DNA of 64,000 nt, from positions 1-64,000 of the forward strand of contig JASMKO010000075.1 of assembly GCA_030749225.1 (NCBI GenBank), read 5' to 3'. The stretch's first letter is position 1; each line of letters starts with the position of its first letter. The position numbers and the translations under genes are program-made. This DNA comes from Verrucomicrobiota bacterium. Lineage in GTDB: Bacteria > Verrucomicrobiota > Verrucomicrobiia > Limisphaerales > UBA1096. Below the pieces are notes generated by a model that saw nothing but the letters and a program-made list of their open reading frames with translations, was not told the origin of the DNA and did not search any database. Below are positions 1-64,000 of this stretch, piece by piece.

Positions 1-330
1 GACACGCTCGTCATCTGCGGCGGCGAGTTTGGCCGGACGATCTACTCGCAGGGCGCGTTGACCAAGGACAATCACGGTCGCGATCACCACGGCCGGTGCT
101 TCTCAATGTGGATGGCCGGCGGCGGCATCCGGAAGGGCCACCTGCACGGTGAGACCGACGACTTCTGCTACAACATCGTCCGTGACCCGGTGCACATCAA
201 TGACCTCAATGCCACCGTGCTGCAATGCCTCGGCCTCGACCACGAGCAATTCACCTACCGCTACCAGGGCCTCGACCAGCGCCTGACCGGCGTCCAGGGC
301 GCCCGCGTCATCAACGAAATCCTGGCCTGA
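1..330 (+). CDS. DUF1501 domain-containing protein, C-terminal part (truncated at left edge)
   Basis: Frame 1 open from base 1: [46 protein letters not shown]...; GEFGRT and [21 protein letters not shown]-type motifs of DUF1501. Confidence 0.85.
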
Positions 331-406
331 CACGCCATGTCGTCAACAACTCGCCGCTGATGCGGCGCTTACCTCTAAACTGAACTGTTTGCATTACTAT
401 TGTTCA

Positions 407-1360
407 ATGAAAAAAATTACAACCTTCTTAACGTCGTTATTGTTGGTCGCTTTGGCCTGTAGTTGCCAATCCGTAGACCCGAAAGCTAGACAGTTAGCCG
501 ATAATCTCCCTGTAATTTCATTGGATGACAATTCAATAGACTATTTTAGTGCTGATATTGAATTGCCTGAACTAGCGATTAACACCTATATAGTCGGAAA
601 AACTCCGGGTGATTATGCTATAAAACAAACAGATTCAAATGGACGCCCTTTTCTGTATGGAGCAAACGGAAAAGTTATTATATATAACCCAATAGATGAT
701 TCCTTTGTTATTTTTAACGGTAGTCCGCATGGGGAGATTAATTTAAAAAAGAAATTATTCTCATCTTCGTTTAACATGAGTTTTGGATTTAAATCCGTAA
801 AAGTAGAGGATGGAGAAGACGGTCAATCACTTGGAGAAGAGAGTGTAAATCTTGATATCAAAAGTTTATTTAAGGGGCGATTGTTTTCAACAAACTTAAC
901 AGTTTATACTGGAAATGCAGTCAGACTTCGTCGCATAACCAAAAAGGCCCAACTGGATGCCTTTTTTACTGAGATAAACAATCCTTTATCTCTGCAAAAT
1001 ATAAACATATATATTAAAGACAAAAAAATAGAAAATTTTCCCAAAGAGCCGTTCATTTCCATAAAGAACATAAAAATTAACACGACTGCCGAATCGATGT
1101 TTCCGGAAGTACCGGTTAACGTACTTAAGTCAACAGGGCTAAAAATCACTGATTTAACGAATGTTGAAGATGACGATTTGGTAAACCAATTACAATCATT
1201 GATTCAAATCTCATTGATGAATATTGTACTGTCGTCACAAAACCCGGAAGGACTAGAGGAATTAAACAGGATTACCGGTTTGGATAGTGAGACTATTACT
1301 AGCAGGTCAAATAATGCTCTAGATAAATTAAAGAGTATAATTTCAGGCATTACAAAGTGA
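407..1360 (+). CDS. Putative lipoprotein of unknown function, low GC
   Basis: ATG at 407 (ORF track begins at an upstream TTG); MKKITTFLTSLLLVALACSCQ signal with lipobox; AT-rich compared with flanks. Confidence 0.7.
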   Translation: MKKITTFLTSLLLVALACSCQSVDPKARQLADNLPVISLDDNSIDYFSADIELPELAINTYIVGKTPGDYAIKQTDSNGRPFLYGANGKVIIYNPIDDSFVIFNGSPHGEINLKKKLFSSSFNMSFGFKSVKVEDGEDGQSLGEESVNLDIKSLFKGRLFSTNLTVYTGNAVRLRRITKKAQLDAFFTEINNPLSLQNINIYIKDKKIENFPKEPFISIKNIKINTTAESMFPEVPVNVLKSTGLKITDLTNVEDDDLVNQLQSLIQISLMNIVLSSQNPEGLEELNRITGLDSETITSRSNNALDKLKSIISGITK

Positions 1361-1454
1361 GGGATCGGTTCTTGTTGTTAACAAGCAACGGAAATTTGCT
1401 GACTGGTGCATTATGACATATTTTTGCCTTGGTGTGTTGATGGCCCCATCCTAC

Positions 1455-1540
1455 AGCACGCGTCACGTTGTGAACAGTTCGCCGTCGATACGGTGTTGTC
1501 GGGTTGGTTCCAGTTTCGCCCCCTTGGCCAAGCGAAGTTA
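1455..1540 (-). pseudogene. Degenerate copy of the 3' end of the RibD-like reductase gene
   Basis: Reverse strand reads RLAKGAKLEPTRQHRIDGELFTT* versus RLAKVAKLELTRQCRIGGELFTTWRVRP in the intact gene; nucleotide similarity across about 77 columns to 1654-1730. Confidence 0.7.
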
Positions 1541-1541
1541 G

Positions 1542-1562
1542 GGACGGCTGTCGCAGCCGTCC
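1542..1562. repeat. Perfect 9-bp inverted repeat with 3-nt loop
   Basis: GGACGGCTG-TCG-CAGCCGTCC. Confidence 0.8.
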
Positions 1563-1634
1563 TCGACAATTCCGAAACGGCCGGCTCGGAGAACCAACCC
1601 CACCTTCGCGGCCAATTGCATTAGTGCCACAAAG

Positions 1635-2336
1635 TCATGGTGATATTGGCCTGACACGCCATGTCGTGAACAGCTCGCCGCCGATGCGGCACTGGCGGGT
1701 CAATTCCAGTTTTGCCACCTTGGCCAAGCGGGCGAACCCTTCGCCATCGGCGATCGTCGGGGCGTCCCGACCGCTGATGATTCTCGGGCAGACGGTCAGG
1801 TGCAGCTCATCCACGAGGCCAAGCCGGAGCAACTCGAAATTCAACTCACCGCCGCCTTCGCACAGCAGTCGCTTGACGGCCCAGTCGCGCCGTAGCCAGC
1901 CAAGCGCCTGGCCAAGCGCGACGCTTTTTTTGCCAGAGACTTTCACGCAGTCGGCCAGCCGTTTCAGCTTGGCCAAGCGCGATTTCGGCGCCCGGCCCGA
2001 CGCCAGCACGATGAGCGGCGACACCCCGTGCTGAAAGATTTTCGCCTGTGGGTCAACCGAACCGGAGCCACTCACTACGATGCGCAGGTTCTGACTGGCC
2101 AAGCCGCCTCGAAGTCGCCGCCGCTCGTACTCCGGGCCACCGGCGTCCAGCGTTATTGGTGCGGACTCCACCGTTCGCGCGCCGCACATCACCGCGTCGG
2201 TTGTGGCCCGGAGCGTGAGCAGGTTGGCGTGATCTTGCCGGCTGCCGAACGCGACGAACCGCCGGTGTGGCGGCGCGATCTTGCCGTCGGCCGACATCGC
2301 CATGTTGATCAGCACGAATGGACGTGTGGTTTTCAT
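1635..2336 (-). CDS. RibD C-terminal-type (DHFR-like) pyrimidine reductase
   Basis: PFVLINMAMSADGKIA..., DAVMCGARTVE, LLCEGGGELNFELLRLGLVDELHLTVCPRIISG: RibD_C signature. Confidence 0.85.
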   Translation of the reverse strand: MKTTRPFVLINMAMSADGKIAPPHRRFVAFGSRQDHANLLTLRATTDAVMCGARTVESAPITLDAGGPEYERRRLRGGLASQNLRIVVSGSGSVDPQAKIFQHGVSPLIVLASGRAPKSRLAKLKRLADCVKVSGKKSVALGQALGWLRRDWAVKRLLCEGGGELNFELLRLGLVDELHLTVCPRIISGRDAPTIADGEGFARLAKVAKLELTRQCRIGGELFTTWRVRPISP

Positions 2337-3407
2337 TCAGTGCAAAAACATCGCGTCGCCGTAGCTGAAAAAACGGTACCGCTCGGCGACCGCCTCTGCG
2401 TAGGCGCGCAGGACCAGTTCACGTCCGTCGGTGTCGCCCGGGTGCGCGAACGCGCTGACGAGCATCAGCAGTGTCGACTTGGGTAGGTGGAAATTGGTGA
2501 GCAGTGCATCGACGATCTGAAACTCGTGCGGCGGATAGATGAAAATATCGGTGCGACTGTTCTGTGGCTCGATCGTTTCACCACGTTGGCCAACCGACTC
2601 GAGCACGCGCATGCTGGTTGTGCCGACGGCCACCACCCGGCGGCCTTCCGCCTTGGCTTGGTTAATTGCCTCGGCGGCGGCGGCGCTGATTTCAAATTGT
2701 TCCTTGTGCATTGGGTGATCCTCGATGCGGTCGCATTCGACCGGCTGGAATGTGCCCGGCCCGACATGCAGCGTCACCGCTGCGAACGTCACGCCATTCG
2801 AGCGGAGCCGGTCGAGCAGTTCGTCTGTGAAGTGCAGTCCCGCCGTTGGCGCGGCGACCGAGCCGTCGGTCTTCGCGTACACGGTCTGGTAGCGATCACG
2901 ATCAGCGAGCGTGTCAGCCGGCGAGCGTTCGATGTACGGCGGCAACGGCGTTTCTCCGATGGCCTTGAGAAGGTCGTGTGTGTTCGGTGAGTTGGGGAGT
3001 CGCACCAGGTATTTGCCGGTGTCGTTCTTGTCGATTGCCTCGACCCAGTGCTCGGTTGACTGCCCGTCGAGGTCGTGCAACTGGATCCGGGTGCCGTTGT
3101 GAATCCGTTTGCCGGGACGCAGCATGCACCACCATTCACCGGGGGCGCGCTGCTCGGTGAACAGGATTTCCACCCGCGCGCCGTCGCCCTCCTTTTGCCC
3201 GCGCACGCGCGCCGGGATGACGCGCGAGTTGTTCGCCACCAACACGTCGCCCGGCCGGAGCAACGTCTCCAGTTCGGCGAATCGCCGATGCGTAATGGCG
3301 TCGCTGGCGCGTTCCAGCGCCAGCAACCGCGAGGCGTCCCGCTGCGCAATGGGGTGTTGCGCGATCAATTCCTGGGGGAGGGGATAGTCGAATTCGTCCG
3401 TTCGCAC
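2337..3407 (-). CDS. queA: S-adenosylmethionine:tRNA ribosyltransferase-isomerase
   Basis: FDYPLPQELIAQHPIAQRDASRLL, VLVANNSRVIPARVRG, APTAGLHFTDELL, TNFHLPKSTLLMLVSAFA. Confidence 0.97.
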   Translation of the reverse strand: MRTDEFDYPLPQELIAQHPIAQRDASRLLALERASDAITHRRFAELETLLRPGDVLVANNSRVIPARVRGQKEGDGARVEILFTEQRAPGEWWCMLRPGKRIHNGTRIQLHDLDGQSTEHWVEAIDKNDTGKYLVRLPNSPNTHDLLKAIGETPLPPYIERSPADTLADRDRYQTVYAKTDGSVAAPTAGLHFTDELLDRLRSNGVTFAAVTLHVGPGTFQPVECDRIEDHPMHKEQFEISAAAAEAINQAKAEGRRVVAVGTTSMRVLESVGQRGETIEPQNSRTDIFIYPPHEFQIVDALLTNFHLPKSTLLMLVSAFAHPGDTDGRELVLRAYAEAVAERYRFFSYGDAMFLH

Positions 3408-3513
3408 GGCGGCAATCTAGTAGCCGGTTTTGGGGCCGGTTTCAATGGAGCGACTTCCGGGGCCGCAAACCGAACGGGAAACGGGCCAGTTGTGTGAATT
3501 TAGCCGACAACCG

Positions 3514-3525
3514 GCTTGGCCAAGC
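3514..3525. repeat. Intergenic GCTTGGCCAAGC palindrome
   Basis: Exact 12-mer between queA and mraZ. Confidence 0.9.
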
Positions 3526-3611
3526 GGCCCAGAAGGGGAAAAATGGGGTAAATCACTTGAAAACCGGTAAAACGGCATCGTGAAAAAAATAAATTTTTTT
3601 CAAAAAATTGG

Positions 3612-3675
3612 TTGACGCATCGGGGTCAAAACGGTAGAGAACGGGAAAATTTGGGTCGCACAGGGCCGTTTTGGT
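3612..3675 (+). promoter_or_regulatory. Putative mraZ promoter with 10-bp-periodic GGG/GGT boxes (MraZ operator-like)
   Basis: TTGACG (3612-3617), 17 nt, TAGAGA (3635-3640); GG(G/T) at 3623, 3633, 3643, 3653, 3663, 3673. Confidence 0.55.
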
Positions 3676-3691
3676 GCCCGAGCTACCCGTT

Positions 3692-4156
3692 ATGTCAGCA
3701 ACCCAAGATCAACCGACGACCGTGTATTCCGGTCGATTCCGACACGGAATCGACGGTAGCCGCCGTGTCATGGTGCCTTCCAAATGGCGGCTCAAATCAG
3801 GCAAAACCGATTTGGCCATCCTCCCGTGGCCGCTGGGTGAGCAGCAGTTTCTCCTGGTTCTGCCCCCCACGCGGTGGAAGTTGCTACTGGATCGGCTCAA
3901 TGAAATGTCGCTTTCCGACGACCAAGCGGCGGTGGTGGAGCGGGTAATCGGGGGGAGTTCGGCCCACCTGAAACTGGACAGGGCCGGCCGGCTTTGTTTG
4001 CCGGAGGAATTGGCGGCCGTGGCCGGATTGCGGAAGGAGGCCATGCTTGTCGGCCGACTGAACAAGTTTGAAATCTGGGAGCCGGATCGGTTCGCAGAAA
4101 ACAACAAGGGCAACGAGGCGGTCGCCGCGGCGGCCATCAAGAATTTAAATCTATGA
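3692..4156 (+). CDS. mraZ: Division/cell wall cluster transcriptional regulator MraZ
   Basis: First gene of dcw cluster; VYSGRFRHGIDGSRRVMVPSKWR..., KLDRAGRLCLPEELAAVAGL...AMLVGRLNKFEIWEPDRF. Confidence 0.9.
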   Translation: MSATQDQPTTVYSGRFRHGIDGSRRVMVPSKWRLKSGKTDLAILPWPLGEQQFLLVLPPTRWKLLLDRLNEMSLSDDQAAVVERVIGGSSAHLKLDRAGRLCLPEELAAVAGLRKEAMLVGRLNKFEIWEPDRFAENNKGNEAVAAAAIKNLNL

Positions 4157-4911
4157 ACCTGATGCAATATCTGTCGGTCAGTGGAACCCTCGAGGGGCCA
4201 AGGGAAAAATTCCTGTCTCGCAAGATCGGGAGCAGCCAGGGGGATTTTACGGGCGAGGGCAGGGAGGATCTTGCTCACCCGGAGCCGGTGGCGCTGGCTG
4301 AGCCGGCGGCGCGGGAGGCGGGGCAGGGAGAGTTTGGCTTTGTCGATCCGTTGGTCATCGAGCCGAAGCCGTCCGGGCCGGGAAACCACCTCGAGCTTGC
4401 CCAGGAGGAAACCAAGCCGCGGGACCGGGATCAGGTCGAGGTATACAGCCGCATCAGTCCGACGCGCGTGCGGGTGGTTCGAAACGACCTAGCAGGGTCG
4501 GATCTCACGCTTCGTGCCGTTGAAGGGGTGGAACAGTTTCGGCCGAGCCTGATCGCCGAGGAGCCGTCGATAAGCACCTGGTCCGAGCGTATGCGCGGCC
4601 GGCTTGAGCCATTGAACCGGGTGTCGAAATGGATGTCACGCCGGTCGTGGCGTTGGCTGCTGGCGTTCAAGTCGTTTTGGCCGGTTGGAATCATGGCCGG
4701 GGCGTCCGCCGGGTCGCTGAAAGTTGTTCCTGAAAAAGTGGCACAGGAGACGCCGGAGCAAATGAACTCCACCGAGTTGGACGAGGCGATCGAGATGGCT
4801 AAGGACTACAAGACCGACGTGTACGTGGATGGCCGAGTGGCGTGGAGTTACGAGGAATACGCCTCCAGCGTGGAGGAGATGGTTCCTATCGAGTATGCCA
4901 ATGACTTGTGA
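4153..4911 (+). CDS. Uncharacterised protein between mraZ and rsmH, one predicted TM segment
   Basis: ATGA overlap with mraZ stop and GTGA overlap with rsmH start; hydrophobic WRWLLAFKSFWPVGIMAGASAG; no family recognised. Confidence 0.75.
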   Translation: MNLMQYLSVSGTLEGPREKFLSRKIGSSQGDFTGEGREDLAHPEPVALAEPAAREAGQGEFGFVDPLVIEPKPSGPGNHLELAQEETKPRDRDQVEVYSRISPTRVRVVRNDLAGSDLTLRAVEGVEQFRPSLIAEEPSISTWSERMRGRLEPLNRVSKWMSRRSWRWLLAFKSFWPVGIMAGASAGSLKVVPEKVAQETPEQMNSTELDEAIEMAKDYKTDVYVDGRVAWSYEEYASSVEEMVPIEYANDL

Positions 4912-5834
4912 CCGAATTCATCCACGAACCGGTGCTGCTGGAGGAGGCGCTCTCGGCTCTTCAACCGGTGGCAGGCCGGCTGTATGTGGATGGGACGATC
5001 GGCGGCGGCGGACACGCGGAGGCGATTCTCGAGGCGAGCGGGCCGGATGGAAGGCTGGTGGCGTTCGATCGCGACGACCGTGCGATCGATGCCACGGTCA
5101 TGCGTCTGGCACGGTTTGGCGATCGGGTGGAACTGCACCGGGAACCGTTTTCCGGCTTGACCAAGCGCTTACTCAAGGCGAGTTGCGACGGAGTGCTGCT
5201 GGATCTCGGGGTGAGTTCGCCGCAGTTGGACGAGGCGGAGCGTGGCTTCAGCTTCCAGGCCGAGGGGCCGTTGGATATGCGGATGGATCAGAGGCAGCCG
5301 ATGACGGCGGAGCAGTTGGTGAACGAGCTCGAGGCCGAAGAGTTGGCGAAGATTTTTTGGGAACTGGGCGGCGAGCGCCGGTCGCGCCGCATCGCCCGAG
5401 CCATTGTTGAACAACGCGGCATGCAGCGACTCGAAACCACCACGCAGCTGGCCAACACCGTGGAGAGGGCCTGCCCACGGCGGGCACGCACGCACCCGGC
5501 GACAGGCGTGTTCCAGGCGCTGCGCATGGCGGTCAACGACGAACTCACCCAGGTGCGGGCCGGGCTGGAAGCCGCCTGGTCCGTGCTCAAGCCGGGCGGT
5601 CGGCTGGCGGTGATTTCGTTCCACTCCGGGGAGGATCGGCTGGTGAAACAGTTCAGCCGCCGCTTGGCCAAGCCGTATACCGTCCGCGGCGAAGTTGACG
5701 TGCCGGAATTACGCGAGCCGTGCGAGCCGTCGGCCCGTGAGTTGAACCGCAGATCGATCAAGCCGGGCGCGGCCGAGTTGGAGCGAAATCCCCGGAGTCG
5801 AAGTGCCCAGTTGCGGGCGCTGGAAAAACTGTAA
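4908..5834 (+). CDS. rsmH: 16S rRNA (cytosine1402-N4)-methyltransferase RsmH (MraW)
   Basis: FIHEPVLLEEALSALQP, DGTIGGGGHAEAIL, GVLLDLGVSSPQLDEAERGFSFQAEGPLDMRMD. Confidence 0.97.
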   Translation: MTEFIHEPVLLEEALSALQPVAGRLYVDGTIGGGGHAEAILEASGPDGRLVAFDRDDRAIDATVMRLARFGDRVELHREPFSGLTKRLLKASCDGVLLDLGVSSPQLDEAERGFSFQAEGPLDMRMDQRQPMTAEQLVNELEAEELAKIFWELGGERRSRRIARAIVEQRGMQRLETTTQLANTVERACPRRARTHPATGVFQALRMAVNDELTQVRAGLEAAWSVLKPGGRLAVISFHSGEDRLVKQFSRRLAKPYTVRGEVDVPELREPCEPSARELNRRSIKPGAAELERNPRSRSAQLRALEKL

Positions 5835-5840
5835 ACAACC

Positions 5841-6233
5841 ATGCCGCGCAACCGTAAAAAGCAGGACTCACCTTTGAGCGTTGGCTTGTGGATTCGGGCC
5901 GCGCTGCTTTGCCTCGTCCTCGGGGGCACGGCGATGGGGTATGTGTGGCAGAAATCGCAGATACACCAGCTCGGCACCGAGGTCCGAAAAAAAGAAATGA
6001 GGCTCGATTTGCTCAGGGGCGACAACGAACGGTGGCAGCAGCTCCGTGCCGAGATGCGCTCGACCAAGAAACTTTATGACCGGGTCCGCGCACTCGGGCT
6101 GGGGCTGGCAATGCCCCAGCCGGAGCAGGTGCTACGACTCCCTGATCTTCCGCTAGACGCCAAGGAGCTGAAGCAAAGCAAACCGGGGGATTACCGAACG
6201 GTAACCAACAAGCCACGCTGGGAACAGCCGTGA
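5841..6233 (+). CDS. ftsL: FtsL-like cell division protein
   Basis: Position between rsmH and ftsI; short protein with N-terminal TM and coiled-coil-like segment. Confidence 0.6.
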   Translation: MPRNRKKQDSPLSVGLWIRAALLCLVLGGTAMGYVWQKSQIHQLGTEVRKKEMRLDLLRGDNERWQQLRAEMRSTKKLYDRVRALGLGLAMPQPEQVLRLPDLPLDAKELKQSKPGDYRTVTNKPRWEQP

Positions 6234-6266
6234 CGGACATGAAAAAAAATCTGTTCACACACTGAC

Positions 6267-8153
6267 GTGGCAACGATCGCAGCCAACGCTCACCGGGGAA
6301 GGGTGATGTTACTGGTCTCACTCATAACGGCCGGTTATGTGGGACTCGGGGTGAGGTTGGTGGATATTCAAATACTCCAGCACGAAAAGCACGCCTTGCA
6401 CGCGCTGGACAACACTCGCCGCAAGGTGATTCAAGGCTCGAGGCGCGGCGACATCCTGGATATCCGCGGTACCGTGCTGGCGACAAGCCGCATCGCCAAG
6501 ACGGTGTGCGCCGACCCGTCGCTGATGGGTGAGCACCAGCCACTTGTGTCCCGGGCGATTGCGCCGCTCCTCGGGCTGGACGCGGGCGGCCTCGCCAAAC
6601 GCATGCAGCGTCGCGTGTACACTGATGATGAGGGCCGTCGGCGGGAGGATAAGCACGTCGTGCTCAAGCGCAAGGTGCCGCTGGAGAAGTGGCAGGCTGT
6701 CACCAACGCCATGGCGCAGCTCGAGTTCGGGATCGACGTGAAGTCGCTGCCGCGCCGGGAACGGCTGAACTATTACAATGTGCGTCGGTCCGTGTTCTGC
6801 GAGCGGGTCGATTCGCAGTTGCGCGTCTACCCCAGCGGCAGCCTGGCTGCCCACGTGACCGGGTTTGTAGGCGTGCGTGACCCGGGGGATTCGGGCGTGC
6901 CGGTGGTCGGTCTGGAGGGGAAACACGGCATTGAGAAGATGCTCGACTCGGAACTCGAGGGAGTGCGCGGCTGGCGCGAGACAGAGACCGACCGCAGCCG
7001 CCGCGAGGTGGTGGCGTTCCGAGAGTACAACGTGAAGCCTCGCGACGGCTTGAACGTGGTGCTGACGCTCGACGCGAATGTGCAGTACATCGCCGAAAAG
7101 GCGCTTGAGACGCTTTGTGCGAAACACACGCCGGCAAGCGCCTGCGCCGTGGTGGTTGATCCGCGGACCGGCTCCATTCTCGCGTTGGCGAACCGGCCGA
7201 CATTCGACCCGAACCAGCCGGGCGACTCCACCGCTGCTAACCGGCGCAATCGCGTGATCACCGACTCGTTCGAGCCGGGATCGACCTTCAAAATCGTGGC
7301 GGTTTCCGGCGCGCTCAATGAGTACGCAGTTCGGATTACCGACCGGTTCCACTGCGAGAACGGCCGCTACTACTTCGCCGGAAAGGTGCTGCGCGACCAC
7401 CATGCGTATGGCCTGATGTCTGTCCGCGAGATCATCACCAAGTCGTCCAATATCGGCACGGCCAAGGTGGCGATGAAGCTTGGGCCGCATCGGCTACATA
7501 ATTACATCTCTGAAATGGGCTTTGGTCAGCCCAGCGGCGTGCCGTTACCGGGGGAGGTGCGCGGTATACTGCACCCGGTCAGCCGTTGGAGTAAACTCTC
7601 CATCTCTCGCATCCCAATGGGCCACGAGATCGCGGCGACGCCGCTGCAGCTCATGATGGCGATGTCTGCCATGGCCAACGGCGGCAACCTGATGCGCCCG
7701 CTGCTGGTCGACCGGTTGGTGGACCGCGACGGCAACGTCGTTATGCAGTACAAGCCCACCATGGTCCGCAAGGTGATCGGCGACGAGACTGCGCAGCAGA
7801 TGGTGACGACGCTGCGGACCGTCGTGTCCGAGGAGGGTACTGCGCGTCAGGCACGGCTCGAGAACTACGCCGTCGCCGGCAAGACCGGCACGGCGCAGAA
7901 GCCGTCGAAGACGAGGCGCGGCTACGAGGCCGGTAAATATTTTTCGTCGTTCATCGGCTTTTTGCCCGCGGAGGCGCCCCGGTTGTGCATCGGGGTGTTT
8001 GTGGACGAGCCGAACAACGGATATTACGGCGGCGTGGTGGCGGGGCCGGCGTTCAAGGCGATCGCCGAGAAGTCGGCCAACTATCTCGGCCTCGAGCCGT
8101 CGGAGCCTGTTCAGTCATTATCGGAGCGCAAACCCCGCGTGGTGTCAAGATGA
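6267..8153 (+). CDS. ftsI: Penicillin-binding protein, FtsI/PBP2B-type transpeptidase
   Basis: EPGSTFKIVAVSGAL (SxxK), SSNIGTAK (SxN), VAGKTGTAQKPS (KTG); start codon uncertain (GTG 6267 or ATG 6306). Confidence 0.95.
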   Translation: MATIAANAHRGRVMLLVSLITAGYVGLGVRLVDIQILQHEKHALHALDNTRRKVIQGSRRGDILDIRGTVLATSRIAKTVCADPSLMGEHQPLVSRAIAPLLGLDAGGLAKRMQRRVYTDDEGRRREDKHVVLKRKVPLEKWQAVTNAMAQLEFGIDVKSLPRRERLNYYNVRRSVFCERVDSQLRVYPSGSLAAHVTGFVGVRDPGDSGVPVVGLEGKHGIEKMLDSELEGVRGWRETETDRSRREVVAFREYNVKPRDGLNVVLTLDANVQYIAEKALETLCAKHTPASACAVVVDPRTGSILALANRPTFDPNQPGDSTAANRRNRVITDSFEPGSTFKIVAVSGALNEYAVRITDRFHCENGRYYFAGKVLRDHHAYGLMSVREIITKSSNIGTAKVAMKLGPHRLHNYISEMGFGQPSGVPLPGEVRGILHPVSRWSKLSISRIPMGHEIAATPLQLMMAMSAMANGGNLMRPLLVDRLVDRDGNVVMQYKPTMVRKVIGDETAQQMVTTLRTVVSEEGTARQARLENYAVAGKTGTAQKPSKTRRGYEAGKYFSSFIGFLPAEAPRLCIGVFVDEPNNGYYGGVVAGPAFKAIAEKSANYLGLEPSEPVQSLSERKPRVVSR

Positions 8154-9541
8154 TGGAACCGCGCACGCTGGGTTATGTGGAGGAGAGCTGCAATGGCCGG
8201 CTCGTCGCGGGCGAACGCTCGGCGAGTGTGCGCCGGGTCTGCACCGACTCGCGCTTGGCCAAGCCGGGTGACCTGTTTGTCGCGATCCGCGGCGACCGGT
8301 TCGATGGGCATGACTATCTGGGCGACGCGCTTGGCCGAGGGGCGGAGGCGGCCGTGGTCAGCCCGTCCCGGGTTGGCCAAGCGGAGTCAGACGGGCCAAG
8401 GATCGAGGTGGAGGAGACGCGGGAGGCGCTCGGACGGTTGGCGGCCCGGTACCGGCGGGACTTTGACCTGCCGGTTGTGGCGGTCGGCGGCTCAAACGGC
8501 AAGACTGGCACAAAGGAGATTTTGGCCTCGGTGCTGGGCCAGCGGCTCGAGACGCTTTCCAGCGAGGCCAGCTTCAACAACGATATCGGTGTGCCGCTCA
8601 CGTTACTGAGGCTGCGCGAGGTCCACGAGGCTGCGGTGCTCGAAGTCGGTTCAAACCATCCCGGCGAATTGCGGCCGCTCCTGAATCTGATCTGCCCGAG
8701 GTATGGCGTGCTGACCAGTATCGGGCGCGAGCATTTGGAGTTTTTTCAGGATGTGGACGGAGTGATCGAGGAGGAGGGGGCGCTGGCGGAGGCGCTGCCG
8801 CCGAATGGCTGCCTGTTTGTAAACGGGGACATCGACGGGCTAGAGGCTGTCCGTACCCGGTGCCGTGCGGCGGTTGTCACCGTTGGGGAGGGGGATAGCT
8901 GCGACTGGCGAATCGACGGGATTGTGCTGGACGATAAGGGAACGACTTTTGAACTGATTTCGCCGAAGGGAGATTGGAGCGGAGACTGCCGCGTCAACCT
9001 GCTGGGCCGTCATAATGCCCGGAACGCCGCGCTTGCCATGGCGGTTGCGGCGGAGTTGGGCCTGAGCCGGGAGGAACTGGACCAGGGCCTGCAGCGTTGC
9101 CAACCGGCGTCGATGCGAATGGAGATGCAGACACTCGGCGGTGTGCGCATCATCAACGACGCCTACAACTCCAACCCGGACTCCCTTCTGGCGGCTTTGG
9201 AAACGCTGGAGACGTTCCCGACTGCGGGAAAGCGCATCGCCGTTCTTGGCGATATGGCTGAGCTTGGCCAAGCCAGCGAGTCCGCCCATGAAGAGGCGGG
9301 CCAGCTTGTGGCCAGGCTTGGCTTGAGCGGTCTGGTCGCCGTGGGCCGCTGGGCAAACACGACAGTACGCGCGGCGCAGGAGGCCGGCTTGGCCAATGTA
9401 GCGGCATTCGAGGAGGCAACGGTTGCTGGCCGGGCGTTGGCCGCCAAGCTGGATTCTGGAGATGTCGCCCTTGTCAAGGGCAGCCGGGAGGCGGGAATGG
9501 AGTGCGTCATCGAGGCGTTTTCGGAGGCGATGAAAACGTAG
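8150..9541 (+). CDS. murF: UDP-N-acetylmuramoyl-tripeptide--D-alanyl-D-alanine ligase
   Basis: DSRLAKPGDLFVAIRGDRFDGHDYL, GGSNGKTGTKEILASVL, NDAYNSNPDSLLAALETL; start overlaps ftsI stop. Confidence 0.93.
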   Translation: MMEPRTLGYVEESCNGRLVAGERSASVRRVCTDSRLAKPGDLFVAIRGDRFDGHDYLGDALGRGAEAAVVSPSRVGQAESDGPRIEVEETREALGRLAARYRRDFDLPVVAVGGSNGKTGTKEILASVLGQRLETLSSEASFNNDIGVPLTLLRLREVHEAAVLEVGSNHPGELRPLLNLICPRYGVLTSIGREHLEFFQDVDGVIEEEGALAEALPPNGCLFVNGDIDGLEAVRTRCRAAVVTVGEGDSCDWRIDGIVLDDKGTTFELISPKGDWSGDCRVNLLGRHNARNAALAMAVAAELGLSREELDQGLQRCQPASMRMEMQTLGGVRIINDAYNSNPDSLLAALETLETFPTAGKRIAVLGDMAELGQASESAHEEAGQLVARLGLSGLVAVGRWANTTVRAAQEAGLANVAAFEEATVAGRALAAKLDSGDVALVKGSREAGMECVIEAFSEAMKT

Positions 9542-9549
9542 AGGGAAGG

Positions 9550-10707
9550 ATGTTCTATTATCTCAGTCAGGTTCCGCAGTGGTTGGCCGACAACGGCTAC
9601 GCTGGCTACGCGGACTGGCTCTCCTTCCTGCGCGTGTTCCAGTACATCACCTTCCGGACCGCCGGCGCGGCGGTCACGGCGCTCCTGCTTTGCTGGTGGC
9701 TGGGGCCGAAAATCATCGCGCTGCTCAAGCGACTCAAATTCGGGCAGGAATACGCCGATAAGGCCGAGGAAGCCGGTGGACTTGGCGCGCGCGTACTGAG
9801 CAAAAAAGGCACGCCGTCGATGGGCGGTGTCATGATCGTGCTTGTGCTGGACATGACAACACTGCTCTGGGCTCGGTGGAACGAGTTTCTAGCGCTTAGC
9901 CTGATGTCGGTGGTGGTGTTGGCGGCGCTCGGCTTTTACGACGATTGGGTCAAGCTCACCCGGCAGGACAAGGCAGGCATTCAGTCGAAGGTGAAGCTGG
10001 TGGTGCAACTCGCGCTGGGCCTCTTTATCGGGCTATACCTGTGGCATCACCCGACCAAGAGCGACTTGATTGGAAAACTGGTGGTGCCGTTTTACAGCGG
10101 GGAGATAGTGTTTGCCGGAGTAGGCCTGGTCGGCCTGCTAGTCACCGCGCTGGCCATCGTCGGCAGTTCCAACGCCGTAAACCTGACCGACGGTCTCGAC
10201 GGTCTGGCCATCGGCTGCACGCTGATCGTGACTTTTGTGTTCATTATTTTCACCTACATTGCCGGGAACAAAATCATGGCCGATTACCTGCGTGTGCCGT
10301 ACGTCGAGGGGGCGGGGGAGCTCACGGTGTTTTGCGCGGCCATGATTGGAGCTGGCTTGGGCTTTCTCTGGTACAACTGCCACCCGGCACAGGTATTCAT
10401 GGGTGATACCGGATCGTTGGCGCTGGGGGGAGTGCTGGGTGTGATTGCGGTGCTGATCCACCAGCCGTTCGTGCTGGTGATTGCCGGTGGGGTGTTCGTA
10501 CTCGAAGCGCTTTCGGTGCTGATCCAGACCGGCTGGTTCAAGCACACACGCCGCCGGCACGGGGAGGGTCGGCGGGTGTTCCTGATGGCTCCGTTACATC
10601 ATCATTTTGAGAAAAAAGGGTGGTATGAGTCGCAGGTCGTCGCGCGGTTTTACATTCTGGGCATTTTATTTGCGGTGCTGGCTTTGAGTACGCTGAAATT
10701 GAGGTAG
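9550..10707 (+). CDS. mraY: Phospho-N-acetylmuramoyl-pentapeptide-transferase
   Basis: SKKGTPSMGGVMI, NAVNLTDGLDGLAIG, FMGDTGSLALGG, PLHHHFEKKGW. Confidence 0.97.
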   Translation: MFYYLSQVPQWLADNGYAGYADWLSFLRVFQYITFRTAGAAVTALLLCWWLGPKIIALLKRLKFGQEYADKAEEAGGLGARVLSKKGTPSMGGVMIVLVLDMTTLLWARWNEFLALSLMSVVVLAALGFYDDWVKLTRQDKAGIQSKVKLVVQLALGLFIGLYLWHHPTKSDLIGKLVVPFYSGEIVFAGVGLVGLLVTALAIVGSSNAVNLTDGLDGLAIGCTLIVTFVFIIFTYIAGNKIMADYLRVPYVEGAGELTVFCAAMIGAGLGFLWYNCHPAQVFMGDTGSLALGGVLGVIAVLIHQPFVLVIAGGVFVLEALSVLIQTGWFKHTRRRHGEGRRVFLMAPLHHHFEKKGWYESQVVARFYILGILFAVLALSTLKLR

Positions 10708-10718
10708 ATTACGGAGCG

Positions 10719-12167
10719 ATGTTAAAACTGAAGGGTAGTCGGGTGTTATTGGTCGGGCTTGGGTCGCGTGGCCGGGCGGCCTGTCGACTGCTCTGCTCCA
10801 GCGGCGCCTCGGTGGTGGCGGTGGATCGCAAGGATAACGATGCGTTGCAGCAAGAAGCTAAGCGCTTGGCCAAGCTGGGGGTGGAGGTGCACCTCGGTTT
10901 GTCCAAGCCGTTGGCCAAGCTGCTCAACGGCGTCGAGTTGGGTGTGACCAGCGTGGGCGGCATCCGCGAGACCGCTTGGATGCGCGCACTGCGCAAGGCC
11001 GATTTTCCGGTGATCGGCGAGCTCGAGTTGGGCTTCCAGTATTTGCGTTGCCTCAACATTGCCGTAACCGGCACCAACGGCAAGACTCCGGCGGCTGGGC
11101 TGATCGAGCAGGTGCTCCTCGGCGCGCAACGGGAGACCCGGCTGGCCGGCAAGGTGGAAAACCCCGTTTGCGATGCCGTGGAGGGCTCGAAGGAGCTGGA
11201 TTACCTGATCCTCGCCGTGAATTCCTTCCAGCTCGAGTTGACCCAGTTATTCAGCCCGACTGTCGCCGTAGTAACAAATCTCTCGCCAGATCACTTGGAT
11301 CATTACGGCAACATGGAGTCGTACGTGAAGGCCAAGGCGCGGATTTTCGCCAACCAGCAGCCGTTCGACTGGGCGATCATCCAGAGCGAGGCGCTGGCGC
11401 ATATCCGTTCGTTCGGCATCGAGATTCCTTCCAAGATCATCACCTTCAGCGCGAGCAACCGGCGGGCAGACATCTCGCTCGACCGTGGCCTAATCATGAG
11501 CCGCGTGTCGGGATGGGAGGGGCCGTTGATGGATTTCACCGACTGCCAGTTGCAGGGTGCGCACAACGCAGAGATTCTGATGGCGGCCTTGGCAGTGGGC
11601 CGGGTGTTCCGAATACCGCTTGAGCAGTCGGCGGAAATCCTCAGGAACCACCCGACGCTGCCGCATCGATGTGAACTGGTGGCTGAGAAAGACGGAGTGA
11701 GCTTTATTAACGACTCCCGATCCACCAATCTCGCCGCCCTTGAGAAGTCACTTTTCTCAATAAAACCAGGCCTAGGCGGACGCCCAAATATCTGGCTGCT
11801 GGCCGGCGGGCGCGACAAGGCCGCTGAGTACCACGACATCGGCCCGCTGCTTTCGCAACGAGTCAAGGCGGCGTTTTTGATGGGCGAAATCCGAGAAACC
11901 GTGCGCGCCGCGTGGAGCCTATTCACGCCTTGCCGTTTGGTGGATTCGCTGGAGGAAGCCGTCCGGCAGTGCGCGGAGATGGCCGAGGAAGGAGATGTCA
12001 TTTTGCTCTCGCCTGCGAGCGAGGATTCCGGTAGCGTCAACGGCTATCAACATCGTGGCGAGATGTTTCGACGCTCAGTCGAACGCTTGGCCGGGTCTTC
12101 AACGGAAGCTGAAAGCACCGGCAAGGGCTATTCAGCCTCAAAAACTCCCCAGGTTCTGTCGCGATGA
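10719..12167 (+). CDS. murD: UDP-N-acetylmuramoylalanine--D-glutamate ligase (divergent)
   Basis: VTGTNGKT, NSFQLELT, VTNLSPDHLDHYGNMESYVKAKARIF, FINDSRSTN, LLAGGRDK. Confidence 0.88.
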   Translation: MLKLKGSRVLLVGLGSRGRAACRLLCSSGASVVAVDRKDNDALQQEAKRLAKLGVEVHLGLSKPLAKLLNGVELGVTSVGGIRETAWMRALRKADFPVIGELELGFQYLRCLNIAVTGTNGKTPAAGLIEQVLLGAQRETRLAGKVENPVCDAVEGSKELDYLILAVNSFQLELTQLFSPTVAVVTNLSPDHLDHYGNMESYVKAKARIFANQQPFDWAIIQSEALAHIRSFGIEIPSKIITFSASNRRADISLDRGLIMSRVSGWEGPLMDFTDCQLQGAHNAEILMAALAVGRVFRIPLEQSAEILRNHPTLPHRCELVAEKDGVSFINDSRSTNLAALEKSLFSIKPGLGGRPNIWLLAGGRDKAAEYHDIGPLLSQRVKAAFLMGEIRETVRAAWSLFTPCRLVDSLEEAVRQCAEMAEEGDVILLSPASEDSGSVNGYQHRGEMFRRSVERLAGSSTEAESTGKGYSASKTPQVLSR

Positions 12168-12207
12168 AATCCTCTTCCCAACCACAATATCTTGTGTGTC
12201 CCCGTGC

Positions 12208-12219
12208 GCTTGGCCAAGC
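12208..12219. repeat. Intergenic GCTTGGCCAAGC palindrome
   Basis: Exact 12-mer between murD and the LysM gene. Confidence 0.9.
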
Positions 12220-12257
12220 GTGCGACATTTTTTCAACAACCAAAGGAGTAACTCATC

Positions 12258-13013
12258 ATGTCCAGTCATAATCCCCTAAGACCCAAAAGTTCACTGCTCG
12301 AGCAGAAAGCCAAGAACCGCTCCGGCCTCCAGATGGTGATGATCATCGTGGCCGTGCACGTGGTGTTCCTCGGTGGCCTGCTGTTTTCCGGCTGCCGCCC
12401 GGATCAAGCCCCCCCCGCCACGGTCGCGGAAACCAACAGCATCCCCAGCTTGCCGCCCATTGGCGGTGAGGTGGCGACCCTTCCCGCCGACACCAATACG
12501 GTGACGGTTGTGGAGCCACCAGGGTCAGCCGCGCCGCCGTTGCCGGAATCCACGACCACCGGCGATGACCCCAAACCCCCGCCCGTGACGCGCGAGCCGG
12601 AGACGGCGGTGGACATCGTTCCGCTCGTCCCTGAGCCGTCGAACGAGCCCGAGGTGCCGGTGTCCAGCGGGGAGACGGAGTATGTCGTTGCCAAGGGCGA
12701 CACCTTCACCACCATCGCCCGCAAACACGGCGTCACGGTTCAGGCTGTCATCAAGGCCAACCCGGCGGTGGACCCAACCCGCATGGCGATTGGCCAGGTG
12801 CTTATCATTCCGGCCAAGCCGCCGGAGTTGGCGAAGCCGGCGTTACCGGAAGGAACCACCGAGTACCTGGTCAAGGCCGGGGACAATCTCTACAACATCG
12901 CAAAGGCTCATAACACCACGTGGAAGGCGATACGCGAGGCCAGCAATTTGAACACCACCGCAATCCGGGTGGGGCAAAAACTGATCATTCCACCGCCGGC
13001 ATCGGACGAATAG
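12258..13013 (+). CDS. Membrane-anchored protein with two LysM domains
   Basis: N-terminal TM, Pro-rich linker, two LysM units: EYVVAKGDTFTTIARKHGVTVQAVIKANP and EYLVKAGDNLYNIAKAHNTTWKAIREASN. Confidence 0.9.
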   Translation: MSSHNPLRPKSSLLEQKAKNRSGLQMVMIIVAVHVVFLGGLLFSGCRPDQAPPATVAETNSIPSLPPIGGEVATLPADTNTVTVVEPPGSAAPPLPESTTTGDDPKPPPVTREPETAVDIVPLVPEPSNEPEVPVSSGETEYVVAKGDTFTTIARKHGVTVQAVIKANPAVDPTRMAIGQVLIIPAKPPELAKPALPEGTTEYLVKAGDNLYNIAKAHNTTWKAIREASNLNTTAIRVGQKLIIPPPASDE

Positions 13014-13025
13014 CCAGCGGAGCAA

Positions 13026-14171
13026 GTGGACCGGATGAAGTTCGCCTCGACCACGCTGGTGTTTGTCGTTTCTGCCCTGCTCGCGCTGGGGTTGGTGATG
13101 CTGTACAGCGCCGCCATGTTTCACCGGGGTGGGGCGTCTTTGGGGTCGCAATTGTTGTGGTGCTGCATCGGGGTGGGGGTTTGCCTGTTCGCCGCGATGG
13201 CAGACTACCAGTTGCTGAAGAAAGTTTCTGTCCCGGCGTTGGTGTTGGCGATACTGTTGCTGGTGGCGGTGATGATTCCCGGCATTGGGCTAGAGCGAAA
13301 CGGCGCCCGTCGCTGGCTTCAGTTGCCGGGCACAACATTCCAGCCATCCGAGTTTGCCAAGCTGGCTGTCATCATCGCGCTGGCCCATTACTGCGAGCGC
13401 AAGGGTCGGCGGATGGGCACGTTCCGTTACGGCTTGCTGATCCCCGGGGCGATGCTGGCGTTGTTCCTCGGTTTGATTTTTATCGAGCCGGACTGGGGGG
13501 CGACGGTGCTGCTGGCCACGGTGTGCGGGTTGATGTTGTTCCTAGCCGGCACGAAGTTGCGGTTTATCATCCCGCCGGTGGTTATGCTCGGCGCGGCCGG
13601 CGGTTTTTTGCTGTCGCAAAACACCGTGCGCCTCAATCGCATCATGAGTTGGTTGGATCCGGAGGGGACGAAGCAGGGCGTCGGTTACCAGGCGTGGCAG
13701 TCCCTGATCGCGTTGGGCTCCGGTGGCACGACCGGCCTTGGGCTCGGTAATGGCCGCCAAAAACTGGGCTTTGTGCCGGAGCACCAGACTGACTTCATCT
13801 TCTCGGTGATCGGCGAGGAACTGGGCCTGATCGCCACGATGGGCATCGTGGTGGCGTTCGTGCTGCTGGTGATTTGCGGGGCGTTTATCGCGATGCGCGC
13901 GCGCGATTTTTTTGGTTATATGCTGGCGTCAGGGATGACGCTGCTGATCGGCCTGCAGGCGTTCATCAACATTGGCGTGGTCACCAGCACGCTGCCCAAC
14001 AAGGGGCTCCCACTGCCGTTCATCAGCCGCGGCGGCACGAACCTCGTGGTGATGTTGTTTTGCGTTGGGGTGCTGTTGAGCGTTGCACGGTTCGCGAGCC
14101 GCGAGGAGCAGGCGAACACGGCAGGGGCGTGCGATTCCGGTGGGTACTCACCGTTCCAGGCGAAGACATGA
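13026..14171 (+). CDS. ftsW: SEDS-family lipid II polymerase/flippase FtsW
   Basis: GARRWLQLPGTTFQPSEFAKLAVIIALAHY, GLGLGNGRQKLGFVPEHQTDFIFSVIGEELG, PLPFISRGGTNL. Confidence 0.96.
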   Translation: MDRMKFASTTLVFVVSALLALGLVMLYSAAMFHRGGASLGSQLLWCCIGVGVCLFAAMADYQLLKKVSVPALVLAILLLVAVMIPGIGLERNGARRWLQLPGTTFQPSEFAKLAVIIALAHYCERKGRRMGTFRYGLLIPGAMLALFLGLIFIEPDWGATVLLATVCGLMLFLAGTKLRFIIPPVVMLGAAGGFLLSQNTVRLNRIMSWLDPEGTKQGVGYQAWQSLIALGSGGTTGLGLGNGRQKLGFVPEHQTDFIFSVIGEELGLIATMGIVVAFVLLVICGAFIAMRARDFFGYMLASGMTLLIGLQAFINIGVVTSTLPNKGLPLPFISRGGTNLVVMLFCVGVLLSVARFASREEQANTAGACDSGGYSPFQAKT

Positions 14172-15331
14172 GCACGGATCCCACGGCCAAGCGTGTTGCC
14201 ATTGCCTGCGGCGGAACCGGCGGGCACCTGTTCCCCGGCCTGTCCGTGGGCGACGCGCTCGTGGCGCGCGGCTGCGAGGTCACGCTGCTCGTCAGCCCGA
14301 AGGAGGTCGATCAGACCGCGGTCCGCTCGGCCTACGGCATGGAGGTCGAGTCGCTGCCGGTGGTCGCCCTTACTGGTAACTTACCCCGGTTCGCCGCAGG
14401 GTTATGGTCGTCGCTTGCCCAATGTCGTCGCTTGTTTCGTGGCCGCCGGCCCGACGCCGTGCTGGCGATGGGCGGTTTCACCAGTGCGCCGCCGGTTATT
14501 GTCGGGAAGCTGGCCGGCGCCCGGGTTTTTCTGCACGAGGCCAATGCCGTTCCGGGCCGGGCGGTGAAGCTGCTGGCGCCGCTAGCCGACGAGGTGTTCG
14601 TCCAGTTCCCCGCTGCGATCCCGCGCGTGCTGAGCACTGACATCCACGCCACCGGCCTGCCGGTGCGCTCGGCGATGGAGCCGTTGGCCAAGGTCGACGC
14701 GCGGATTGCGCTTGGCCTGGCCGACGACCAGCCGGTGCTGCTCGTGATGGGCGGGAGCCAGGGGGCGGAGTCAATCAACCAAGCGGTGGCCGTCGCTCTA
14801 CCGCGCTTAGCCAAGGCGGTGCCGGGACTGCAGTTCATCCACCTGACTGGGAGTGGCGGTGGGATCGAGCCAGTGCGACAGGCATACGAGGCGCTTGGCC
14901 TGCGTGCGGTGGTACGCCCCTTCTTGACCGAGATGGAGTACGCGCTCGGCGCGGCCGACTTGGCGGTGAGCCGCTCAGGGGCGTCATCGCTCGCCGAGTT
15001 TTCGGCCATGGGACTGCCGGCCATTTTGATCCCGTACCCGACCGCGGTGGACGACCATCAGCGGCTCAACGCCCGGTCGTTCGTGGACCTCGGTGCGGCG
15101 CGCTGCTTTCACCAAAAACAACTTACCCCAAACCTGCTTGTAAGCCAGTTGAGCGAGCTGTTTGGCACCCCTGCCAAGCTCGAGGCGATGGCTGGTGCCA
15201 TGAAACAATGGAAGGCCGCCCAAGCCACGGAGGAAGTCGTGCAGCGGATGTTCGAGGTGTGTGGGTGGGAGGATATCACCGCCGACGAGCTACTTTTCAC
15301 CCTGCCAAGCGGAAAGGAGGCGGCGGCGTGA
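14168..15331 (+). CDS. murG: UDP-N-acetylglucosamine--undecaprenyl-pyrophosphoryl-muramoylpentapeptide GlcNAc transferase
   Basis: ACGGTGGHLFPGLSVGDAL, VMGGSQGAESIN, DLAVSRSGASSLAEFSAMGLPAILIPYP. Confidence 0.96.
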   Translation: MSTDPTAKRVAIACGGTGGHLFPGLSVGDALVARGCEVTLLVSPKEVDQTAVRSAYGMEVESLPVVALTGNLPRFAAGLWSSLAQCRRLFRGRRPDAVLAMGGFTSAPPVIVGKLAGARVFLHEANAVPGRAVKLLAPLADEVFVQFPAAIPRVLSTDIHATGLPVRSAMEPLAKVDARIALGLADDQPVLLVMGGSQGAESINQAVAVALPRLAKAVPGLQFIHLTGSGGGIEPVRQAYEALGLRAVVRPFLTEMEYALGAADLAVSRSGASSLAEFSAMGLPAILIPYPTAVDDHQRLNARSFVDLGAARCFHQKQLTPNLLVSQLSELFGTPAKLEAMAGAMKQWKAAQATEEVVQRMFEVCGWEDITADELLFTLPSGKEAAA

Positions 15332-16278
15332 GCACAGGGATCGCAATGCCGGTGGCGGGGGAATTGAAAGAGGCGCTCGAGTGTGCCGCCGGCGACGGGA
15401 CAGCCGTTGAGCCGGATTACCCGTTGGCGGAGTGGACCACCCTGCGAGCCGGTGGCAGGGCCGATTTTTTCGCCGAGCCGGAAAGCGAAGCCGGCCTTGC
15501 GGCACTGCTGGCGACCTGTCGGGAAAGGGGAACGCCGGTGACGCTGCTCGGGCGCGGCTCCAATTTTCTCCCGCTCGACTCCGGGGTCCGCGGCTTAACC
15601 ATGCGGCTGAGCCGGGAGCCATTCACTGGTATCGAGCCGGACGGACCGAGGCTCCGCTGCGGCGCGGGCGCGAAGTTGAAACATGTGGCCGCTGAGGCCA
15701 AACGCAGCTGTTTGGCGGGGATGGAGTTTCTCGAGGGCATCCCGGGCAGCCTCGGCGGCGGGCTGCGCATGAACGCCGGGGCGATGGGCAGTGAGTTATT
15801 CGATATAGTGGAGTCGGTGCGGCTTATGGATCCCGATGGCATGGTATTCGAGATGCCGGCCGAGTCGATCGAGGTTGCCTACCGGAGTTGTCCATTGCTG
15901 AAAAATCAGATTGCGTTGGGCGCGGTGCTGAAGGGCGAGCCGGATACCGCTGAGGCAATCGCCGCTCGCATGGCCGAGTTTGCCGAGCGGCGCTGGGGTA
16001 GCCAGCCAAAAGCCCGCAGTGCTGGCTGCGTTTTCAAAAACCCTGAGACCATTCCCGCTGGGAAGTTGGTCGACGAACTGGGCCTAAAGGGTGCGAGCGA
16101 GGGCGGCGCGATGGTTTCTGAGGAGCACGGCAATTTCATCGTCAATAACGGCGGCGCGACAGCGGACGATGTCTTGCGCCTGATCGGCCACATCCGGGAA
16201 CAGGCGCTGGCTGAGCGCGGCATCGAGTTGCAGACCGAGGTGCAGATCATCGGCGGAGAGGAGGCGCGTGGTGATTGA
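15328..16278 (+). CDS. murB: UDP-N-acetylenolpyruvoylglucosamine reductase
   Basis: TTLRAGGRADFF, LLGRGSNFLPLDSGVRG, EFLEGIPGSLGGGLRMNAGAMG, AGCVFKNPE. Confidence 0.96.
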   Translation: MSTGIAMPVAGELKEALECAAGDGTAVEPDYPLAEWTTLRAGGRADFFAEPESEAGLAALLATCRERGTPVTLLGRGSNFLPLDSGVRGLTMRLSREPFTGIEPDGPRLRCGAGAKLKHVAAEAKRSCLAGMEFLEGIPGSLGGGLRMNAGAMGSELFDIVESVRLMDPDGMVFEMPAESIEVAYRSCPLLKNQIALGAVLKGEPDTAEAIAARMAEFAERRWGSQPKARSAGCVFKNPETIPAGKLVDELGLKGASEGGAMVSEEHGNFIVNNGGATADDVLRLIGHIREQALAERGIELQTEVQIIGGEEARGD

Positions 16279-17191
16279 GTCACTCGACATTTGCGTGATG
16301 CTCGGTGGCCCGTCCGGGGAACGGGAGGTGTCGCTCCAGTCCGGCGCGGCCGTGGCGGTGGCGCTGCGAAGCCTTGGCCATCGAGTGAGTGAGATTGATC
16401 CCGTGGACGGCGAGTTCCGGCTACCGCCGGATACCGGCGTGGTGTTTCTCGCGCTGCACGGGACATACGGTGAGGATGGCACCGTGCAGTCCAAACTCGA
16501 CGCACTGGGCGTGCCGTACACCGGCTGCGGCGAGGCGGTGAGCCGGTTGGCGTTCGACAAGGTGGCGGCCAAGCGCGCCTGCGCCCAAGATGGCTTGGCC
16601 ACGGCAAACGACTGCGTGGTGGACGACCCGGGCGCTGGGCTTCCGGATGGGCTCGAATTGCCGCTGGTGCTCAAGCCGGCCTGCCAAGGCTCGAGCATCG
16701 GGCTGGAGTTTGTCAAGACTGCGGCCGCTTGGCCAAGCGGCTTGGCTAAGGCGATCGAGGGCGGCGGCCTGGTGCTGGTCGAGGAGCGGATCGACGGCCG
16801 AGAAGTCACCGTGGGCGTAGTCGGCGGCCAGCCTCTGCCGGTGGTCGAGATCACGCCGAGGCACGGTGCATACGACTACGCCAACAAATATACCGTGGGT
16901 GCAACTGAGTACGCCTGCCCGGCGCGGTTTGACCCGGAGACCACGTGCCGCATACAGCATGCTGGGGAACGGGCGCTGGCCGCCGTCGGGGGTGGCAACT
17001 GCGCCCGGGTAGATTTCATTGTGCGCCCCGACGGCGAGCCGGTATTTCTGGAGGTCAACACCCTGCCGGGGATGACGGAGACGAGCTTGCTACCCAAGGC
17101 GGCCGCGGCGACCGGCACCGGTTTTGCCGAATTGTGCCAATGGCTGCTTGAACTGGCGTTGGAAAACCCGCCCTTGGCGGCCACCGGATGA
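16268..17191 (+). CDS. ddl: D-alanine--D-alanine ligase
   Basis: MLGGPSGEREVSLQSG, HGTYGEDGTVQSKLDALGVPYTGCG, FLEVNTLPGMTETSLLPKAA. Confidence 0.96.
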   Translation: MVIESLDICVMLGGPSGEREVSLQSGAAVAVALRSLGHRVSEIDPVDGEFRLPPDTGVVFLALHGTYGEDGTVQSKLDALGVPYTGCGEAVSRLAFDKVAAKRACAQDGLATANDCVVDDPGAGLPDGLELPLVLKPACQGSSIGLEFVKTAAAWPSGLAKAIEGGGLVLVEERIDGREVTVGVVGGQPLPVVEITPRHGAYDYANKYTVGATEYACPARFDPETTCRIQHAGERALAAVGGGNCARVDFIVRPDGEPVFLEVNTLPGMTETSLLPKAAAATGTGFAELCQWLLELALENPPLAATG

Positions 17192-17203
17192 GGGAGCTTT
17201 GAC

Positions 17204-18163
17204 ATGGCATTAAGAGCGAAACAGCGGAACAGCAGGTCGGGGCGGAAAAAACTGCTTTCGGTCAGGGTACAGTCGAAGCGTGCTAGGGGCGAGCGGCTGC
17301 GTTGGCTGCGTTCGTTATCGGTGTTGGTTGCCTCGATCGCGGCGATTATCGCCGTTTTCTGGCAGGGAGGCGCCTTCACTCTCAACCGGCTCGTTTACGA
17401 AAACGACTCGTTCTCCGTCAGGCAGCTGGACTACCGGACCGACGGGATCATCAATGTCGGCCAACTCGAGCAATGGGGCGGCGTGCGCTCGGGTGACAAC
17501 CTGCTCAAGCTCGATCTGCTGCGGATCAAGCGTGACATCGAACTGGCTCCCCGCGTGAAGGCGGCCTCTGTAGAGCGGTTTCTGCCGGACATGCTGCAGG
17601 TGCGGGTCGCCGAGCGGGTGCCGATGGCGCAGATTTGGGCCTGGCAGCGCGATGCTGACGGCGTAACACCCTACGACTGTGTGAGGCTGCAACTGGACGA
17701 GACCGGCCACGTGATGAGCCCGATTGACGGCCGTTCAGTGGTGGCGCCGGAGAAACATGCTGAATGGTCGCTGCCGGTCATTTCCGGGATCGACCTAAAT
17801 AAACTCAAGACACTCGCCCCCGGCCGCCCGTCCGGGCTGCCCAAGCTGCAGGCTGCGCTTGGCCTCATCGGGGAGTTTCGCCGCTCTCCCCTTGCCGGCG
17901 TGGTCGATTTACGGGTGATCGACCTGTCCCAACCGCGTATCCTGCGAGTTACCACTGGCGACGGAGGCCAAGTAGACCTCTCGACTGGGCGCTTGGCCAA
18001 GCAGTTCAACCGCTGGGCTCGCATCCGGGCGCACGGGCAGAAGTTTGGATTGGCCATCGAGACGGTGGACCTTTCCGTGACCAACAACGTGCCGGTGCGG
18101 TGGATGCTCTCCCCGACAGTCGCCGGGGAACTCAAGAGCGGCCAAAACCTGGCTGGGAAATAA
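17204..18163 (+). CDS. ftsQ: FtsQ/DivIB-type cell division protein
   Basis: Position between ddl and ftsA; TM followed by POTRA-like LLKLDLLRIKRDIELAPRVKAASVERFLPDMLQVRVAERVPMAQI. Confidence 0.85.
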   Translation: MALRAKQRNSRSGRKKLLSVRVQSKRARGERLRWLRSLSVLVASIAAIIAVFWQGGAFTLNRLVYENDSFSVRQLDYRTDGIINVGQLEQWGGVRSGDNLLKLDLLRIKRDIELAPRVKAASVERFLPDMLQVRVAERVPMAQIWAWQRDADGVTPYDCVRLQLDETGHVMSPIDGRSVVAPEKHAEWSLPVISGIDLNKLKTLAPGRPSGLPKLQAALGLIGEFRRSPLAGVVDLRVIDLSQPRILRVTTGDGGQVDLSTGRLAKQFNRWARIRAHGQKFGLAIETVDLSVTNNVPVRWMLSPTVAGELKSGQNLAGK

Positions 18164-18169
18164 ACAAAA

Positions 18170-19387
18170 GTGAGTGATTCACAAATTATCGTTGGTCTTG
18201 AGATTGGCACCTCCAAGGTGTGTGTCGCCGTGGGGGAGGTGAGTGGAAGCCAAGCGGTCAACATCATCGGCCTTGGCCAAGCAAAGTCCCGAGGCGTCCG
18301 CAAGGGGGAGGTCATCGACGTTGCGCTGGCCGAGGAGGATGTGCGCAACGCCATCGTCGAGGCAGAGCAGGTGGCCGATGTCGAGATTCGCTCGCTTTAC
18401 CTAGGCGTCACCGGCAGCCATGTCCGTGGTTTTAACAACACCGGCGTTCATCCCGTAGTCTCGGCGGATCGCGAGATCACTGGTGACGATATACAGGATG
18501 TCATCAAGAATTCCAAGGCGATTAACCTGCCAACCGACCACTCGGTGGTGCACGTCATCCGGCAGCACTTCCGCGTTGACGGGCAGGACGGCGTGCTCAA
18601 CCCTGAAGGCATGCTCGGAGCGAAGATCGAGGTGGACGTGCATGTTGTCAGCGGTCGCTACAACCGGCTGCAAAACCCGATCCGCCTTGTCAACGGCCTG
18701 CATATGGAGGTGGATGACATTGCCTCCTCTGCCTTGGCCTCCTCGCTGGCTGTCCTCGGCACCGAGCAGAAGGAACTGGGCACGCTGGTGATCGATCTCG
18801 GTGCCGGCGTTACCGAGTACGCAGTGTACTCGGCCGGTGTCATCAATCACACCGGTGCGTTGGCGGTCGGGGGTGACCACGTTTCCAACGATCTTGCCTA
18901 CGGGCTGAAAGTGCCGCTGGCCCGTGCCGAGCAGATAAAGATCGACCACGGCTCGGCCTTGATCGATCCCGAGGCCCGTGACCTGACGATCGACTTGTCC
19001 GACGACAGCCTGATTCCCGGCCGCCAGGTCAACCTTGGGCATTTGCAAAAAATCATGTCGATGCGTCTCCAGGAGACGTTGGAACTGATCGCCAAAGACA
19101 TCGGTCAGGCCGGTTTGATCGAGTACCTCCGCGCCGGGGTGGTGCTTTGCGGCGGGGGCGCGCGCATCCCGAACATCACGAAACTGGCTCGTGATGTGTT
19201 CAACCTCCCGGTGGCCATCGGCCGCTCCAGCACGGTGAGCGGCGTCAAGAACGCGCTTGACGAGCCGGAGTTCGCAACGCCAGTGGGGCTTATCAAGTTT
19301 GGTGCCTTCCAGGCACAGGCCGCGCCGCGCCGCGCCGGTTTCGGCCGGGTGATCCGGCGGCAGGTTGCTGCTCTGTTCGGCCGTTAA
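18170..19387 (+). CDS. ftsA: Cell division protein FtsA
   Basis: VGLEIGTSKVCVAVGEV, RGVRKGEVIDV, LGTLVIDLGAGVTEYAVYSAG, VVLCGGGARIPNI. Confidence 0.96.
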   Translation: MSDSQIIVGLEIGTSKVCVAVGEVSGSQAVNIIGLGQAKSRGVRKGEVIDVALAEEDVRNAIVEAEQVADVEIRSLYLGVTGSHVRGFNNTGVHPVVSADREITGDDIQDVIKNSKAINLPTDHSVVHVIRQHFRVDGQDGVLNPEGMLGAKIEVDVHVVSGRYNRLQNPIRLVNGLHMEVDDIASSALASSLAVLGTEQKELGTLVIDLGAGVTEYAVYSAGVINHTGALAVGGDHVSNDLAYGLKVPLARAEQIKIDHGSALIDPEARDLTIDLSDDSLIPGRQVNLGHLQKIMSMRLQETLELIAKDIGQAGLIEYLRAGVVLCGGGARIPNITKLARDVFNLPVAIGRSSTVSGVKNALDEPEFATPVGLIKFGAFQAQAAPRRAGFGRVIRRQVAALFGR

Positions 19388-19403
19388 TGAAGAAAGACAA
19401 CAC

Positions 19404-20747
19404 GTGAGCGAAGCGGAAGAGAAACGAATGGATGTCAACCCGGCGATCCGCCTGATTGGCCTTGGCGAGACCGGTGTGAAGCTGGTGGAGACCTTAGCCG
19501 TGATTGCCCCCGAGGGTGTCGTGGCGCATTCGCTGGACACCGACAACCGCAGCCTCTACCGCTGTCACCAGTCACGGACATTCCTGCTTGGCCAAGCGAT
19601 TCCGTGTGGCCTTGGCACCGGGGGCGACTCGGCGTTGGCCCGGGCCGCGGTCGAGTCTGACAGCGATGAGTTGGCCGGGATTGTCGATCAAGCTGACCTT
19701 GTTTTTATCGTTGCCGGAATGGGCGGTGGCACCGGCACCGGAGCAGCGCCGTTTTTGGCGAATTTGGCCAAGCAGGCCGGGGCGTTGGTGGTTGGTGTGG
19801 CGGCGACCCCGTTCGACTGTGAAGGCATCCAGCGCTGTAACCAGGCCACCGGCGGTCTGCGGGATCTTAAGCAGGTTGCCGACGCAGTTTTTCATTTCCC
19901 GAATCAGGATTTCATTCAGTTGGGAGACGCCGACATCGGGTTGAACCAGGCGCTGGAAATCGCTAACCGCCACCTGTGCGAATCCGTGCTGGGGGTCAGC
20001 CGTATGCTACTCGAGCCTGGCATACTCAACGTCTCTTTCGCGGATCTTGAATCCCTGGTGCGCAACAGGCACAGCCTCGGCGCCGTGGTGCACGTTGAGG
20101 CCACCGGCGACGATCGCACGGATGATGCAGTAAAAAAAATGTTGTCCCATCCCGCAGTCCGGGGTGGTGAAATGTTGAAAGAGGCCAACTCACTTCTGGT
20201 GCACATTTCGGGAGCAGAGCTGACCATGGCGGAGATGGATACAGTCACTTCGGCGATTGGCGGCTGCGCTCCAACTGCCAGGCTGGTGGTTGGGGCCTCT
20301 GAGCGCGCGAGTGGGGAGGCAATTCAACTAACCATTGTCATCGCGCATACCGGTACACTGGCCGAGATGGGGGACGATACCTCCTCGCTCAAGCCAGACC
20401 CTGCCGGTAAGGTATCCGGGTTGGGCTTTTCCGATCCATACACAGCGTTCAGTGCGGACAGCTACCTTGACCTGGGAACGGAAACCGGAAACTCGAAACG
20501 CGCGGGGTTCGCCTACACTCCGCCGGCCCCCACAGCCGATGCCTTGCCCCCCGAGTGCCGCGAAGACCTAATCCGGGAGGCCGCAAGTGAGGAACCAAAC
20601 CGGGTCAAGCGCCGGAAAATCGTTCAGGAAATGCTGCCGCTGGAGATTGTGTCCAAGGGCCGTTTCGAGAACAGCGAGCCGACCATCCACAAGGGCGAAG
20701 ATCTCGACCAACCCACCTACATCCGCCGGGGCGCCATTCTGAATTAA
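19404..20747 (+). CDS. ftsZ: Cell division GTPase FtsZ, divergent
   Basis: Downstream of ftsA; tubulin signature GMGGGTGTGAAPFLA; tail DLDQPTYIRRGAIL resembles FtsZ C-terminal peptide; GTG start 19404 or ATG 19428. Confidence 0.88.
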   Translation: MSEAEEKRMDVNPAIRLIGLGETGVKLVETLAVIAPEGVVAHSLDTDNRSLYRCHQSRTFLLGQAIPCGLGTGGDSALARAAVESDSDELAGIVDQADLVFIVAGMGGGTGTGAAPFLANLAKQAGALVVGVAATPFDCEGIQRCNQATGGLRDLKQVADAVFHFPNQDFIQLGDADIGLNQALEIANRHLCESVLGVSRMLLEPGILNVSFADLESLVRNRHSLGAVVHVEATGDDRTDDAVKKMLSHPAVRGGEMLKEANSLLVHISGAELTMAEMDTVTSAIGGCAPTARLVVGASERASGEAIQLTIVIAHTGTLAEMGDDTSSLKPDPAGKVSGLGFSDPYTAFSADSYLDLGTETGNSKRAGFAYTPPAPTADALPPECREDLIREAASEEPNRVKRRKIVQEMLPLEIVSKGRFENSEPTIHKGEDLDQPTYIRRGAILN

Positions 20748-20751
20748 GGCC

Positions 20752-20763
20752 GCTTGGCCAAGC
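20752..20763. repeat. Intergenic GCTTGGCCAAGC palindrome just after ftsZ stop
   Basis: Exact 12-mer. Confidence 0.9.
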
Positions 20764-20950
20764 CGGATGCTTCGGTACCGGAGGCGCGCCTACGATCCAT
20801 AGAAGAGAGTCCTAAAACGCGTAAAAAAACTTCAAATTTTTGTGGTATTCCGAGAATTCTTTGATAGGTTTCCGCGCCTCGCTTTGCCCGGGGCAGCCAA
20901 AATTGACTGTTTGGGAAGGGTAATTCGGGCAGAGAATTAGTCCAAAAATA

Positions 20951-21631
20951 GTGGCAGCAAAACAAAAAGTTGCAAAAAAAACGGCAAAAACCGCCAAAAA
21001 GGCGGTAAAAAAGAAGCTGCCTAAGAAGACTCCCGCGAAGAAGGCACCCGCAAAGAAGAAGGCTACGCGGAGGTCCAATCACCGTATTGGGGCGGCGACC
21101 ACGGCAGCCATCCTCGGCTTGCCGGCCAGCCCGGCCAAGCGCGCAGCAAAAAAACGAAAAGAGGCCAATCTGAACAATGGCGGCAAATGGGCCAAGCAGA
21201 AGCAGCTCCTGATTAAACTCCGGGATCGGTTAACCGAGCAGCGCAACGGCTTGGCCAAGGAATCAGCCAGGGAGATGGAAAGCTACGGCGTTCACATGGC
21301 CGATTCCGGCACCGACAACTTCGACCGGGACTTCAACCTGAGCCTACTCTCATCCGATCAGGATGTGATTTACGAGATCGAGGAGGCTCTCAAGCGGATC
21401 GAGAAGGACACATACGGCGTCTGTGAAATCACCGGCAAGCCGATTCCACAGCCCCGCCTCAACGCCATTCCTTGGACGCGATTCCGGGTGGACGCCCAGT
21501 CGGAACTGGAACAGTTCGGAATTCTGCAGAACCGCTCGCTTGGCCGGTTAGGCACCATCACGACGCAGAGTTCGTCCTCCAAGGACAAGGCCGACAAGGA
21601 ATTGCCCGAACCCAAGTCGAAGAAAAACTGA
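20951..21631 (+). CDS. DksA/TraR-like protein with Lys/Ala/Pro-rich histone H1-like N-terminus
   Basis: N-term KKTAKTAKKAVKKKLPKKTPAKKAPAKKKATRR; C-term ALKRIEKDTYGVCEITGKPIPQPRLNAIPWTRFRVDAQSELE resembles the DksA/TraR finger region. Confidence 0.8.
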   Translation: MAAKQKVAKKTAKTAKKAVKKKLPKKTPAKKAPAKKKATRRSNHRIGAATTAAILGLPASPAKRAAKKRKEANLNNGGKWAKQKQLLIKLRDRLTEQRNGLAKESAREMESYGVHMADSGTDNFDRDFNLSLLSSDQDVIYEIEEALKRIEKDTYGVCEITGKPIPQPRLNAIPWTRFRVDAQSELEQFGILQNRSLGRLGTITTQSSSSKDKADKELPEPKSKKN

Positions 21632-21634
21632 TTT

Positions 21635-21802
21635 ATGCCCAGGGAAACAGTCATACTCGAGTGCACGGAGGCCAAGGACGAAGGGAAGCCGGTGTCCCGC
21701 TACATGGCCCAGCGCAACAAGAAGACCCAGCCGGACCGGCTGGAGATAAAAAAATACAACCCGAATCTGCGTCGCCACACGCTGCATCGCGAGATCAAGT
21801 GA
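21635..21802 (+). CDS. rpmG: 50S ribosomal protein L33
   Basis: Read directly (not in ORF track): [55 protein letters not shown]. Confidence 0.9.
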
Positions 21803-21803
21803 C

Positions 21804-22052
21804 ATGCCGAGGAAGAACGACAAAAACAAACGAAACAGCCGCGATACGAACCAGACGCGGACACCGCGGCCGCGGCCCAAGGTGGACTTCACCATCGACC
21901 AGCTGAACTACCGCAATACGGAGCTACTGCAGACGTTCGTGACCGGTCACGGGCGTATTCTTCCGCGCAAATACACTGGGCTGCCGGCGCATTACCAGCG
22001 ACGTATGGCCAACGCCATCAAACGCGCGCGGCAGTTGCTCCTGATGAAGTAA
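21804..22052 (+). CDS. rpsR: 30S ribosomal protein S18
   Basis: IDQLNYRNTELLQTFVTGHGRILPRKYTGLPAHYQRRMANAIKRARQLLLM. Confidence 0.95.
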   Translation: MPRKNDKNKRNSRDTNQTRTPRPRPKVDFTIDQLNYRNTELLQTFVTGHGRILPRKYTGLPAHYQRRMANAIKRARQLLLMK

Positions 22053-22084
22053 CCCAATCTTGATACCGCCCGCCCGGCGCGAGC

Positions 22085-22924
22085 GTGGCGGTTTTCGTGT
22101 CTGCCAACGGCAATGGACCGAAATACCCAACGCACGCTTGGCCAAGCACTCGGCCACTCCGCCAATTGACCTACACGCTGCTCATCCTGTCCGTCGTTGC
22201 CGCGGCCATCACGGTCGTTTGCATCAAGCCGTCGGACCCCAACAAGTTAAAGCTGCTGATCGCCTTCAGCGGTGCCTACTTGCTCTCGATCACGGCGCTG
22301 CACCTGCTCCCGGAAGTGTTCCAAGGCGACGACCGGGGCGCCTATTTCGGGACGTTTGTCCTGCTTGGTTTCTTCATCCAACTCATGCTCGAGTTTCTAT
22401 CAGGCGGCATCGAGCATGGGCACGCCCACACCCACCGTCATAGCGGCCTGCCAGTTGGATTAATGGTTGGCCTGTGCCTGCACGCATTCCTTGAGGGGAT
22501 GCCATTGGGCGGCGGGGAAGCGGGCCACAGCCATGATCATAGCCATGATCACAGCCATGATCACAGCCATGGGCATTCCAATGGACTTGAGCCGTTGTTG
22601 CTGGGGATCGTGCTCCACAAGTACCCGGTAGCGATGGTGTTCCTAGCGATGCTGCTCAACAGCGGGTTAGGCCGGCCCAAGGCGTTTGGTTTGCTGGCTG
22701 TGTTTGCCGCGATGGCACCGCTTGGTACGTTATTGAGTGGTGTCGAGGTGGTGGGTCAGTTCCATCGCGAAAGCCTCGCCATTGTCATCGGCATCTTCCT
22801 GCACGTTTCGACAACCATCCTGTTTGAGAGCAGTGAAGGACACCGCTTCAACGCCTACAAGATGATGGCGATTGCCGCCGGATTGGCCCTGGCTGGTGCC
22901 GGCATGCTGCTGCAGCACCACTGA
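22085..22924 (+). CDS. ZIP-family metal (zinc) transporter
   Basis: Multiple TMs, LHLLPEVF, HAFLEGMPLG, LHKYPVAM, His-rich loop; start uncertain, GTG 22085 lies next to a hairpin. Confidence 0.88.
   Translation: MAVFVSANGNGPKYPTHAWPSTRPLRQLTYTLLILSVVAAAITVVCIKPSDPNKLKLLIAFSGAYLLSITALHLLPEVFQGDDRGAYFGTFVLLGFFIQLMLEFLSGGIEHGHAHTHRHSGLPVGLMVGLCLHAFLEGMPLGGGEAGHSHDHSHDHSHDHSHGHSNGLEPLLLGIVLHKYPVAMVFLAMLLNSGLGRPKAFGLLAVFAAMAPLGTLLSGVEVVGQFHRESLAIVIGIFLHVSTTILFESSEGHRFNAYKMMAIAAGLALAGAGMLLQHH
22525..22580 (+). repeat. 12-bp tandem repeat AGCCATGATCAC encoding HSHD repeats
   Basis: Near-identical 12-mers in tandem; GHSHDHSHDHSHDHSHGHSNG. Confidence 0.9.
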
Positions 22925-22927
22925 CCC

Positions 22928-23539
22928 CTACGATTTCGGCTTGCGGGCTGCGCGCGGTTTCGCGCTGCGGAACAATTCCATCTGCCGTTCTCGCAGCATC
23001 CCGTGCACCTTCAGCACACGGATCAACTGCAGCACGTCCGAACGCTGATAGTTCCGGTTTTTCTCCACGCCGTCGATCAGCGAGGAGAGCACTGCCGGAA
23101 ACTCGATCACCCCGTCGACCCCCTTGTCGCGAAGCATTTCAAGACTTTCGCGTCGCAGTTTTTTCGAGGCCGGCAGCGACGGTGCGACTAGGATTTTCAG
23201 GAAACCTGTGTCCGTGCCAAAAACTTTTTCCGCCTCCTTGACTGCCGCCGGTTGAGCAAAGCGAAAAATCTCTGGTGAGTTGGACATCACCGCCGCGCTG
23301 AACGTCTCCGTGTGCCACCCTTTCACAGCAAACACCGCGCGGCGAACGTGCTTTAGGTCAGCCGGCCTCAACTCGAACAGCAGGGCGGCCTTCGGCTCGG
23401 TCGCCGCTGGGTGGGTGGCAAAAAAATCGATGTGCGAATCGTGCCGCCGCGATGGCGCGACAAACTTGCGCCCCTGTTGCACCAGGAACCCGCTGGCCTC
23501 GAGGAACTCACGAACAATCGTCTCACTGATGGCGGACAT
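22928..23539 (-). CDS. Hypothetical protein
   Basis: Intact ORF with consistent codon usage ending next to aroB; no family recognised. Confidence 0.65.
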   Translation of the reverse strand: MSAISETIVREFLEASGFLVQQGRKFVAPSRRHDSHIDFFATHPAATEPKAALLFELRPADLKHVRRAVFAVKGWHTETFSAAVMSNSPEIFRFAQPAAVKEAEKVFGTDTGFLKILVAPSLPASKKLRRESLEMLRDKGVDGVIEFPAVLSSLIDGVEKNRNYQRSDVLQLIRVLKVHGMLRERQMELFRSAKPRAARKPKS

Positions 23540-24624
23540 TATTTTAACGCAGCGTTGATGGTTGCTTTCGGAACGTTGATGCCAAATTGAACTTTACCGA
23601 TTTTTTGGGCAAGGACGAACTTGACCTCACCCGCGCTGACTTTTTTGTCGAGCTTCATTGCGCCGAACAGCTTGGGTAACTGCGACTTGGCCAGACGCAC
23701 CGTGGTGGGCAGGCCGGCCTGGGCGAATAGCGCCTCGATGCGGTTGACCTCCGCTCGGCCAAGCCCGAGCACATCGTGTGAGATCCTGGCCGCCGCCACC
23801 TGGCCGATGGAGATGGCCTCGCCGTGCAGGTATCTGCCATAGCGCGATATCGCCTCGAGTGCGTGGCCGATGGTGTGGCCGTAGTTCAGGATGGCGCGCA
23901 GGCCGCCTTCGCACTCGTCCTGCTGGACGACCTTGGCTTTGATCTGGCAACTGCGGGCGACGATGTTTGCCATACCGCTGTTGTCGAGTCGAAGCAACTC
24001 CGGCAGCGTCCGCTCGAGCCGGCGAAACAGTGACGCGTCAGCGATGATCCCGTACTTGATCACCTCGGCGAGCCCGGTGCGAAGTTCGCGCTTGGGCAGC
24101 GTCTTTAGAGTGTCGAGGTCGCACAGCACAAGTCGCGGCTGGTAAAACGCGCCGACGAGGTTTTTGCCGGCCTTCAGGTTTACACCGACTTTGCCGCCGA
24201 CCGAACTGTCGACCTGGGCTAGCAGCGTCGTCGGTACCTGCACGAAGCCAATGCCGCGCAGGTAGCTCGCGGCGAGGAATCCGGCCATGTCACCCACCAC
24301 GCCGCCGCCCAGCGCGACGATGAATGAGCTGCGCTCGAGCCGGTGCTTGGCCAGTTGGTCGTAACAGGCTTGGATCGTTCGCAGGCCCTTGGCGGTCTCG
24401 CCGGCCGGCACGCGTATCTCTACCGGCACGAACCCGGCTTGGCGCAGCGAGGCCAGCGCCGCTTTGGCGTAGAGCGGCCCGACGTTGCGGTCGGTCACCA
24501 CGGCGCAGCGCGTCCCCAGCTTGAGTCGGTGGCAGTTGCTGCCCAACATGGGCAGCAGCCCACCGCCGATCATGATGGAGTAACTGCGATCTCCCAAGTG
24601 GACTTTGACCGTGCTCATCGGCAA
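23539..24624 (-). CDS. aroB: 3-dehydroquinate synthase
   Basis: ALGGGVVGDMAGFLAASYLRGIGFVQVPTTLLAQVDSSVGGKVGVNLKAGKNLVGAFYQPR, LNYGHTIGHALEA. Confidence 0.97.
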   Translation of the reverse strand: MPMSTVKVHLGDRSYSIMIGGGLLPMLGSNCHRLKLGTRCAVVTDRNVGPLYAKAALASLRQAGFVPVEIRVPAGETAKGLRTIQACYDQLAKHRLERSSFIVALGGGVVGDMAGFLAASYLRGIGFVQVPTTLLAQVDSSVGGKVGVNLKAGKNLVGAFYQPRLVLCDLDTLKTLPKRELRTGLAEVIKYGIIADASLFRRLERTLPELLRLDNSGMANIVARSCQIKAKVVQQDECEGGLRAILNYGHTIGHALEAISRYGRYLHGEAISIGQVAAARISHDVLGLGRAEVNRIEALFAQAGLPTTVRLAKSQLPKLFGAMKLDKKVSAGEVKFVLAQKIGKVQFGINVPKATINAALK

Positions 24625-24663
24625 ACGATACGGACGGGAGGCCCACTGCCAAAGACAAAACGC

Positions 24664-25614
24664 TCAGTCGACGAAAATGAGGCGGCCGCGTCGCAGCGGC
24701 TTGGCGGCGCTGTCGAGCTGCAGTGACAGGTCGGGCAGGATGTCGGTGACCCGGCCGGTGGCGAGCCGCTTGGCGTCGTCATGCTCGCCGGCGGTTTCCT
24801 CCCACACTTCGACGTCGTGGCCAATCACGCAGCTATGGCGCAAATAGTCGTCGTGCAGCGCGCCCGACCCATGCTCGAGCAACTGCTGGTATCGCTTGGC
24901 CAAGCTGTCGAGGAGCCCGGCCAGTATGGCCGGGAGCGTTATGAGGATGTCTGGCGCCAGTTCGCGGAGGCTGCCTGGCGGCTGCGTGAACCGGCCGCTT
25001 GGCAGCTCCGGCGTGGCAGCGATGTTGACACCGATGCCGAGGATGGCGTGCTCGATGCAGTCGCCCTTGGCCAGCGTCGAGGTGATCACGCCGGAGACTT
25101 TGTGGCCGCCGAGCAGCACGTCGTTGACCCACTTAATGCACGGCGCTTGGCCAAGCGCGTCGAAACGGCCAAGCGCATCGACCACCGCAAGGGTCGGCAG
25201 CATGCTTAGGCCAACGCCAAGCTCACCCGCGGTTCGGTAGGGCGAAAAGAGCGCGGTCAGGTGCAGGTTGCCGTCGAGCGCGCGCCATGGCCGGCCCCGG
25301 TTGCCGTGAAAGTTGTCGCCGGTCAGCGCAAGGCAGGCGAACGGCGCGGGCGGCGAGTCGCCGGCCTGGATCAGTTCGCGCAGGCCGTCCACCTGCGAGG
25401 CGGCGGAGTGGCCGACGGCCATGATTTGCCGCCACGGCCCCGGGGCGGGGCGGCGGGCGACCCGCGCGTGGCCAAGCCCGCCGACGGCCTCCCAGGCACG
25501 CCGTGAGTCGACCGGGAGGTCAGTGGTTTGCCAGCCGGATTGGCCGACGGTCTCTGCGAAGCCATCCAGCGCTTCCGGGCAGTCTGTGATGATGAGCGGG
25601 CCGGTAATCCCCAT
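24664..25614 (-). CDS. birA: Biotin--[acetyl-CoA-carboxylase] ligase
   Basis: KWVNDVLLGGHKVSGVITSTL, HAILGIGVNIAATPEL; the ORF-track 5' extension overlaps divergent bamD and is probably not coding. Confidence 0.82.
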   Translation of the reverse strand: MGITGPLIITDCPEALDGFAETVGQSGWQTTDLPVDSRRAWEAVGGLGHARVARRPAPGPWRQIMAVGHSAASQVDGLRELIQAGDSPPAPFACLALTGDNFHGNRGRPWRALDGNLHLTALFSPYRTAGELGVGLSMLPTLAVVDALGRFDALGQAPCIKWVNDVLLGGHKVSGVITSTLAKGDCIEHAILGIGVNIAATPELPSGRFTQPPGSLRELAPDILITLPAILAGLLDSLAKRYQQLLEHGSGALHDDYLRHSCVIGHDVEVWEETAGEHDDAKRLATGRVTDILPDLSLQLDSAAKPLRRGRLIFVD

Positions 25615-25698
25615 CCGCGCCGAGGATGACTCTGGCCAAGCGCGAGCAAAAGCAAAAACAGGCTGGAGCCGTCGGATTGCTTGCCGTAGATTCCGTCC

Positions 25699-26739
25699 AT
25701 GCAGCGTTGGACGTGTCCCTTGCTTCTGGTCGCGGTGATTTTTTTCTCGTGGCCAAACCGCACTCCTGCTCCCATCATCTACCGTCCCGGGGAAGGCTGG
25801 TCGTATGAACGCATCGGCGGCGGTGGCAGTTGGCGCAGAACCAGTGCGAAGGACCAGCTTGCGGTGGCGAAGGAGGCATTTGCGGCGGAAGATTGGAAGA
25901 CCGCCTTCAAGGCGGCCCGGCGCATGGTTGCCGACTGGCCGCTGTCCGACTACGCCCCGGAGGCCCAGTTGCTGTTGGCCCAGACCTGCGAAAAGCGAGG
26001 CGACGACGAAAGGGCGTTTTCCGAGTACCGGAACTTGCTGCGGTTTTACCCGCAACAAGTCAATTTCGAGGAGGTGCAGGCTCGGCAGTTCGACATCGCC
26101 ACGCGGTTTTTGAGCGGCCAGCGTTACAAGCTGTGGGGGCGCATTCCGCTGTACCGATCGATGAGCAAGACGACCGCTATGTTCCAGAACATCGTCAACA
26201 TCGGCCCGTTTAGTGCCGTCGCGCCTAAGGCGCAGATGAACATCGGCCAGGCTTGGGTCAAAAAGGCGCGCGGCTTTCAGATTTCGCAGAACGAGCGGCA
26301 CAAGAATTACCGGTATGCCGTCGAGGCGTTCAGCAAGGTCGCTGACAAGTACCACGATCGCCCTGGGATTGCTGCCGAGGGGTTGTTCGCCGCTGCCGCT
26401 GCCTACGAGCAACAGTCGCTTGATGCGGAGTACGATCAGGGCGTCACACGCAAGGCCATAGATTCCTATTCCGATTTTATCGCGCTTTATCCCAATGAGG
26501 AACAGGTGCCAGCGGCCCGTGAAAGAATCAAGGCCATGAAGGTCGAGCAGGCCCGAGGCAGCCTGAAGATCGCTCGCTATTACGAGAAGAAAGGGAAGTT
26601 GGCCGGCGCGAACGTCTACTACAACGAGGTGAAGGACCTCGCCCCCGACACCGAATACGCCGAGGTGGCACTGCAAAAGATCGCCGAGCTGCAGCCGAAA
26701 CTCGACTCGGCACGGCAGTCCGGCTCACCGCCCGAATGA
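25699..26739 (+). CDS. BamD-like outer-membrane assembly lipoprotein (TPR)
   Basis: TPR-like AVAKEAFAAEDWKTAFKAARRMVADWPLSDYAPEAQLLLAQTCEKRGDDERAFSEYRNLLRFYP; upstream of lptE-like gene. Confidence 0.75.
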   Translation: MQRWTCPLLLVAVIFFSWPNRTPAPIIYRPGEGWSYERIGGGGSWRRTSAKDQLAVAKEAFAAEDWKTAFKAARRMVADWPLSDYAPEAQLLLAQTCEKRGDDERAFSEYRNLLRFYPQQVNFEEVQARQFDIATRFLSGQRYKLWGRIPLYRSMSKTTAMFQNIVNIGPFSAVAPKAQMNIGQAWVKKARGFQISQNERHKNYRYAVEAFSKVADKYHDRPGIAAEGLFAAAAAYEQQSLDAEYDQGVTRKAIDSYSDFIALYPNEEQVPAARERIKAMKVEQARGSLKIARYYEKKGKLAGANVYYNEVKDLAPDTEYAEVALQKIAELQPKLDSARQSGSPPE

Positions 26740-27257
26740 TCTGCCCGTCCGTAAGCCGCGCCGTCTTTTCCTTGGCCATCGCAGTGACGGTTGCCGGTTG
26801 CGCCAGCTACCGACTTGGTCAGGTGAACCCCGCGATCTCCGTCGACCAGGCCGTCGAGGTGGGCCTGTTTCAAAACGCCACGCCGCTCCCCGGACTTGCC
26901 GAGTCGGTCAACGCATCCATCCGCCGTGAACTACAGCGGGACGGTACTTTCACGCTGGCCACCGGCAGCGACGGCGACGTGCTTCTCACTGGCAGCATCG
27001 ACACCTACCGGCGGTCCCCGGTGAGTTTCCAGCCGCGGGACATCCTCAGCGTGCGTGACTTCGAGGTCGAAATCGTCACCCGTGTCCGCGCCGCTGAGAA
27101 GGCGACCGGGCAGGTGTTGATCGATCGAGAACTGACCGGCCGCACCACCGTCCGGCTGGGCGGCGACCTAGCCAGTGCCGAACGGCAGGCGTTGCCGCTG
27201 CTCGCCAACGACCTGGCCAAGCAGGCTGTTGCGCTGCTCGCCGAGGGTGGTTGGTGA
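26736..27257 (+). CDS. lptE: LptE-like LPS-assembly lipoprotein
   Basis: Lipobox VAGCASYRLG; VGLFQNATPLPGLAESVNASIRRELQRDGTFTL typical of LptE/RlpB; 4-bp overlap with upstream gene. Confidence 0.78.
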   Translation: MICPSVSRAVFSLAIAVTVAGCASYRLGQVNPAISVDQAVEVGLFQNATPLPGLAESVNASIRRELQRDGTFTLATGSDGDVLLTGSIDTYRRSPVSFQPRDILSVRDFEVEIVTRVRAAEKATGQVLIDRELTGRTTVRLGGDLASAERQALPLLANDLAKQAVALLAEGGW

Positions 27258-27263
27258 TCCAAC

Positions 27264-28449
<1,186 letters not shown>

Positions 28450-28529
28450 GTTCTCTTTTAACCACGAGGAGTACGAAGGATCACATTGGAAAAGAACTTC
28501 GTGCTCTTCGGCATTTTCCAAAACCAGCT

Positions 28530-29924
28530 TCAGTTCGTTGTTAAAACCGGTGGCTTGGCCAGTTGAGGTTGGAGGATTTTCAGGCTCTCAATGGCTTCGG
28601 CTGCCCGCTCTTGCGTTACTCCGCTCTTGGGTTGTAATTCCACCGCGAGTACCCAGCCTAGGTGCCTTCGGATAGATGCGATTGAGCGGAGCTTTTCAAC
28701 GATGCTCCCCTTAATTGGCAGTGCTTGGCCAAGCGCTTGGTCGATAAATTGAAGGGTGCCGTCTTTTGCGATGGATAGCTTCAATGTTACCCATCCCGGC
28801 TTCGGTCCAAACGGTTTTAGCTTGGCGGCCAGCTGCAACTCCTCCAGCAGTTTTCGCTCGTTGGCATCCAGTTTGGTAAAGTTCATTTGGTCAAGCGCTA
28901 GGCCAAGCGAGGCGATGTGGAGTCGCAGCAGTTTCAGTGGCTTGTTGCGGAGGCCGGTTTTGGCACCCAAGGACGCTGCGTGAAGCAGTTCGATGAGTTG
29001 TGCTTGGCCAAGTCGCCAATCGATGTCGACCATGTTAGAAGGAGAGCGGTGGTCACCGGCTTTGTAATCGACGAAAATGCGATAAACACCAAATGGCTTT
29101 GAGTCTAGTGCGCCTCCACCGATCAAGACGTTTTTTTTGAGTAGGCCATCCGGCTCGATGGTCAGTTCCTCAGGTGCGGACTTAATCTGGGTGGGCGTGA
29201 GAGGAACACGGCGACCGTTGGGGCCCAAAATCCAAATCCCGAACGCGCTTGGCCAAGCGAGCGACATTGGCTGAACGCTTTGATTTTTAAAGGTGAGATC
29301 GAACTGCGCTCCGTCGATCGGTTTCCATTTTTTGCTTTTTATGAAGCCAAGGGCGAGCCCGCTCTTATGGTTGAGTTTTGTCCGTTTGGCCACATAGTCA
29401 AGTGGGGTTAGCAGGGTCGCCTCGACCGGTTTTGAGTTGGCGGAATGGCGCCAAAGCTGCCAGCCAGGCGTGACGTTCGGTTGTTGGTTGTCGAGTAGGC
29501 CGGTGTACCGGGCGGCGAGCAGGTAGTCGCCGGAGCGGTCGATATTGAGCCAGTCGCTGAGGTTCGTCTCGAACACGGTAGGTTGGCCGGGGATCAGTCT
29601 CGCGGCGCGGGCGAATCGGTGCGCGGCCAATTGCGCGGTGGACGTCATAGACTCGGATTGGAGGGTGGTTTGGCCAAGAGACGCGGTAACGCGGCCGTTG
29701 AGTCGGCAGCAGCCTTCCCACATGAAGGCGAGTCGCCGGTCGCCACGGTTGAGGAACTCCCAGTGCAACGGCACTGGATCGCCGAGGACATGAAACGGCG
29801 CGTTGGGAACCGAGAGACTCAACTCCACCTCATGCCCTTGGCCAAGTGGCGAGGCTAAGCCCAGTACCGTCAGGAGAACAGCAAGCCGGTTACTTGGCGA
29901 TTTGTTTGACGACAATGTCGTCAT
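28530..29924 (-). CDS. Hypothetical secreted protein, palindrome-dense gene
   Basis: Likely start ATG 29924 (MTTLSSNKSPSNRLAVLLTVLGLASPLGQGHEVELSL, signal-peptide-like); no family recognised. Confidence 0.65.
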   Translation of the reverse strand: MTTLSSNKSPSNRLAVLLTVLGLASPLGQGHEVELSLSVPNAPFHVLGDPVPLHWEFLNRGDRRLAFMWEGCCRLNGRVTASLGQTTLQSESMTSTAQLAAHRFARAARLIPGQPTVFETNLSDWLNIDRSGDYLLAARYTGLLDNQQPNVTPGWQLWRHSANSKPVEATLLTPLDYVAKRTKLNHKSGLALGFIKSKKWKPIDGAQFDLTFKNQSVQPMSLAWPSAFGIWILGPNGRRVPLTPTQIKSAPEELTIEPDGLLKKNVLIGGGALDSKPFGVYRIFVDYKAGDHRSPSNMVDIDWRLGQAQLIELLHAASLGAKTGLRNKPLKLLRLHIASLGLALDQMNFTKLDANERKLLEELQLAAKLKPFGPKPGWVTLKLSIAKDGTLQFIDQALGQALPIKGSIVEKLRSIASIRRHLGWVLAVELQPKSGVTQERAAEAIESLKILQPQLAKPPVLTTN

Positions 29925-30621
29925 AGCGAATTGGGGTGCCGGAGTAGGGGCTTCCCCAGATGGACGGTTTGCCGTTGCGCGGCTCCTTGGTTTCCTTGTG
30001 AGTGAGGGTGGGCTTGGTCGGTGCCTTTTTGCCGTCCGGCCACACTTTGCCGCTGACTGTCCATTCAGCCTTGTCGGTTTGTTCAACTCGAAGGGTGAAC
30101 CGCAGCCACCCGCCACCTCCCCAGCGGAATGGCACCTTGGCCACGATGACACCGGCCTTGAGCAGCTCGATTGCCCGCTTGGCCGGGGCGACCTGCAGTC
30201 GGTAGCCGTTTACGCCGTTCAGCGCGACACCGAACACCGGAAAGCGACGGCCTTTTTTTGTACCGAACATCCTCGCGCTGATCTCGTTGCCGTGCTGTGC
30301 CGCCGGGCCGAACATGAAGCCGAAGGCATCGAGCGGCGCGCCGGGCAGTTCGAGAAATTTGTTGCCACTGTCCGCCTTTACCGCGAAGTCTCCGTCGAGC
30401 ACCAGGAAATCGTTGGGCACATCGCCAATCGTGGCTTGCTCGAAATTGTTTTGATAAAGCGGCTCCGCCGCCCGCACCGAGAAGGCCAACAAGCCAAGTG
30501 CCATGAACAAACGCGACAGCGTCGTGAATTGAGGCAGTCCCTGCAGCTTTCGGTGGCATCCCACAGCTATGCAGAGCGCCGCACTCAAAGACGCTGTCGC
30601 GTTTGTTGATGGTTTGTTCAT
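29890..30621 (-). CDS. Hypothetical secreted protein, beta-sandwich/LamG-like
   Basis: Signal-like N-terminus, LYQNNFEQATIGDVPNDFLVLDGDFAVKADSGNKFLELPG...; start codon uncertain. Confidence 0.65.
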   Translation of the reverse strand: MNKPSTNATASLSAALCIAVGCHRKLQGLPQFTTLSRLFMALGLLAFSVRAAEPLYQNNFEQATIGDVPNDFLVLDGDFAVKADSGNKFLELPGAPLDAFGFMFGPAAQHGNEISARMFGTKKGRRFPVFGVALNGVNGYRLQVAPAKRAIELLKAGVIVAKVPFRWGGGGWLRFTLRVEQTDKAEWTVSGKVWPDGKKAPTKPTLTHKETKEPRNGKPSIWGSPYSGTPIRYDDIVVKQIAK

Positions 30622-30625
30622 CTTT

Positions 30626-33600
30626 TTAATCCCCACTAAACCCCTCAAGTAGGTTGCTGCGAAGCGAGATATTTGTGGCGATCCATGTCCATGCCCCAGC
30701 GAGAAGCAGCACGCCGCCGAGCGTTGCACCGAGCAGAGCGTACGGCACATCAGCAGTCGGGGAAAGCATGTTTGGCAATACGGCGAGTGCAGCGGCCAAG
30801 GTGCCAATCAGCAATCCGCCGATGAGCAAGTCGAGATACTCGAAGAGCACGAAGCGCTTAATGGCGCTCTTCTCGAAGCCAATCGCTCGGAGTAGGGCGA
30901 GTTCGCTTTTGCGTTCCTGTACGTTTCGCAGCACGACCACGCCCAGCCCGAGGCTACCGATCAATAGGCCCAAGCCACCGAGAACCTGGAAGGTTTGGAG
31001 GTATGTGTTATGCACGGCGTTCAGTTCACCCAGACGCTGCGTGGTTGAGACCCATTCGAATCCGTGATCGGCGAGGGCGACGTTCAACTCGTCGCTGACT
31101 TCCTGCGTGCGTTCGCCTGGATTATCAACGAGGAAAACTCGATAGCCGCTCTCACTGGGGAAGAGCTTGATAAAGTCCGACTCGGGGATGATCAGGTTCC
31201 CCTGCATGATGCTGTCGTCGATCTGCCCGACAAACTGAATCTTGAACGTGTTTCCGTGCTCGTCGGTGTGGTCAATCGTGTCGCCGAGTTTTTTCGGATT
31301 CATTATATCGTTGCCACTCAAGGCATATACCATCACGCTTTCATCGGCGATGGCCGGGACGACATTGGCTGGCAGTTTGAGGGTATCTCGGGCACTCTCC
31401 AGAATGCTCCACGGATTGTCACCCGGTTCCAGTCCGTCCATCGTATCAATGAACGAAAACTTGCCGGCCAACGTCTTCGGGCGCACCCCGAGCAATCGCG
31501 GCTCCTGTGCGAGGTTGAGGTTAAGGCAGTTTGCATGATCGCCGTCGCGCAATCGGAATGGCACGAAGCTGACGTCCTTCATGATCTCCTCTTCAAGGCC
31601 GTAAAAATCCTCTCGGTTTGTGGGGTTATTCATGTCGTGGACGAGGGCGATGCTGGCTTCGCCCATCAACTCGAATCCGCCCGTGCCGGAGGTGGGTTGG
31701 TCGGCATTGGTTTTGGCGTTCTTTTGGAAAACTCCGATGGAGGCGATCATGAAACTGCCGCATGCGAGCATGCCAATGGTGGCCATGCTTCGGCGAGAAC
31801 GCCGGGCGGCGTTGCGTTGGCCAAGCCCGCCAAGGCTGAGCGACTGCGCTTGGGTTAGAACGCTGACATGAGCCAGATGCTTGAGGCGTGCCGAGGCCAA
31901 TGTCATCCCAGACAGCAGAAGCATCGCCCCGGCTCCGAAAAAAGCGGTTGGTGATATTTGTCCGCCGTTGGCCAAGGCGTCCCCGACCCAGCCAAGTGCA
32001 GCCAGTAGTAATGCAACACCAATAATCACCAATCGCTTGGCCGTATTTTTTGTGATGATCTGTTGAGGCGGCTCTCCGGCGAGGAGTTCGCGGGCGGTTT
32101 GTTTTCTTAGTTTGCTCAATGCCCACCAGATGGTGCCGAGTGCGACGAAGAACCCCATCGACATGCCGGTGGCCAGTGCGGTGCCGGAGCTGTGGTACGT
32201 CAGCGTGGCCGAGGCGACGGCGTCCTTCCAGTTGGTCGAGAGTGCGTTGAGCAGCGCCTTGGCAAAAAATGTCCCGGCAAAAGCCCCGACGATACAGCCG
32301 ACGATGGCGATCAGTCCGCCCTCCAGCAGCAACATGCGGCGTACGCGTTTGGCCGGGATGCCAACGGCGAGTAGGGTGCCGGTCTCGCGCGTCCGCTTTT
32401 CCATAGTGAACTGGAATAGCAGGGAAATGAGCATCACGGCAGCGGCGATGAGGAAGAAGCTGAAATACATGAACAGTTCTCCGAAATCCATCGCGTTATT
32501 AACGGAGGCATCGGCCTTCGATCTTGCCGCTTGAAATGTTAGCCCAGTGTCGTTTGGAGCAAGTTTGCTGAGCAGTTGCTTGCCGAGTGCCTCAAGCGCC
32601 TCTGGGCCGTTTTGTGCATAGCGGATGGAGGTGAGGCTGCCGAAGCGGTTGCTCCAGATCTCCTGGCCCGTGTCGAGGCTGATGTAGGCCTTGGGCGTGC
32701 CCTTGTACGTGTCCCAGTAGTCCTCGTCCTTGTCGCGGATGGCGTCGAGGTCCATCGGGAAACCGGTGTCCCAGTCGGCGCAGTTTTCGGAGTCAGTCAT
32801 GCCGGGAAAGTCCGGCATGAGGGTGATGTCCGAGCGCGGATCGTCCATCGCAATGATGCCGCCAACCTTGAATTGGCCGGTGAGTTCCTCAAGTTGGCGC
32901 ATGGTGCCGACGGTGTAGTAGCTCAGTTTGACATCGTCGCCGACTTTGGCCTGCAGATCTTCTGCAGCCCATTGGTTTAACCAGACGGTGCCCGGTTCAA
33001 AATCAGCCAGTGCCGAGGCCATTGAGTAGGGCGTGGAGCGCTCGCCAATCTGGATTTTGTTGACGAAGTAGGTGAGCACCTCTGTGGCGTTTGGATCGAC
33101 CGCGAGCGCGGCCTTGGCCAAGGGTGGGTCGATAAACACGCGGGGTGAACGCAGCTCGATTCCCTTGTCTCCAGGGAGCTGGAGCAATTGCGCCTGGGTG
33201 TCGGCAAGTTGCCAGTGCCTGGCCAAGGCGGCTTGCGCTTGGCCAAGCGGATCTTCGCTTGGTTTAGTCGCATGGCCGACGAGCATGAGGTTGGCCATGC
33301 CGGGCTTTTCGATTGCGTCCTGAAGTTGGCTGAGCGGGACGAATGCGTTGTACGGGGGTATCTGAGATGCCTGTAGACTGAATCGACCGAACTCTGCGTC
33401 GCTGACGATGGCGAGGATTTCCATCTGAGCGAGCGACGCGGTTGAGTCCTCGACCGGTGCCATCGGGGCATCCCGGGAGAGTTGCGAGGGGTTGTGAACG
33501 CGGAGGTTGATAAAGTTGCCGACCTCGACGTTTAACTGCTTGGCCAAGCGTTCGTTGATAACGATGCTGTCCTCGGGAATCTCGGCAAACTCTGGCTGCG

Positions 33601-33961
33601 TGCGTGCCAGTTTCCAAAATGTGGCATCGGCGCCCATGACGATCACGTTGTTGGCACGGCTCTCGCCCGAGGGGCGCTTGGCCACGCCGGGCAGTTGAAG
33701 CAGCGCGGCGGTGTCCACGCCAAGATCGTCTTGAAGTTGGGCGGCCAGCTCCGCACGGAACAGGCGGTCATTGGAGGGCAGGGCGAGCTCGACCTTGCCG
33801 ATGCGGGCTTCTGCCATGTAACGCAGACTGCTGCGAACCGATTCGCCGACGAGCAGCGCGCCGACCAACACCATCGCACCTACCGCCACACCGAGCAGGG
33901 TGCCGATATGGCTCCTAGCGTAGAAGCGGAACGAGTTTATGACCAGTGACCAGCTTGTCAT
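30626..33961 (-). CDS. ABC transporter permease, MacB/FtsX family (large)
   Basis: N-terminal MacB_PCD-like region, two FtsX-type TM blocks (FQFTMEKRTRETGTLLAVGIPAKRVRRMLLLEGG; VLRNVQERKSELALLRAIGFEKSAIKRFVLFEY). Confidence 0.9.
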   Translation of the reverse strand: MTSWSLVINSFRFYARSHIGTLLGVAVGAMVLVGALLVGESVRSSLRYMAEARIGKVELALPSNDRLFRAELAAQLQDDLGVDTAALLQLPGVAKRPSGESRANNVIVMGADATFWKLARTQPEFAEIPEDSIVINERLAKQLNVEVGNFINLRVHNPSQLSRDAPMAPVEDSTASLAQMEILAIVSDAEFGRFSLQASQIPPYNAFVPLSQLQDAIEKPGMANLMLVGHATKPSEDPLGQAQAALARHWQLADTQAQLLQLPGDKGIELRSPRVFIDPPLAKAALAVDPNATEVLTYFVNKIQIGERSTPYSMASALADFEPGTVWLNQWAAEDLQAKVGDDVKLSYYTVGTMRQLEELTGQFKVGGIIAMDDPRSDITLMPDFPGMTDSENCADWDTGFPMDLDAIRDKDEDYWDTYKGTPKAYISLDTGQEIWSNRFGSLTSIRYAQNGPEALEALGKQLLSKLAPNDTGLTFQAARSKADASVNNAMDFGELFMYFSFFLIAAAVMLISLLFQFTMEKRTRETGTLLAVGIPAKRVRRMLLLEGGLIAIVGCIVGAFAGTFFAKALLNALSTNWKDAVASATLTYHSSGTALATGMSMGFFVALGTIWWALSKLRKQTARELLAGEPPQQIITKNTAKRLVIIGVALLLAALGWVGDALANGGQISPTAFFGAGAMLLLSGMTLASARLKHLAHVSVLTQAQSLSLGGLGQRNAARRSRRSMATIGMLACGSFMIASIGVFQKNAKTNADQPTSGTGGFELMGEASIALVHDMNNPTNREDFYGLEEEIMKDVSFVPFRLRDGDHANCLNLNLAQEPRLLGVRPKTLAGKFSFIDTMDGLEPGDNPWSILESARDTLKLPANVVPAIADESVMVYALSGNDIMNPKKLGDTIDHTDEHGNTFKIQFVGQIDDSIMQGNLIIPESDFIKLFPSESGYRVFLVDNPGERTQEVSDELNVALADHGFEWVSTTQRLGELNAVHNTYLQTFQVLGGLGLLIGSLGLGVVVLRNVQERKSELALLRAIGFEKSAIKRFVLFEYLDLLIGGLLIGTLAAALAVLPNMLSPTADVPYALLGATLGGVLLLAGAWTWIATNISLRSNLLEGFSGD

Positions 33962-33964
33962 GGG

Positions 33965-34666
33965 TTAGGCGTCGGTGCTGGTGAATGCGCCATCCTGTAG
34001 CTGGTGTGTGGCGCCCATCTGGGAGGCCAGTTCCACCGAGTGGGTGACGACGATAAGCGTCACCCGGTCGTCACGGTTGAGCTCGACGAGCAGGTTCGCC
34101 AGCGACGTTGCGGTGGAGTGGTCGAGCGCCCCGGTCGGCTCATCGGCGAGGATCAGGCTGGGTTGATTAATCAGCGCACGCACCACGGCAGCCCGCTGGC
34201 ATTCGCCGCCGGATAGCTGGGCTGGCCGGTGGGTGAGGCGGTGCCCGAGTCCGACGCGATCGAGCAACCGCTTCGCTCGCTCGACGGCCCCGGTTGTAGC
34301 CTTGCCGGTTTCTGCGAGCGTTGGCACCAGCACATTCTCAAGGACGGAACATTGCGGGAGCAGATGATGTGATTGAAAGATGAAGCCGATCTTTTTGTTC
34401 CGGATGGAGGCCAGTTCCTGCTCCGAGAGATGGGCCAGTTCCTGCCCGTCGAGCTGGATGCTGCCTCTGGTGGGGGAGTCGAGCGAGCCGAGGATGTTCA
34501 GCAGGGTGCTTTTGCCGGAGCCGGACGGGCCGACGATGGCGATGGAGTCTCCGTGCCTGACCGTAAGTGTGATGCCCTTGAGCACCGGAACGGGATCGCG
34601 GTCTGCACTTTCGTACTGTTTCTGAACTGCCTCGAGCCTGAGCACAACGGCGTTGTCTTCTGCCAT
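33965..34666 (-). CDS. ABC transporter ATP-binding protein, LolD/MacB type
   Basis: IVGPSGSGKSTLLNILGSLDSPTRG, FIFQSHHLLPQCSVLENVLVP, QLSGGECQRAAVVRALINQPSLILADEPTGALD. Confidence 0.95.
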   Translation of the reverse strand: MAEDNAVVLRLEAVQKQYESADRDPVPVLKGITLTVRHGDSIAIVGPSGSGKSTLLNILGSLDSPTRGSIQLDGQELAHLSEQELASIRNKKIGFIFQSHHLLPQCSVLENVLVPTLAETGKATTGAVERAKRLLDRVGLGHRLTHRPAQLSGGECQRAAVVRALINQPSLILADEPTGALDHSTATSLANLLVELNRDDRVTLIVVTHSVELASQMGATHQLQDGAFTSTDA

Positions 34667-34719
34667 GGGCCAAACGCTACGACATAGGCCAAGGTGCGAA
34701 AATAAAATTCCTCCTCGCA

Positions 34720-34752
34720 CAAAAAAACCACCCGGGCGCTTGGCCGGGTGGT
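34720..34752 (-). terminator. Rho-independent terminator downstream of the DUF4340-FKBP gene
   Basis: Stem ACCACCCGG/CCGGGTGGT (34727-34735, 34744-34752) followed on the minus strand by a T run. Confidence 0.8.
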
Positions 34753-34780
34753 CTGTAAATTCGGGCGCTTGGTGAAGCTC

Positions 34781-36673
34781 TTATTCTTTTTCTTCGACTT
34801 TTTTTTCAGCCTCCTGCTTGGCCTTCTCGATCTCGGCGGGAAGATCCTCCTTTTTGATAACTTCGATCTTGGCACCTTTCTTCAACTCCTCGGCGGAAGG
34901 CACCTTGATTATATCGCTGGTTACAACCTTGTTGGGATCAGGCTTGGCTGGTGTGATGGCCGCGGAGGCCGGCGTCTTGCTGGCTGCCTGGCCCTCGATC
35001 GAGAGCAGATCAACATCAAAGATTAGCGTCGAATTTGGGCCGATTTTTGCGCCGCTGCCGGTGGCTCCGTAGGCCAGGTCGGACGGGATGAAGAAGCGAG
35101 TCGTACCGCCAGTCTTCATCAACTGCAGCCCCTCGGTCCAGCCCCGAATGACCCCGTTAAGTGGAAAGCTGATGCCTTGCCCGCTATCAAACTCAGTACC
35201 GTCGATCAATGTGCCCTTGTAGTTCACTGTGACAGAGTCGGTTTGGCCGGGGGAGGAACCGTCGCCTTCTTTGATCGTTTTGTACTGCAGCCCGCTGTCG
35301 GTTGAGGCTACGCCATCCTTGGACTTGTTCTCAGCGAGGAACGCCTCGCCTGCGGTCTTATTCTTTTGGGCTGTGTCATCTTCGGAAGCCGCCGGGTTAG
35401 CCGTTGTGTCGGCGGTTTCCTCATCTTTTTCTTCCTCCATCATCTCGGCGCGTGTTTTGTAAATGGCATCGAATGTGTAACTGGATACCTTGAGCGTCCA
35501 ACCTTCGAGTTTGTCGAGCTTGGCCAGGTTGTCGGCAAAGGTTTTATCGCGGTCGGTTTTGAGCTTGGCCAAGCTCTCCTTGTGAGCTTTTTCGCGGTCG
35601 GCGACCAGTTTAGCCAAGTTCCCAGCATGCTCCTTGTCGAGGCGCTCCTTATCCTCGGGCTTTTCGTCTTTACCCGGTTCGCGTGGCTTTGACTCGTCCG
35701 ACTGCGGTTCACGTTGCTTTGACTCATCTTCCTGTGGCGCTCGGGTTCCGCTCGCGGCGACAGTCATGAAGTGATCCTCACCTTTCTTGGCCATTTTGAT
35801 GACGTACTTGTAGCCATCAAACGTATCAATTGTCGCCGTAACAGCCTTGTCCATCCCCAAATCCTCGGGCTTAGCCGATTTGCTCGCAACATCGTCAAAA
35901 CTAGGATAACCAAACACTCGACCAGCGCTGTTCCCTTTGGATGAATCCAGTTTGTCATCCGGCTGGGGATCAACTAACGACATATCCTCACCTTCCTTGT
36001 TCCGTGTCAGCGCCCAAGACTCTTTAGTGTTGGGCTGAGAGATAGATACAGACTTGATTTTTTCTACCTTAAGGAAGTCTTCTTTGTCTAGCCAATCTGC
36101 AGGGTCTGTCTTTAGATCACTGCTTAATGTTTCGTTGATTTCGCCAACAGTATTTTCTCCAACCAGGACGTACCTGCCTGTTCCGGATGGTCCGAAAGGG
36201 GAACTTGGATCCGCTTGCCCTTGGCTTTCCTTACCAAAGAGAATGCTCTGGAGTACTTTGCCCTCGGCGTCCTTTAATTCCAGTTTGGTTCCGGAATCCT
36301 TGGCATCTTCGGAATCAGGGTCATTTAATTCGAAACGGCCTAGTTGCGATTTTCCAACTTTCTGCTTTGCGAGGATTTTCAACTCAGTGACGGTGTTCAC
36401 CAAGCTTTGAATATCACTGAAATTGGCTGGGAATCCATCACGATCGGTAACGGTCCATACATCATCCGTTTTATTAACTGTAACAGAGCCATCTGCATCG
36501 GTTAGCGAAATTGCAGCAAGTTTGGTCGCATCTAGAGTCTCGATTACTTGATTGTTTGACTTGGTTGATCCAGTGCTGGATGAAGATTTTCCTGAATCTT
36601 CCCTGGTGAAAAATACAGTCGCGCCAAGAACAACGAGGACGACAATTGCTATTAAAAGTTGTTTGTTTTTCAT
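34781..36673 (-). CDS. DUF4340-like domain protein fused to a C-terminal FKBP-type peptidyl-prolyl isomerase
   Basis: N-terminal TM + DUF4340-like half; C-terminal SGLQYKTIKEGDGSSPGQTDSVTVNYKGTLIDGTEFDSGQGISFPLNGVIRGWTEGLQLMKTGGTTRFFIPSDLAYGATGSGAKIGPNSTLIFDVDLL. Confidence 0.85.
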   Translation of the reverse strand: MKNKQLLIAIVVLVVLGATVFFTREDSGKSSSSTGSTKSNNQVIETLDATKLAAISLTDADGSVTVNKTDDVWTVTDRDGFPANFSDIQSLVNTVTELKILAKQKVGKSQLGRFELNDPDSEDAKDSGTKLELKDAEGKVLQSILFGKESQGQADPSSPFGPSGTGRYVLVGENTVGEINETLSSDLKTDPADWLDKEDFLKVEKIKSVSISQPNTKESWALTRNKEGEDMSLVDPQPDDKLDSSKGNSAGRVFGYPSFDDVASKSAKPEDLGMDKAVTATIDTFDGYKYVIKMAKKGEDHFMTVAASGTRAPQEDESKQREPQSDESKPREPGKDEKPEDKERLDKEHAGNLAKLVADREKAHKESLAKLKTDRDKTFADNLAKLDKLEGWTLKVSSYTFDAIYKTRAEMMEEEKDEETADTTANPAASEDDTAQKNKTAGEAFLAENKSKDGVASTDSGLQYKTIKEGDGSSPGQTDSVTVNYKGTLIDGTEFDSGQGISFPLNGVIRGWTEGLQLMKTGGTTRFFIPSDLAYGATGSGAKIGPNSTLIFDVDLLSIEGQAASKTPASAAITPAKPDPNKVVTSDIIKVPSAEELKKGAKIEVIKKEDLPAEIEKAKQEAEKKVEEKE

Positions 36674-36675
36674 GG

Positions 36676-38613
36676 TTATGCTGCTGCAGTTTTGCGTCTT
36701 TTGACAAAAAAGAATGCGATACCTGCGATAATGATAAGTGCTGGTATGACACCAATGTTCGCTAACTTGAGATTCAATTCAAGTTGGTCTATGTCTTTCC
36801 TCAAGTCTTTCCGGATTTGTCGGATTTTTCTTTGGGCATCTGCTTCGTCCTTGCGGATTTTCACCAGGTCTTCCTGATTGATCTTAATTGTGAGCACTTG
36901 ATTTCCCTCCTGATTGTTATTTTGCTCCAGCTTGGACTTTGCTGCCACGATATTTTGTAGTGTTTCCTGTGCCGTCTTCAATTGGGCATCGAAGTTTTTT
37001 TGTGCCTCCTGCTGCATCTCATTGATTTTCTCAAAGGGACGGTTTTGATCTTCACGACTGCGTATCGTAATCAAGTTCGAGTTGCCGCCCATTTTTTCGA
37101 CAGCATTTCCGATGAAAGCCAGGTTTCCGTTAATCATTTGAGCTGTATTGCCAAATATGGTTCGTTGGACACGGACAGAATAATCGTTGACAAGTAAGTC
37201 AGTGTCGCCGACTAAGAGGACAGAGTTCTCTTCCGAGGACTCAGACAGATGCTCCCCATTTGAATCGTCTTTTGTTTTCTCTGCCTCCTCATCACTTTCT
37301 GCCGCTGCAGGTTTGCCGTCAGGAAAGGCGGTTTTAAATTTACCTTTGAGGCTCATGGCAATTATATGCTCGGTTCCGGAAGGTGGGCCAAACTTGTCGA
37401 CTATGTCTTGCCCGTTGAACTGAGAGGACATGCCATCAACCAACTTTGATTTGTCTGAACTCCAGATGAGCTTTTCAGCCTCTAATTCATCAGCACCATC
37501 AGTTCTTTTGAAATGGCCAACAAACGGCAAGTGTAATGTATTGATTTGACTCGTTATTATGCTCTCATCGGAAACCGCGTTTTTATCAAGTAACAAGAAG
37601 GATGGCACCGGCTTCCGGCTTGGAGTCATATTTGCGGGTAATAAGTATTTCAAATCAGCAACAACCTGAGAGTTATCAAAGGTCACATTCCAGGCCTTGA
37701 ACAACTTCTCAAGGTTGGAACCACCTCCCAGACCCGGTATGCGCATTTGTGGATTTTGACTTCCGGAGTCGTCACGGGTTGCTAGTGGATCGACGAACGC
37801 TAGCAGTCGGCCTCCTCTAAGTACGAATTGGTCTAGGGCGTACTCAGTTTGCTCTGAAAGGTTCTTTGGGTGAACGACTAGCAAAACATCAACATTTTTG
37901 TCAATTTCAGTGGTTGCAGGCTCAATTCGTTGCACATCGTAATCCTGACGCAACGATTGAATGAAAAACCAAGAGGGCTGCTGTTGTCCTCTGTTCATCA
38001 TTGCCATTGGATTGCTCATGTCGGGCCCACCCCAAACGTTCAGGCTACTCATTACTCCAACTACTGTTTTCTTTGGTTTTAACACCTTTGTGATTCGACG
38101 TGAAATATCATATTCCAAGTTGCGTTCACGGCGTGGATCAAGTGATGCAATGGTCTCAACGCTGTCAAGATAGCTGATAGATATACCAAGGTAGAAGACT
38201 CCCTGAATTGAAGAGATGCCATCTTTTACTGCTAAATCCTCCTCGTCAGTATCTGGAGAGGGATTGATTTTTTCCAAATCCATATTGCTGCCTGCTTCTT
38301 CCTTGTATTGATCCAGCAAATCCTCAACCCGTTGGGCGAAACTGCTCAGAGTCACGGGTACTTCATTGTTACCCTTAGTACGGTAAAACCGAATCTTTAA
38401 TTTAGCTGAATCCGAATCGCCACCGCGATCCTCTTTAAGACTTGTCAGGATTTTTCGAGTACCCTGAGACAAAGTGAACACTTTACCTTCGGTGAAATCC
38501 ACACGGAATTTCAACTGGGAAGACACAATGTTGAACAATACGATGCAGGCAAGTACTACGGCTACTCCGCCGACACCGTATAGAAAGATGTCTATCTTGT
38601 TTTCCTTTTTCAT
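36676..38613 (-). CDS. GldG-like ABC-type auxiliary protein
   Basis: N- and C-terminal TMs, FRVDFTEGKVFTLSQGTRKIL, VLLVVHPKNLSEQTEYALDQFVLRGGRLLAFVDPLA. Confidence 0.87.
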   Translation of the reverse strand: MKKENKIDIFLYGVGGVAVVLACIVLFNIVSSQLKFRVDFTEGKVFTLSQGTRKILTSLKEDRGGDSDSAKLKIRFYRTKGNNEVPVTLSSFAQRVEDLLDQYKEEAGSNMDLEKINPSPDTDEEDLAVKDGISSIQGVFYLGISISYLDSVETIASLDPRRERNLEYDISRRITKVLKPKKTVVGVMSSLNVWGGPDMSNPMAMMNRGQQQPSWFFIQSLRQDYDVQRIEPATTEIDKNVDVLLVVHPKNLSEQTEYALDQFVLRGGRLLAFVDPLATRDDSGSQNPQMRIPGLGGGSNLEKLFKAWNVTFDNSQVVADLKYLLPANMTPSRKPVPSFLLLDKNAVSDESIITSQINTLHLPFVGHFKRTDGADELEAEKLIWSSDKSKLVDGMSSQFNGQDIVDKFGPPSGTEHIIAMSLKGKFKTAFPDGKPAAAESDEEAEKTKDDSNGEHLSESSEENSVLLVGDTDLLVNDYSVRVQRTIFGNTAQMINGNLAFIGNAVEKMGGNSNLITIRSREDQNRPFEKINEMQQEAQKNFDAQLKTAQETLQNIVAAKSKLEQNNNQEGNQVLTIKINQEDLVKIRKDEADAQRKIRQIRKDLRKDIDQLELNLKLANIGVIPALIIIAGIAFFFVKRRKTAAA

Positions 38614-38638
38614 TGGTTATAGTATTGGATTATTTAAT

Positions 38639-39370
38639 TTATGAACGAAGGCTTCTGATAATTACACTCGTGGCAAACAAGGGGAATCCAATGAGTGAAA
38701 TGAAATAGATCAAATCCCTCGAATCGATCACTCCTTGTTGTAGGCGTTCGAAATGAGGCATTACACTAAAGGCTGCAACGCCTTCAACCAGCCAATTCGG
38801 AGCCATCGTTGCGAGCGGATCAGTTACCGGAGGCCAACCGCATAGCACAAGGAACAGGCAGATCACCACCGATAGAATGAAGCTAATCACTTGGTTGCGT
38901 GTCAGGGCCGATGTCATGCTGGTGATAGCCAGGTAACCACCCGCCATCAATGCGCTACCGATATAGCCGGTAAAAATAGCCCCGTTATCCGGTGATCCTA
39001 GATTGTTTACCGTCCACCAAATGGGGAAGGTTAACAATAGCGCCAAGATTAGAAATCCCCATGAAGCAATAAACTTGCCCGTAATCGTTTGCCAAGGACT
39101 AATAGGCATAGTCAAAATCAATTCCAGAGTACCCAATCGCCGTTCTTCCGACCAAAGTCGCATCCCTACAGCCGGCACCAAAAAAAGGTACAGCCAGGGA
39201 TGCCACATAAAGAACGGTTGCAAGTTTGCCTGGCCTCGTTCAAAGAACTGGCCAATCATGAAGGTGAAAGCTCCGGTCATTAAAAGGAAAATAACTAGAA
39301 ATACATAGGCAACCGGCGAGTTGAAATAACCAGCCAGCTCCCGTTTTGTAATGGTCCAAATGCTTTTCAT
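38639..39370 (-). CDS. ABC-2 type transporter permease (GldF-like)
   Basis: IWTITKRELAGYFNSPVAYVFLVIFLLMTGAFTF, RLWSEERRLGTLELILTMPISPWQTITGKF. Confidence 0.9.
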   Translation of the reverse strand: MKSIWTITKRELAGYFNSPVAYVFLVIFLLMTGAFTFMIGQFFERGQANLQPFFMWHPWLYLFLVPAVGMRLWSEERRLGTLELILTMPISPWQTITGKFIASWGFLILALLLTFPIWWTVNNLGSPDNGAIFTGYIGSALMAGGYLAITSMTSALTRNQVISFILSVVICLFLVLCGWPPVTDPLATMAPNWLVEGVAAFSVMPHFERLQQGVIDSRDLIYFISLIGFPLFATSVIIRSLRS

Positions 39371-39381
39371 TGTACGTTAAA

Positions 39382-40338
39382 TTATTGGGCTTGAGTATCG
39401 GAGAGGGTGATGTTTCGGAAGACGTCATCGAGGCGCCCCTCCTCCTTTCTGATTTCGTTCACGTTCCATTCATTTTGCTTGGCCACGCTGAAGATTGCTT
39501 GGCCAAGCGCACCGTCGCTGCCGGCGTCCTTGGGGAATACCCGGGCAAGTACGGTCGGCGGCTTGTCGTTCACGATGGTGACCTTGGTCGACTGGATTAT
39601 AGAGCCAAGTTTCTCCCGCACTGCTGCGGCTTCCGTGCCGTTTATTGAAACGAGATACGAGTTGGCCAACTCCGACTTGGCTTTGAGTTCGTCGGGAGTG
39701 CCGTTGGCGACAACCTTGCCCTGGTCGATGATGATGGCCCGGGTGCAGGCGGCCTCGACCTCCTCGAGAATGTGGGTCGAGAAAATAATTGCCTTGGACT
39801 GACCCATGCGGCGGATCAGCGAGCGAACCTCGTGCTTTTGATTTGGATCAAGCCCGTCGGTTGGCTCGTCCATGACGAGGATGTCCGGGTCGTGGATGAT
39901 CGCCTGCGCGAAACCGGTGCGATGCCGGTAACCCTTTGAGAGAGTGTCAACACTCTGGCGTCGGACCGTCTTGAGGAAGCACATCTCGATGGCGCGATCG
40001 ATCGCCTTGGCTTTGTCGGCCCCGCCGAGGCCCCGAACCTCGGCGCAAAATCCAAGGAAGCCCTCGACGGTCATATCGGTGTAAAGAGGCGCGCTTTCCG
40101 GGAGATAGCCGATCAGCCGCTTGGCCTCGATCGCTTTTTCGGTCACGTCATGGCCGCCGACCTTGACTAGGCCGGCTGTCGGGGGGAGGTAGCCGGTGAT
40201 CATCCGCATGGTGGTGGATTTGCCGGCGCCGTTTGGCCCGAGGAAGCCTAGAATCTCCCCGCGCTGGACGGAGAAGGAGACATCGTCTACGGCCAACTTC
40301 GGGCCGAATGCTTTGCTCAAGTTTTCGACTTGTATCAT
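39382..40338 (-). CDS. ABC transporter ATP-binding protein (GldA-like)
   Basis: IQVENLSKAFGPKLAVDDVSFSVQRGEILGFLGPNGAGKSTTMRMITGYLPPTAG, LSKGYRHRTGFAQAIIHDPDILVMDEPTDGLDPNQ; ATG (MIQVENL) at about 40338. Confidence 0.92.
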   Translation of the reverse strand: MIQVENLSKAFGPKLAVDDVSFSVQRGEILGFLGPNGAGKSTTMRMITGYLPPTAGLVKVGGHDVTEKAIEAKRLIGYLPESAPLYTDMTVEGFLGFCAEVRGLGGADKAKAIDRAIEMCFLKTVRRQSVDTLSKGYRHRTGFAQAIIHDPDILVMDEPTDGLDPNQKHEVRSLIRRMGQSKAIIFSTHILEEVEAACTRAIIIDQGKVVANGTPDELKAKSELANSYLVSINGTEAAAVREKLGSIIQSTKVTIVNDKPPTVLARVFPKDAGSDGALGQAIFSVAKQNEWNVNEIRKEEGRLDDVFRNITLSDTQAQ

Positions 40339-40531
40339 TGCTTCAATCCCATTGAGTAACAGGAAACGAGGCACGCACCGCGGGCCGGTGTGTGCGGTCC
40401 CGATTTCCCTCAAAAATCCCTGCTTCCCAAAAAAGGGGCAAAAAGTGTACCCCACCTGTCAAGGGGTTTCGCCCCGTTCGACGCAGGAAAGCAACAGTTG
40501 TTCAATTTTTGTCATATTAACCGATTCGGCA

Positions 40532-41674
40532 CTATTTTCCGATCAGCCGCCCGTGTTCCTTGATAGCGAAACGATCCGTCATGCAGGCGAGGTGATCGCA
40601 CACGGCGCGCTGCAGCCCGTGGTCTGGGATCAGTGACTGGATGTGGCCGCCAATCGCTTCCGGGTGTTCTTTAAAGTGGCGGAAGAGGTCTCCGAGCATC
40701 TTGGCTGCCCGTATGTGGGGCTCATGCACTGCGTCATTGTAGTATAGTTTCTCGTATAGGTATGCGCGGAGTTTCAGGTTGGCTTCGTGCCGCGCCGGGC
40801 TGTACGCGACGAGTGGCTTGGCTTCCATGCGGACCCCATCGGCCGTTGCCACGCCGGCTGCCGCGAGGTTAGCTTCGGTCGTGTGGACGACATCGCGCAC
40901 CTGGTCGTCGATTAGGCAGCGGACAATGAAGTAGTGCCGGCACTCGTCTGCTAGGTCGCCGTGCTGCGCACGCATGCGCTCGGAGGCGTCCCGCCAAGGG
41001 GCGATGTCCCGCTCCAGTTGCCCCTCGGTCAGCAGGCCGCTGTCGAGTCCGTCGTCGAGGTCGTGGCTGTAATATGTAATCTCGTCAGCGAGGTTGGCCA
41101 CCTGCGCCTCAAGGGAAGGGTGGTGAAATTCAGCCTGCTCTTGGCCAAGCGGCTTGGGCGAAGTGTCGTGCTTGGCCAAGCCCTCAAGCGTTTCATACGT
41201 GAGGTTCAGCCCTGGGAAGGCAGGGTACTTCTGCTCGATCAGCTCTACGATGCGGCGGCTCTGTTTGTTGTGCTCGAAGCCGCCGTGGCTTTGCATCAGC
41301 TCGTTGAGCGCCTCCTCGCCAGAGTGACCAAACGGGGGGTGGCCAAGGTCATGGCCAAGCGCGATCGCCTCGGTGAGATCCTCATTCAGCTGCAACGCCC
41401 GGGCGATGTTTCGGGCAATGGCGGCAACTTCCATCGTGTGAGTCAGGCGCGTGCGCAGGTGGTCGCCGCTGCCGCTTAGGAACACCTGCGTCTTGCAGTC
41501 GAGGCGGCGAAAGGCCCGGGAATGTATGATTCGGTCGCGGTCGCGCTGGTACTGTGTGCGCCATTCCGGCGGAGGTTCATGGACGTTTCGTCCCAGTGTT
41601 TCAGCACTAAACTGGGCATAGGGGGCGAGCGTGTCGCGTTCGCGAGCCTCAAGCGTATCGCAGTTGCTGGGCAT
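40532..41674 (-). CDS. dgt: dGTP triphosphohydrolase-like HD protein
   Basis: RDRIIHSRAFRRLDCKTQVF, RTRLTHTMEVAAIARNIARAL, EAIALGHDLGHPPFGHSGEEALNELM. Confidence 0.93.
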   Translation of the reverse strand: MPSNCDTLEARERDTLAPYAQFSAETLGRNVHEPPPEWRTQYQRDRDRIIHSRAFRRLDCKTQVFLSGSGDHLRTRLTHTMEVAAIARNIARALQLNEDLTEAIALGHDLGHPPFGHSGEEALNELMQSHGGFEHNKQSRRIVELIEQKYPAFPGLNLTYETLEGLAKHDTSPKPLGQEQAEFHHPSLEAQVANLADEITYYSHDLDDGLDSGLLTEGQLERDIAPWRDASERMRAQHGDLADECRHYFIVRCLIDDQVRDVVHTTEANLAAAGVATADGVRMEAKPLVAYSPARHEANLKLRAYLYEKLYYNDAVHEPHIRAAKMLGDLFRHFKEHPEAIGGHIQSLIPDHGLQRAVCDHLACMTDRFAIKEHGRLIGK

Positions 41675-41681
41675 CCATTTA

Positions 41682-42935
41682 TTAGGCCAAGGCGGCCGTG
41701 GTCTCGGCACGGACGGAACCGAGCACCTCGTTGGCTGGGATGCCGCGCAATGTGTACACCCGTAGGATGACCTCCTCGATGAGGTTGTTCGGGCAGGATG
41801 CGCCAGCGGTTATGCCGACCGTCAGCTCGCCGCCAGATGGTAGCCAGTTTTCGGCGATCGCCATCTCTTGCTTGCATTGCAAAAAATGATGGAGCCGCTC
41901 TATCGATTCCATCTCGCTGGCGTCCTTGATGAAGTAGCTGGGCAGTTTGGCCTCGCCCATTTCGGCGAGATGCGACGTGTTGGAGGAGTTGTAGCCACCG
42001 ACGACTAGCAGCAGATCCATCGGACGGCTGAGCAGATCGCGCAAAGCATCCTGTCGGTCCTGCGTTGCACCGCAGATCGTGTCGAAGAATCTGAAATGTT
42101 CCTCGAGGGCATCCTCGCCGTGCTTCTCGATCATCGCCGCCTTCAGTCGCCGCTGCACCTCCTCGGTTTCGCCGCGCAGCATGGTGGTCTGGTTGGCTAG
42201 GCCGATGGAGTCAAGGTGCTTGTCCGGGTTGAAGCCGTCCGACGTGGCATCCCCGAACTGTTTCAGGAACACCTCCCGGTCTCCACCCCGGGCGATGTAG
42301 CGGCAGACGGTGTCCGTCTCGTCGAGATCGAACACGACGAGGTAGTGGCCGTTCTCGTATGCCTTGGCCTGCGAACTGGTGGCCTTCGTCTCCTCGTGCC
42401 ACGCCTTTCCGTGGATGATGCTCGTGACCTGTTCGAGCGCGTTCTGGCGGACACGCTTCCAGACGCTCATCACGTCGCCGCAGGTCGCGTCGATGACTGT
42501 GCAGCCCTGCTGGTTGAGTTGTTCGGTGATTTTCACCTCCGTGCCGAACGCCGGGACTACCACCGGGTCGCCTTCCTGAAGGTCGTCGATGTTGGCGGCC
42601 TGATGGTCGCCGGAGAGAAAGGTTAGCCCCATGTCGCGGATCTGCTCGTTGACGTGCGGGTTGTGGATAATCTCGCCGAGAATGTAGACCGGCTGTTCAC
42701 TGGGAAAATGTTGCCGCGCCGCGTAGGCCAAGTCGATCGCTCGCTCGACCCCGTAACAAAACCCGAACTCCTTGGCCAGGCGGATGTCGGTGTTGCCGTA
42801 GGCAAACTTGCAGTTGTTGGCGCGGATATGCTCGACCAGTTCGCTGCGGTAATGCGTTACCACTTCGGCTTTGACCTTCTCCATGATGTCAGGCCGTCGG
42901 ACGTTGATTCGCTTTGGTTTTTCTGCGCTCGGCAT
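41682..42935 (-). CDS. ispH: 4-hydroxy-3-methylbut-2-enyl diphosphate reductase
   Basis: KEFGFCYGVERAIDLAY, LGEIIHNPHVNEQIRDMG, IDATCGDVMSVWKRV, VVGGYNSSNTSHLAE, GITAGASCPNNLIEEVI. Confidence 0.95.
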   Translation of the reverse strand: MPSAEKPKRINVRRPDIMEKVKAEVVTHYRSELVEHIRANNCKFAYGNTDIRLAKEFGFCYGVERAIDLAYAARQHFPSEQPVYILGEIIHNPHVNEQIRDMGLTFLSGDHQAANIDDLQEGDPVVVPAFGTEVKITEQLNQQGCTVIDATCGDVMSVWKRVRQNALEQVTSIIHGKAWHEETKATSSQAKAYENGHYLVVFDLDETDTVCRYIARGGDREVFLKQFGDATSDGFNPDKHLDSIGLANQTTMLRGETEEVQRRLKAAMIEKHGEDALEEHFRFFDTICGATQDRQDALRDLLSRPMDLLLVVGGYNSSNTSHLAEMGEAKLPSYFIKDASEMESIERLHHFLQCKQEMAIAENWLPSGGELTVGITAGASCPNNLIEEVILRVYTLRGIPANEVLGSVRAETTAALA

Positions 42936-42977
42936 CGTGTGGAGTGTCGCACCGGCCGGTTGTCGTTGGCAATGGAA

Positions 42978-43874
42978 TTAACCGGCCAGCGAGGTGAGGA
43001 TTGCCTTCTGCGTGTGCAGCCGGTTTTCGGCCTGTGTGAAGATGGTGTCGGCGTGAGTCTCGAAGGTTTCCTCGTCGATCTCCTTGCCGCGGTAGGCGGG
43101 AAGGCAGTGCATGACGAGAGCGTCCGGCTTGGCCAAGCGCATCAACTCGCCGTTGATCTGGTAACCGGCGAGCTTGGCCAAGCGGGCCTCCGCTTCGGCC
43201 TCCATGCCCATCGACACCCAGACGTCGGTGTAGACCATGTCCGTCTGGTCGACGGCGGCCTGGATGTCCTCGGTGCAGGTGATGTTACCGCCAACTTTGG
43301 CCAAGGTCTCCGCGCTTGGCTGAAACTCCCCCGGGGCGGCAATGCGCAATTCGAAGTCCAGCGCCGCCGCCGCGTGCACCCACGAGAGAGGCACGTTGCA
43401 CGCGCCGTCGCCGACGTACGTGACCACGTTGCCTGAGATCGGGCCGCGCCGTTCCTGAAAGGTGAAAATGTCGGTGAGGATCTGGCACGGATGTTCCTCG
43501 TCGGTCAGTGCGTTGATGGTTGGAATACCCGAGTAATCAGCGAATTCCTCGACGTCCGCCTGCGCGTAGGTACGGATGATTGCGCCGTGAACCATCCGGC
43601 CCAGCACGCGCGCGGTGTCCTTGATCGGTTCGCCGCGGCCCAGTTGCATATCATTCGCGTTTAGGAACATCACCGAGCCGCCAAGTTCGCGGATGCCGAC
43701 CTCGAATGATACCCGCGTGCGCGTCGATGACTTGGTGAAGATCATCGCCCATGTCTGGCCGTCAAGCGGCTTGGCTTCGCCGCCTCCGCGCTTGGCCTTG
43801 ATGGCTTTCGCCGAGGTGAGGATTTCCTCCATCGCCGCACCGGGCATGCCGTTGAGTTTCAAGAGATGTTTCAT
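42978..43874 (-). CDS. argF: Ornithine carbamoyltransferase
   Basis: FTKSSTRTRVSFEVGIRELGG, DEEHPCQILTDIFTFQE, VMHCLPAYRGKEI. Confidence 0.97.
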   Translation of the reverse strand: MKHLLKLNGMPGAAMEEILTSAKAIKAKRGGGEAKPLDGQTWAMIFTKSSTRTRVSFEVGIRELGGSVMFLNANDMQLGRGEPIKDTARVLGRMVHGAIIRTYAQADVEEFADYSGIPTINALTDEEHPCQILTDIFTFQERRGPISGNVVTYVGDGACNVPLSWVHAAAALDFELRIAAPGEFQPSAETLAKVGGNITCTEDIQAAVDQTDMVYTDVWVSMGMEAEAEARLAKLAGYQINGELMRLAKPDALVMHCLPAYRGKEIDEETFETHADTIFTQAENRLHTQKAILTSLAG

Positions 43875-45106
43875 GCGATTATTTTTTGGATGGTTTGTTC
43901 AAACAAATCGAGACCGGCCTGGGCTTCCTCCCGCGTCAGGTTGAGTGGCGGCAAAAAACGGACGACCGACGAGCCGGCCGGGATGGTCAGCATCCCCGCC
44001 TCGTGCAAGGCCGACACCCACTGCAGAGCCGTCGGTTTGCCGTCGTCGAAGGAGCTAAAGCCTCCTCCCATCTCGATGCCGATCATCAGGCCAAGCCCGC
44101 GAATCTCAAGGATGGCCGCCGAATATTTCTCCCGCAGCTTGGCCAGTTCATTGACGAAAAAGTGGCCAAGCGCCGTCGCATTGGCGGCGAGGTCATCGCG
44201 GTCGACCACCTCTAGAATCTTATTTGCCACAGCGCACGCCAGCGGGTTGCCTCCAAACGTCGAGCCGTGTGTTCCCGGGCCAAGCACTTCGGCGTGCGGC
44301 TCCGCGATCCACACCGCCCCCATTGGGAACCCTCCCCCAAGCGCCTTGGCCATGCCGATGGCATCCGGCAAAAAGTCGCCGAGTTGGTCGCCAAGGATCG
44401 ACTGAAAGCTCTGGAAGGAGCCGGTGCGAAAATGCCCGCACTGCACGCCGTCCCACAGCAGGAGCAGATTGTGCTCGTCGCACAACCGCCGCAGTCCAAG
44501 CATCATGTCCGCCGACACCGGCCGGATGCCACCTTCGCCCTGCACGCCCTCAATCATCACTGCCACCGTGGCGGGGGTGAGGGCGGCATGCACCGCATCG
44601 AGGTCGTTAAACGGCACATGCGAGAAACCCGGAAGCAGGGGAGCGAACCCGTCCTTGATTTTCCCTTGGCCGGTCGCGGAGATACCGGCCATCGTCCGGC
44701 CGTGAAACGAGTTTTCAGCTGTGATGATTTCGAACCGACCCTCCGCCTGGCCATAGTGCCGGGCCAGCTTGATCATCACCTCGGACGACTCCCCGCCGCT
44801 GTTGCAGAAAAACACGCGCCCTTGGCCAAGCCGCTTGGCCAAGTTTTCGGCCAACTGCGCCTGGCCTTCGAAGTGGTAGAAATTGGTGCAGTGCATCAGG
44901 CGGCTCGACTGATCGGCGAGCACTTGGCTGATCTCCGGATGGGCGTGGCCGAGGCAGTTCACCGCGATCCCGCCGCCGAGGTCGAGGTAACGCTTGCCAT
45001 CAGTATTCCAGACGTATGCGCCTTCACCGCGATCCAGCGTGATCGGGAACCGCCCGTAGGTCGGGGCCACGAACCGCCTGAAGCGATCCTTAATTTCTTG
45101 GCTCAT
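43871..45106 (-). CDS. argD: Acetylornithine aminotransferase
   Basis: YVWNTDGKRYLDLGGGIAVNCLGHAHPE, FFCNSGGESSEVMIKLAR, SFHGRTMAGISATGQ; typical active-site Lys region (GMAKALGGGFPMGAV). Confidence 0.97.
   Translation of the reverse strand: MSQEIKDRFRRFVAPTYGRFPITLDRGEGAYVWNTDGKRYLDLGGGIAVNCLGHAHPEISQVLADQSSRLMHCTNFYHFEGQAQLAENLAKRLGQGRVFFCNSGGESSEVMIKLARHYGQAEGRFEIITAENSFHGRTMAGISATGQGKIKDGFAPLLPGFSHVPFNDLDAVHAALTPATVAVMIEGVQGEGGIRPVSADMMLGLRRLCDEHNLLLLWDGVQCGHFRTGSFQSFQSILGDQLGDFLPDAIGMAKALGGGFPMGAVWIAEPHAEVLGPGTHGSTFGGNPLACAVANKILEVVDRDDLAANATALGHFFVNELAKLREKYSAAILEIRGLGLMIGIEMGGGFSSFDDGKPTALQWVSALHEAGMLTIPAGSSVVRFLPPLNLTREEAQAGLDLFEQTIQKIIA
44821..44843. repeat. Two palindrome units separated by 1 nt (CTTGGCCAAGCCGCTTGGCCAAG)
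   Basis: Direct reading; inside argD. Confidence 0.9.
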
Positions 45107-45981
45107 TTTTTTACAATCTCCGTGCCGACACCGGCATCTGTAAAAATCTCCAGCAACAGCGAATGGTTCATCCGGCCATCGATGAAAAACACCTTCTCGA
45201 CCCCCGCGGCGACTGCATGCATGGCGCTGTCGACCTTCGGGATCATTCCCTGCGAGATCACGCCACTGTTTTTCAGCGCCTCAACCTCGGCCACCGGCAG
45301 GTGTGAAATGACGCTCGCCGGGTCGTCCGGATTCTGCAGCAGTCCTGGCACGTCGCTCATGTAAACCAAGCGCTTGGGCCGCAGCGCCACCGCCGCTTGG
45401 CCGGCTGCTACATCGGCGTTGCAGTTGTAAATCTGGCCGTCCTCGCCGGTGGCCGTGGGGCTGATCACCGGGGTGACGTCCTGCTCGATGCACTCCAGCA
45501 ACGGGGCGGTGTTGACCTCCGTCACCTCGCCGACCAGGCCGATGTCGATCGTTTCCCCCGCTTGGGCAAGCGGCCGGAAAGGTTTGCAGCGAAAAATCTC
45601 CTTTCCAGAAAAACCGCGCGCCTTGCCGCCTAGTTCGTTGATCATCCCCACAATGCCGGGGTTCACCTGTTGCGACAAAACTTGCTCGACCACATCAGTC
45701 GATTCCGGCGTGGTCACTCGGTAACCCTGTTCGAAACGAGTTTCCACCCCGGCGTCAGCGAGCGCCTTGGTGATCGCCTTGCCGCCGCCGTGCACCACCA
45801 CCGGGTTGATGCCGACCGCCTCGAGGAACACGATGTCCCGCGCCACACCACTGCGAGTGGCCGGGTCGTCCGAGTCCATGAAACTGCCGCCGTATTTCGT
45901 GACAAACGTTTCGCCACGGAATCGCTGGATGTAGGGCAACGCCTCCAAAAGAGTGGCCGCTTTGGCAATTAATTTATCCAT
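45103..45981 (-). CDS. argB: Acetylglutamate kinase
   Basis: TFVTKYGGSFMD, INPVVVHGGGKAI, NCNADVAAGQAAVALRPKRLVYMSDVPGLL, GMIPKVDSAMHAV. Confidence 0.97.
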   Translation of the reverse strand: MDKLIAKAATLLEALPYIQRFRGETFVTKYGGSFMDSDDPATRSGVARDIVFLEAVGINPVVVHGGGKAITKALADAGVETRFEQGYRVTTPESTDVVEQVLSQQVNPGIVGMINELGGKARGFSGKEIFRCKPFRPLAQAGETIDIGLVGEVTEVNTAPLLECIEQDVTPVISPTATGEDGQIYNCNADVAAGQAAVALRPKRLVYMSDVPGLLQNPDDPASVISHLPVAEVEALKNSGVISQGMIPKVDSAMHAVAAGVEKVFFIDGRMNHSLLLEIFTDAGVGTEIVKK

Positions 45982-47304
45982 TTATCCTCCCAGCGATGCG
46001 GGGTTGGTGATGTCCCCCTTGTTGAAATCAACGTACTCCTCGGTGAGGTCGGCGGCGTAAAGGACGGCTGCGCCTCGCCCAAGGTTCAGGTTGATGTGCA
46101 GGTCGAACTCCTTCGGTTCGACCGCCTCGCACAAGGTTTCGAACGACGTGCGGGTGGGGCGGCCTTGTTTTAGTGAAAATACTTTCTTCCGTGCGCCGGT
46201 TGCGCTGTAGGCGATGTCGACTTTTTCCTCGACGACCGTGGCGGGGGAGTACCCAAGAGAATCGATGATTCGGCCCCAGTTTGGGTCGCCACCGTACCAG
46301 CTTGTCTTGACGAGTGCACTGTTGCCGACCGAGCGTGCTGCGGCATCGGCATCGGCGTTCGACTTCGCGCCTGTCACTCGTACGGTCACTACTCGCATAA
46401 TGCCTTCCCCGTCTCGGACGATCATTTTAGACAATTCAAGGCAGACGTGATTCAGTGCGGCCTGAAATGTTTTCAGATCGGACGCACTCAATTTGCGGTT
46501 ACCAGCGAGACCGTTGGCTAGGAGCAACACGGTGTCGTTGGTGCTCATGTCGCCGTCGACTGTTATGCAATTGAAACTTTGGGCGACAGCCTCGCTCAGG
46601 TATTTTTTCAAGTTACGGCCGTTGATGTTCGCGTCGGTGGTAAGGTAGGCGAGCATGGTGGCGTGCAGCCCTTGCGGTGTGGAGGCGGGGCGCGCGCCGG
46701 TCGGGCTCATGCCGGGCTGTATCATCCCGGCACCCTTGGCGATGCCGCCTAGCCGGACGGTTTTGCCGCCGAGTTTGAATTCCACCGCGACTTCCTTCGG
46801 CCGGGTATCGCTGGTCATGATTGCTTCCGCGGCGAGCGTTGCCGCGGCTCGGGTGGATTTCAGTTTTGTAGCTACCTTGGCGATGCCCCGGCGGACGTTG
46901 GCCATTGGCAGGTGAACCCCGATCCGGCCGGTCGATCCGACGAGGACATTCGTTTCTCTAAAGCCAAGCGCTTGACCGGTCAGTATGGCCATCTCACGGG
47001 CGTCAGCCATGCCCCGTGGTCCGGTGCAGGCGTTGGCATTGCCGGAGTTCACCACCACGGCCTGGGCGGTGTTGTTTTTCAAATGCTCGATGCACACCTT
47101 CACCGGCGCGGCACAAACTTGGTTCGTGGTGAACATTCCGGCGGCTTTCGAGGGCGCGTCGGAGACGATCAGTGCCAGGTCGTTCTTCTGTCCCTTGTTG
47201 CTGCCCTTGCCGGTGCCGAGTGTTTTGACATCGCAAAAGCAGGCCGACGCGCGGAAGCCAAGAGGCGCAGTGATTGATCCCTTGATTTGTTTGAACTTGC
47301 CCAT
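45982..47304 (-). CDS. argJ: Bifunctional glutamate N-acetyltransferase/amino-acid acetyltransferase
   Basis: HATMLAYLTTDANI autoprocessing site, NSGNANACTGPRG, ITVDGDMSTNDTVLLLANG, SWYGGDPNWGRIID. Confidence 0.97.
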   Translation of the reverse strand: MGKFKQIKGSITAPLGFRASACFCDVKTLGTGKGSNKGQKNDLALIVSDAPSKAAGMFTTNQVCAAPVKVCIEHLKNNTAQAVVVNSGNANACTGPRGMADAREMAILTGQALGFRETNVLVGSTGRIGVHLPMANVRRGIAKVATKLKSTRAAATLAAEAIMTSDTRPKEVAVEFKLGGKTVRLGGIAKGAGMIQPGMSPTGARPASTPQGLHATMLAYLTTDANINGRNLKKYLSEAVAQSFNCITVDGDMSTNDTVLLLANGLAGNRKLSASDLKTFQAALNHVCLELSKMIVRDGEGIMRVVTVRVTGAKSNADADAAARSVGNSALVKTSWYGGDPNWGRIIDSLGYSPATVVEEKVDIAYSATGARKKVFSLKQGRPTRTSFETLCEAVEPKEFDLHINLNLGRGAAVLYAADLTEEYVDFNKGDITNPASLGG

Positions 47305-47307
47305 GGT

Positions 47308-48372
47308 TCAAATGGGCAGGCCGGCGGTTTCATCGAAGCCAAACCGGATGTTGAACGACTGTACGGCTTGTCCACCGGCACCCTTAACGAGGTTGTCCTC
47401 AGCGCTGAAGAGTCGCAATCGCTTGGTTCGCGGATCGGCAGCCCAGCCGACTTCGATGGAGTTGGTGCCGGTCACGTTTTTCGTGTCGGGCAATCGCTCG
47501 TTGCCGGTGATGCGGACGAACGGTTCATCGGCGTAGCGCTTGGCCAAGCAATCGGCCACCGAGTCCGTCCATTGTTCAAAATCGTCCACTTGGCCAGGCG
47601 CTGGCGCGAGGTAGAGAGTGGTCAGGATGCCGCGGTTCACCGGGACGAGATGCGGCGTGAACTGCACCGCTACGGGTGAGCCGTTCGCCAAGCCGAGTTC
47701 CTGCTCAATCTCCGAGAGATGCCGATGCTTGGGCACGCCGTACGGCCGCATGCTCTCGTTGCACTCGACGTATAGGAAGGGCAGGGAGGCGTTACGCCCA
47801 GCCCCACTGACGCCGCTAAGTGAGTCAGCGATGATCTGCGCGGGATCGATCAGCCCAGCTTCCAGCAATGGGATAAGCGGCAGCAGGATGCTGGTCGGGT
47901 AACAGCCGGGAGAGGCGATGAGTGTGGCACTGGCGATAGCGTCGCGGCGAACCTCCGGCAAGCCGTAGACCGCCTTGTTTAACCACTCCGGCGCGGGGTG
48001 GTCTGCCCCGTAGAATTCTTGGTAAAGTTCGGCATCGTTTAGCCGAAAGTCGGCGCTGAGGTCGATCACCGTTACGCCCCGCTCGGCTAGCGGCACGGCG
48101 AATTCCGCCGCAACCCCGTGGGGCAGGGCGAGGAATACGGCGTCGGCCTTCTCGGCGAGCCGGTCGATCGACGGATCGGAGAAGGTCAGTTCTGCCGCGC
48201 CGTCGTAACCGGCAAAGCGCGGAAAAACAGAGGTTATCGGCTGCCCAGCGTACTGGCGTGAGGTCAGCACCGACAGGTTGACGTACGGATGCCCGAGAAG
48301 CAGCCGGACCAGTTCTTCCCCAGAATAACCGGATGCTCCGACGATTGCTACGTTGTTTTTTGTCCATGACAT
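47308..48372 (-). CDS. argC: N-acetyl-gamma-glutamyl-phosphate reductase
   Basis: VAIVGASGYSGEELVRLLLGHP, AVFLALPHGVAAEF, SPGCYPTSILLPLIPLL, GVSGAGRNA; start refined to MSWTKNN. Confidence 0.96.
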   Translation of the reverse strand: MSWTKNNVAIVGASGYSGEELVRLLLGHPYVNLSVLTSRQYAGQPITSVFPRFAGYDGAAELTFSDPSIDRLAEKADAVFLALPHGVAAEFAVPLAERGVTVIDLSADFRLNDAELYQEFYGADHPAPEWLNKAVYGLPEVRRDAIASATLIASPGCYPTSILLPLIPLLEAGLIDPAQIIADSLSGVSGAGRNASLPFLYVECNESMRPYGVPKHRHLSEIEQELGLANGSPVAVQFTPHLVPVNRGILTTLYLAPAPGQVDDFEQWTDSVADCLAKRYADEPFVRITGNERLPDTKNVTGTNSIEVGWAADPRTKRLRLFSAEDNLVKGAGGQAVQSFNIRFGFDETAGLPI

Positions 48373-48430
48373 GATAGTTAAACGATTCCGACCGCGCTTG
48401 GCCAAGGTTGCTTGAGGTGACGGTATCTGA

Positions 48431-48468
48431 AAACAGAAAGCCCCGCCAGCGTTTCAACCAGCGGGGCT
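48431..48468 (-). terminator. Rho-independent terminator downstream of rpsI
   Basis: AGCCCCGC / GCGGGGCT stem followed on the minus strand by a T-rich tract. Confidence 0.8.
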
Positions 48469-48484
48469 CGAAAAGGGTTACAAT

Positions 48485-48883
48485 TTAGCGTTTGCTGTAT
48501 TGGAAACGTTTCCGTGCGCCGGGCTGGCCGGGCTTCTTTCGCTCCTTCTTTCGCGGATCGCGCGAGAGATGGCCGGCGTCCTTGAGCGGTTGCCGCAACT
48601 CGCCGTTGTGCTTCTCGAGTGCCCGGGCGATGCCGAGCCGCACTGCGCCGGCTTGGCCGGCGATGCCGCCGCCGGCGACTTTCACGCGGACATCAGCCTT
48701 CTCATTCATCTCCACGGTCTCAAGCGGCTCGACGGCGAGCGAGCGCTGGTTTTCAACGGTGAAGTAGTTTTCCACATCACGCCCGTTGACGGTCACCTTG
48801 CCGGTGCCGTTAGCTGACAGACGCACACGAGCCACCGCAGTCTTGCGACGGCCGGTTCCCAAAAATTCCTCGGTTTTTGCCAT
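48485..48883 (-). CDS. rpsI: 30S ribosomal protein S9
   Basis: GTGRRKTAVARVRLSANGTGKVTVNGRDVENYF, GQAGAVRLGIARAL, DPRKKERKKPGQPGARKRFQYSKR. Confidence 0.98.
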   Translation of the reverse strand: MAKTEEFLGTGRRKTAVARVRLSANGTGKVTVNGRDVENYFTVENQRSLAVEPLETVEMNEKADVRVKVAGGGIAGQAGAVRLGIARALEKHNGELRQPLKDAGHLSRDPRKKERKKPGQPGARKRFQYSKR

Positions 48884-48897
48884 GTGAAAAAGTGGTG

Positions 48898-49350
48898 TCA
48901 GGCCAGTTCGAGCGCGGCTGGGGCCTGCGCCTTGTGAGGGTGCTCCGGCCCGGCGTACACCTTGAGTTTCTTGAAAATCTGCCGACCCAGCCGGTTGCGT
49001 GGGATCATGCCACGTACAGCCCGCTCGACGAGCCGCTCTGGGTGCTTGGCCCTGACGTCCGCCGGGGTGAACCGCTTCTGGCCACCGCGCCAGCCTGAGA
49101 AAGTGCTCATCACCTTTTCCGTTTCCTTCCGGCCGGTCAGCACAACTTTCTCAGCGTTGATGACCACGACGAAGTCGCCGGTGTCAAGGTGCGGGGTGAA
49201 AGTAGGCTTGTTTTTGCCGCGCAACAGGTCGGCCGCCTTCGTGGCGACCTTGCCCAGCACGGCACCGTCGGCGTCGATTAAGTGCCACTCGCGCGGCTGC
49301 TCATCCACAGTACGGTTTAGCTTGTCGATCTTTGGTAAATAGGTCTTCAT
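48898..49350 (-). CDS. rplM: 50S ribosomal protein L13
   Basis: REWHLIDADGAVLGKVATKAADLLRGKNKPTFTPHLDTGDFVVVINAEKVVLTG, AVRGMIPRNRLGRQIFKKLKVYAGPEHPHKAQ. Confidence 0.98.
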   Translation of the reverse strand: MKTYLPKIDKLNRTVDEQPREWHLIDADGAVLGKVATKAADLLRGKNKPTFTPHLDTGDFVVVINAEKVVLTGRKETEKVMSTFSGWRGGQKRFTPADVRAKHPERLVERAVRGMIPRNRLGRQIFKKLKVYAGPEHPHKAQAPAALELA

Positions 49351-49517
49351 CCAGAGCCCCCCAGAAGCAAAGGGGCGGAAACAGTAGCAAAAAGAAAAAG
49401 CGAGTCAACACGTAGTTTGAAGAAAAAAACGCAATATTGTGCCTGTTTTCGGTTGGAATCGCATCCCCGTGTTGACTCGGAGTCGATCACGCCTATTTTT
49501 TTGCCGCCTCTGCTTTC

Positions 49518-50777
49518 TTGAGCATCCAACCGTTAAAAACAGGGCGTCGGCTTTTTTTGCAGATCCTTTCGGCCCTCGTAGTGACGCCGTACCGGGCGTT
49601 GGCCAAGCGCTTGGCCAAGGGGCCGATGGTTTACCTGACCTGGCGCTACGACCCGGCATCGACTGTCGTGGTTAACTGGATGGACGGTGACGCGCGCAGC
49701 AACGATTATGTGATGTACCGCCCCTTTGTCTTGCCAGTCGGGAGTCGTTGGACGATGGCCCGTGGTTTTAAGCATCTCTTTGCTGACCAGAAGAAACGGA
49801 TCGTTCACCACGTTGAACTGCGGGGGTTGCAGCCCGACACGGAGTATGTCTTCACGATCCGCTCGGAGACGCCAGCCCGCGGTGGACAATACTTCAAGTT
49901 TCGTACTCTACCGCGCACGCTCCCGGACAACTTCCGATTTGTGACCGGCGGAGACATGATGCACAAACGCAAATACCTCGACGCGATGAACCAGCGCGCG
50001 GCGCAGCTCAACCCGTGGTTTGCGTTGCTTGGCGGCGACCTGGCTTACGCCAACGCCAGTTCAAAGGAGGTGGCCAAGTGGGACGAGTGGCTGGAGTCAT
50101 GGATGCTCAACAGCGTGCGCCGGTCGGACGGCTGCCTGATCCCGATGGTCGTGGCGATTGGCAACCACGAGGTCGATGGTGGCACCGGAAAAAAGCCGAA
50201 AGACGCGAAATATTTTTACAGCCTATTTCCTCTCCCGGCCAAGCGCAGTTTTTATGCGATGGATTTTGGCAACTATTTGAGTTTGATTGTACTCGACTCC
50301 GATCACACCGAACGGGTGGAAGGGGAACAGACAAAATGGCTGGGCCAGACCTTGGTCAAGCGTGCGGGTCGGGTGCCGCTTATCTATCCGTGTTACCACA
50401 AGGCCGCCTATGGCACGGCCAAGCCGCCTAGCGGCACCAACGATTCCTCCAAGGATCCGCTGGCGCAGAGGATCATCAAACATTGGTGTCCGTTGTTCGA
50501 GAAGTATCGTGTCACGGCCGTGTTCGAGAATGATCATCACACCTACAAACGCACGCATCCGCTGCGCGCGAACCGGATTGACAAGGAAACCGGCATCCTC
50601 TACCTCGGCGACGGCTGCTGGGGAGTCGATACCCGCTCGGTGCCCAAGCCAGGCGAGTTGTGGTATTTGGCCAAGGCGGCGAGCAAGCGGCACTTGATTT
50701 GTGTCACGATTCGAGATGGAAAACCGTCCTATGCTGCCTACGAGGCGGACGGGAAAGTGATTGATCAGCACGGCTAA
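49518..50777 (+). CDS. Purple acid phosphatase-like metallophosphoesterase with twin-arginine-like signal
   Basis: GRRLFLQILSAL signal; VTGGDMMHKRKYLD, FALLGGDLAYANAS, VVAIGNHEVDGG, VFENDHHTYKRTHP. Confidence 0.88.
   Translation: MSIQPLKTGRRLFLQILSALVVTPYRALAKRLAKGPMVYLTWRYDPASTVVVNWMDGDARSNDYVMYRPFVLPVGSRWTMARGFKHLFADQKKRIVHHVELRGLQPDTEYVFTIRSETPARGGQYFKFRTLPRTLPDNFRFVTGGDMMHKRKYLDAMNQRAAQLNPWFALLGGDLAYANASSKEVAKWDEWLESWMLNSVRRSDGCLIPMVVAIGNHEVDGGTGKKPKDAKYFYSLFPLPAKRSFYAMDFGNYLSLIVLDSDHTERVEGEQTKWLGQTLVKRAGRVPLIYPCYHKAAYGTAKPPSGTNDSSKDPLAQRIIKHWCPLFEKYRVTAVFENDHHTYKRTHPLRANRIDKETGILYLGDGCWGVDTRSVPKPGELWYLAKAASKRHLICVTIRDGKPSYAAYEADGKVIDQHG
49599..49618. repeat. 20-bp perfect palindrome made of two fused units, TTGGCCAAGCGCTTGGCCAA
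   Basis: Equal to its own reverse complement. Confidence 0.92.
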
Positions 50778-50814
50778 TCCCATAAGATTCGGGGTGCCTT
50801 AACCGTAACTTTTT

Positions 50815-51018
50815 ATGCCTATCTATACATATGAAACCATTCCGCGGAAACCGGGCCAGCGAGTGCGCCGCTTCGAGGTTGAGCAGCGCATGAGCGACGA
50901 TCCGCTGAAGAAGGATCCTAAGACCGGCCTGCCGGTGAAGCGCGTCATCACGGGCGGCTCCGGCACTATTTTTGGCGGGTTGAGCGTGATGGCGATGAAC
51001 CGAAAGAAGGGGAAATAA
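50815..51018 (+). CDS. FmdB-like small protein lacking zinc-ribbon cysteines
   Basis: MPIYTYETI... resembles the MPIYEYxC start of FmdB zinc-ribbon proteins; no Cys in the protein. Confidence 0.5.
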   Translation: MPIYTYETIPRKPGQRVRRFEVEQRMSDDPLKKDPKTGLPVKRVITGGSGTIFGGLSVMAMNRKKGK

Positions 51019-51028
51019 TTCACCTGTC

Positions 51029-54000
51029 ATGAGAATGAAACCGTTTGTGCTGGCGGCGCTGGTGGCTGTGGGGTGCGTCGGGGCACGGGCCGAAACGCTA
51101 TTCGAGATCGGGGCCAAGTGGCGTTACTACAAGGGCAACGACCACCCCTCCGGCGGTGACCTGGAGTGGGCCGAGTCGGACTACGACGACAGCGATTGGC
51201 CAAGCGGTGACACGCCGATCCGGTACGGCGACGGCGACGGCGGCACGGTGCTTGAAGACATGCGAAACCGATACTCGACAGTCTTTTTCCGCCGCACATT
51301 CACCGTGGCGAAAGCCGCGGAGGTTGCCGAGTTGGAGTTGCTGGTGAATTACGACGACGGGTTTGTAGTCTGGATCAACGGCGAGGAGGTGCTGGATGTC
51401 GGCGGCGCGGCCGACCTGTCGCACGACTCGTTCGCGACCCTGAGCCATGAGTCCGGCAACTTCGAGACGTTCGCCCTGGCCAATCCCGCGCGGTATCTCG
51501 TCGACGGCAATAACCTGATTGCGGTCATGGGGTTCAATGTCAACCTCACCAGCAGCGACTTCATGATGGATGCCGAGTTGCGGAGTTACCGCCCGGACAA
51601 GTCGCCGCCGACGGTGGCGTCGATCGCCCCCCCGCCCGGTAATGTCAGCCTGCTGCGCGAGGTCTCGATTCGGTTTAACGAGGAGGTCACCGGGGTGGAT
51701 GCCGACGACCTTTGGCTCAACGGCGACCCGGCCGTGGAGTTGCGCGGTGGCAAAACCAGGTGGACCTTTACATTCGCGCCGGGCGATTTTGGCGAGGCCA
51801 CGTTGTCGTGGAACCCGGCTCACGGCATCGCTGACACGGCGAGGCCACCCAACCTAATGGATGCCGCCACGGCTGCGGCGACACACCGATACCGGATTGT
51901 CGACGATATGCCGCCGACGATGGCCAACGTTCTGCCGCCGCCGGGCAGCACGGTGCGTGGGCTGAGCCGCGTGCGCCTGTTTTTCAGCGAACCGATCCGC
52001 GGCCTTGAGGCGGCGGATCTACGGGTGAACGGCCGGGCGCCGTCATCGATTGCCGGTGTGGCCGGTGGGCCATGGCAGATTGAATTTCCCCCGGCCGACA
52101 ACGGCCTTGTGACGATCGCCTGGGTGCCGGACCACGGCGTGACCGACATGGCAACGGAGCCAAACCGGCTCACGGCGGAGGAGTGGCACTACAACGTCGA
52201 TGCCAAGCACGACTTTGGGCAGGTGGTGATTAATGAACTTCTCGCGGCCAACCGCGATGGTCTGAAGGATGAGGAGGGCCAGATTGGCGATTGGATCGAG
52301 CTACGAAATACGGGGAACACCACCGTGAATCTTGACGGATGGTCGCTGAGCGATGAAGCCGTCAAGCCGGGTAAATGGGTGTTCCCCGCTGTGACACTCC
52401 GGCCAGGCGCTACTTTGGTCGTGCATGCCACCGGCAAGAATCGCCGTGCGCTTGGCCAAGCGCTGCACACGAATTTCAAGCTTGGCGTCGAGGGCGAATA
52501 CCTTGGCCTGTTCAGCCCTGAACTGCCGCGCCGGGTCGCCGACGAGATCGCGCCAGCGTACCCCGAGCAGCGCGGCGACATTTCGTATGGGCGCTTGGCC
52601 AAGGGCGGGTGGGCCTGGTTCGAGACACCAACGCCGGGCACGGGCAACCGCGGCACGACGATTCAAGGGCTGCTTGCGCCGCCGAAGTTCAGCGCGGAGC
52701 GGGGCGTTTACGATGCGCAATTCCGGGTGCATCTAACCACCGACGAGCCCGGATCGGTGATCCGCTACACGACCGACTATTCCGAGCCAACGGCAATTCG
52801 GGGCAAGGTTTATTCCGGGCCGATTCCAGTTAGGCGAACGACTGTGGTGCGCGCGGCGGTGTTCAAGGCCGGCATGCTGCCGTCGCGCGTGATGACGCAC
52901 ACGTATGCCTATAATCTCAGCAAGGGGGTGACGTCGCTGCCGATGATGTCACTGGTCACGGAGAATTCCAACCTACGCGGTAATACCGGCATTATGGAGA
53001 CAAATCCTCGAAACACGACCAAGCGAGGCATCGCATGGGAGCGGCCTGTCTCGATGGAGCTGATTTATCCTGAAACCGGAGAAACATTGCAGGCTAACGC
53101 CGGTCTGCGTGTGCAGGGCGGCAACTACATTCGAGGGCGCTACAACCCGAACTCAGGACCGCCAGCTGGCAAGTACTCCTTCCGTTTGTACTTTCGCGGT
53201 GACTATGGTCCAGGGAGGCTGCGGTATCCGTTTTTCCCAGGTTTGCAGGTGCAGGATTTCAACCACATCGTGCTGCGTGCCGGGATGAACGACCACTCTA
53301 ATCCATTCGTTGTCGACGAGTTGGTGCGGCGTCTCTCTGCAGACATGGGGCAGGTTTCTGCGCGTGGCACCTTCATGAATCTGTACCTCAACGGAAAAAA
53401 TAAGGGCTACTACAACCCAACCGAACGCATTGACAGAGATTTTCTGAATTCGTGGAATGGTAGTGACTCGGAATGGGACATTATAGCGCAGTTCGGCGAA
53501 CTGCGAGAAGGCGACACCGTGAAGTGGAACGAGCTCAAGGCCGCCTTGCTGAAGAATCTCTCCGTGCCGCAAAACTATGCGGCGGTAGAGCGCCTGCTCG
53601 ATGTCAACAATTTCATCGACTACATCATGCTCAACGTGTACGCAAATACTGGCGATTGGCCGCATAACAACTGGCGTGCCGCGCGCGAACGCGTGCCCGG
53701 CGCGAAATGGCGCTTCATCGTATGGGACGCTGAGTGGTCGTTTGGGAACAACGGCCGTAGCGTTACTGGAAACAACCTAACCAGTGGACCGCTGGCTGGC
53801 GATTCGGACATCGCACGTTTTTACCGTTCATTGCAGAAAAACCCCGAGTTCCGCATGCGCTTCGCCGATCGAGTGCAGATCCACTATTTCAACGGCGGCG
53901 CCTTGACCGATGAGAACGTGCTGAGCCGCTTTCGCGAAATGAAGGAGGAAATGTCCGGCGTGATCCGAAACATGAACACGACCGTAGAGAGCACCTGGGT

Positions 54001-57000
54001 GCCGCGCCGCCGGGCCATCGTCATGAGCCAGATGGCGACGCAGAAAATTCAGGCGTCCGATAACGCACCACAATTCAGCCAGGATGGCGGTGCGGTCCCG
54101 GCCGGCTACAACCTCAAGCTAACGGCGCCAGAGGGTGAGATTTACTACACGCTCAATGGCACCGACCCGCGCCGTCCGGGGGAGGTGGCCGAGACCGGCA
54201 AAACCATCCTCGCCGGTGACGCCGAAAAATGGGCGCTGGTGCCATCCGCGGACAACGGTGGCAATGCGCTGGGCAATAAATGGCGAGGCGGGTCGGAGCC
54301 GTTCGACCACGACGATTGGGACTCCGGTAATGATGGCGTCGGCTACGACCAGAACGCTGACTACGATCCGCACATCGGCCTCGACGTGGACGCCGAGATG
54401 AACGACATCAACCAGTCGGTGTTTGTGCGCATCCCGTTCAGGGTGTCGGCAGCGGAACGGAAAAAGTCCAACTTTATGGTGCTCCACATGAAGTACGACG
54501 ACGGCTTCGTCGCCTACCTCAATGGCACCCGCATCGCCAGCGCCAATGCCGCGTCCAACCCGGCCTGGAACGCCGGCGCGACCGGTCAGCACGACGATGC
54601 CTCGGCGGTGACATGGGTCAGTTTTGATGCCGGTAAGCAGATCAACAAGCTGAAGACTGGGAACAATATACTTGCCATACACGGCCTTAATTCTGGCCTG
54701 GGTAGCTCCGACATGCTTATCAACGCTGAGTTGTCGCTTGGCCAGCGCACTGGTGCCGAGATTGCTGATGGCGTGCTCAAGTACAACTCGCCGATCCGAC
54801 TCTCAGCGGACGCTATGATCCGCACCCGCACGATGCACAACGGCCAATGGAGCGCGTTGGTCGGGCATTCGTTTCAGGCCGGGCGTGCCGGGTCACCATT
54901 GCGTTTCACCGAGATCATGTACAACCCACCCGGCGGCAGCGAGTACGAGTTTGTCGAACTGCACAACAGCGGCAGTTTTGACGTCTCGCTGGGGTGGCAC
55001 CGTTTCGATGGCATCGACTTCACATTCCCTGGTGACGCCGTTATCGGCCCGGGCGAGTACCTCGTGTTGGCGTCTGATAACGATCCCGATGCGTTTAAGC
55101 TGCGCTATCCTGGCTTGGCCGTGAACGGATGGTACCGGGGTAGTCTGTCGAACAATGGCGAACGACTGGCTCTTCTTGACGTGCGTTGGCGGCGGGTGCT
55201 CGAGGTGGACTATAGCGACAGTGGCGCTTGGCCAAGCTCTGCTGACGGCGACGGCCATTCGCTCGAGTTGATCGACCTGCTCGCCGACCCCGGCGCGGCA
55301 TCGAACTGGCGGGACAGCGCAGCCAAGGCCGGCTCGCCTGGAGAAGCCGGCACGGCAGTCGACCCACCGATGGTCGTGATTAACGAAGTGCATGTGCAGT
55401 CACCGCTTTCACGTGATCCGGATTTTGTCGAGCTACGAAACCTTGGCCAAGCGGCGGTCGATCTCTCCGGCTGGACGCTGCACGACGGTGACGGCAACAC
55501 GTTTGAATTCCCCGACGGCACGGTGCTTGGCGAGGCGGGGCTGCTTGGCGTCTGGTGCGGCGACGGCGGGGGCGACGGCTTGCGCGCCGGATTTGGGCTT
55601 GGCCAAGCGGGCGACTCGGTGGCGTTGTTCGCTGCAGATGATCATCGGATTGATGCCGTGACGTTCGGCGCGATCGGCGGGTCGATTGTCCGTACGGCCA
55701 ACGGCTGGACAACGGCCAAGCCGACATTCGGTCAACCGAATCAACCTGTTCAACCGACACCCATGACCAAACTCGTCATCAATGAGTGGCTTGCTGACCC
55801 GGGTGAGGGCGGGCGCGACTGGCTGGAGTTGTACAATCCGGACGCCAAGGCCCCGGCGCTCATCTCCGGCCTTCACATTCGGGTGGACCAGCAGGTTGGC
55901 GGTCTGCATGTTATTGCGACCATCCCGCCGCGTGGCCACAGGCGCATCTGGCTTGATACTCGTTCCGGCCAGGGTCACGTCGACCTGTCACTACCGGCCG
56001 ACGGCGCCACACTCACGCTCATCACGCCGGAAGGCGTTGAGTTCGCAACCATGGATTACAAAAAGCAGCGAACCGGCGTGTCAGAAGGTCGCCAGCCCGA
56101 TGGAAGCAGCCGGACGGCGAAGTTCACCCGGGGCGCAACGCCCGGAGCGCCGAACATCATCCCTTCCTACAACGGTCCACGATTCAACGAGGTGCTGGCG
56201 TACAACCGGCAGGGCGTGTCCGACTGGGTTGAGTTGCACAATGACACCGGATCAACCGTCTCTCTGGACGGCGCCAGCCTGTCTCGGCGATCCGATGGTA
56301 TGGGCGACTGGATGTTCCCTGCTGGCACAACGATACGGAAAGGTGGGTATCTGGTGGTGCGGTTTGATGGGAGCCAACCGGCCGGGGATGACAATACTGG
56401 CGATTCACTCCCGGCAGAGGGCGGCGGCGTCTACCTGTTCGATCCCGACGGCTTTCTCGCACACTCAATCGAGTATGGCTTTCAGGTGGCCGACCAGCCG
56501 ATCGGCATGAGCGGGGGCCGTTGGAAGTTGCTGACTATCTCGACACCCGGCAAGGCGAACGCCGCCGCGGTTGCGATGGGCAACCCGCTTAATGTCGTCT
56601 TCAACGAGTGGATGGCAAAACCAGTTTTGGGTGCGGATTGGTTTGAGTTGTTCAACCCCGAAACCAAGCCGGTGGATCTCGGTGGCATGACCCTCTCTGA
56701 CGACCCCACGGCAGTGGGGCGCGACAAGTTCACCATCCCGGACCTCTCGTTCATTCGGGCGCGGGGATGGGTTAGGTGGCTGGCAGATAGCGCGTCCGGG
56801 CCGGGTCACGTGAATTTCAGTTTGCGTGGCCAGGGTGAGTTGCTGCGGCTCTATGGGAGTCAGCGCACTGCGGTCGATGATGTCGAGATTTTCAACGCTG
56901 CTGAAGGTGTATCCCGAGGTCGGCTGCCGGATGGCGCGGAGGCACTCAAGGACTTTCCGTTTACCCCGACGCCGGGTGGCGGCAACTATCTGCCCATTGC

Positions 57001-58423
57001 GGAAATTGTCATCAATGAGGTGTTGTCACACACCGACGCACCGCTCGAGGACGCCATCGAGTTATACAACACCGGCGACTTAACGGTGGACATTAGCGGC
57101 TGGCGGCTGGGCGATGTGTTCGATTCACCCACACACTATGTCATCCCCGATGGAATAACCCTTTCGCCGGGCGGTTACACGGTGATTTACGAGGGTGATT
57201 TTAGCCGGGCCGGCAACGGCTTTAGTCTCAACTCCGCACATGGCGACACAATTCACCTTGTGGCGGTCGATGAGGATGGCAAGCCAAGTGGCCTCCGTGC
57301 CGTGCAGCCGATCCCACCCATGGCCAACGGCGTCTCCGTCGGCCGCGTGACGATCAATTCAGTCACGCAGTTTGTGCCGTTGGCGAGACGCACATTTGGT
57401 GTCGATGCACCTGAATCGGTGGCGGCTTTCCGCGAGGGAACAGGTGGACTCAATACCGGACCGCTGGTCGGTCCAGTTGTCATCAGCGAAATCATGTACG
57501 AGGGCCAGCCGGAAGTTGCCGGCCTTGGGCAGGGTCAGCTCGAGTTTGTCGAGTTGCACAACTTTAGCGACCAATCCGTGCCGTTGTTTAATCCGCTTGA
57601 GCCGCAGAATACATGGCGACTGCGAGGGGGCGTGCGATTGGATATCTCGCTGGAAACGATCTTGTCGCCCGGTGGATATCTGTTGCTCACCGGTTTTGAT
57701 CCCGCTGCCGAGCCGGCAGTGGCGTCGCGGTTCCGCTCGCATTACGGTGTGCCGGATGGCGTGTCGATCATCGGGCCGTTTGACGGTCGCCTGGCCAACG
57801 ACGGCGAGACGGTGCGGTTGCTCCGGCCTGACAACACGCAAGGTCTTGGTCACGATGATGCCGGGTTTGTCCCATACCTGCCGGTGGAATCATTGTCATA
57901 TGACAACCGCGAACCTTGGCCAAGCGATGCCGACGGCACCGGACTTTCGATACAGCGCAAGGCGATTGAGAGGTTTGGTGACGATCCTGCCAACTGGCTT
58001 GCTGCTGCGCCCACCGCCGGCTGGACCAACGCCAGCTCCGAAGCCGGTGACCGCGATGCCGACGGCATGGACGACGCTTGGGAACTGGCGCACAAATTGG
58101 ATCCCGCCAACGCCGCCGACGCGGCCGCTGATGCCGATAACGACGGAGTGACCAACCTTGGTGAATTTTTGAGCGGAACCGATCCGAAGGATGCCAATAG
58201 CCGGTTCCTCATCGAGTCGATTGAAGTGCTGGAGGGAAGAGTGACGATTGCTGTGTACGTATCACCAAGTCGGCGGTATTCCATTGAATTTGCCGATGTG
58301 TTGGGCGGCGGTTGGAGCAAACTGGTCGAATTTACAACAGAAACCGACCAGCGCTTGGCCAAGGTCGAGAGCAACGCCCCGCTTGGCCAGTCCCGTTTCT
58401 ATCGAATCCGTTTGGTGGAGTAA
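51029..58423 (+). CDS. Giant secreted CotH-kinase / lamin-tail-domain multidomain protein
   Basis: Signal MRMKPFVLAALVAVGCVGARA; Ig-like repeats; chitobiase-C-like (GSVIRYTTDYSEPT); CotH (GKNKGYYNPTERIDRDFL...GDWPHNNWRAARE...WRFIVWDAEWSFG); about eight LTD units (e.g. LVINEWLADPGEGGRDWLELYNP); C-terminal DRDADGMDDAWELAHKLDP...DADNDGVTNLGEFLSGTDP. Confidence 0.92.
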   Translation: MRMKPFVLAALVAVGCVGARAETLFEIGAKWRYYKGNDHPSGGDLEWAESDYDDSDWPSGDTPIRYGDGDGGTVLEDMRNRYSTVFFRRTFTVAKAAEVAELELLVNYDDGFVVWINGEEVLDVGGAADLSHDSFATLSHESGNFETFALANPARYLVDGNNLIAVMGFNVNLTSSDFMMDAELRSYRPDKSPPTVASIAPPPGNVSLLREVSIRFNEEVTGVDADDLWLNGDPAVELRGGKTRWTFTFAPGDFGEATLSWNPAHGIADTARPPNLMDAATAAATHRYRIVDDMPPTMANVLPPPGSTVRGLSRVRLFFSEPIRGLEAADLRVNGRAPSSIAGVAGGPWQIEFPPADNGLVTIAWVPDHGVTDMATEPNRLTAEEWHYNVDAKHDFGQVVINELLAANRDGLKDEEGQIGDWIELRNTGNTTVNLDGWSLSDEAVKPGKWVFPAVTLRPGATLVVHATGKNRRALGQALHTNFKLGVEGEYLGLFSPELPRRVADEIAPAYPEQRGDISYGRLAKGGWAWFETPTPGTGNRGTTIQGLLAPPKFSAERGVYDAQFRVHLTTDEPGSVIRYTTDYSEPTAIRGKVYSGPIPVRRTTVVRAAVFKAGMLPSRVMTHTYAYNLSKGVTSLPMMSLVTENSNLRGNTGIMETNPRNTTKRGIAWERPVSMELIYPETGETLQANAGLRVQGGNYIRGRYNPNSGPPAGKYSFRLYFRGDYGPGRLRYPFFPGLQVQDFNHIVLRAGMNDHSNPFVVDELVRRLSADMGQVSARGTFMNLYLNGKNKGYYNPTERIDRDFLNSWNGSDSEWDIIAQFGELREGDTVKWNELKAALLKNLSVPQNYAAVERLLDVNNFIDYIMLNVYANTGDWPHNNWRAARERVPGAKWRFIVWDAEWSFGNNGRSVTGNNLTSGPLAGDSDIARFYRSLQKNPEFRMRFADRVQIHYFNGGALTDENVLSRFREMKEEMSGVIRNMNTTVESTWVPRRRAIVMSQMATQKIQASDNAPQFSQDGGAVPAGYNLKLTAPEGEIYYTLNGTDPRRPGEVAETGKTILAGDAEKWALVPSADNGGNALGNKWRGGSEPFDHDDWDSGNDGVGYDQNADYDPHIGLDVDAEMNDINQSVFVRIPFRVSAAERKKSNFMVLHMKYDDGFVAYLNGTRIASANAASNPAWNAGATGQHDDASAVTWVSFDAGKQINKLKTGNNILAIHGLNSGLGSSDMLINAELSLGQRTGAEIADGVLKYNSPIRLSADAMIRTRTMHNGQWSALVGHSFQAGRAGSPLRFTEIMYNPPGGSEYEFVELHNSGSFDVSLGWHRFDGIDFTFPGDAVIGPGEYLVLASDNDPDAFKLRYPGLAVNGWYRGSLSNNGERLALLDVRWRRVLEVDYSDSGAWPSSADGDGHSLELIDLLADPGAASNWRDSAAKAGSPGEAGTAVDPPMVVINEVHVQSPLSRDPDFVELRNLGQAAVDLSGWTLHDGDGNTFEFPDGTVLGEAGLLGVWCGDGGGDGLRAGFGLGQAGDSVALFAADDHRIDAVTFGAIGGSIVRTANGWTTAKPTFGQPNQPVQPTPMTKLVINEWLADPGEGGRDWLELYNPDAKAPALISGLHIRVDQQVGGLHVIATIPPRGHRRIWLDTRSGQGHVDLSLPADGATLTLITPEGVEFATMDYKKQRTGVSEGRQPDGSSRTAKFTRGATPGAPNIIPSYNGPRFNEVLAYNRQGVSDWVELHNDTGSTVSLDGASLSRRSDGMGDWMFPAGTTIRKGGYLVVRFDGSQPAGDDNTGDSLPAEGGGVYLFDPDGFLAHSIEYGFQVADQPIGMSGGRWKLLTISTPGKANAAAVAMGNPLNVVFNEWMAKPVLGADWFELFNPETKPVDLGGMTLSDDPTAVGRDKFTIPDLSFIRARGWVRWLADSASGPGHVNFSLRGQGELLRLYGSQRTAVDDVEIFNAAEGVSRGRLPDGAEALKDFPFTPTPGGGNYLPIAEIVINEVLSHTDAPLEDAIELYNTGDLTVDISGWRLGDVFDSPTHYVIPDGITLSPGGYTVIYEGDFSRAGNGFSLNSAHGDTIHLVAVDEDGKPSGLRAVQPIPPMANGVSVGRVTINSVTQFVPLARRTFGVDAPESVAAFREGTGGLNTGPLVGPVVISEIMYEGQPEVAGLGQGQLEFVELHNFSDQSVPLFNPLEPQNTWRLRGGVRLDISLETILSPGGYLLLTGFDPAAEPAVASRFRSHYGVPDGVSIIGPFDGRLANDGETVRLLRPDNTQGLGHDDAGFVPYLPVESLSYDNREPWPSDADGTGLSIQRKAIERFGDDPANWLAAAPTAGWTNASSEAGDRDADGMDDAWELAHKLDPANAADAAADADNDGVTNLGEFLSGTDPKDANSRFLIESIEVLEGRVTIAVYVSPSRRYSIEFADVLGGGWSKLVEFTTETDQRLAKVESNAPLGQSRFYRIRLVE

Positions 58424-58478
58424 GTTTGCCTCCACCGCGGTGGAGCAACTCAAGTAAAAAACCTTCCAAATTTTAGAC

Positions 58479-58510
58479 AACGCCTATTACACAATGGATA
58501 GGCGTTTTTT
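58479..58510 (+). terminator. Rho-independent terminator
   Basis: AACGCCTAT-TACACAATGG-ATAGGCGTT followed by T run. Confidence 0.9.
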
Positions 58511-58595
58511 ATGGTGCGTTAGCACCGCCAGTAAGTGACTTTGCCATTTACTTGATTACTTTCTTTTTTCTATAATCAAAAATTATTTTGAACAT

Positions 58596-58615
58596 ATGAC
58601 GAAAAAGGTCGTCAT
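58596..58615. promoter_or_regulatory. Putative BlaI-type operator 1 (ATGACGA-N6-TCGTCAT)
   Basis: Perfect 7+7 inverted repeat upstream of blaI-like gene. Confidence 0.75.
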
Positions 58616-58625
58616 AAAGGTTAAC

Positions 58626-58645
58626 ATGACGAAATAAATCGTCAA
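58626..58645. promoter_or_regulatory. Putative BlaI-type operator 2 (ATGACGA-N6-TCGTCAa)
   Basis: Second copy, 30 bp centre-to-centre from operator 1. Confidence 0.75.
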
Positions 58646-58647
58646 AC

Positions 58648-59052
58648 ATGATCGCTGCCATGGCCAAGAAATCAACAATTCCTAAACCCACCAACGCTGA
58701 GTTCAAGATACTTAGTGTCATCTGGGATCGTCAGTCAGTCACAGTCCGTGAAGTCTTCAACCATCTGAAACAGTTTGAAGAAATTGGGTACACTACTGTC
58801 TTAAAAGTCATGCAAATCATGACCGAAAAAGGGCTGCTCAAGCGAAATGCCAAGGTTAAGCCACAACTCTACACTACGGCGGTTCCTCAAGAGAAAACTC
58901 AGGGCGTTCTGCTGAATGATTTGCTTGATCGCGCTTTCAAAGGAGCAACAGGCTCAATGGTCTTACAATTACTTTCCACAAAAAAAACTTCACCAGAAGA
59001 GCTGCGTCAAATTCGGGAAATGCTCGATAAACTGGAGGATCAAAACTCATGA
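58648..59052 (+). CDS. BlaI/MecI-family transcriptional repressor
   Basis: PTNAEFKILSVIWDRQSVTVREVFNHL...GYTTVLKVMQIMTEKGLLKRN; alternative ATG at 58660. Confidence 0.92.
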   Translation: MIAAMAKKSTIPKPTNAEFKILSVIWDRQSVTVREVFNHLKQFEEIGYTTVLKVMQIMTEKGLLKRNAKVKPQLYTTAVPQEKTQGVLLNDLLDRAFKGATGSMVLQLLSTKKTSPEELRQIREMLDKLEDQNS

Positions 59053-60494
59053 TAAATTTGGAAGCTGATCTAGTTTTTGCTCTTGGCGGCGCGGTTCTTC
59101 ATTTTCTATGGCAGGGGACTGTGATCGGGCTAATTGCCGCCCTGTTGATTCGGGGATTACGTAAATCATCTTCAGAATCCAGATATGCCGTAGTACTTGG
59201 TTCGTCAGTAATTTGCTTGATTGTCTTTTTAATTACTTTTTGGGGACTAGTTAACAAAATGCCAAATACTGGTGGAGGGCTGATTGCACCTGCCACTCTG
59301 ATTCCAAGTGTGAAAAATTACTCAGGCAACATGCAGCAAATTGTTGCAACGATATGGGCGATTGGAGTTGGACTTTTGATAGCTCGACTTGCCTTCCACT
59401 GGCTTTGGTCACAGCGTTTAAGAACAAGAATGGTAGCCAATCCCGATGGTCAGTGGTTGGAAATTTTTGATGAACTTAAAGCTCAAATGGGCATTTCTAA
59501 GACTGTCAAAATACTCAAGAGTGGACTTGCCCAAACTCCAATGGTTGTGGGGTGGATTTCACCTGTGGTTCTTGTTCCGGCAGCGGCCTTCGCGTCCCTA
59601 AGCTCTGAGCAGATGAGAATGATCCTTGCACATGAATTAATGCATATTAGACGTTATGACCATTGGGTTAATCAGTTGCAGACATTAGTCGAAATCATTC
59701 TCTTTTTTCATCCAGCCGTATGGTGGTTGTCGCGTCAGATGCGAATAGAAAGGGAATACTGCTGTGATGATGCATCCTTACAAGTAGTGCCCAAACCCAA
59801 GGTACTTGCTGAAACACTGGCCCAATTGGAACTAATGAGAATCTCGAGCCCAACGAACAGCCTTGCGGCAAATGGCGGCTCACTAATGGATCGTATCACT
59901 CGGATCCTTGATAACAGGGTGAGAACTAAAAAAACAAACAAACATAATATAATGAAAATACAAACATTAGGCGTAATAGCATCGGCTGCTCTTCTTGTTG
60001 GAGGAATTACCAACCTAGATGCAAAGGACACAAAAAAAGTACAAGTATCGAAGAAGCAGCCAGCTAAAGGTAAGTTAAATTATGATGACGCCATTAAAAA
60101 AATTAAGGCAGCTGTAAAATCTGGAAAACTATCTAGAGAAGGGGCAGCCAAAAAAATAGCTGCCATGAAAAAGGAATTGGGCAGCAAGAAAAAATCTGAT
60201 CCAAAGAGTAAATATGATGCGACTGTTAGAAAGATTGATGATGCTGCTAAACTCAAAGATGCAGCTAAAGAAATAGCAGCCCTCAGAAAGGAAATAGAAG
60301 CTCTCAAAAAGGAATTGAGCAGCAAGAAAAAAGGAGATCCAAAAAGCAAATATAATGCGGCCATTAGAAAAATTAAGGCTGCTGTAGGTGCTGGAAAACT
60401 CTCCAAAGAAGATGCGGCAAAAAAAATTGCTGCCATGAAAAAGGAATGGGGTAGTAAGAAAAAAGGTAAATCAAAAAAGGGTAATCGCAAGTGA
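59049..60494 (+). CDS. M56 (BlaR1/MecR1-type) membrane metalloprotease with Lys-rich repeat tail
   Basis: TMs, ILAHELMHIRRYDHWVNQLQTLVEIILFFHPAVWWLSRQMRIEREYCCDD; C-terminal Lys-rich repeats; overlaps blaI by 4 bp. Confidence 0.92.
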   Translation: MINLEADLVFALGGAVLHFLWQGTVIGLIAALLIRGLRKSSSESRYAVVLGSSVICLIVFLITFWGLVNKMPNTGGGLIAPATLIPSVKNYSGNMQQIVATIWAIGVGLLIARLAFHWLWSQRLRTRMVANPDGQWLEIFDELKAQMGISKTVKILKSGLAQTPMVVGWISPVVLVPAAAFASLSSEQMRMILAHELMHIRRYDHWVNQLQTLVEIILFFHPAVWWLSRQMRIEREYCCDDASLQVVPKPKVLAETLAQLELMRISSPTNSLAANGGSLMDRITRILDNRVRTKKTNKHNIMKIQTLGVIASAALLVGGITNLDAKDTKKVQVSKKQPAKGKLNYDDAIKKIKAAVKSGKLSREGAAKKIAAMKKELGSKKKSDPKSKYDATVRKIDDAAKLKDAAKEIAALRKEIEALKKELSSKKKGDPKSKYNAAIRKIKAAVGAGKLSKEDAAKKIAAMKKEWGSKKKGKSKKGNRK

Positions 60495-60561
60495 CATCGA
60501 TTAGGCTATTGCTGAATAGCAATGGATTGAAATTAGGACTGTTAACAAGGAACACAACAAG

Positions 60562-60590
60562 GAGGTCGGGAATTTTGCCCGGCCTCTTTT
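60562..60590 (+). terminator. Rho-independent terminator
   Basis: GAGGTCGGG...CCCGGCCTC stem followed by TTTT. Confidence 0.8.
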
Positions 60591-60614
60591 ATATCGTTTT
60601 ATCGGAAGTCCTCT

Positions 60615-62867
60615 TTAAGACAGTGACTTGACTGCCTCGGCGATCGTGCTGGAGGTTAGCCCAAAATGCTCCCAAACTTCTTCATGGCCTTCGGATGGGG
60701 CAATGCGTGGATCGACAATGCCGACGTGCTCCGTCTTTGAGTCGGTGCGGCTTGCGGCAGAGAGAACCAAACCGGCGAATCCGCGAACACCGGTGCAACG
60801 TGTGCCGATGATGCCGTCCTCCACCGTCACGACGCCGTCGTATTGTGCGAAGATGCCATCGAGGAAATCGCTGGGCAGCGGCAAACCGTTCACCACGTAA
60901 ACGTCGGCCACGCCGCAGAGTTGTTCGGCGGCATCCTGTGCGATGCCGGCGGTGGCGCCCAAGGCAAGAATGGCAGTCTTGGCCCCATCATGTTTGCGGA
61001 GCGGCGTGACGGCTTCCCAGTCGCTATCTGCGTTGTACAGTGCGTCGCCATTTTCATCGGAGAGCACAAGGAGGTTGTCACGCGGGATGGCCACGATGTG
61101 CGCGCCGTAGCGGGCACAGGCATCGCGTACAGCGACGAATGCGCCCCGCGCGTCTGCCGGCGCGTAAAAGCGGTCGACATACGGCAGGTAACCAATGGCC
61201 AGCGTCACCCAGTCAAGACTCCAGCCGGAAAAATGGTCGCGGCCGGTGCACGCACCGACATGGCTCATGTGCATGATCACGTTGATTCCTTCGTTGATGC
61301 CATTGAGGTTGCGCTGGTAGCGCCACAACTCGAGACCCTCGCGGGCGATGCCCTCAAAGAACGCAGAGAAAGTGGAGACCACATTGACCTGCGGTTTGTA
61401 CGAACTCATGGAGAGGCCATCGGCAACGAGCAGCGCGGCCTGTTCCTCGATACTCAGTTCGATCTGGTTTTGAGCCGGGATCTGTGCTGCCGCCTTCCCA
61501 AGCTTGGTTGAAGGGTTCAGGTCGCAGCTTACGATGAAAGTGTCATTCGGATGGGCCTTGGCCACTGCGGCATAACCGGCCTCGGAGCCGGCCCGTGCGC
61601 TGGTTTTTTTGCCGACTTTCGGCAGGCAGATTTCGGTCAGTTGCTCAACACTGAGTGTAAGATTAGTCGTGCCAGGGGCAGGGCGCGCGTTGGTGGTGAT
61701 TTCGACCTTGTCTGCTCCGGTAATTTCGTCGAATGCTGCCTGCTGGGATTCATTGCGGGTGAGCATCACGTTGCCGAGCACCTCAACCTCGTCGCGTCCC
61801 TTCATGTGGCCGTCATGGTGGTCGACGCCGCCCTGCAGATCATTCACAAGGAGAACGCACTCCAGCATCGGCACAATGTCGCGATAGCTCATCAGGGAAC
61901 CGGGCACCCAGATTTCCTGATCCATCGAGACACCATTCTTACTTGTGATGGCCTCTACTTCGGTCCCGATGCCGAAGCGGTTTGCCAGCCAGTTAAAGTC
62001 GACTTTCTCACCGTCGGTTGAGTCGTATCCTGTCGGGTAAATCATTGTCGGGCGGCCTTTCATCGCACGGCTGTGTGCATGCTTGTAGGCCTTGTACATC
62101 TCTGCTGTGTCGAATAGCGCCTTCAACTCGATTACCTCCATGCCCATTGCTTCAACAATTGGGCGGGGATCCTTGTCCATGACATTCTTGTTGGAGTCGG
62201 AAAGCTGGATGCCGTTTCGTTGCATGACAAAAGTTAACGGCAGGTTGCCGATATCGGCAGCGTTGAAGCCGTTGAGCGCTTGGCCAGCGATCCATCCGGC
62301 GTCTCCACAGTGGCAGACGACCCACGATTGCGGGTCGCGGGCACGCATGCCCATCGCCTGGCCAGCTGCCACGGGGATCATTACACCAAGGCGACCGCCG
62401 TTGAGTTGCGTACCACCCGGAACCCAGGAAACGTGGCCGGGGATGTCTAGCCCGCGGCGGAACTTTTGGACGACTGAATCACGATCGAGGAAGCCAAGCG
62501 CGCCGAGTGAAGAGTAGTAGCCAATGCTGGCGTGGGCGTTTTCGATCGTGTACTGCACCTTTTCATAATCGGTCGCCGCTAGCGTAAGCATCAGACTGGG
62601 GATCAGGTCCAGACCACCGCCGAGATGATCAAGTTCGCCGATGGTGGCGAGTGATGCGAGCGAAGAAACGGAAATCCGTGCTGCCTCAATCTCAAGAGCC
62701 TGAAGGGTTGCAATCTGTTTTTCGTCCAGCGTATTGGTGTGGGCAATGTCGATGTTCAAAGGCAGCACCTGCGAGGTAATACTCTGGCGCATGAATTTTG
62801 AATTTGCGATAAGTTGATCGTTTCGATCCTGTTGAGCCTTAACGGCTGCCTCTGAATAGTTGCTCAT
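60615..62867 (-). CDS. Transketolase-like thiamine-diphosphate enzyme
   Basis: ENAHASIGYYSSLGALGFL, HCGDAGWIAGQALNGFNAADIGNLPLTFVMQRNGIQLS, C-terminal transketolase-type pyrimidine and tail domains. Confidence 0.8.
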   Translation of the reverse strand: MSNYSEAAVKAQQDRNDQLIANSKFMRQSITSQVLPLNIDIAHTNTLDEKQIATLQALEIEAARISVSSLASLATIGELDHLGGGLDLIPSLMLTLAATDYEKVQYTIENAHASIGYYSSLGALGFLDRDSVVQKFRRGLDIPGHVSWVPGGTQLNGGRLGVMIPVAAGQAMGMRARDPQSWVVCHCGDAGWIAGQALNGFNAADIGNLPLTFVMQRNGIQLSDSNKNVMDKDPRPIVEAMGMEVIELKALFDTAEMYKAYKHAHSRAMKGRPTMIYPTGYDSTDGEKVDFNWLANRFGIGTEVEAITSKNGVSMDQEIWVPGSLMSYRDIVPMLECVLLVNDLQGGVDHHDGHMKGRDEVEVLGNVMLTRNESQQAAFDEITGADKVEITTNARPAPGTTNLTLSVEQLTEICLPKVGKKTSARAGSEAGYAAVAKAHPNDTFIVSCDLNPSTKLGKAAAQIPAQNQIELSIEEQAALLVADGLSMSSYKPQVNVVSTFSAFFEGIAREGLELWRYQRNLNGINEGINVIMHMSHVGACTGRDHFSGWSLDWVTLAIGYLPYVDRFYAPADARGAFVAVRDACARYGAHIVAIPRDNLLVLSDENGDALYNADSDWEAVTPLRKHDGAKTAILALGATAGIAQDAAEQLCGVADVYVVNGLPLPSDFLDGIFAQYDGVVTVEDGIIGTRCTGVRGFAGLVLSAASRTDSKTEHVGIVDPRIAPSEGHEEVWEHFGLTSSTIAEAVKSLS

Positions 62868-62968
62868 AAATAATATTATTGGAGTGAGGGAAGTGGAAAC
62901 TCATCACTTCAAAACAGCGAGGCAATCTAAAGACCAATCCCCAAAAATAAAGAAAAATAGGCCAAGCG

Positions 62969-64000
62969 TTAATTGTATAGGAGGTATTTGGCGCGTTGTT
63001 GGCGGAATCGCGCCTCGTCCTTGGCCCATGACTTGACAATCTGAGCACCGGATCGGCCGGCGGCAAGGTCGCGCCGGATCATGTCGGTGCCATTAACCTT
63101 GTCGAACATGTTGAAGCTGCGACCACTCTTTGTTCGGGTGGCAAACAGGTCGCGCTTGGCTACTGCCTTCACGGCATCAACAATGTGGTAGTTGATCGCC
63201 ATGAGTGGGGCGATGGAGCGGTTGGTGAACCGGATTCGGACGCCGGAGTAGGTGCGGTTCTTGACGCGGCGACTCTTGAAGCTGATCGGCTCAAAGTGCA
63301 CACCGCGTAATCGCCTGCTGTTCAGGTAACGGGCCATGCCGTCGGTGTTCATCCAAGTGGAGACAACGCACTCGAATGGCATCCCTTCGCCGATTCCAAT
63401 GCTGAGCCCGCTGCCGGCACCGAGTTCGCCAAGCACGCCGGTGGAGACGTAGTGCATGGGCGAATCGCCGTGCGGAATGTTGGGCGAAGTGGGTACCCAC
63501 TTGAGGCCGGTGCTTTTCCAAGTCATCGACCTTTTCCAGCCCTTCATCTTGATGATGGATATTTTTGGTCGGTGACCGATCCAGTTTTCGCCACTGATCA
63601 TGTAGGCCAGTTCACCGGCGGTCATGCCGTAGACATACGGGATCTTCCATTGGCCGACGAGCGACTTGAAGCGCGGGTTGAGGATGAGCCCCTCTACGCG
63701 CTGCCCCCCGAGCGGATTGGGGCGGTCAAGCACGACGAACTCCACGCCGGTCTTGCCGCATTCCTCCATGCAAAGGCCCATCGTGCTGATGAAGGTGTAC
63801 GATCGCGCACCGGTGTCCTGAATGTCGTACACCAGACAGTCGATTTTTCGGAGCATGGCTGGGGTTGGTTTGCGGACCGGACCTGGGCCGTAGAGTGAGT
63901 AAATCGGGAGGCCAGTTCGGCGGTGGGTGCTGTTGGGGAATTCCTTGCCGGCGGGAATCCTGCCATCAATTCCGTGCTCCGCACCGAATAAAGCTACGAG
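62969..64000 (-). CDS. DUF1343 protein (NamZ-like exo-beta-N-acetylmuramidase family), truncated at right edge
   Basis: Open frame to window end: LVALFGAEHGIDGRIPAGKEFPNSTHRRTGLPIYSLYGPGPVRKPTPAMLRKIDCLVYDIQDTGARSYTFISTMGLCMEEC...VVLDRPNPLGG. Confidence 0.92.
   Translation of the reverse strand, partial: LVALFGAEHGIDGRIPAGKEFPNSTHRRTGLPIYSLYGPGPVRKPTPAMLRKIDCLVYDIQDTGARSYTFISTMGLCMEECGKTGVEFVVLDRPNPLGGQRVEGLILNPRFKSLVGQWKIPYVYGMTAGELAYMISGENWIGHRPKISIIKMKGWKRSMTWKSTGLKWVPTSPNIPHGDSPMHYVSTGVLGELGAGSGLSIGIGEGMPFECVVSTWMNTDGMARYLNSRRLRGVHFEPISFKSRRVKNRTYSGVRIRFTNRSIAPLMAINYHIVDAVKAVAKRDLFATRTKSGRSFNMFDKVNGTDMIRRDLAAGRSGAQIVKSWAKDEARFRQQRAKYLLYN

Follow-up and report, generated by a model that had tools for sequence, protein, structure and literature searches.

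An iterated, helically phased palindrome in a genus of marine Verrucomicrobiota and its possible role as a DNA-uptake signal

Results

The palindrome and its surroundings in the window

The DNA analysed here (the window) is a 64,000-nt stretch of a Verrucomicrobiota draft genome, and copies of a single palindrome are dispersed through it (Table 1). The 12-mer GCTTGGCCAAGC occurs in 27 exact copies compared to 0.01 expected, a number reached in none of 100 dinucleotide shuffles; for the 10-bp core CTTGGCCAAG, 43 copies were counted where the shuffles predict 0.06. A preliminary description had located the 27 12-mers and two 16-bp palindromes GCGCTTGGCCAAGCGC (at 25143 and 52448) by eye, and every one of these was recovered. 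The excess also persisted in a Markov-corrected count, which had been named beforehand as the refuting test: relative to an order-3 model applied to both strands of the window, the 12-mer GCTTGGCCAAGC was enriched approximately 500-fold and the 10-mer CTTGGCCAAG approximately 90-fold. Sites were found in genes as well as in intergenic DNA, in agreement with the same description; in counts that reach beyond the window, with open reading frames called by a simple script, 426 sites were coding compared to 447 expected, which points to a modest intergenic enrichment, and 58 were intergenic.

Several other features lie in the window. At 1519–1566, a copy of the core precedes the hairpin AGGGACGGCTGTCGCAGCCGTCC, and this stretch of about 45 bp, which matches many places in three genomes of the genus (G003, G016 and G004), is perhaps a separate interspersed repeat. 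The protein encoded at 20951–21631 joins a DksA/TraR zinc finger to a long N-terminal tail that is rich in lysine and alanine and resembles H1, and the product of the adjoining gene (21804–22052) resembles ribosomal protein S18, as judged by eye only. The product of the gene at 51029–58423, 2464 residues long, contains a CotH kinase domain in addition to eight lamin-tail domains. The last core in Table 1 is followed by 5.6 kb (58364–64000) holding no further copy, with a lower GC content (0.46–0.56) and internal repeats at 60078–60475; this part of the window may be recently acquired DNA.

Table 1. Positions of the palindrome in the 64,000-nt window.
Feature	Position	Remark
core CTTGGCCAAG	1523–1532	
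core CTTGGCCAAG	1719–1728	
12-mer GCTTGGCCAAGC	1967–1978	
12-mer GCTTGGCCAAGC	3514–3525	
12-mer GCTTGGCCAAGC	5662–5673	
12-mer GCTTGGCCAAGC	8253–8264	
12-mer GCTTGGCCAAGC	9262–9273	
12-mer GCTTGGCCAAGC	10864–10875	
12-mer GCTTGGCCAAGC	12208–12219	
12-mer GCTTGGCCAAGC	16727–16738	
12-mer GCTTGGCCAAGC	17991–18002	
core CTTGGCCAAG	18272–18281	
12-mer GCTTGGCCAAGC	19586–19597	
12-mer GCTTGGCCAAGC	20752–20763	
core CTTGGCCAAG	21250–21259	
12-mer GCTTGGCCAAGC	22136–22147	
12-mer GCTTGGCCAAGC	24894–24905	
16-bp form GCGCTTGGCCAAGCGC	25143–25158	
12-mer GCTTGGCCAAGC	28723–28734	
core CTTGGCCAAG	29003–29012	
12-mer GCTTGGCCAAGC	29247–29258	
core CTTGGCCAAG	29837–29846	
core CTTGGCCAAG	33113–33122	
12-mer GCTTGGCCAAGC	33237–33248	
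12-mer GCTTGGCCAAGC	33538–33549	
12-mer GCTTGGCCAAGC	35563–35574	
12-mer GCTTGGCCAAGC	39497–39508	
core CTTGGCCAAG	41140–41149	next site 31 bp (3 turns) away
12-mer GCTTGGCCAAGC	41170–41181	
12-mer	43127–43138	next site 45 bp away
12-mer GCTTGGCCAAGC	43172–43183	
core CTTGGCCAAG	44821–44830	member of 13-bp tandem pair
core CTTGGCCAAG	44834–44843	member of 13-bp tandem pair
12-mer GCTTGGCCAAGC	47538–47549	
core CTTGGCCAAG	48397–48406	
core CTTGGCCAAG	49610–49619	
16-bp form GCGCTTGGCCAAGCGC	52448–52463	
core CTTGGCCAAG	52594–52603	
12-mer GCTTGGCCAAGC	55226–55237	
core CTTGGCCAAG	55442–55451	
12-mer GCTTGGCCAAGC	55597–55608	
core CTTGGCCAAG	57915–57924	
core CTTGGCCAAG	58354–58363	

Abundance and distribution

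In the source draft genome (3.08 Mb), the 12-mer GCTTGGCCAAGC was counted 738 times and the 10-mer CTTGGCCAAG 1520 times, compared to 0 and 5 times for control words, that of the 12-mer being of reversed order. The motif is characteristic of a single genus of marine Verrucomicrobiota. In the comparison with related genomes that the preliminary description had proposed, the core was in excess in all 21 genomes of the genus that were analysed, all of them draft MAGs, with 41 (15/Mb) to 3274 copies (818/Mb) per genome, a top density of 828/Mb, and roughly 650–3300 copies spread throughout each dense genome. Among 227 order-mates from about 61 other families, core counts (0–57) were similar to those of the control word except in family f24 (genera g67 and g86), where 7–53 copies compared to 0–5 of the control word lie slightly above the other families and possibly reflect a weak related system. 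The named records containing the 14-mer are mainly marine Verrucomicrobiota MAGs, with one Pedosphaera sp.

The density of the motif climbs with GC content across the genus, and the motif is enriched over the Markov model at every GC level, a weak core excess persisting in the low-GC genomes. Three genomes (G001, G019 and G005) have a GC content of about 0.41, and the rest of the genus about 0.60. A substitute palindrome in the low-density genomes was considered and rejected, as only a weak excess of TTGGCCAA/TTRGCYAA was seen; in G001, TTAGCTAA is in weak excess alongside TTGGCCAA. The word is also found in a marine phage, the 13670-bp viral contig L168 (IMGVR_UViG_3300032087_002358), which encodes a terminase and DnaB. 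In this contig, TTGGCCAA is present 8 times, where 0.96 copies would be expected, and 4 full cores are distributed over its length; it is possible that it belongs to a phage of the motif-bearing genus that carries the word of its host.

Consensus, conservation and cost to proteins

The consensus of 350 sites is sCGCTTGGCCAAGCGs, a palindrome that extends with graded strength over about 16 bp: moving outwards from the core, the favoured bases are G (0.75), C (0.64) and S (0.87). Among one-mismatch changes, those in the two outermost positions of each half-site were best tolerated, and such graded edges would be more typical of a site bound by a protein than of one used for restriction or methylation.

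The copies are maintained by evolution in the dense clade. In pairwise alignments, the core positions were 0.89–0.97 identical compared to 0.75–0.89 for the flanks, giving a sharp 10-bp footprint, and 300 of 460 motif copies (65%) were intact between species, compared to 25% of same-composition 10-mers; one-mismatch copies were intact in 23% of cases. Between G000 and G016, for example, at 74% identity, 15 of 24 copies were intact, compared to 14% of flanking 10-mers. In G020, conservation of the motif is gone (16% compared to 10%). The word also reshapes proteins: RLAK, LGQA and AWPS, which correspond to its three reading frames, reach 9.9, 11.6 and 22.6 times the dipeptide-based expectation in the dense genomes, and 1.8, 1.9 and 3.8 times in the sparse low-GC genomes, the last value being a single occurrence of AWPS. 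LGQA is still 11-fold over expectation in the proteins of G020 while the DNA words fade, and this excess is a fossil of the former motif density.

Spacing and helical phasing

Spacing was analysed in sequence samples of 60–420 kb per genome, and the phasing described here was seen in the genomes of the genus, the close pairs in the 64-kb window being too few. The edge-corrected pair correlation was 6.3 at 10–16 bp, 2.6 at 25–60 bp, approximately 1.9 at 60–150 bp and 1.5 at 150–200 bp, dropped to 0.52–0.72 at 300–1200 bp and returned to 1.0–1.1 past 1.2 kb; a second computation gave similar values. The motif is thus clustered below about 250 bp, where its copies are helically phased, and, since separations of 300–1000 bp are depleted, clusters recur approximately every 1.7 kb (mean 1.7 kb, CV 0.66 compared to 0.80 under random placement).

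Intervals of 25–200 bp peak at about 31, 42, 52, 62, 84, 94, 104, 114, 124 and 135 bp. The nearest-neighbour interval spectrum of G008 and G010 had its only peak at 10.4 bp (power 32), with a power of 3.8 at 3 bp and 9.1 at 10.8 bp. The phase was near 0: same-face pairs numbered 82, sideways pairs 44 and opposite-face pairs 22, where about 49 each were expected (p=2e-9). As related genomes are partly pseudo-replicates, G008 and G010 were also tested alone, and the phasing was present in each. It held in every mod-3 class and for pairs in which one or both sites were intergenic, the weaker one-mismatch copies were likewise phased, and the effect was already strongest at 31–60 bp and faded past 200–300 bp. 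The same spectrum computed for 64 unrelated 6-mers gave no phasing (maximum power 4.7, median 0.75), and HIP1 in the HIP1-dense cyanobacterium G040, measured identically, gave a power of 1.7 and no clustering. Protein-level periodicity can be rejected as the source of the phasing, given the peak at 10.4 rather than at the 10.8 bp of an alpha-helix, its presence in all mod-3 classes and in intergenic pairs, and its absence from the unrelated 6-mers. Conservation of in-phase pairs did not clearly exceed that of isolated sites; pairs on opposite faces were rare (10 of 159) and less conserved (3 of 10), though these numbers are small.

Phasing that is strongest at distances too short for easy looping is better explained by adjacent binding on the same helix face than by looping. 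Such same-face binding would equally be produced by receptors fixed at a surface or by a cooperative nucleoid protein.

Competence genes and motif density

Two competence genes, ComEC (PF03772) and DprA (PF02481), were picked after the phasing had been found and were the sole two tried. Of the 21 genomes, 9 had a ComEC hit and 12 a DprA hit. Both were undetected in the six genomes of lowest motif density (G001, G019, G005, G020, G009 and G002; 15–323/Mb), while at least one of them was found in 13 of the remaining 15, the two exceptions being 67% and 70% complete. In these two, G010 (705/Mb) and G018 (581/Mb), neither gene was found, plausibly owing to draft incompleteness. The association with density was significant (Fisher p=0.0005, Mann-Whitney p=0.004) when the genomes were treated as independent, which they are not, and the chance of obtaining the pattern through incompleteness alone is approximately 5e-8 if genes are missed independently. 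The control gene argJ was found in five of the six lowest-density genomes, and the absence of ComEC and DprA is therefore not explained by drafts that are incomplete in general.

On the argJ tree, on which G005 was left unplaced, the low-density genomes fall in three places: G001 and G019 stand apart, G020 lies inside the dense clade, and G002 groups with G009. Two or three independent losses underlie the association, the number being two if G001 and G019 were ancestrally without competence. G020, though nested within the high-density clade, has its word down to 133/Mb. Lineages without competence genes have a GC content of 0.40–0.42, with 0.51 in G020, which could stem from less recombination with GC-biased conversion; this explanation fails for G002 and G009, whose GC content is as high as in the rest of the genus although ComEC and DprA were undetected. 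Two diverged argJ copies (C2 and C26) in the MAG G015 suggest that it holds mixed strains.

Discussion

Enrichment, maintenance, phasing, spacing, restriction to a genus, repeated decay and association with ComEC and DprA are the observations to be explained. As the copy number is lower where uptake genes were not found, the motif is most likely a tag for taking up the cell's own kind of DNA, that is, a self-recognition signal for natural transformation in this genus, a reading in which uptake and receptor are inferred and which we hold about as probable as not. A putative dimeric receptor at the cell surface or in the periplasm would bind sCGCTTGGCCAAGCGs, site-bearing DNA would be preferentially taken up and recombined, and the word would so be spread and preserved genome-wide by molecular drive. 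About one cluster per 1–2 kb would suffice to tag a fragment, and extra sites within about 200 bp would add avidity only when facing the same side of the helix, a requirement that would arise from receptors fixed in an array and reading the DNA from one side. Once competence is lost, the word would be expected to decay. Somewhat more tentatively, its spread and decay along competent and non-competent lineages may, as part of the same reading, track the shifts in genome GC and leave fossil peptides behind. Several points count against an uptake signal: the known uptake words are not palindromes, the association with competence genes comes from draft genomes and few losses, ComEC and DprA were both undetected in the dense G010 and G018, the GC content of G002 and G009 is as high as in the rest, the word in the phage contig L168 is explained at least as easily by an intracellular role, and a weak core excess is found in the low-GC genomes.

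The strongest competitor, less probable though a serious candidate, is an abundant homodimeric nucleoid-associated protein that binds the sites inside the cell, its dimers cooperating on one helix face within about 200 bp to form regular nucleation clusters that organise the chromosome, with selection keeping the sites. Footprint, palindrome and phasing together make up a protein-binding signature, and the graded consensus, the excess of distances below 250 bp together with the deficit at 300–1000 bp, the phasing that extends to one-mismatch copies and the phage contig would all suit such a protein. It does not, however, predict the ComEC/DprA association or the repeated decay of the word without evident harm, and the depletion at 300–1000 bp requires an extra assumption. 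Inspection of the small basic ORFs gave no clear candidate binder, and that of the DksA/TraR-like protein no reason to name it as one. Of the options in the preliminary description, the site of a binding protein and a counterpart of the DUS/USS uptake words both fit the data, and it is the distribution of the competence genes that tips the balance to the latter.

The remaining explanations are far less probable. A methyltransferase acting on an inner word (GGCC or TGGCCA), combined with methylation-directed repair, could make and keep the palindrome, as in the Elhai model for the origin of HIP1 (PMC4390886); both words lie within the core, and an iterated palindrome is the HIP hallmark, but a methylation site does not predict graded flanks or phasing, HIP1 itself shows no phasing or clustering, and the cytosine and N4/N6 methyltransferase families searched do not match the motif distribution. 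The search in the 21 genomes covered PF00145 (1 of 21), PF01555 (0 of 21) and PF02384 (3 of 21 at borderline score), and lends no support to the methyltransferase link suggested earlier. An equally improbable source is a functionless, GC-linked mutational or repair-context bias. Although motif density goes up with GC, conservation far above that of same-composition words, the protein-level excess and Markov-model enrichment at all GC levels speak against it, and phasing between independent sites largely refutes it. Least probable of all is a mobile or interspersed repeat copied around the genome. Some copies do lie within longer local repeats, such as that at 1519–1566 of the window, but the flanks share almost no sequence past about 3 bp and the copies carry substitutions between species, many at wobble positions, which refutes this origin for the bulk of the copies.

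If the uptake reading is correct, the independent case in Verrucomicrobiota would be a natural experiment on the molecular-drive model, with decaying words and fossil peptides. Should the nucleoid protein prove right instead, thousands of phased, evenly spaced sites would amount to a chromatin code of bacteria that can be read from the sequence. In both cases, phasing between separate copies offers a simple test for HIP1, USS, DUS and other iterated words.

Comparison with known systems

The preliminary description had called the motif HIP1-like with a different sequence, and had matched the word to neither HIP1 nor the known uptake words, which is upheld. The motif shares with HIP1 (GCGATCGC) of cyanobacteria the character of a highly iterated palindrome in genes and intergenic DNA, so that part of the label stands; its clustering and phasing are absent from HIP1, as seen in G040. 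HIP1 accompanies orphan methyltransferases, while none among the families searched tracks the motif in this genus. The sites of parS, SlmA, Noc and MatP are palindromes of 12–16 bp bound by dimers, and occur in tens of regionally biased copies. The present motif differs from these in its far larger copy number in dense genomes, its spread throughout the genome and its helical phasing.

To our knowledge, self-specific DNA uptake is known in two families only, both proteobacterial. In the literature available, the sole paper naming both DNA uptake sequences and Verrucomicrobia was a review of horizontal-transfer detection in metagenomes. The motif may represent a third, independently evolved uptake-signal system, which would be the first with a palindromic word and the first found outside Proteobacteria, with phased clusters and a predicted dimeric receptor array, a proposal to which we give slightly less than even credence. 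The USS of Pasteurellaceae and the DUS of Neisseriaceae are likewise words of 9–12 bp at near one per kb, the density here being about one per 1.2–1.4 kb; they occur in genes and intergenic DNA, form clade-restricted dialects, are kept against mutation and reshape the encoded peptides. Their spacing is significantly even (PMC1939737), as is that of the motif, and the segments of the USS lie approximately one helical turn apart (PMC1626085). In line with what is expected of USS and DUS hosts, the motif is tied to the presence of ComEC and DprA, as judged from draft genomes and two or three losses. Being exact, even, clade-specific, protein-altering and lost where uptake genes were not found, it behaves like the uptake words of these families. 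It differs from them in its perfect palindromic form with graded 16-bp symmetry, in its helically phased clusters of copies, in having a host outside Proteobacteria and in that uptake is here deduced from genomes; the non-palindromic form of the known words is a trait of the USS and DUS cases rather than a requirement in principle.
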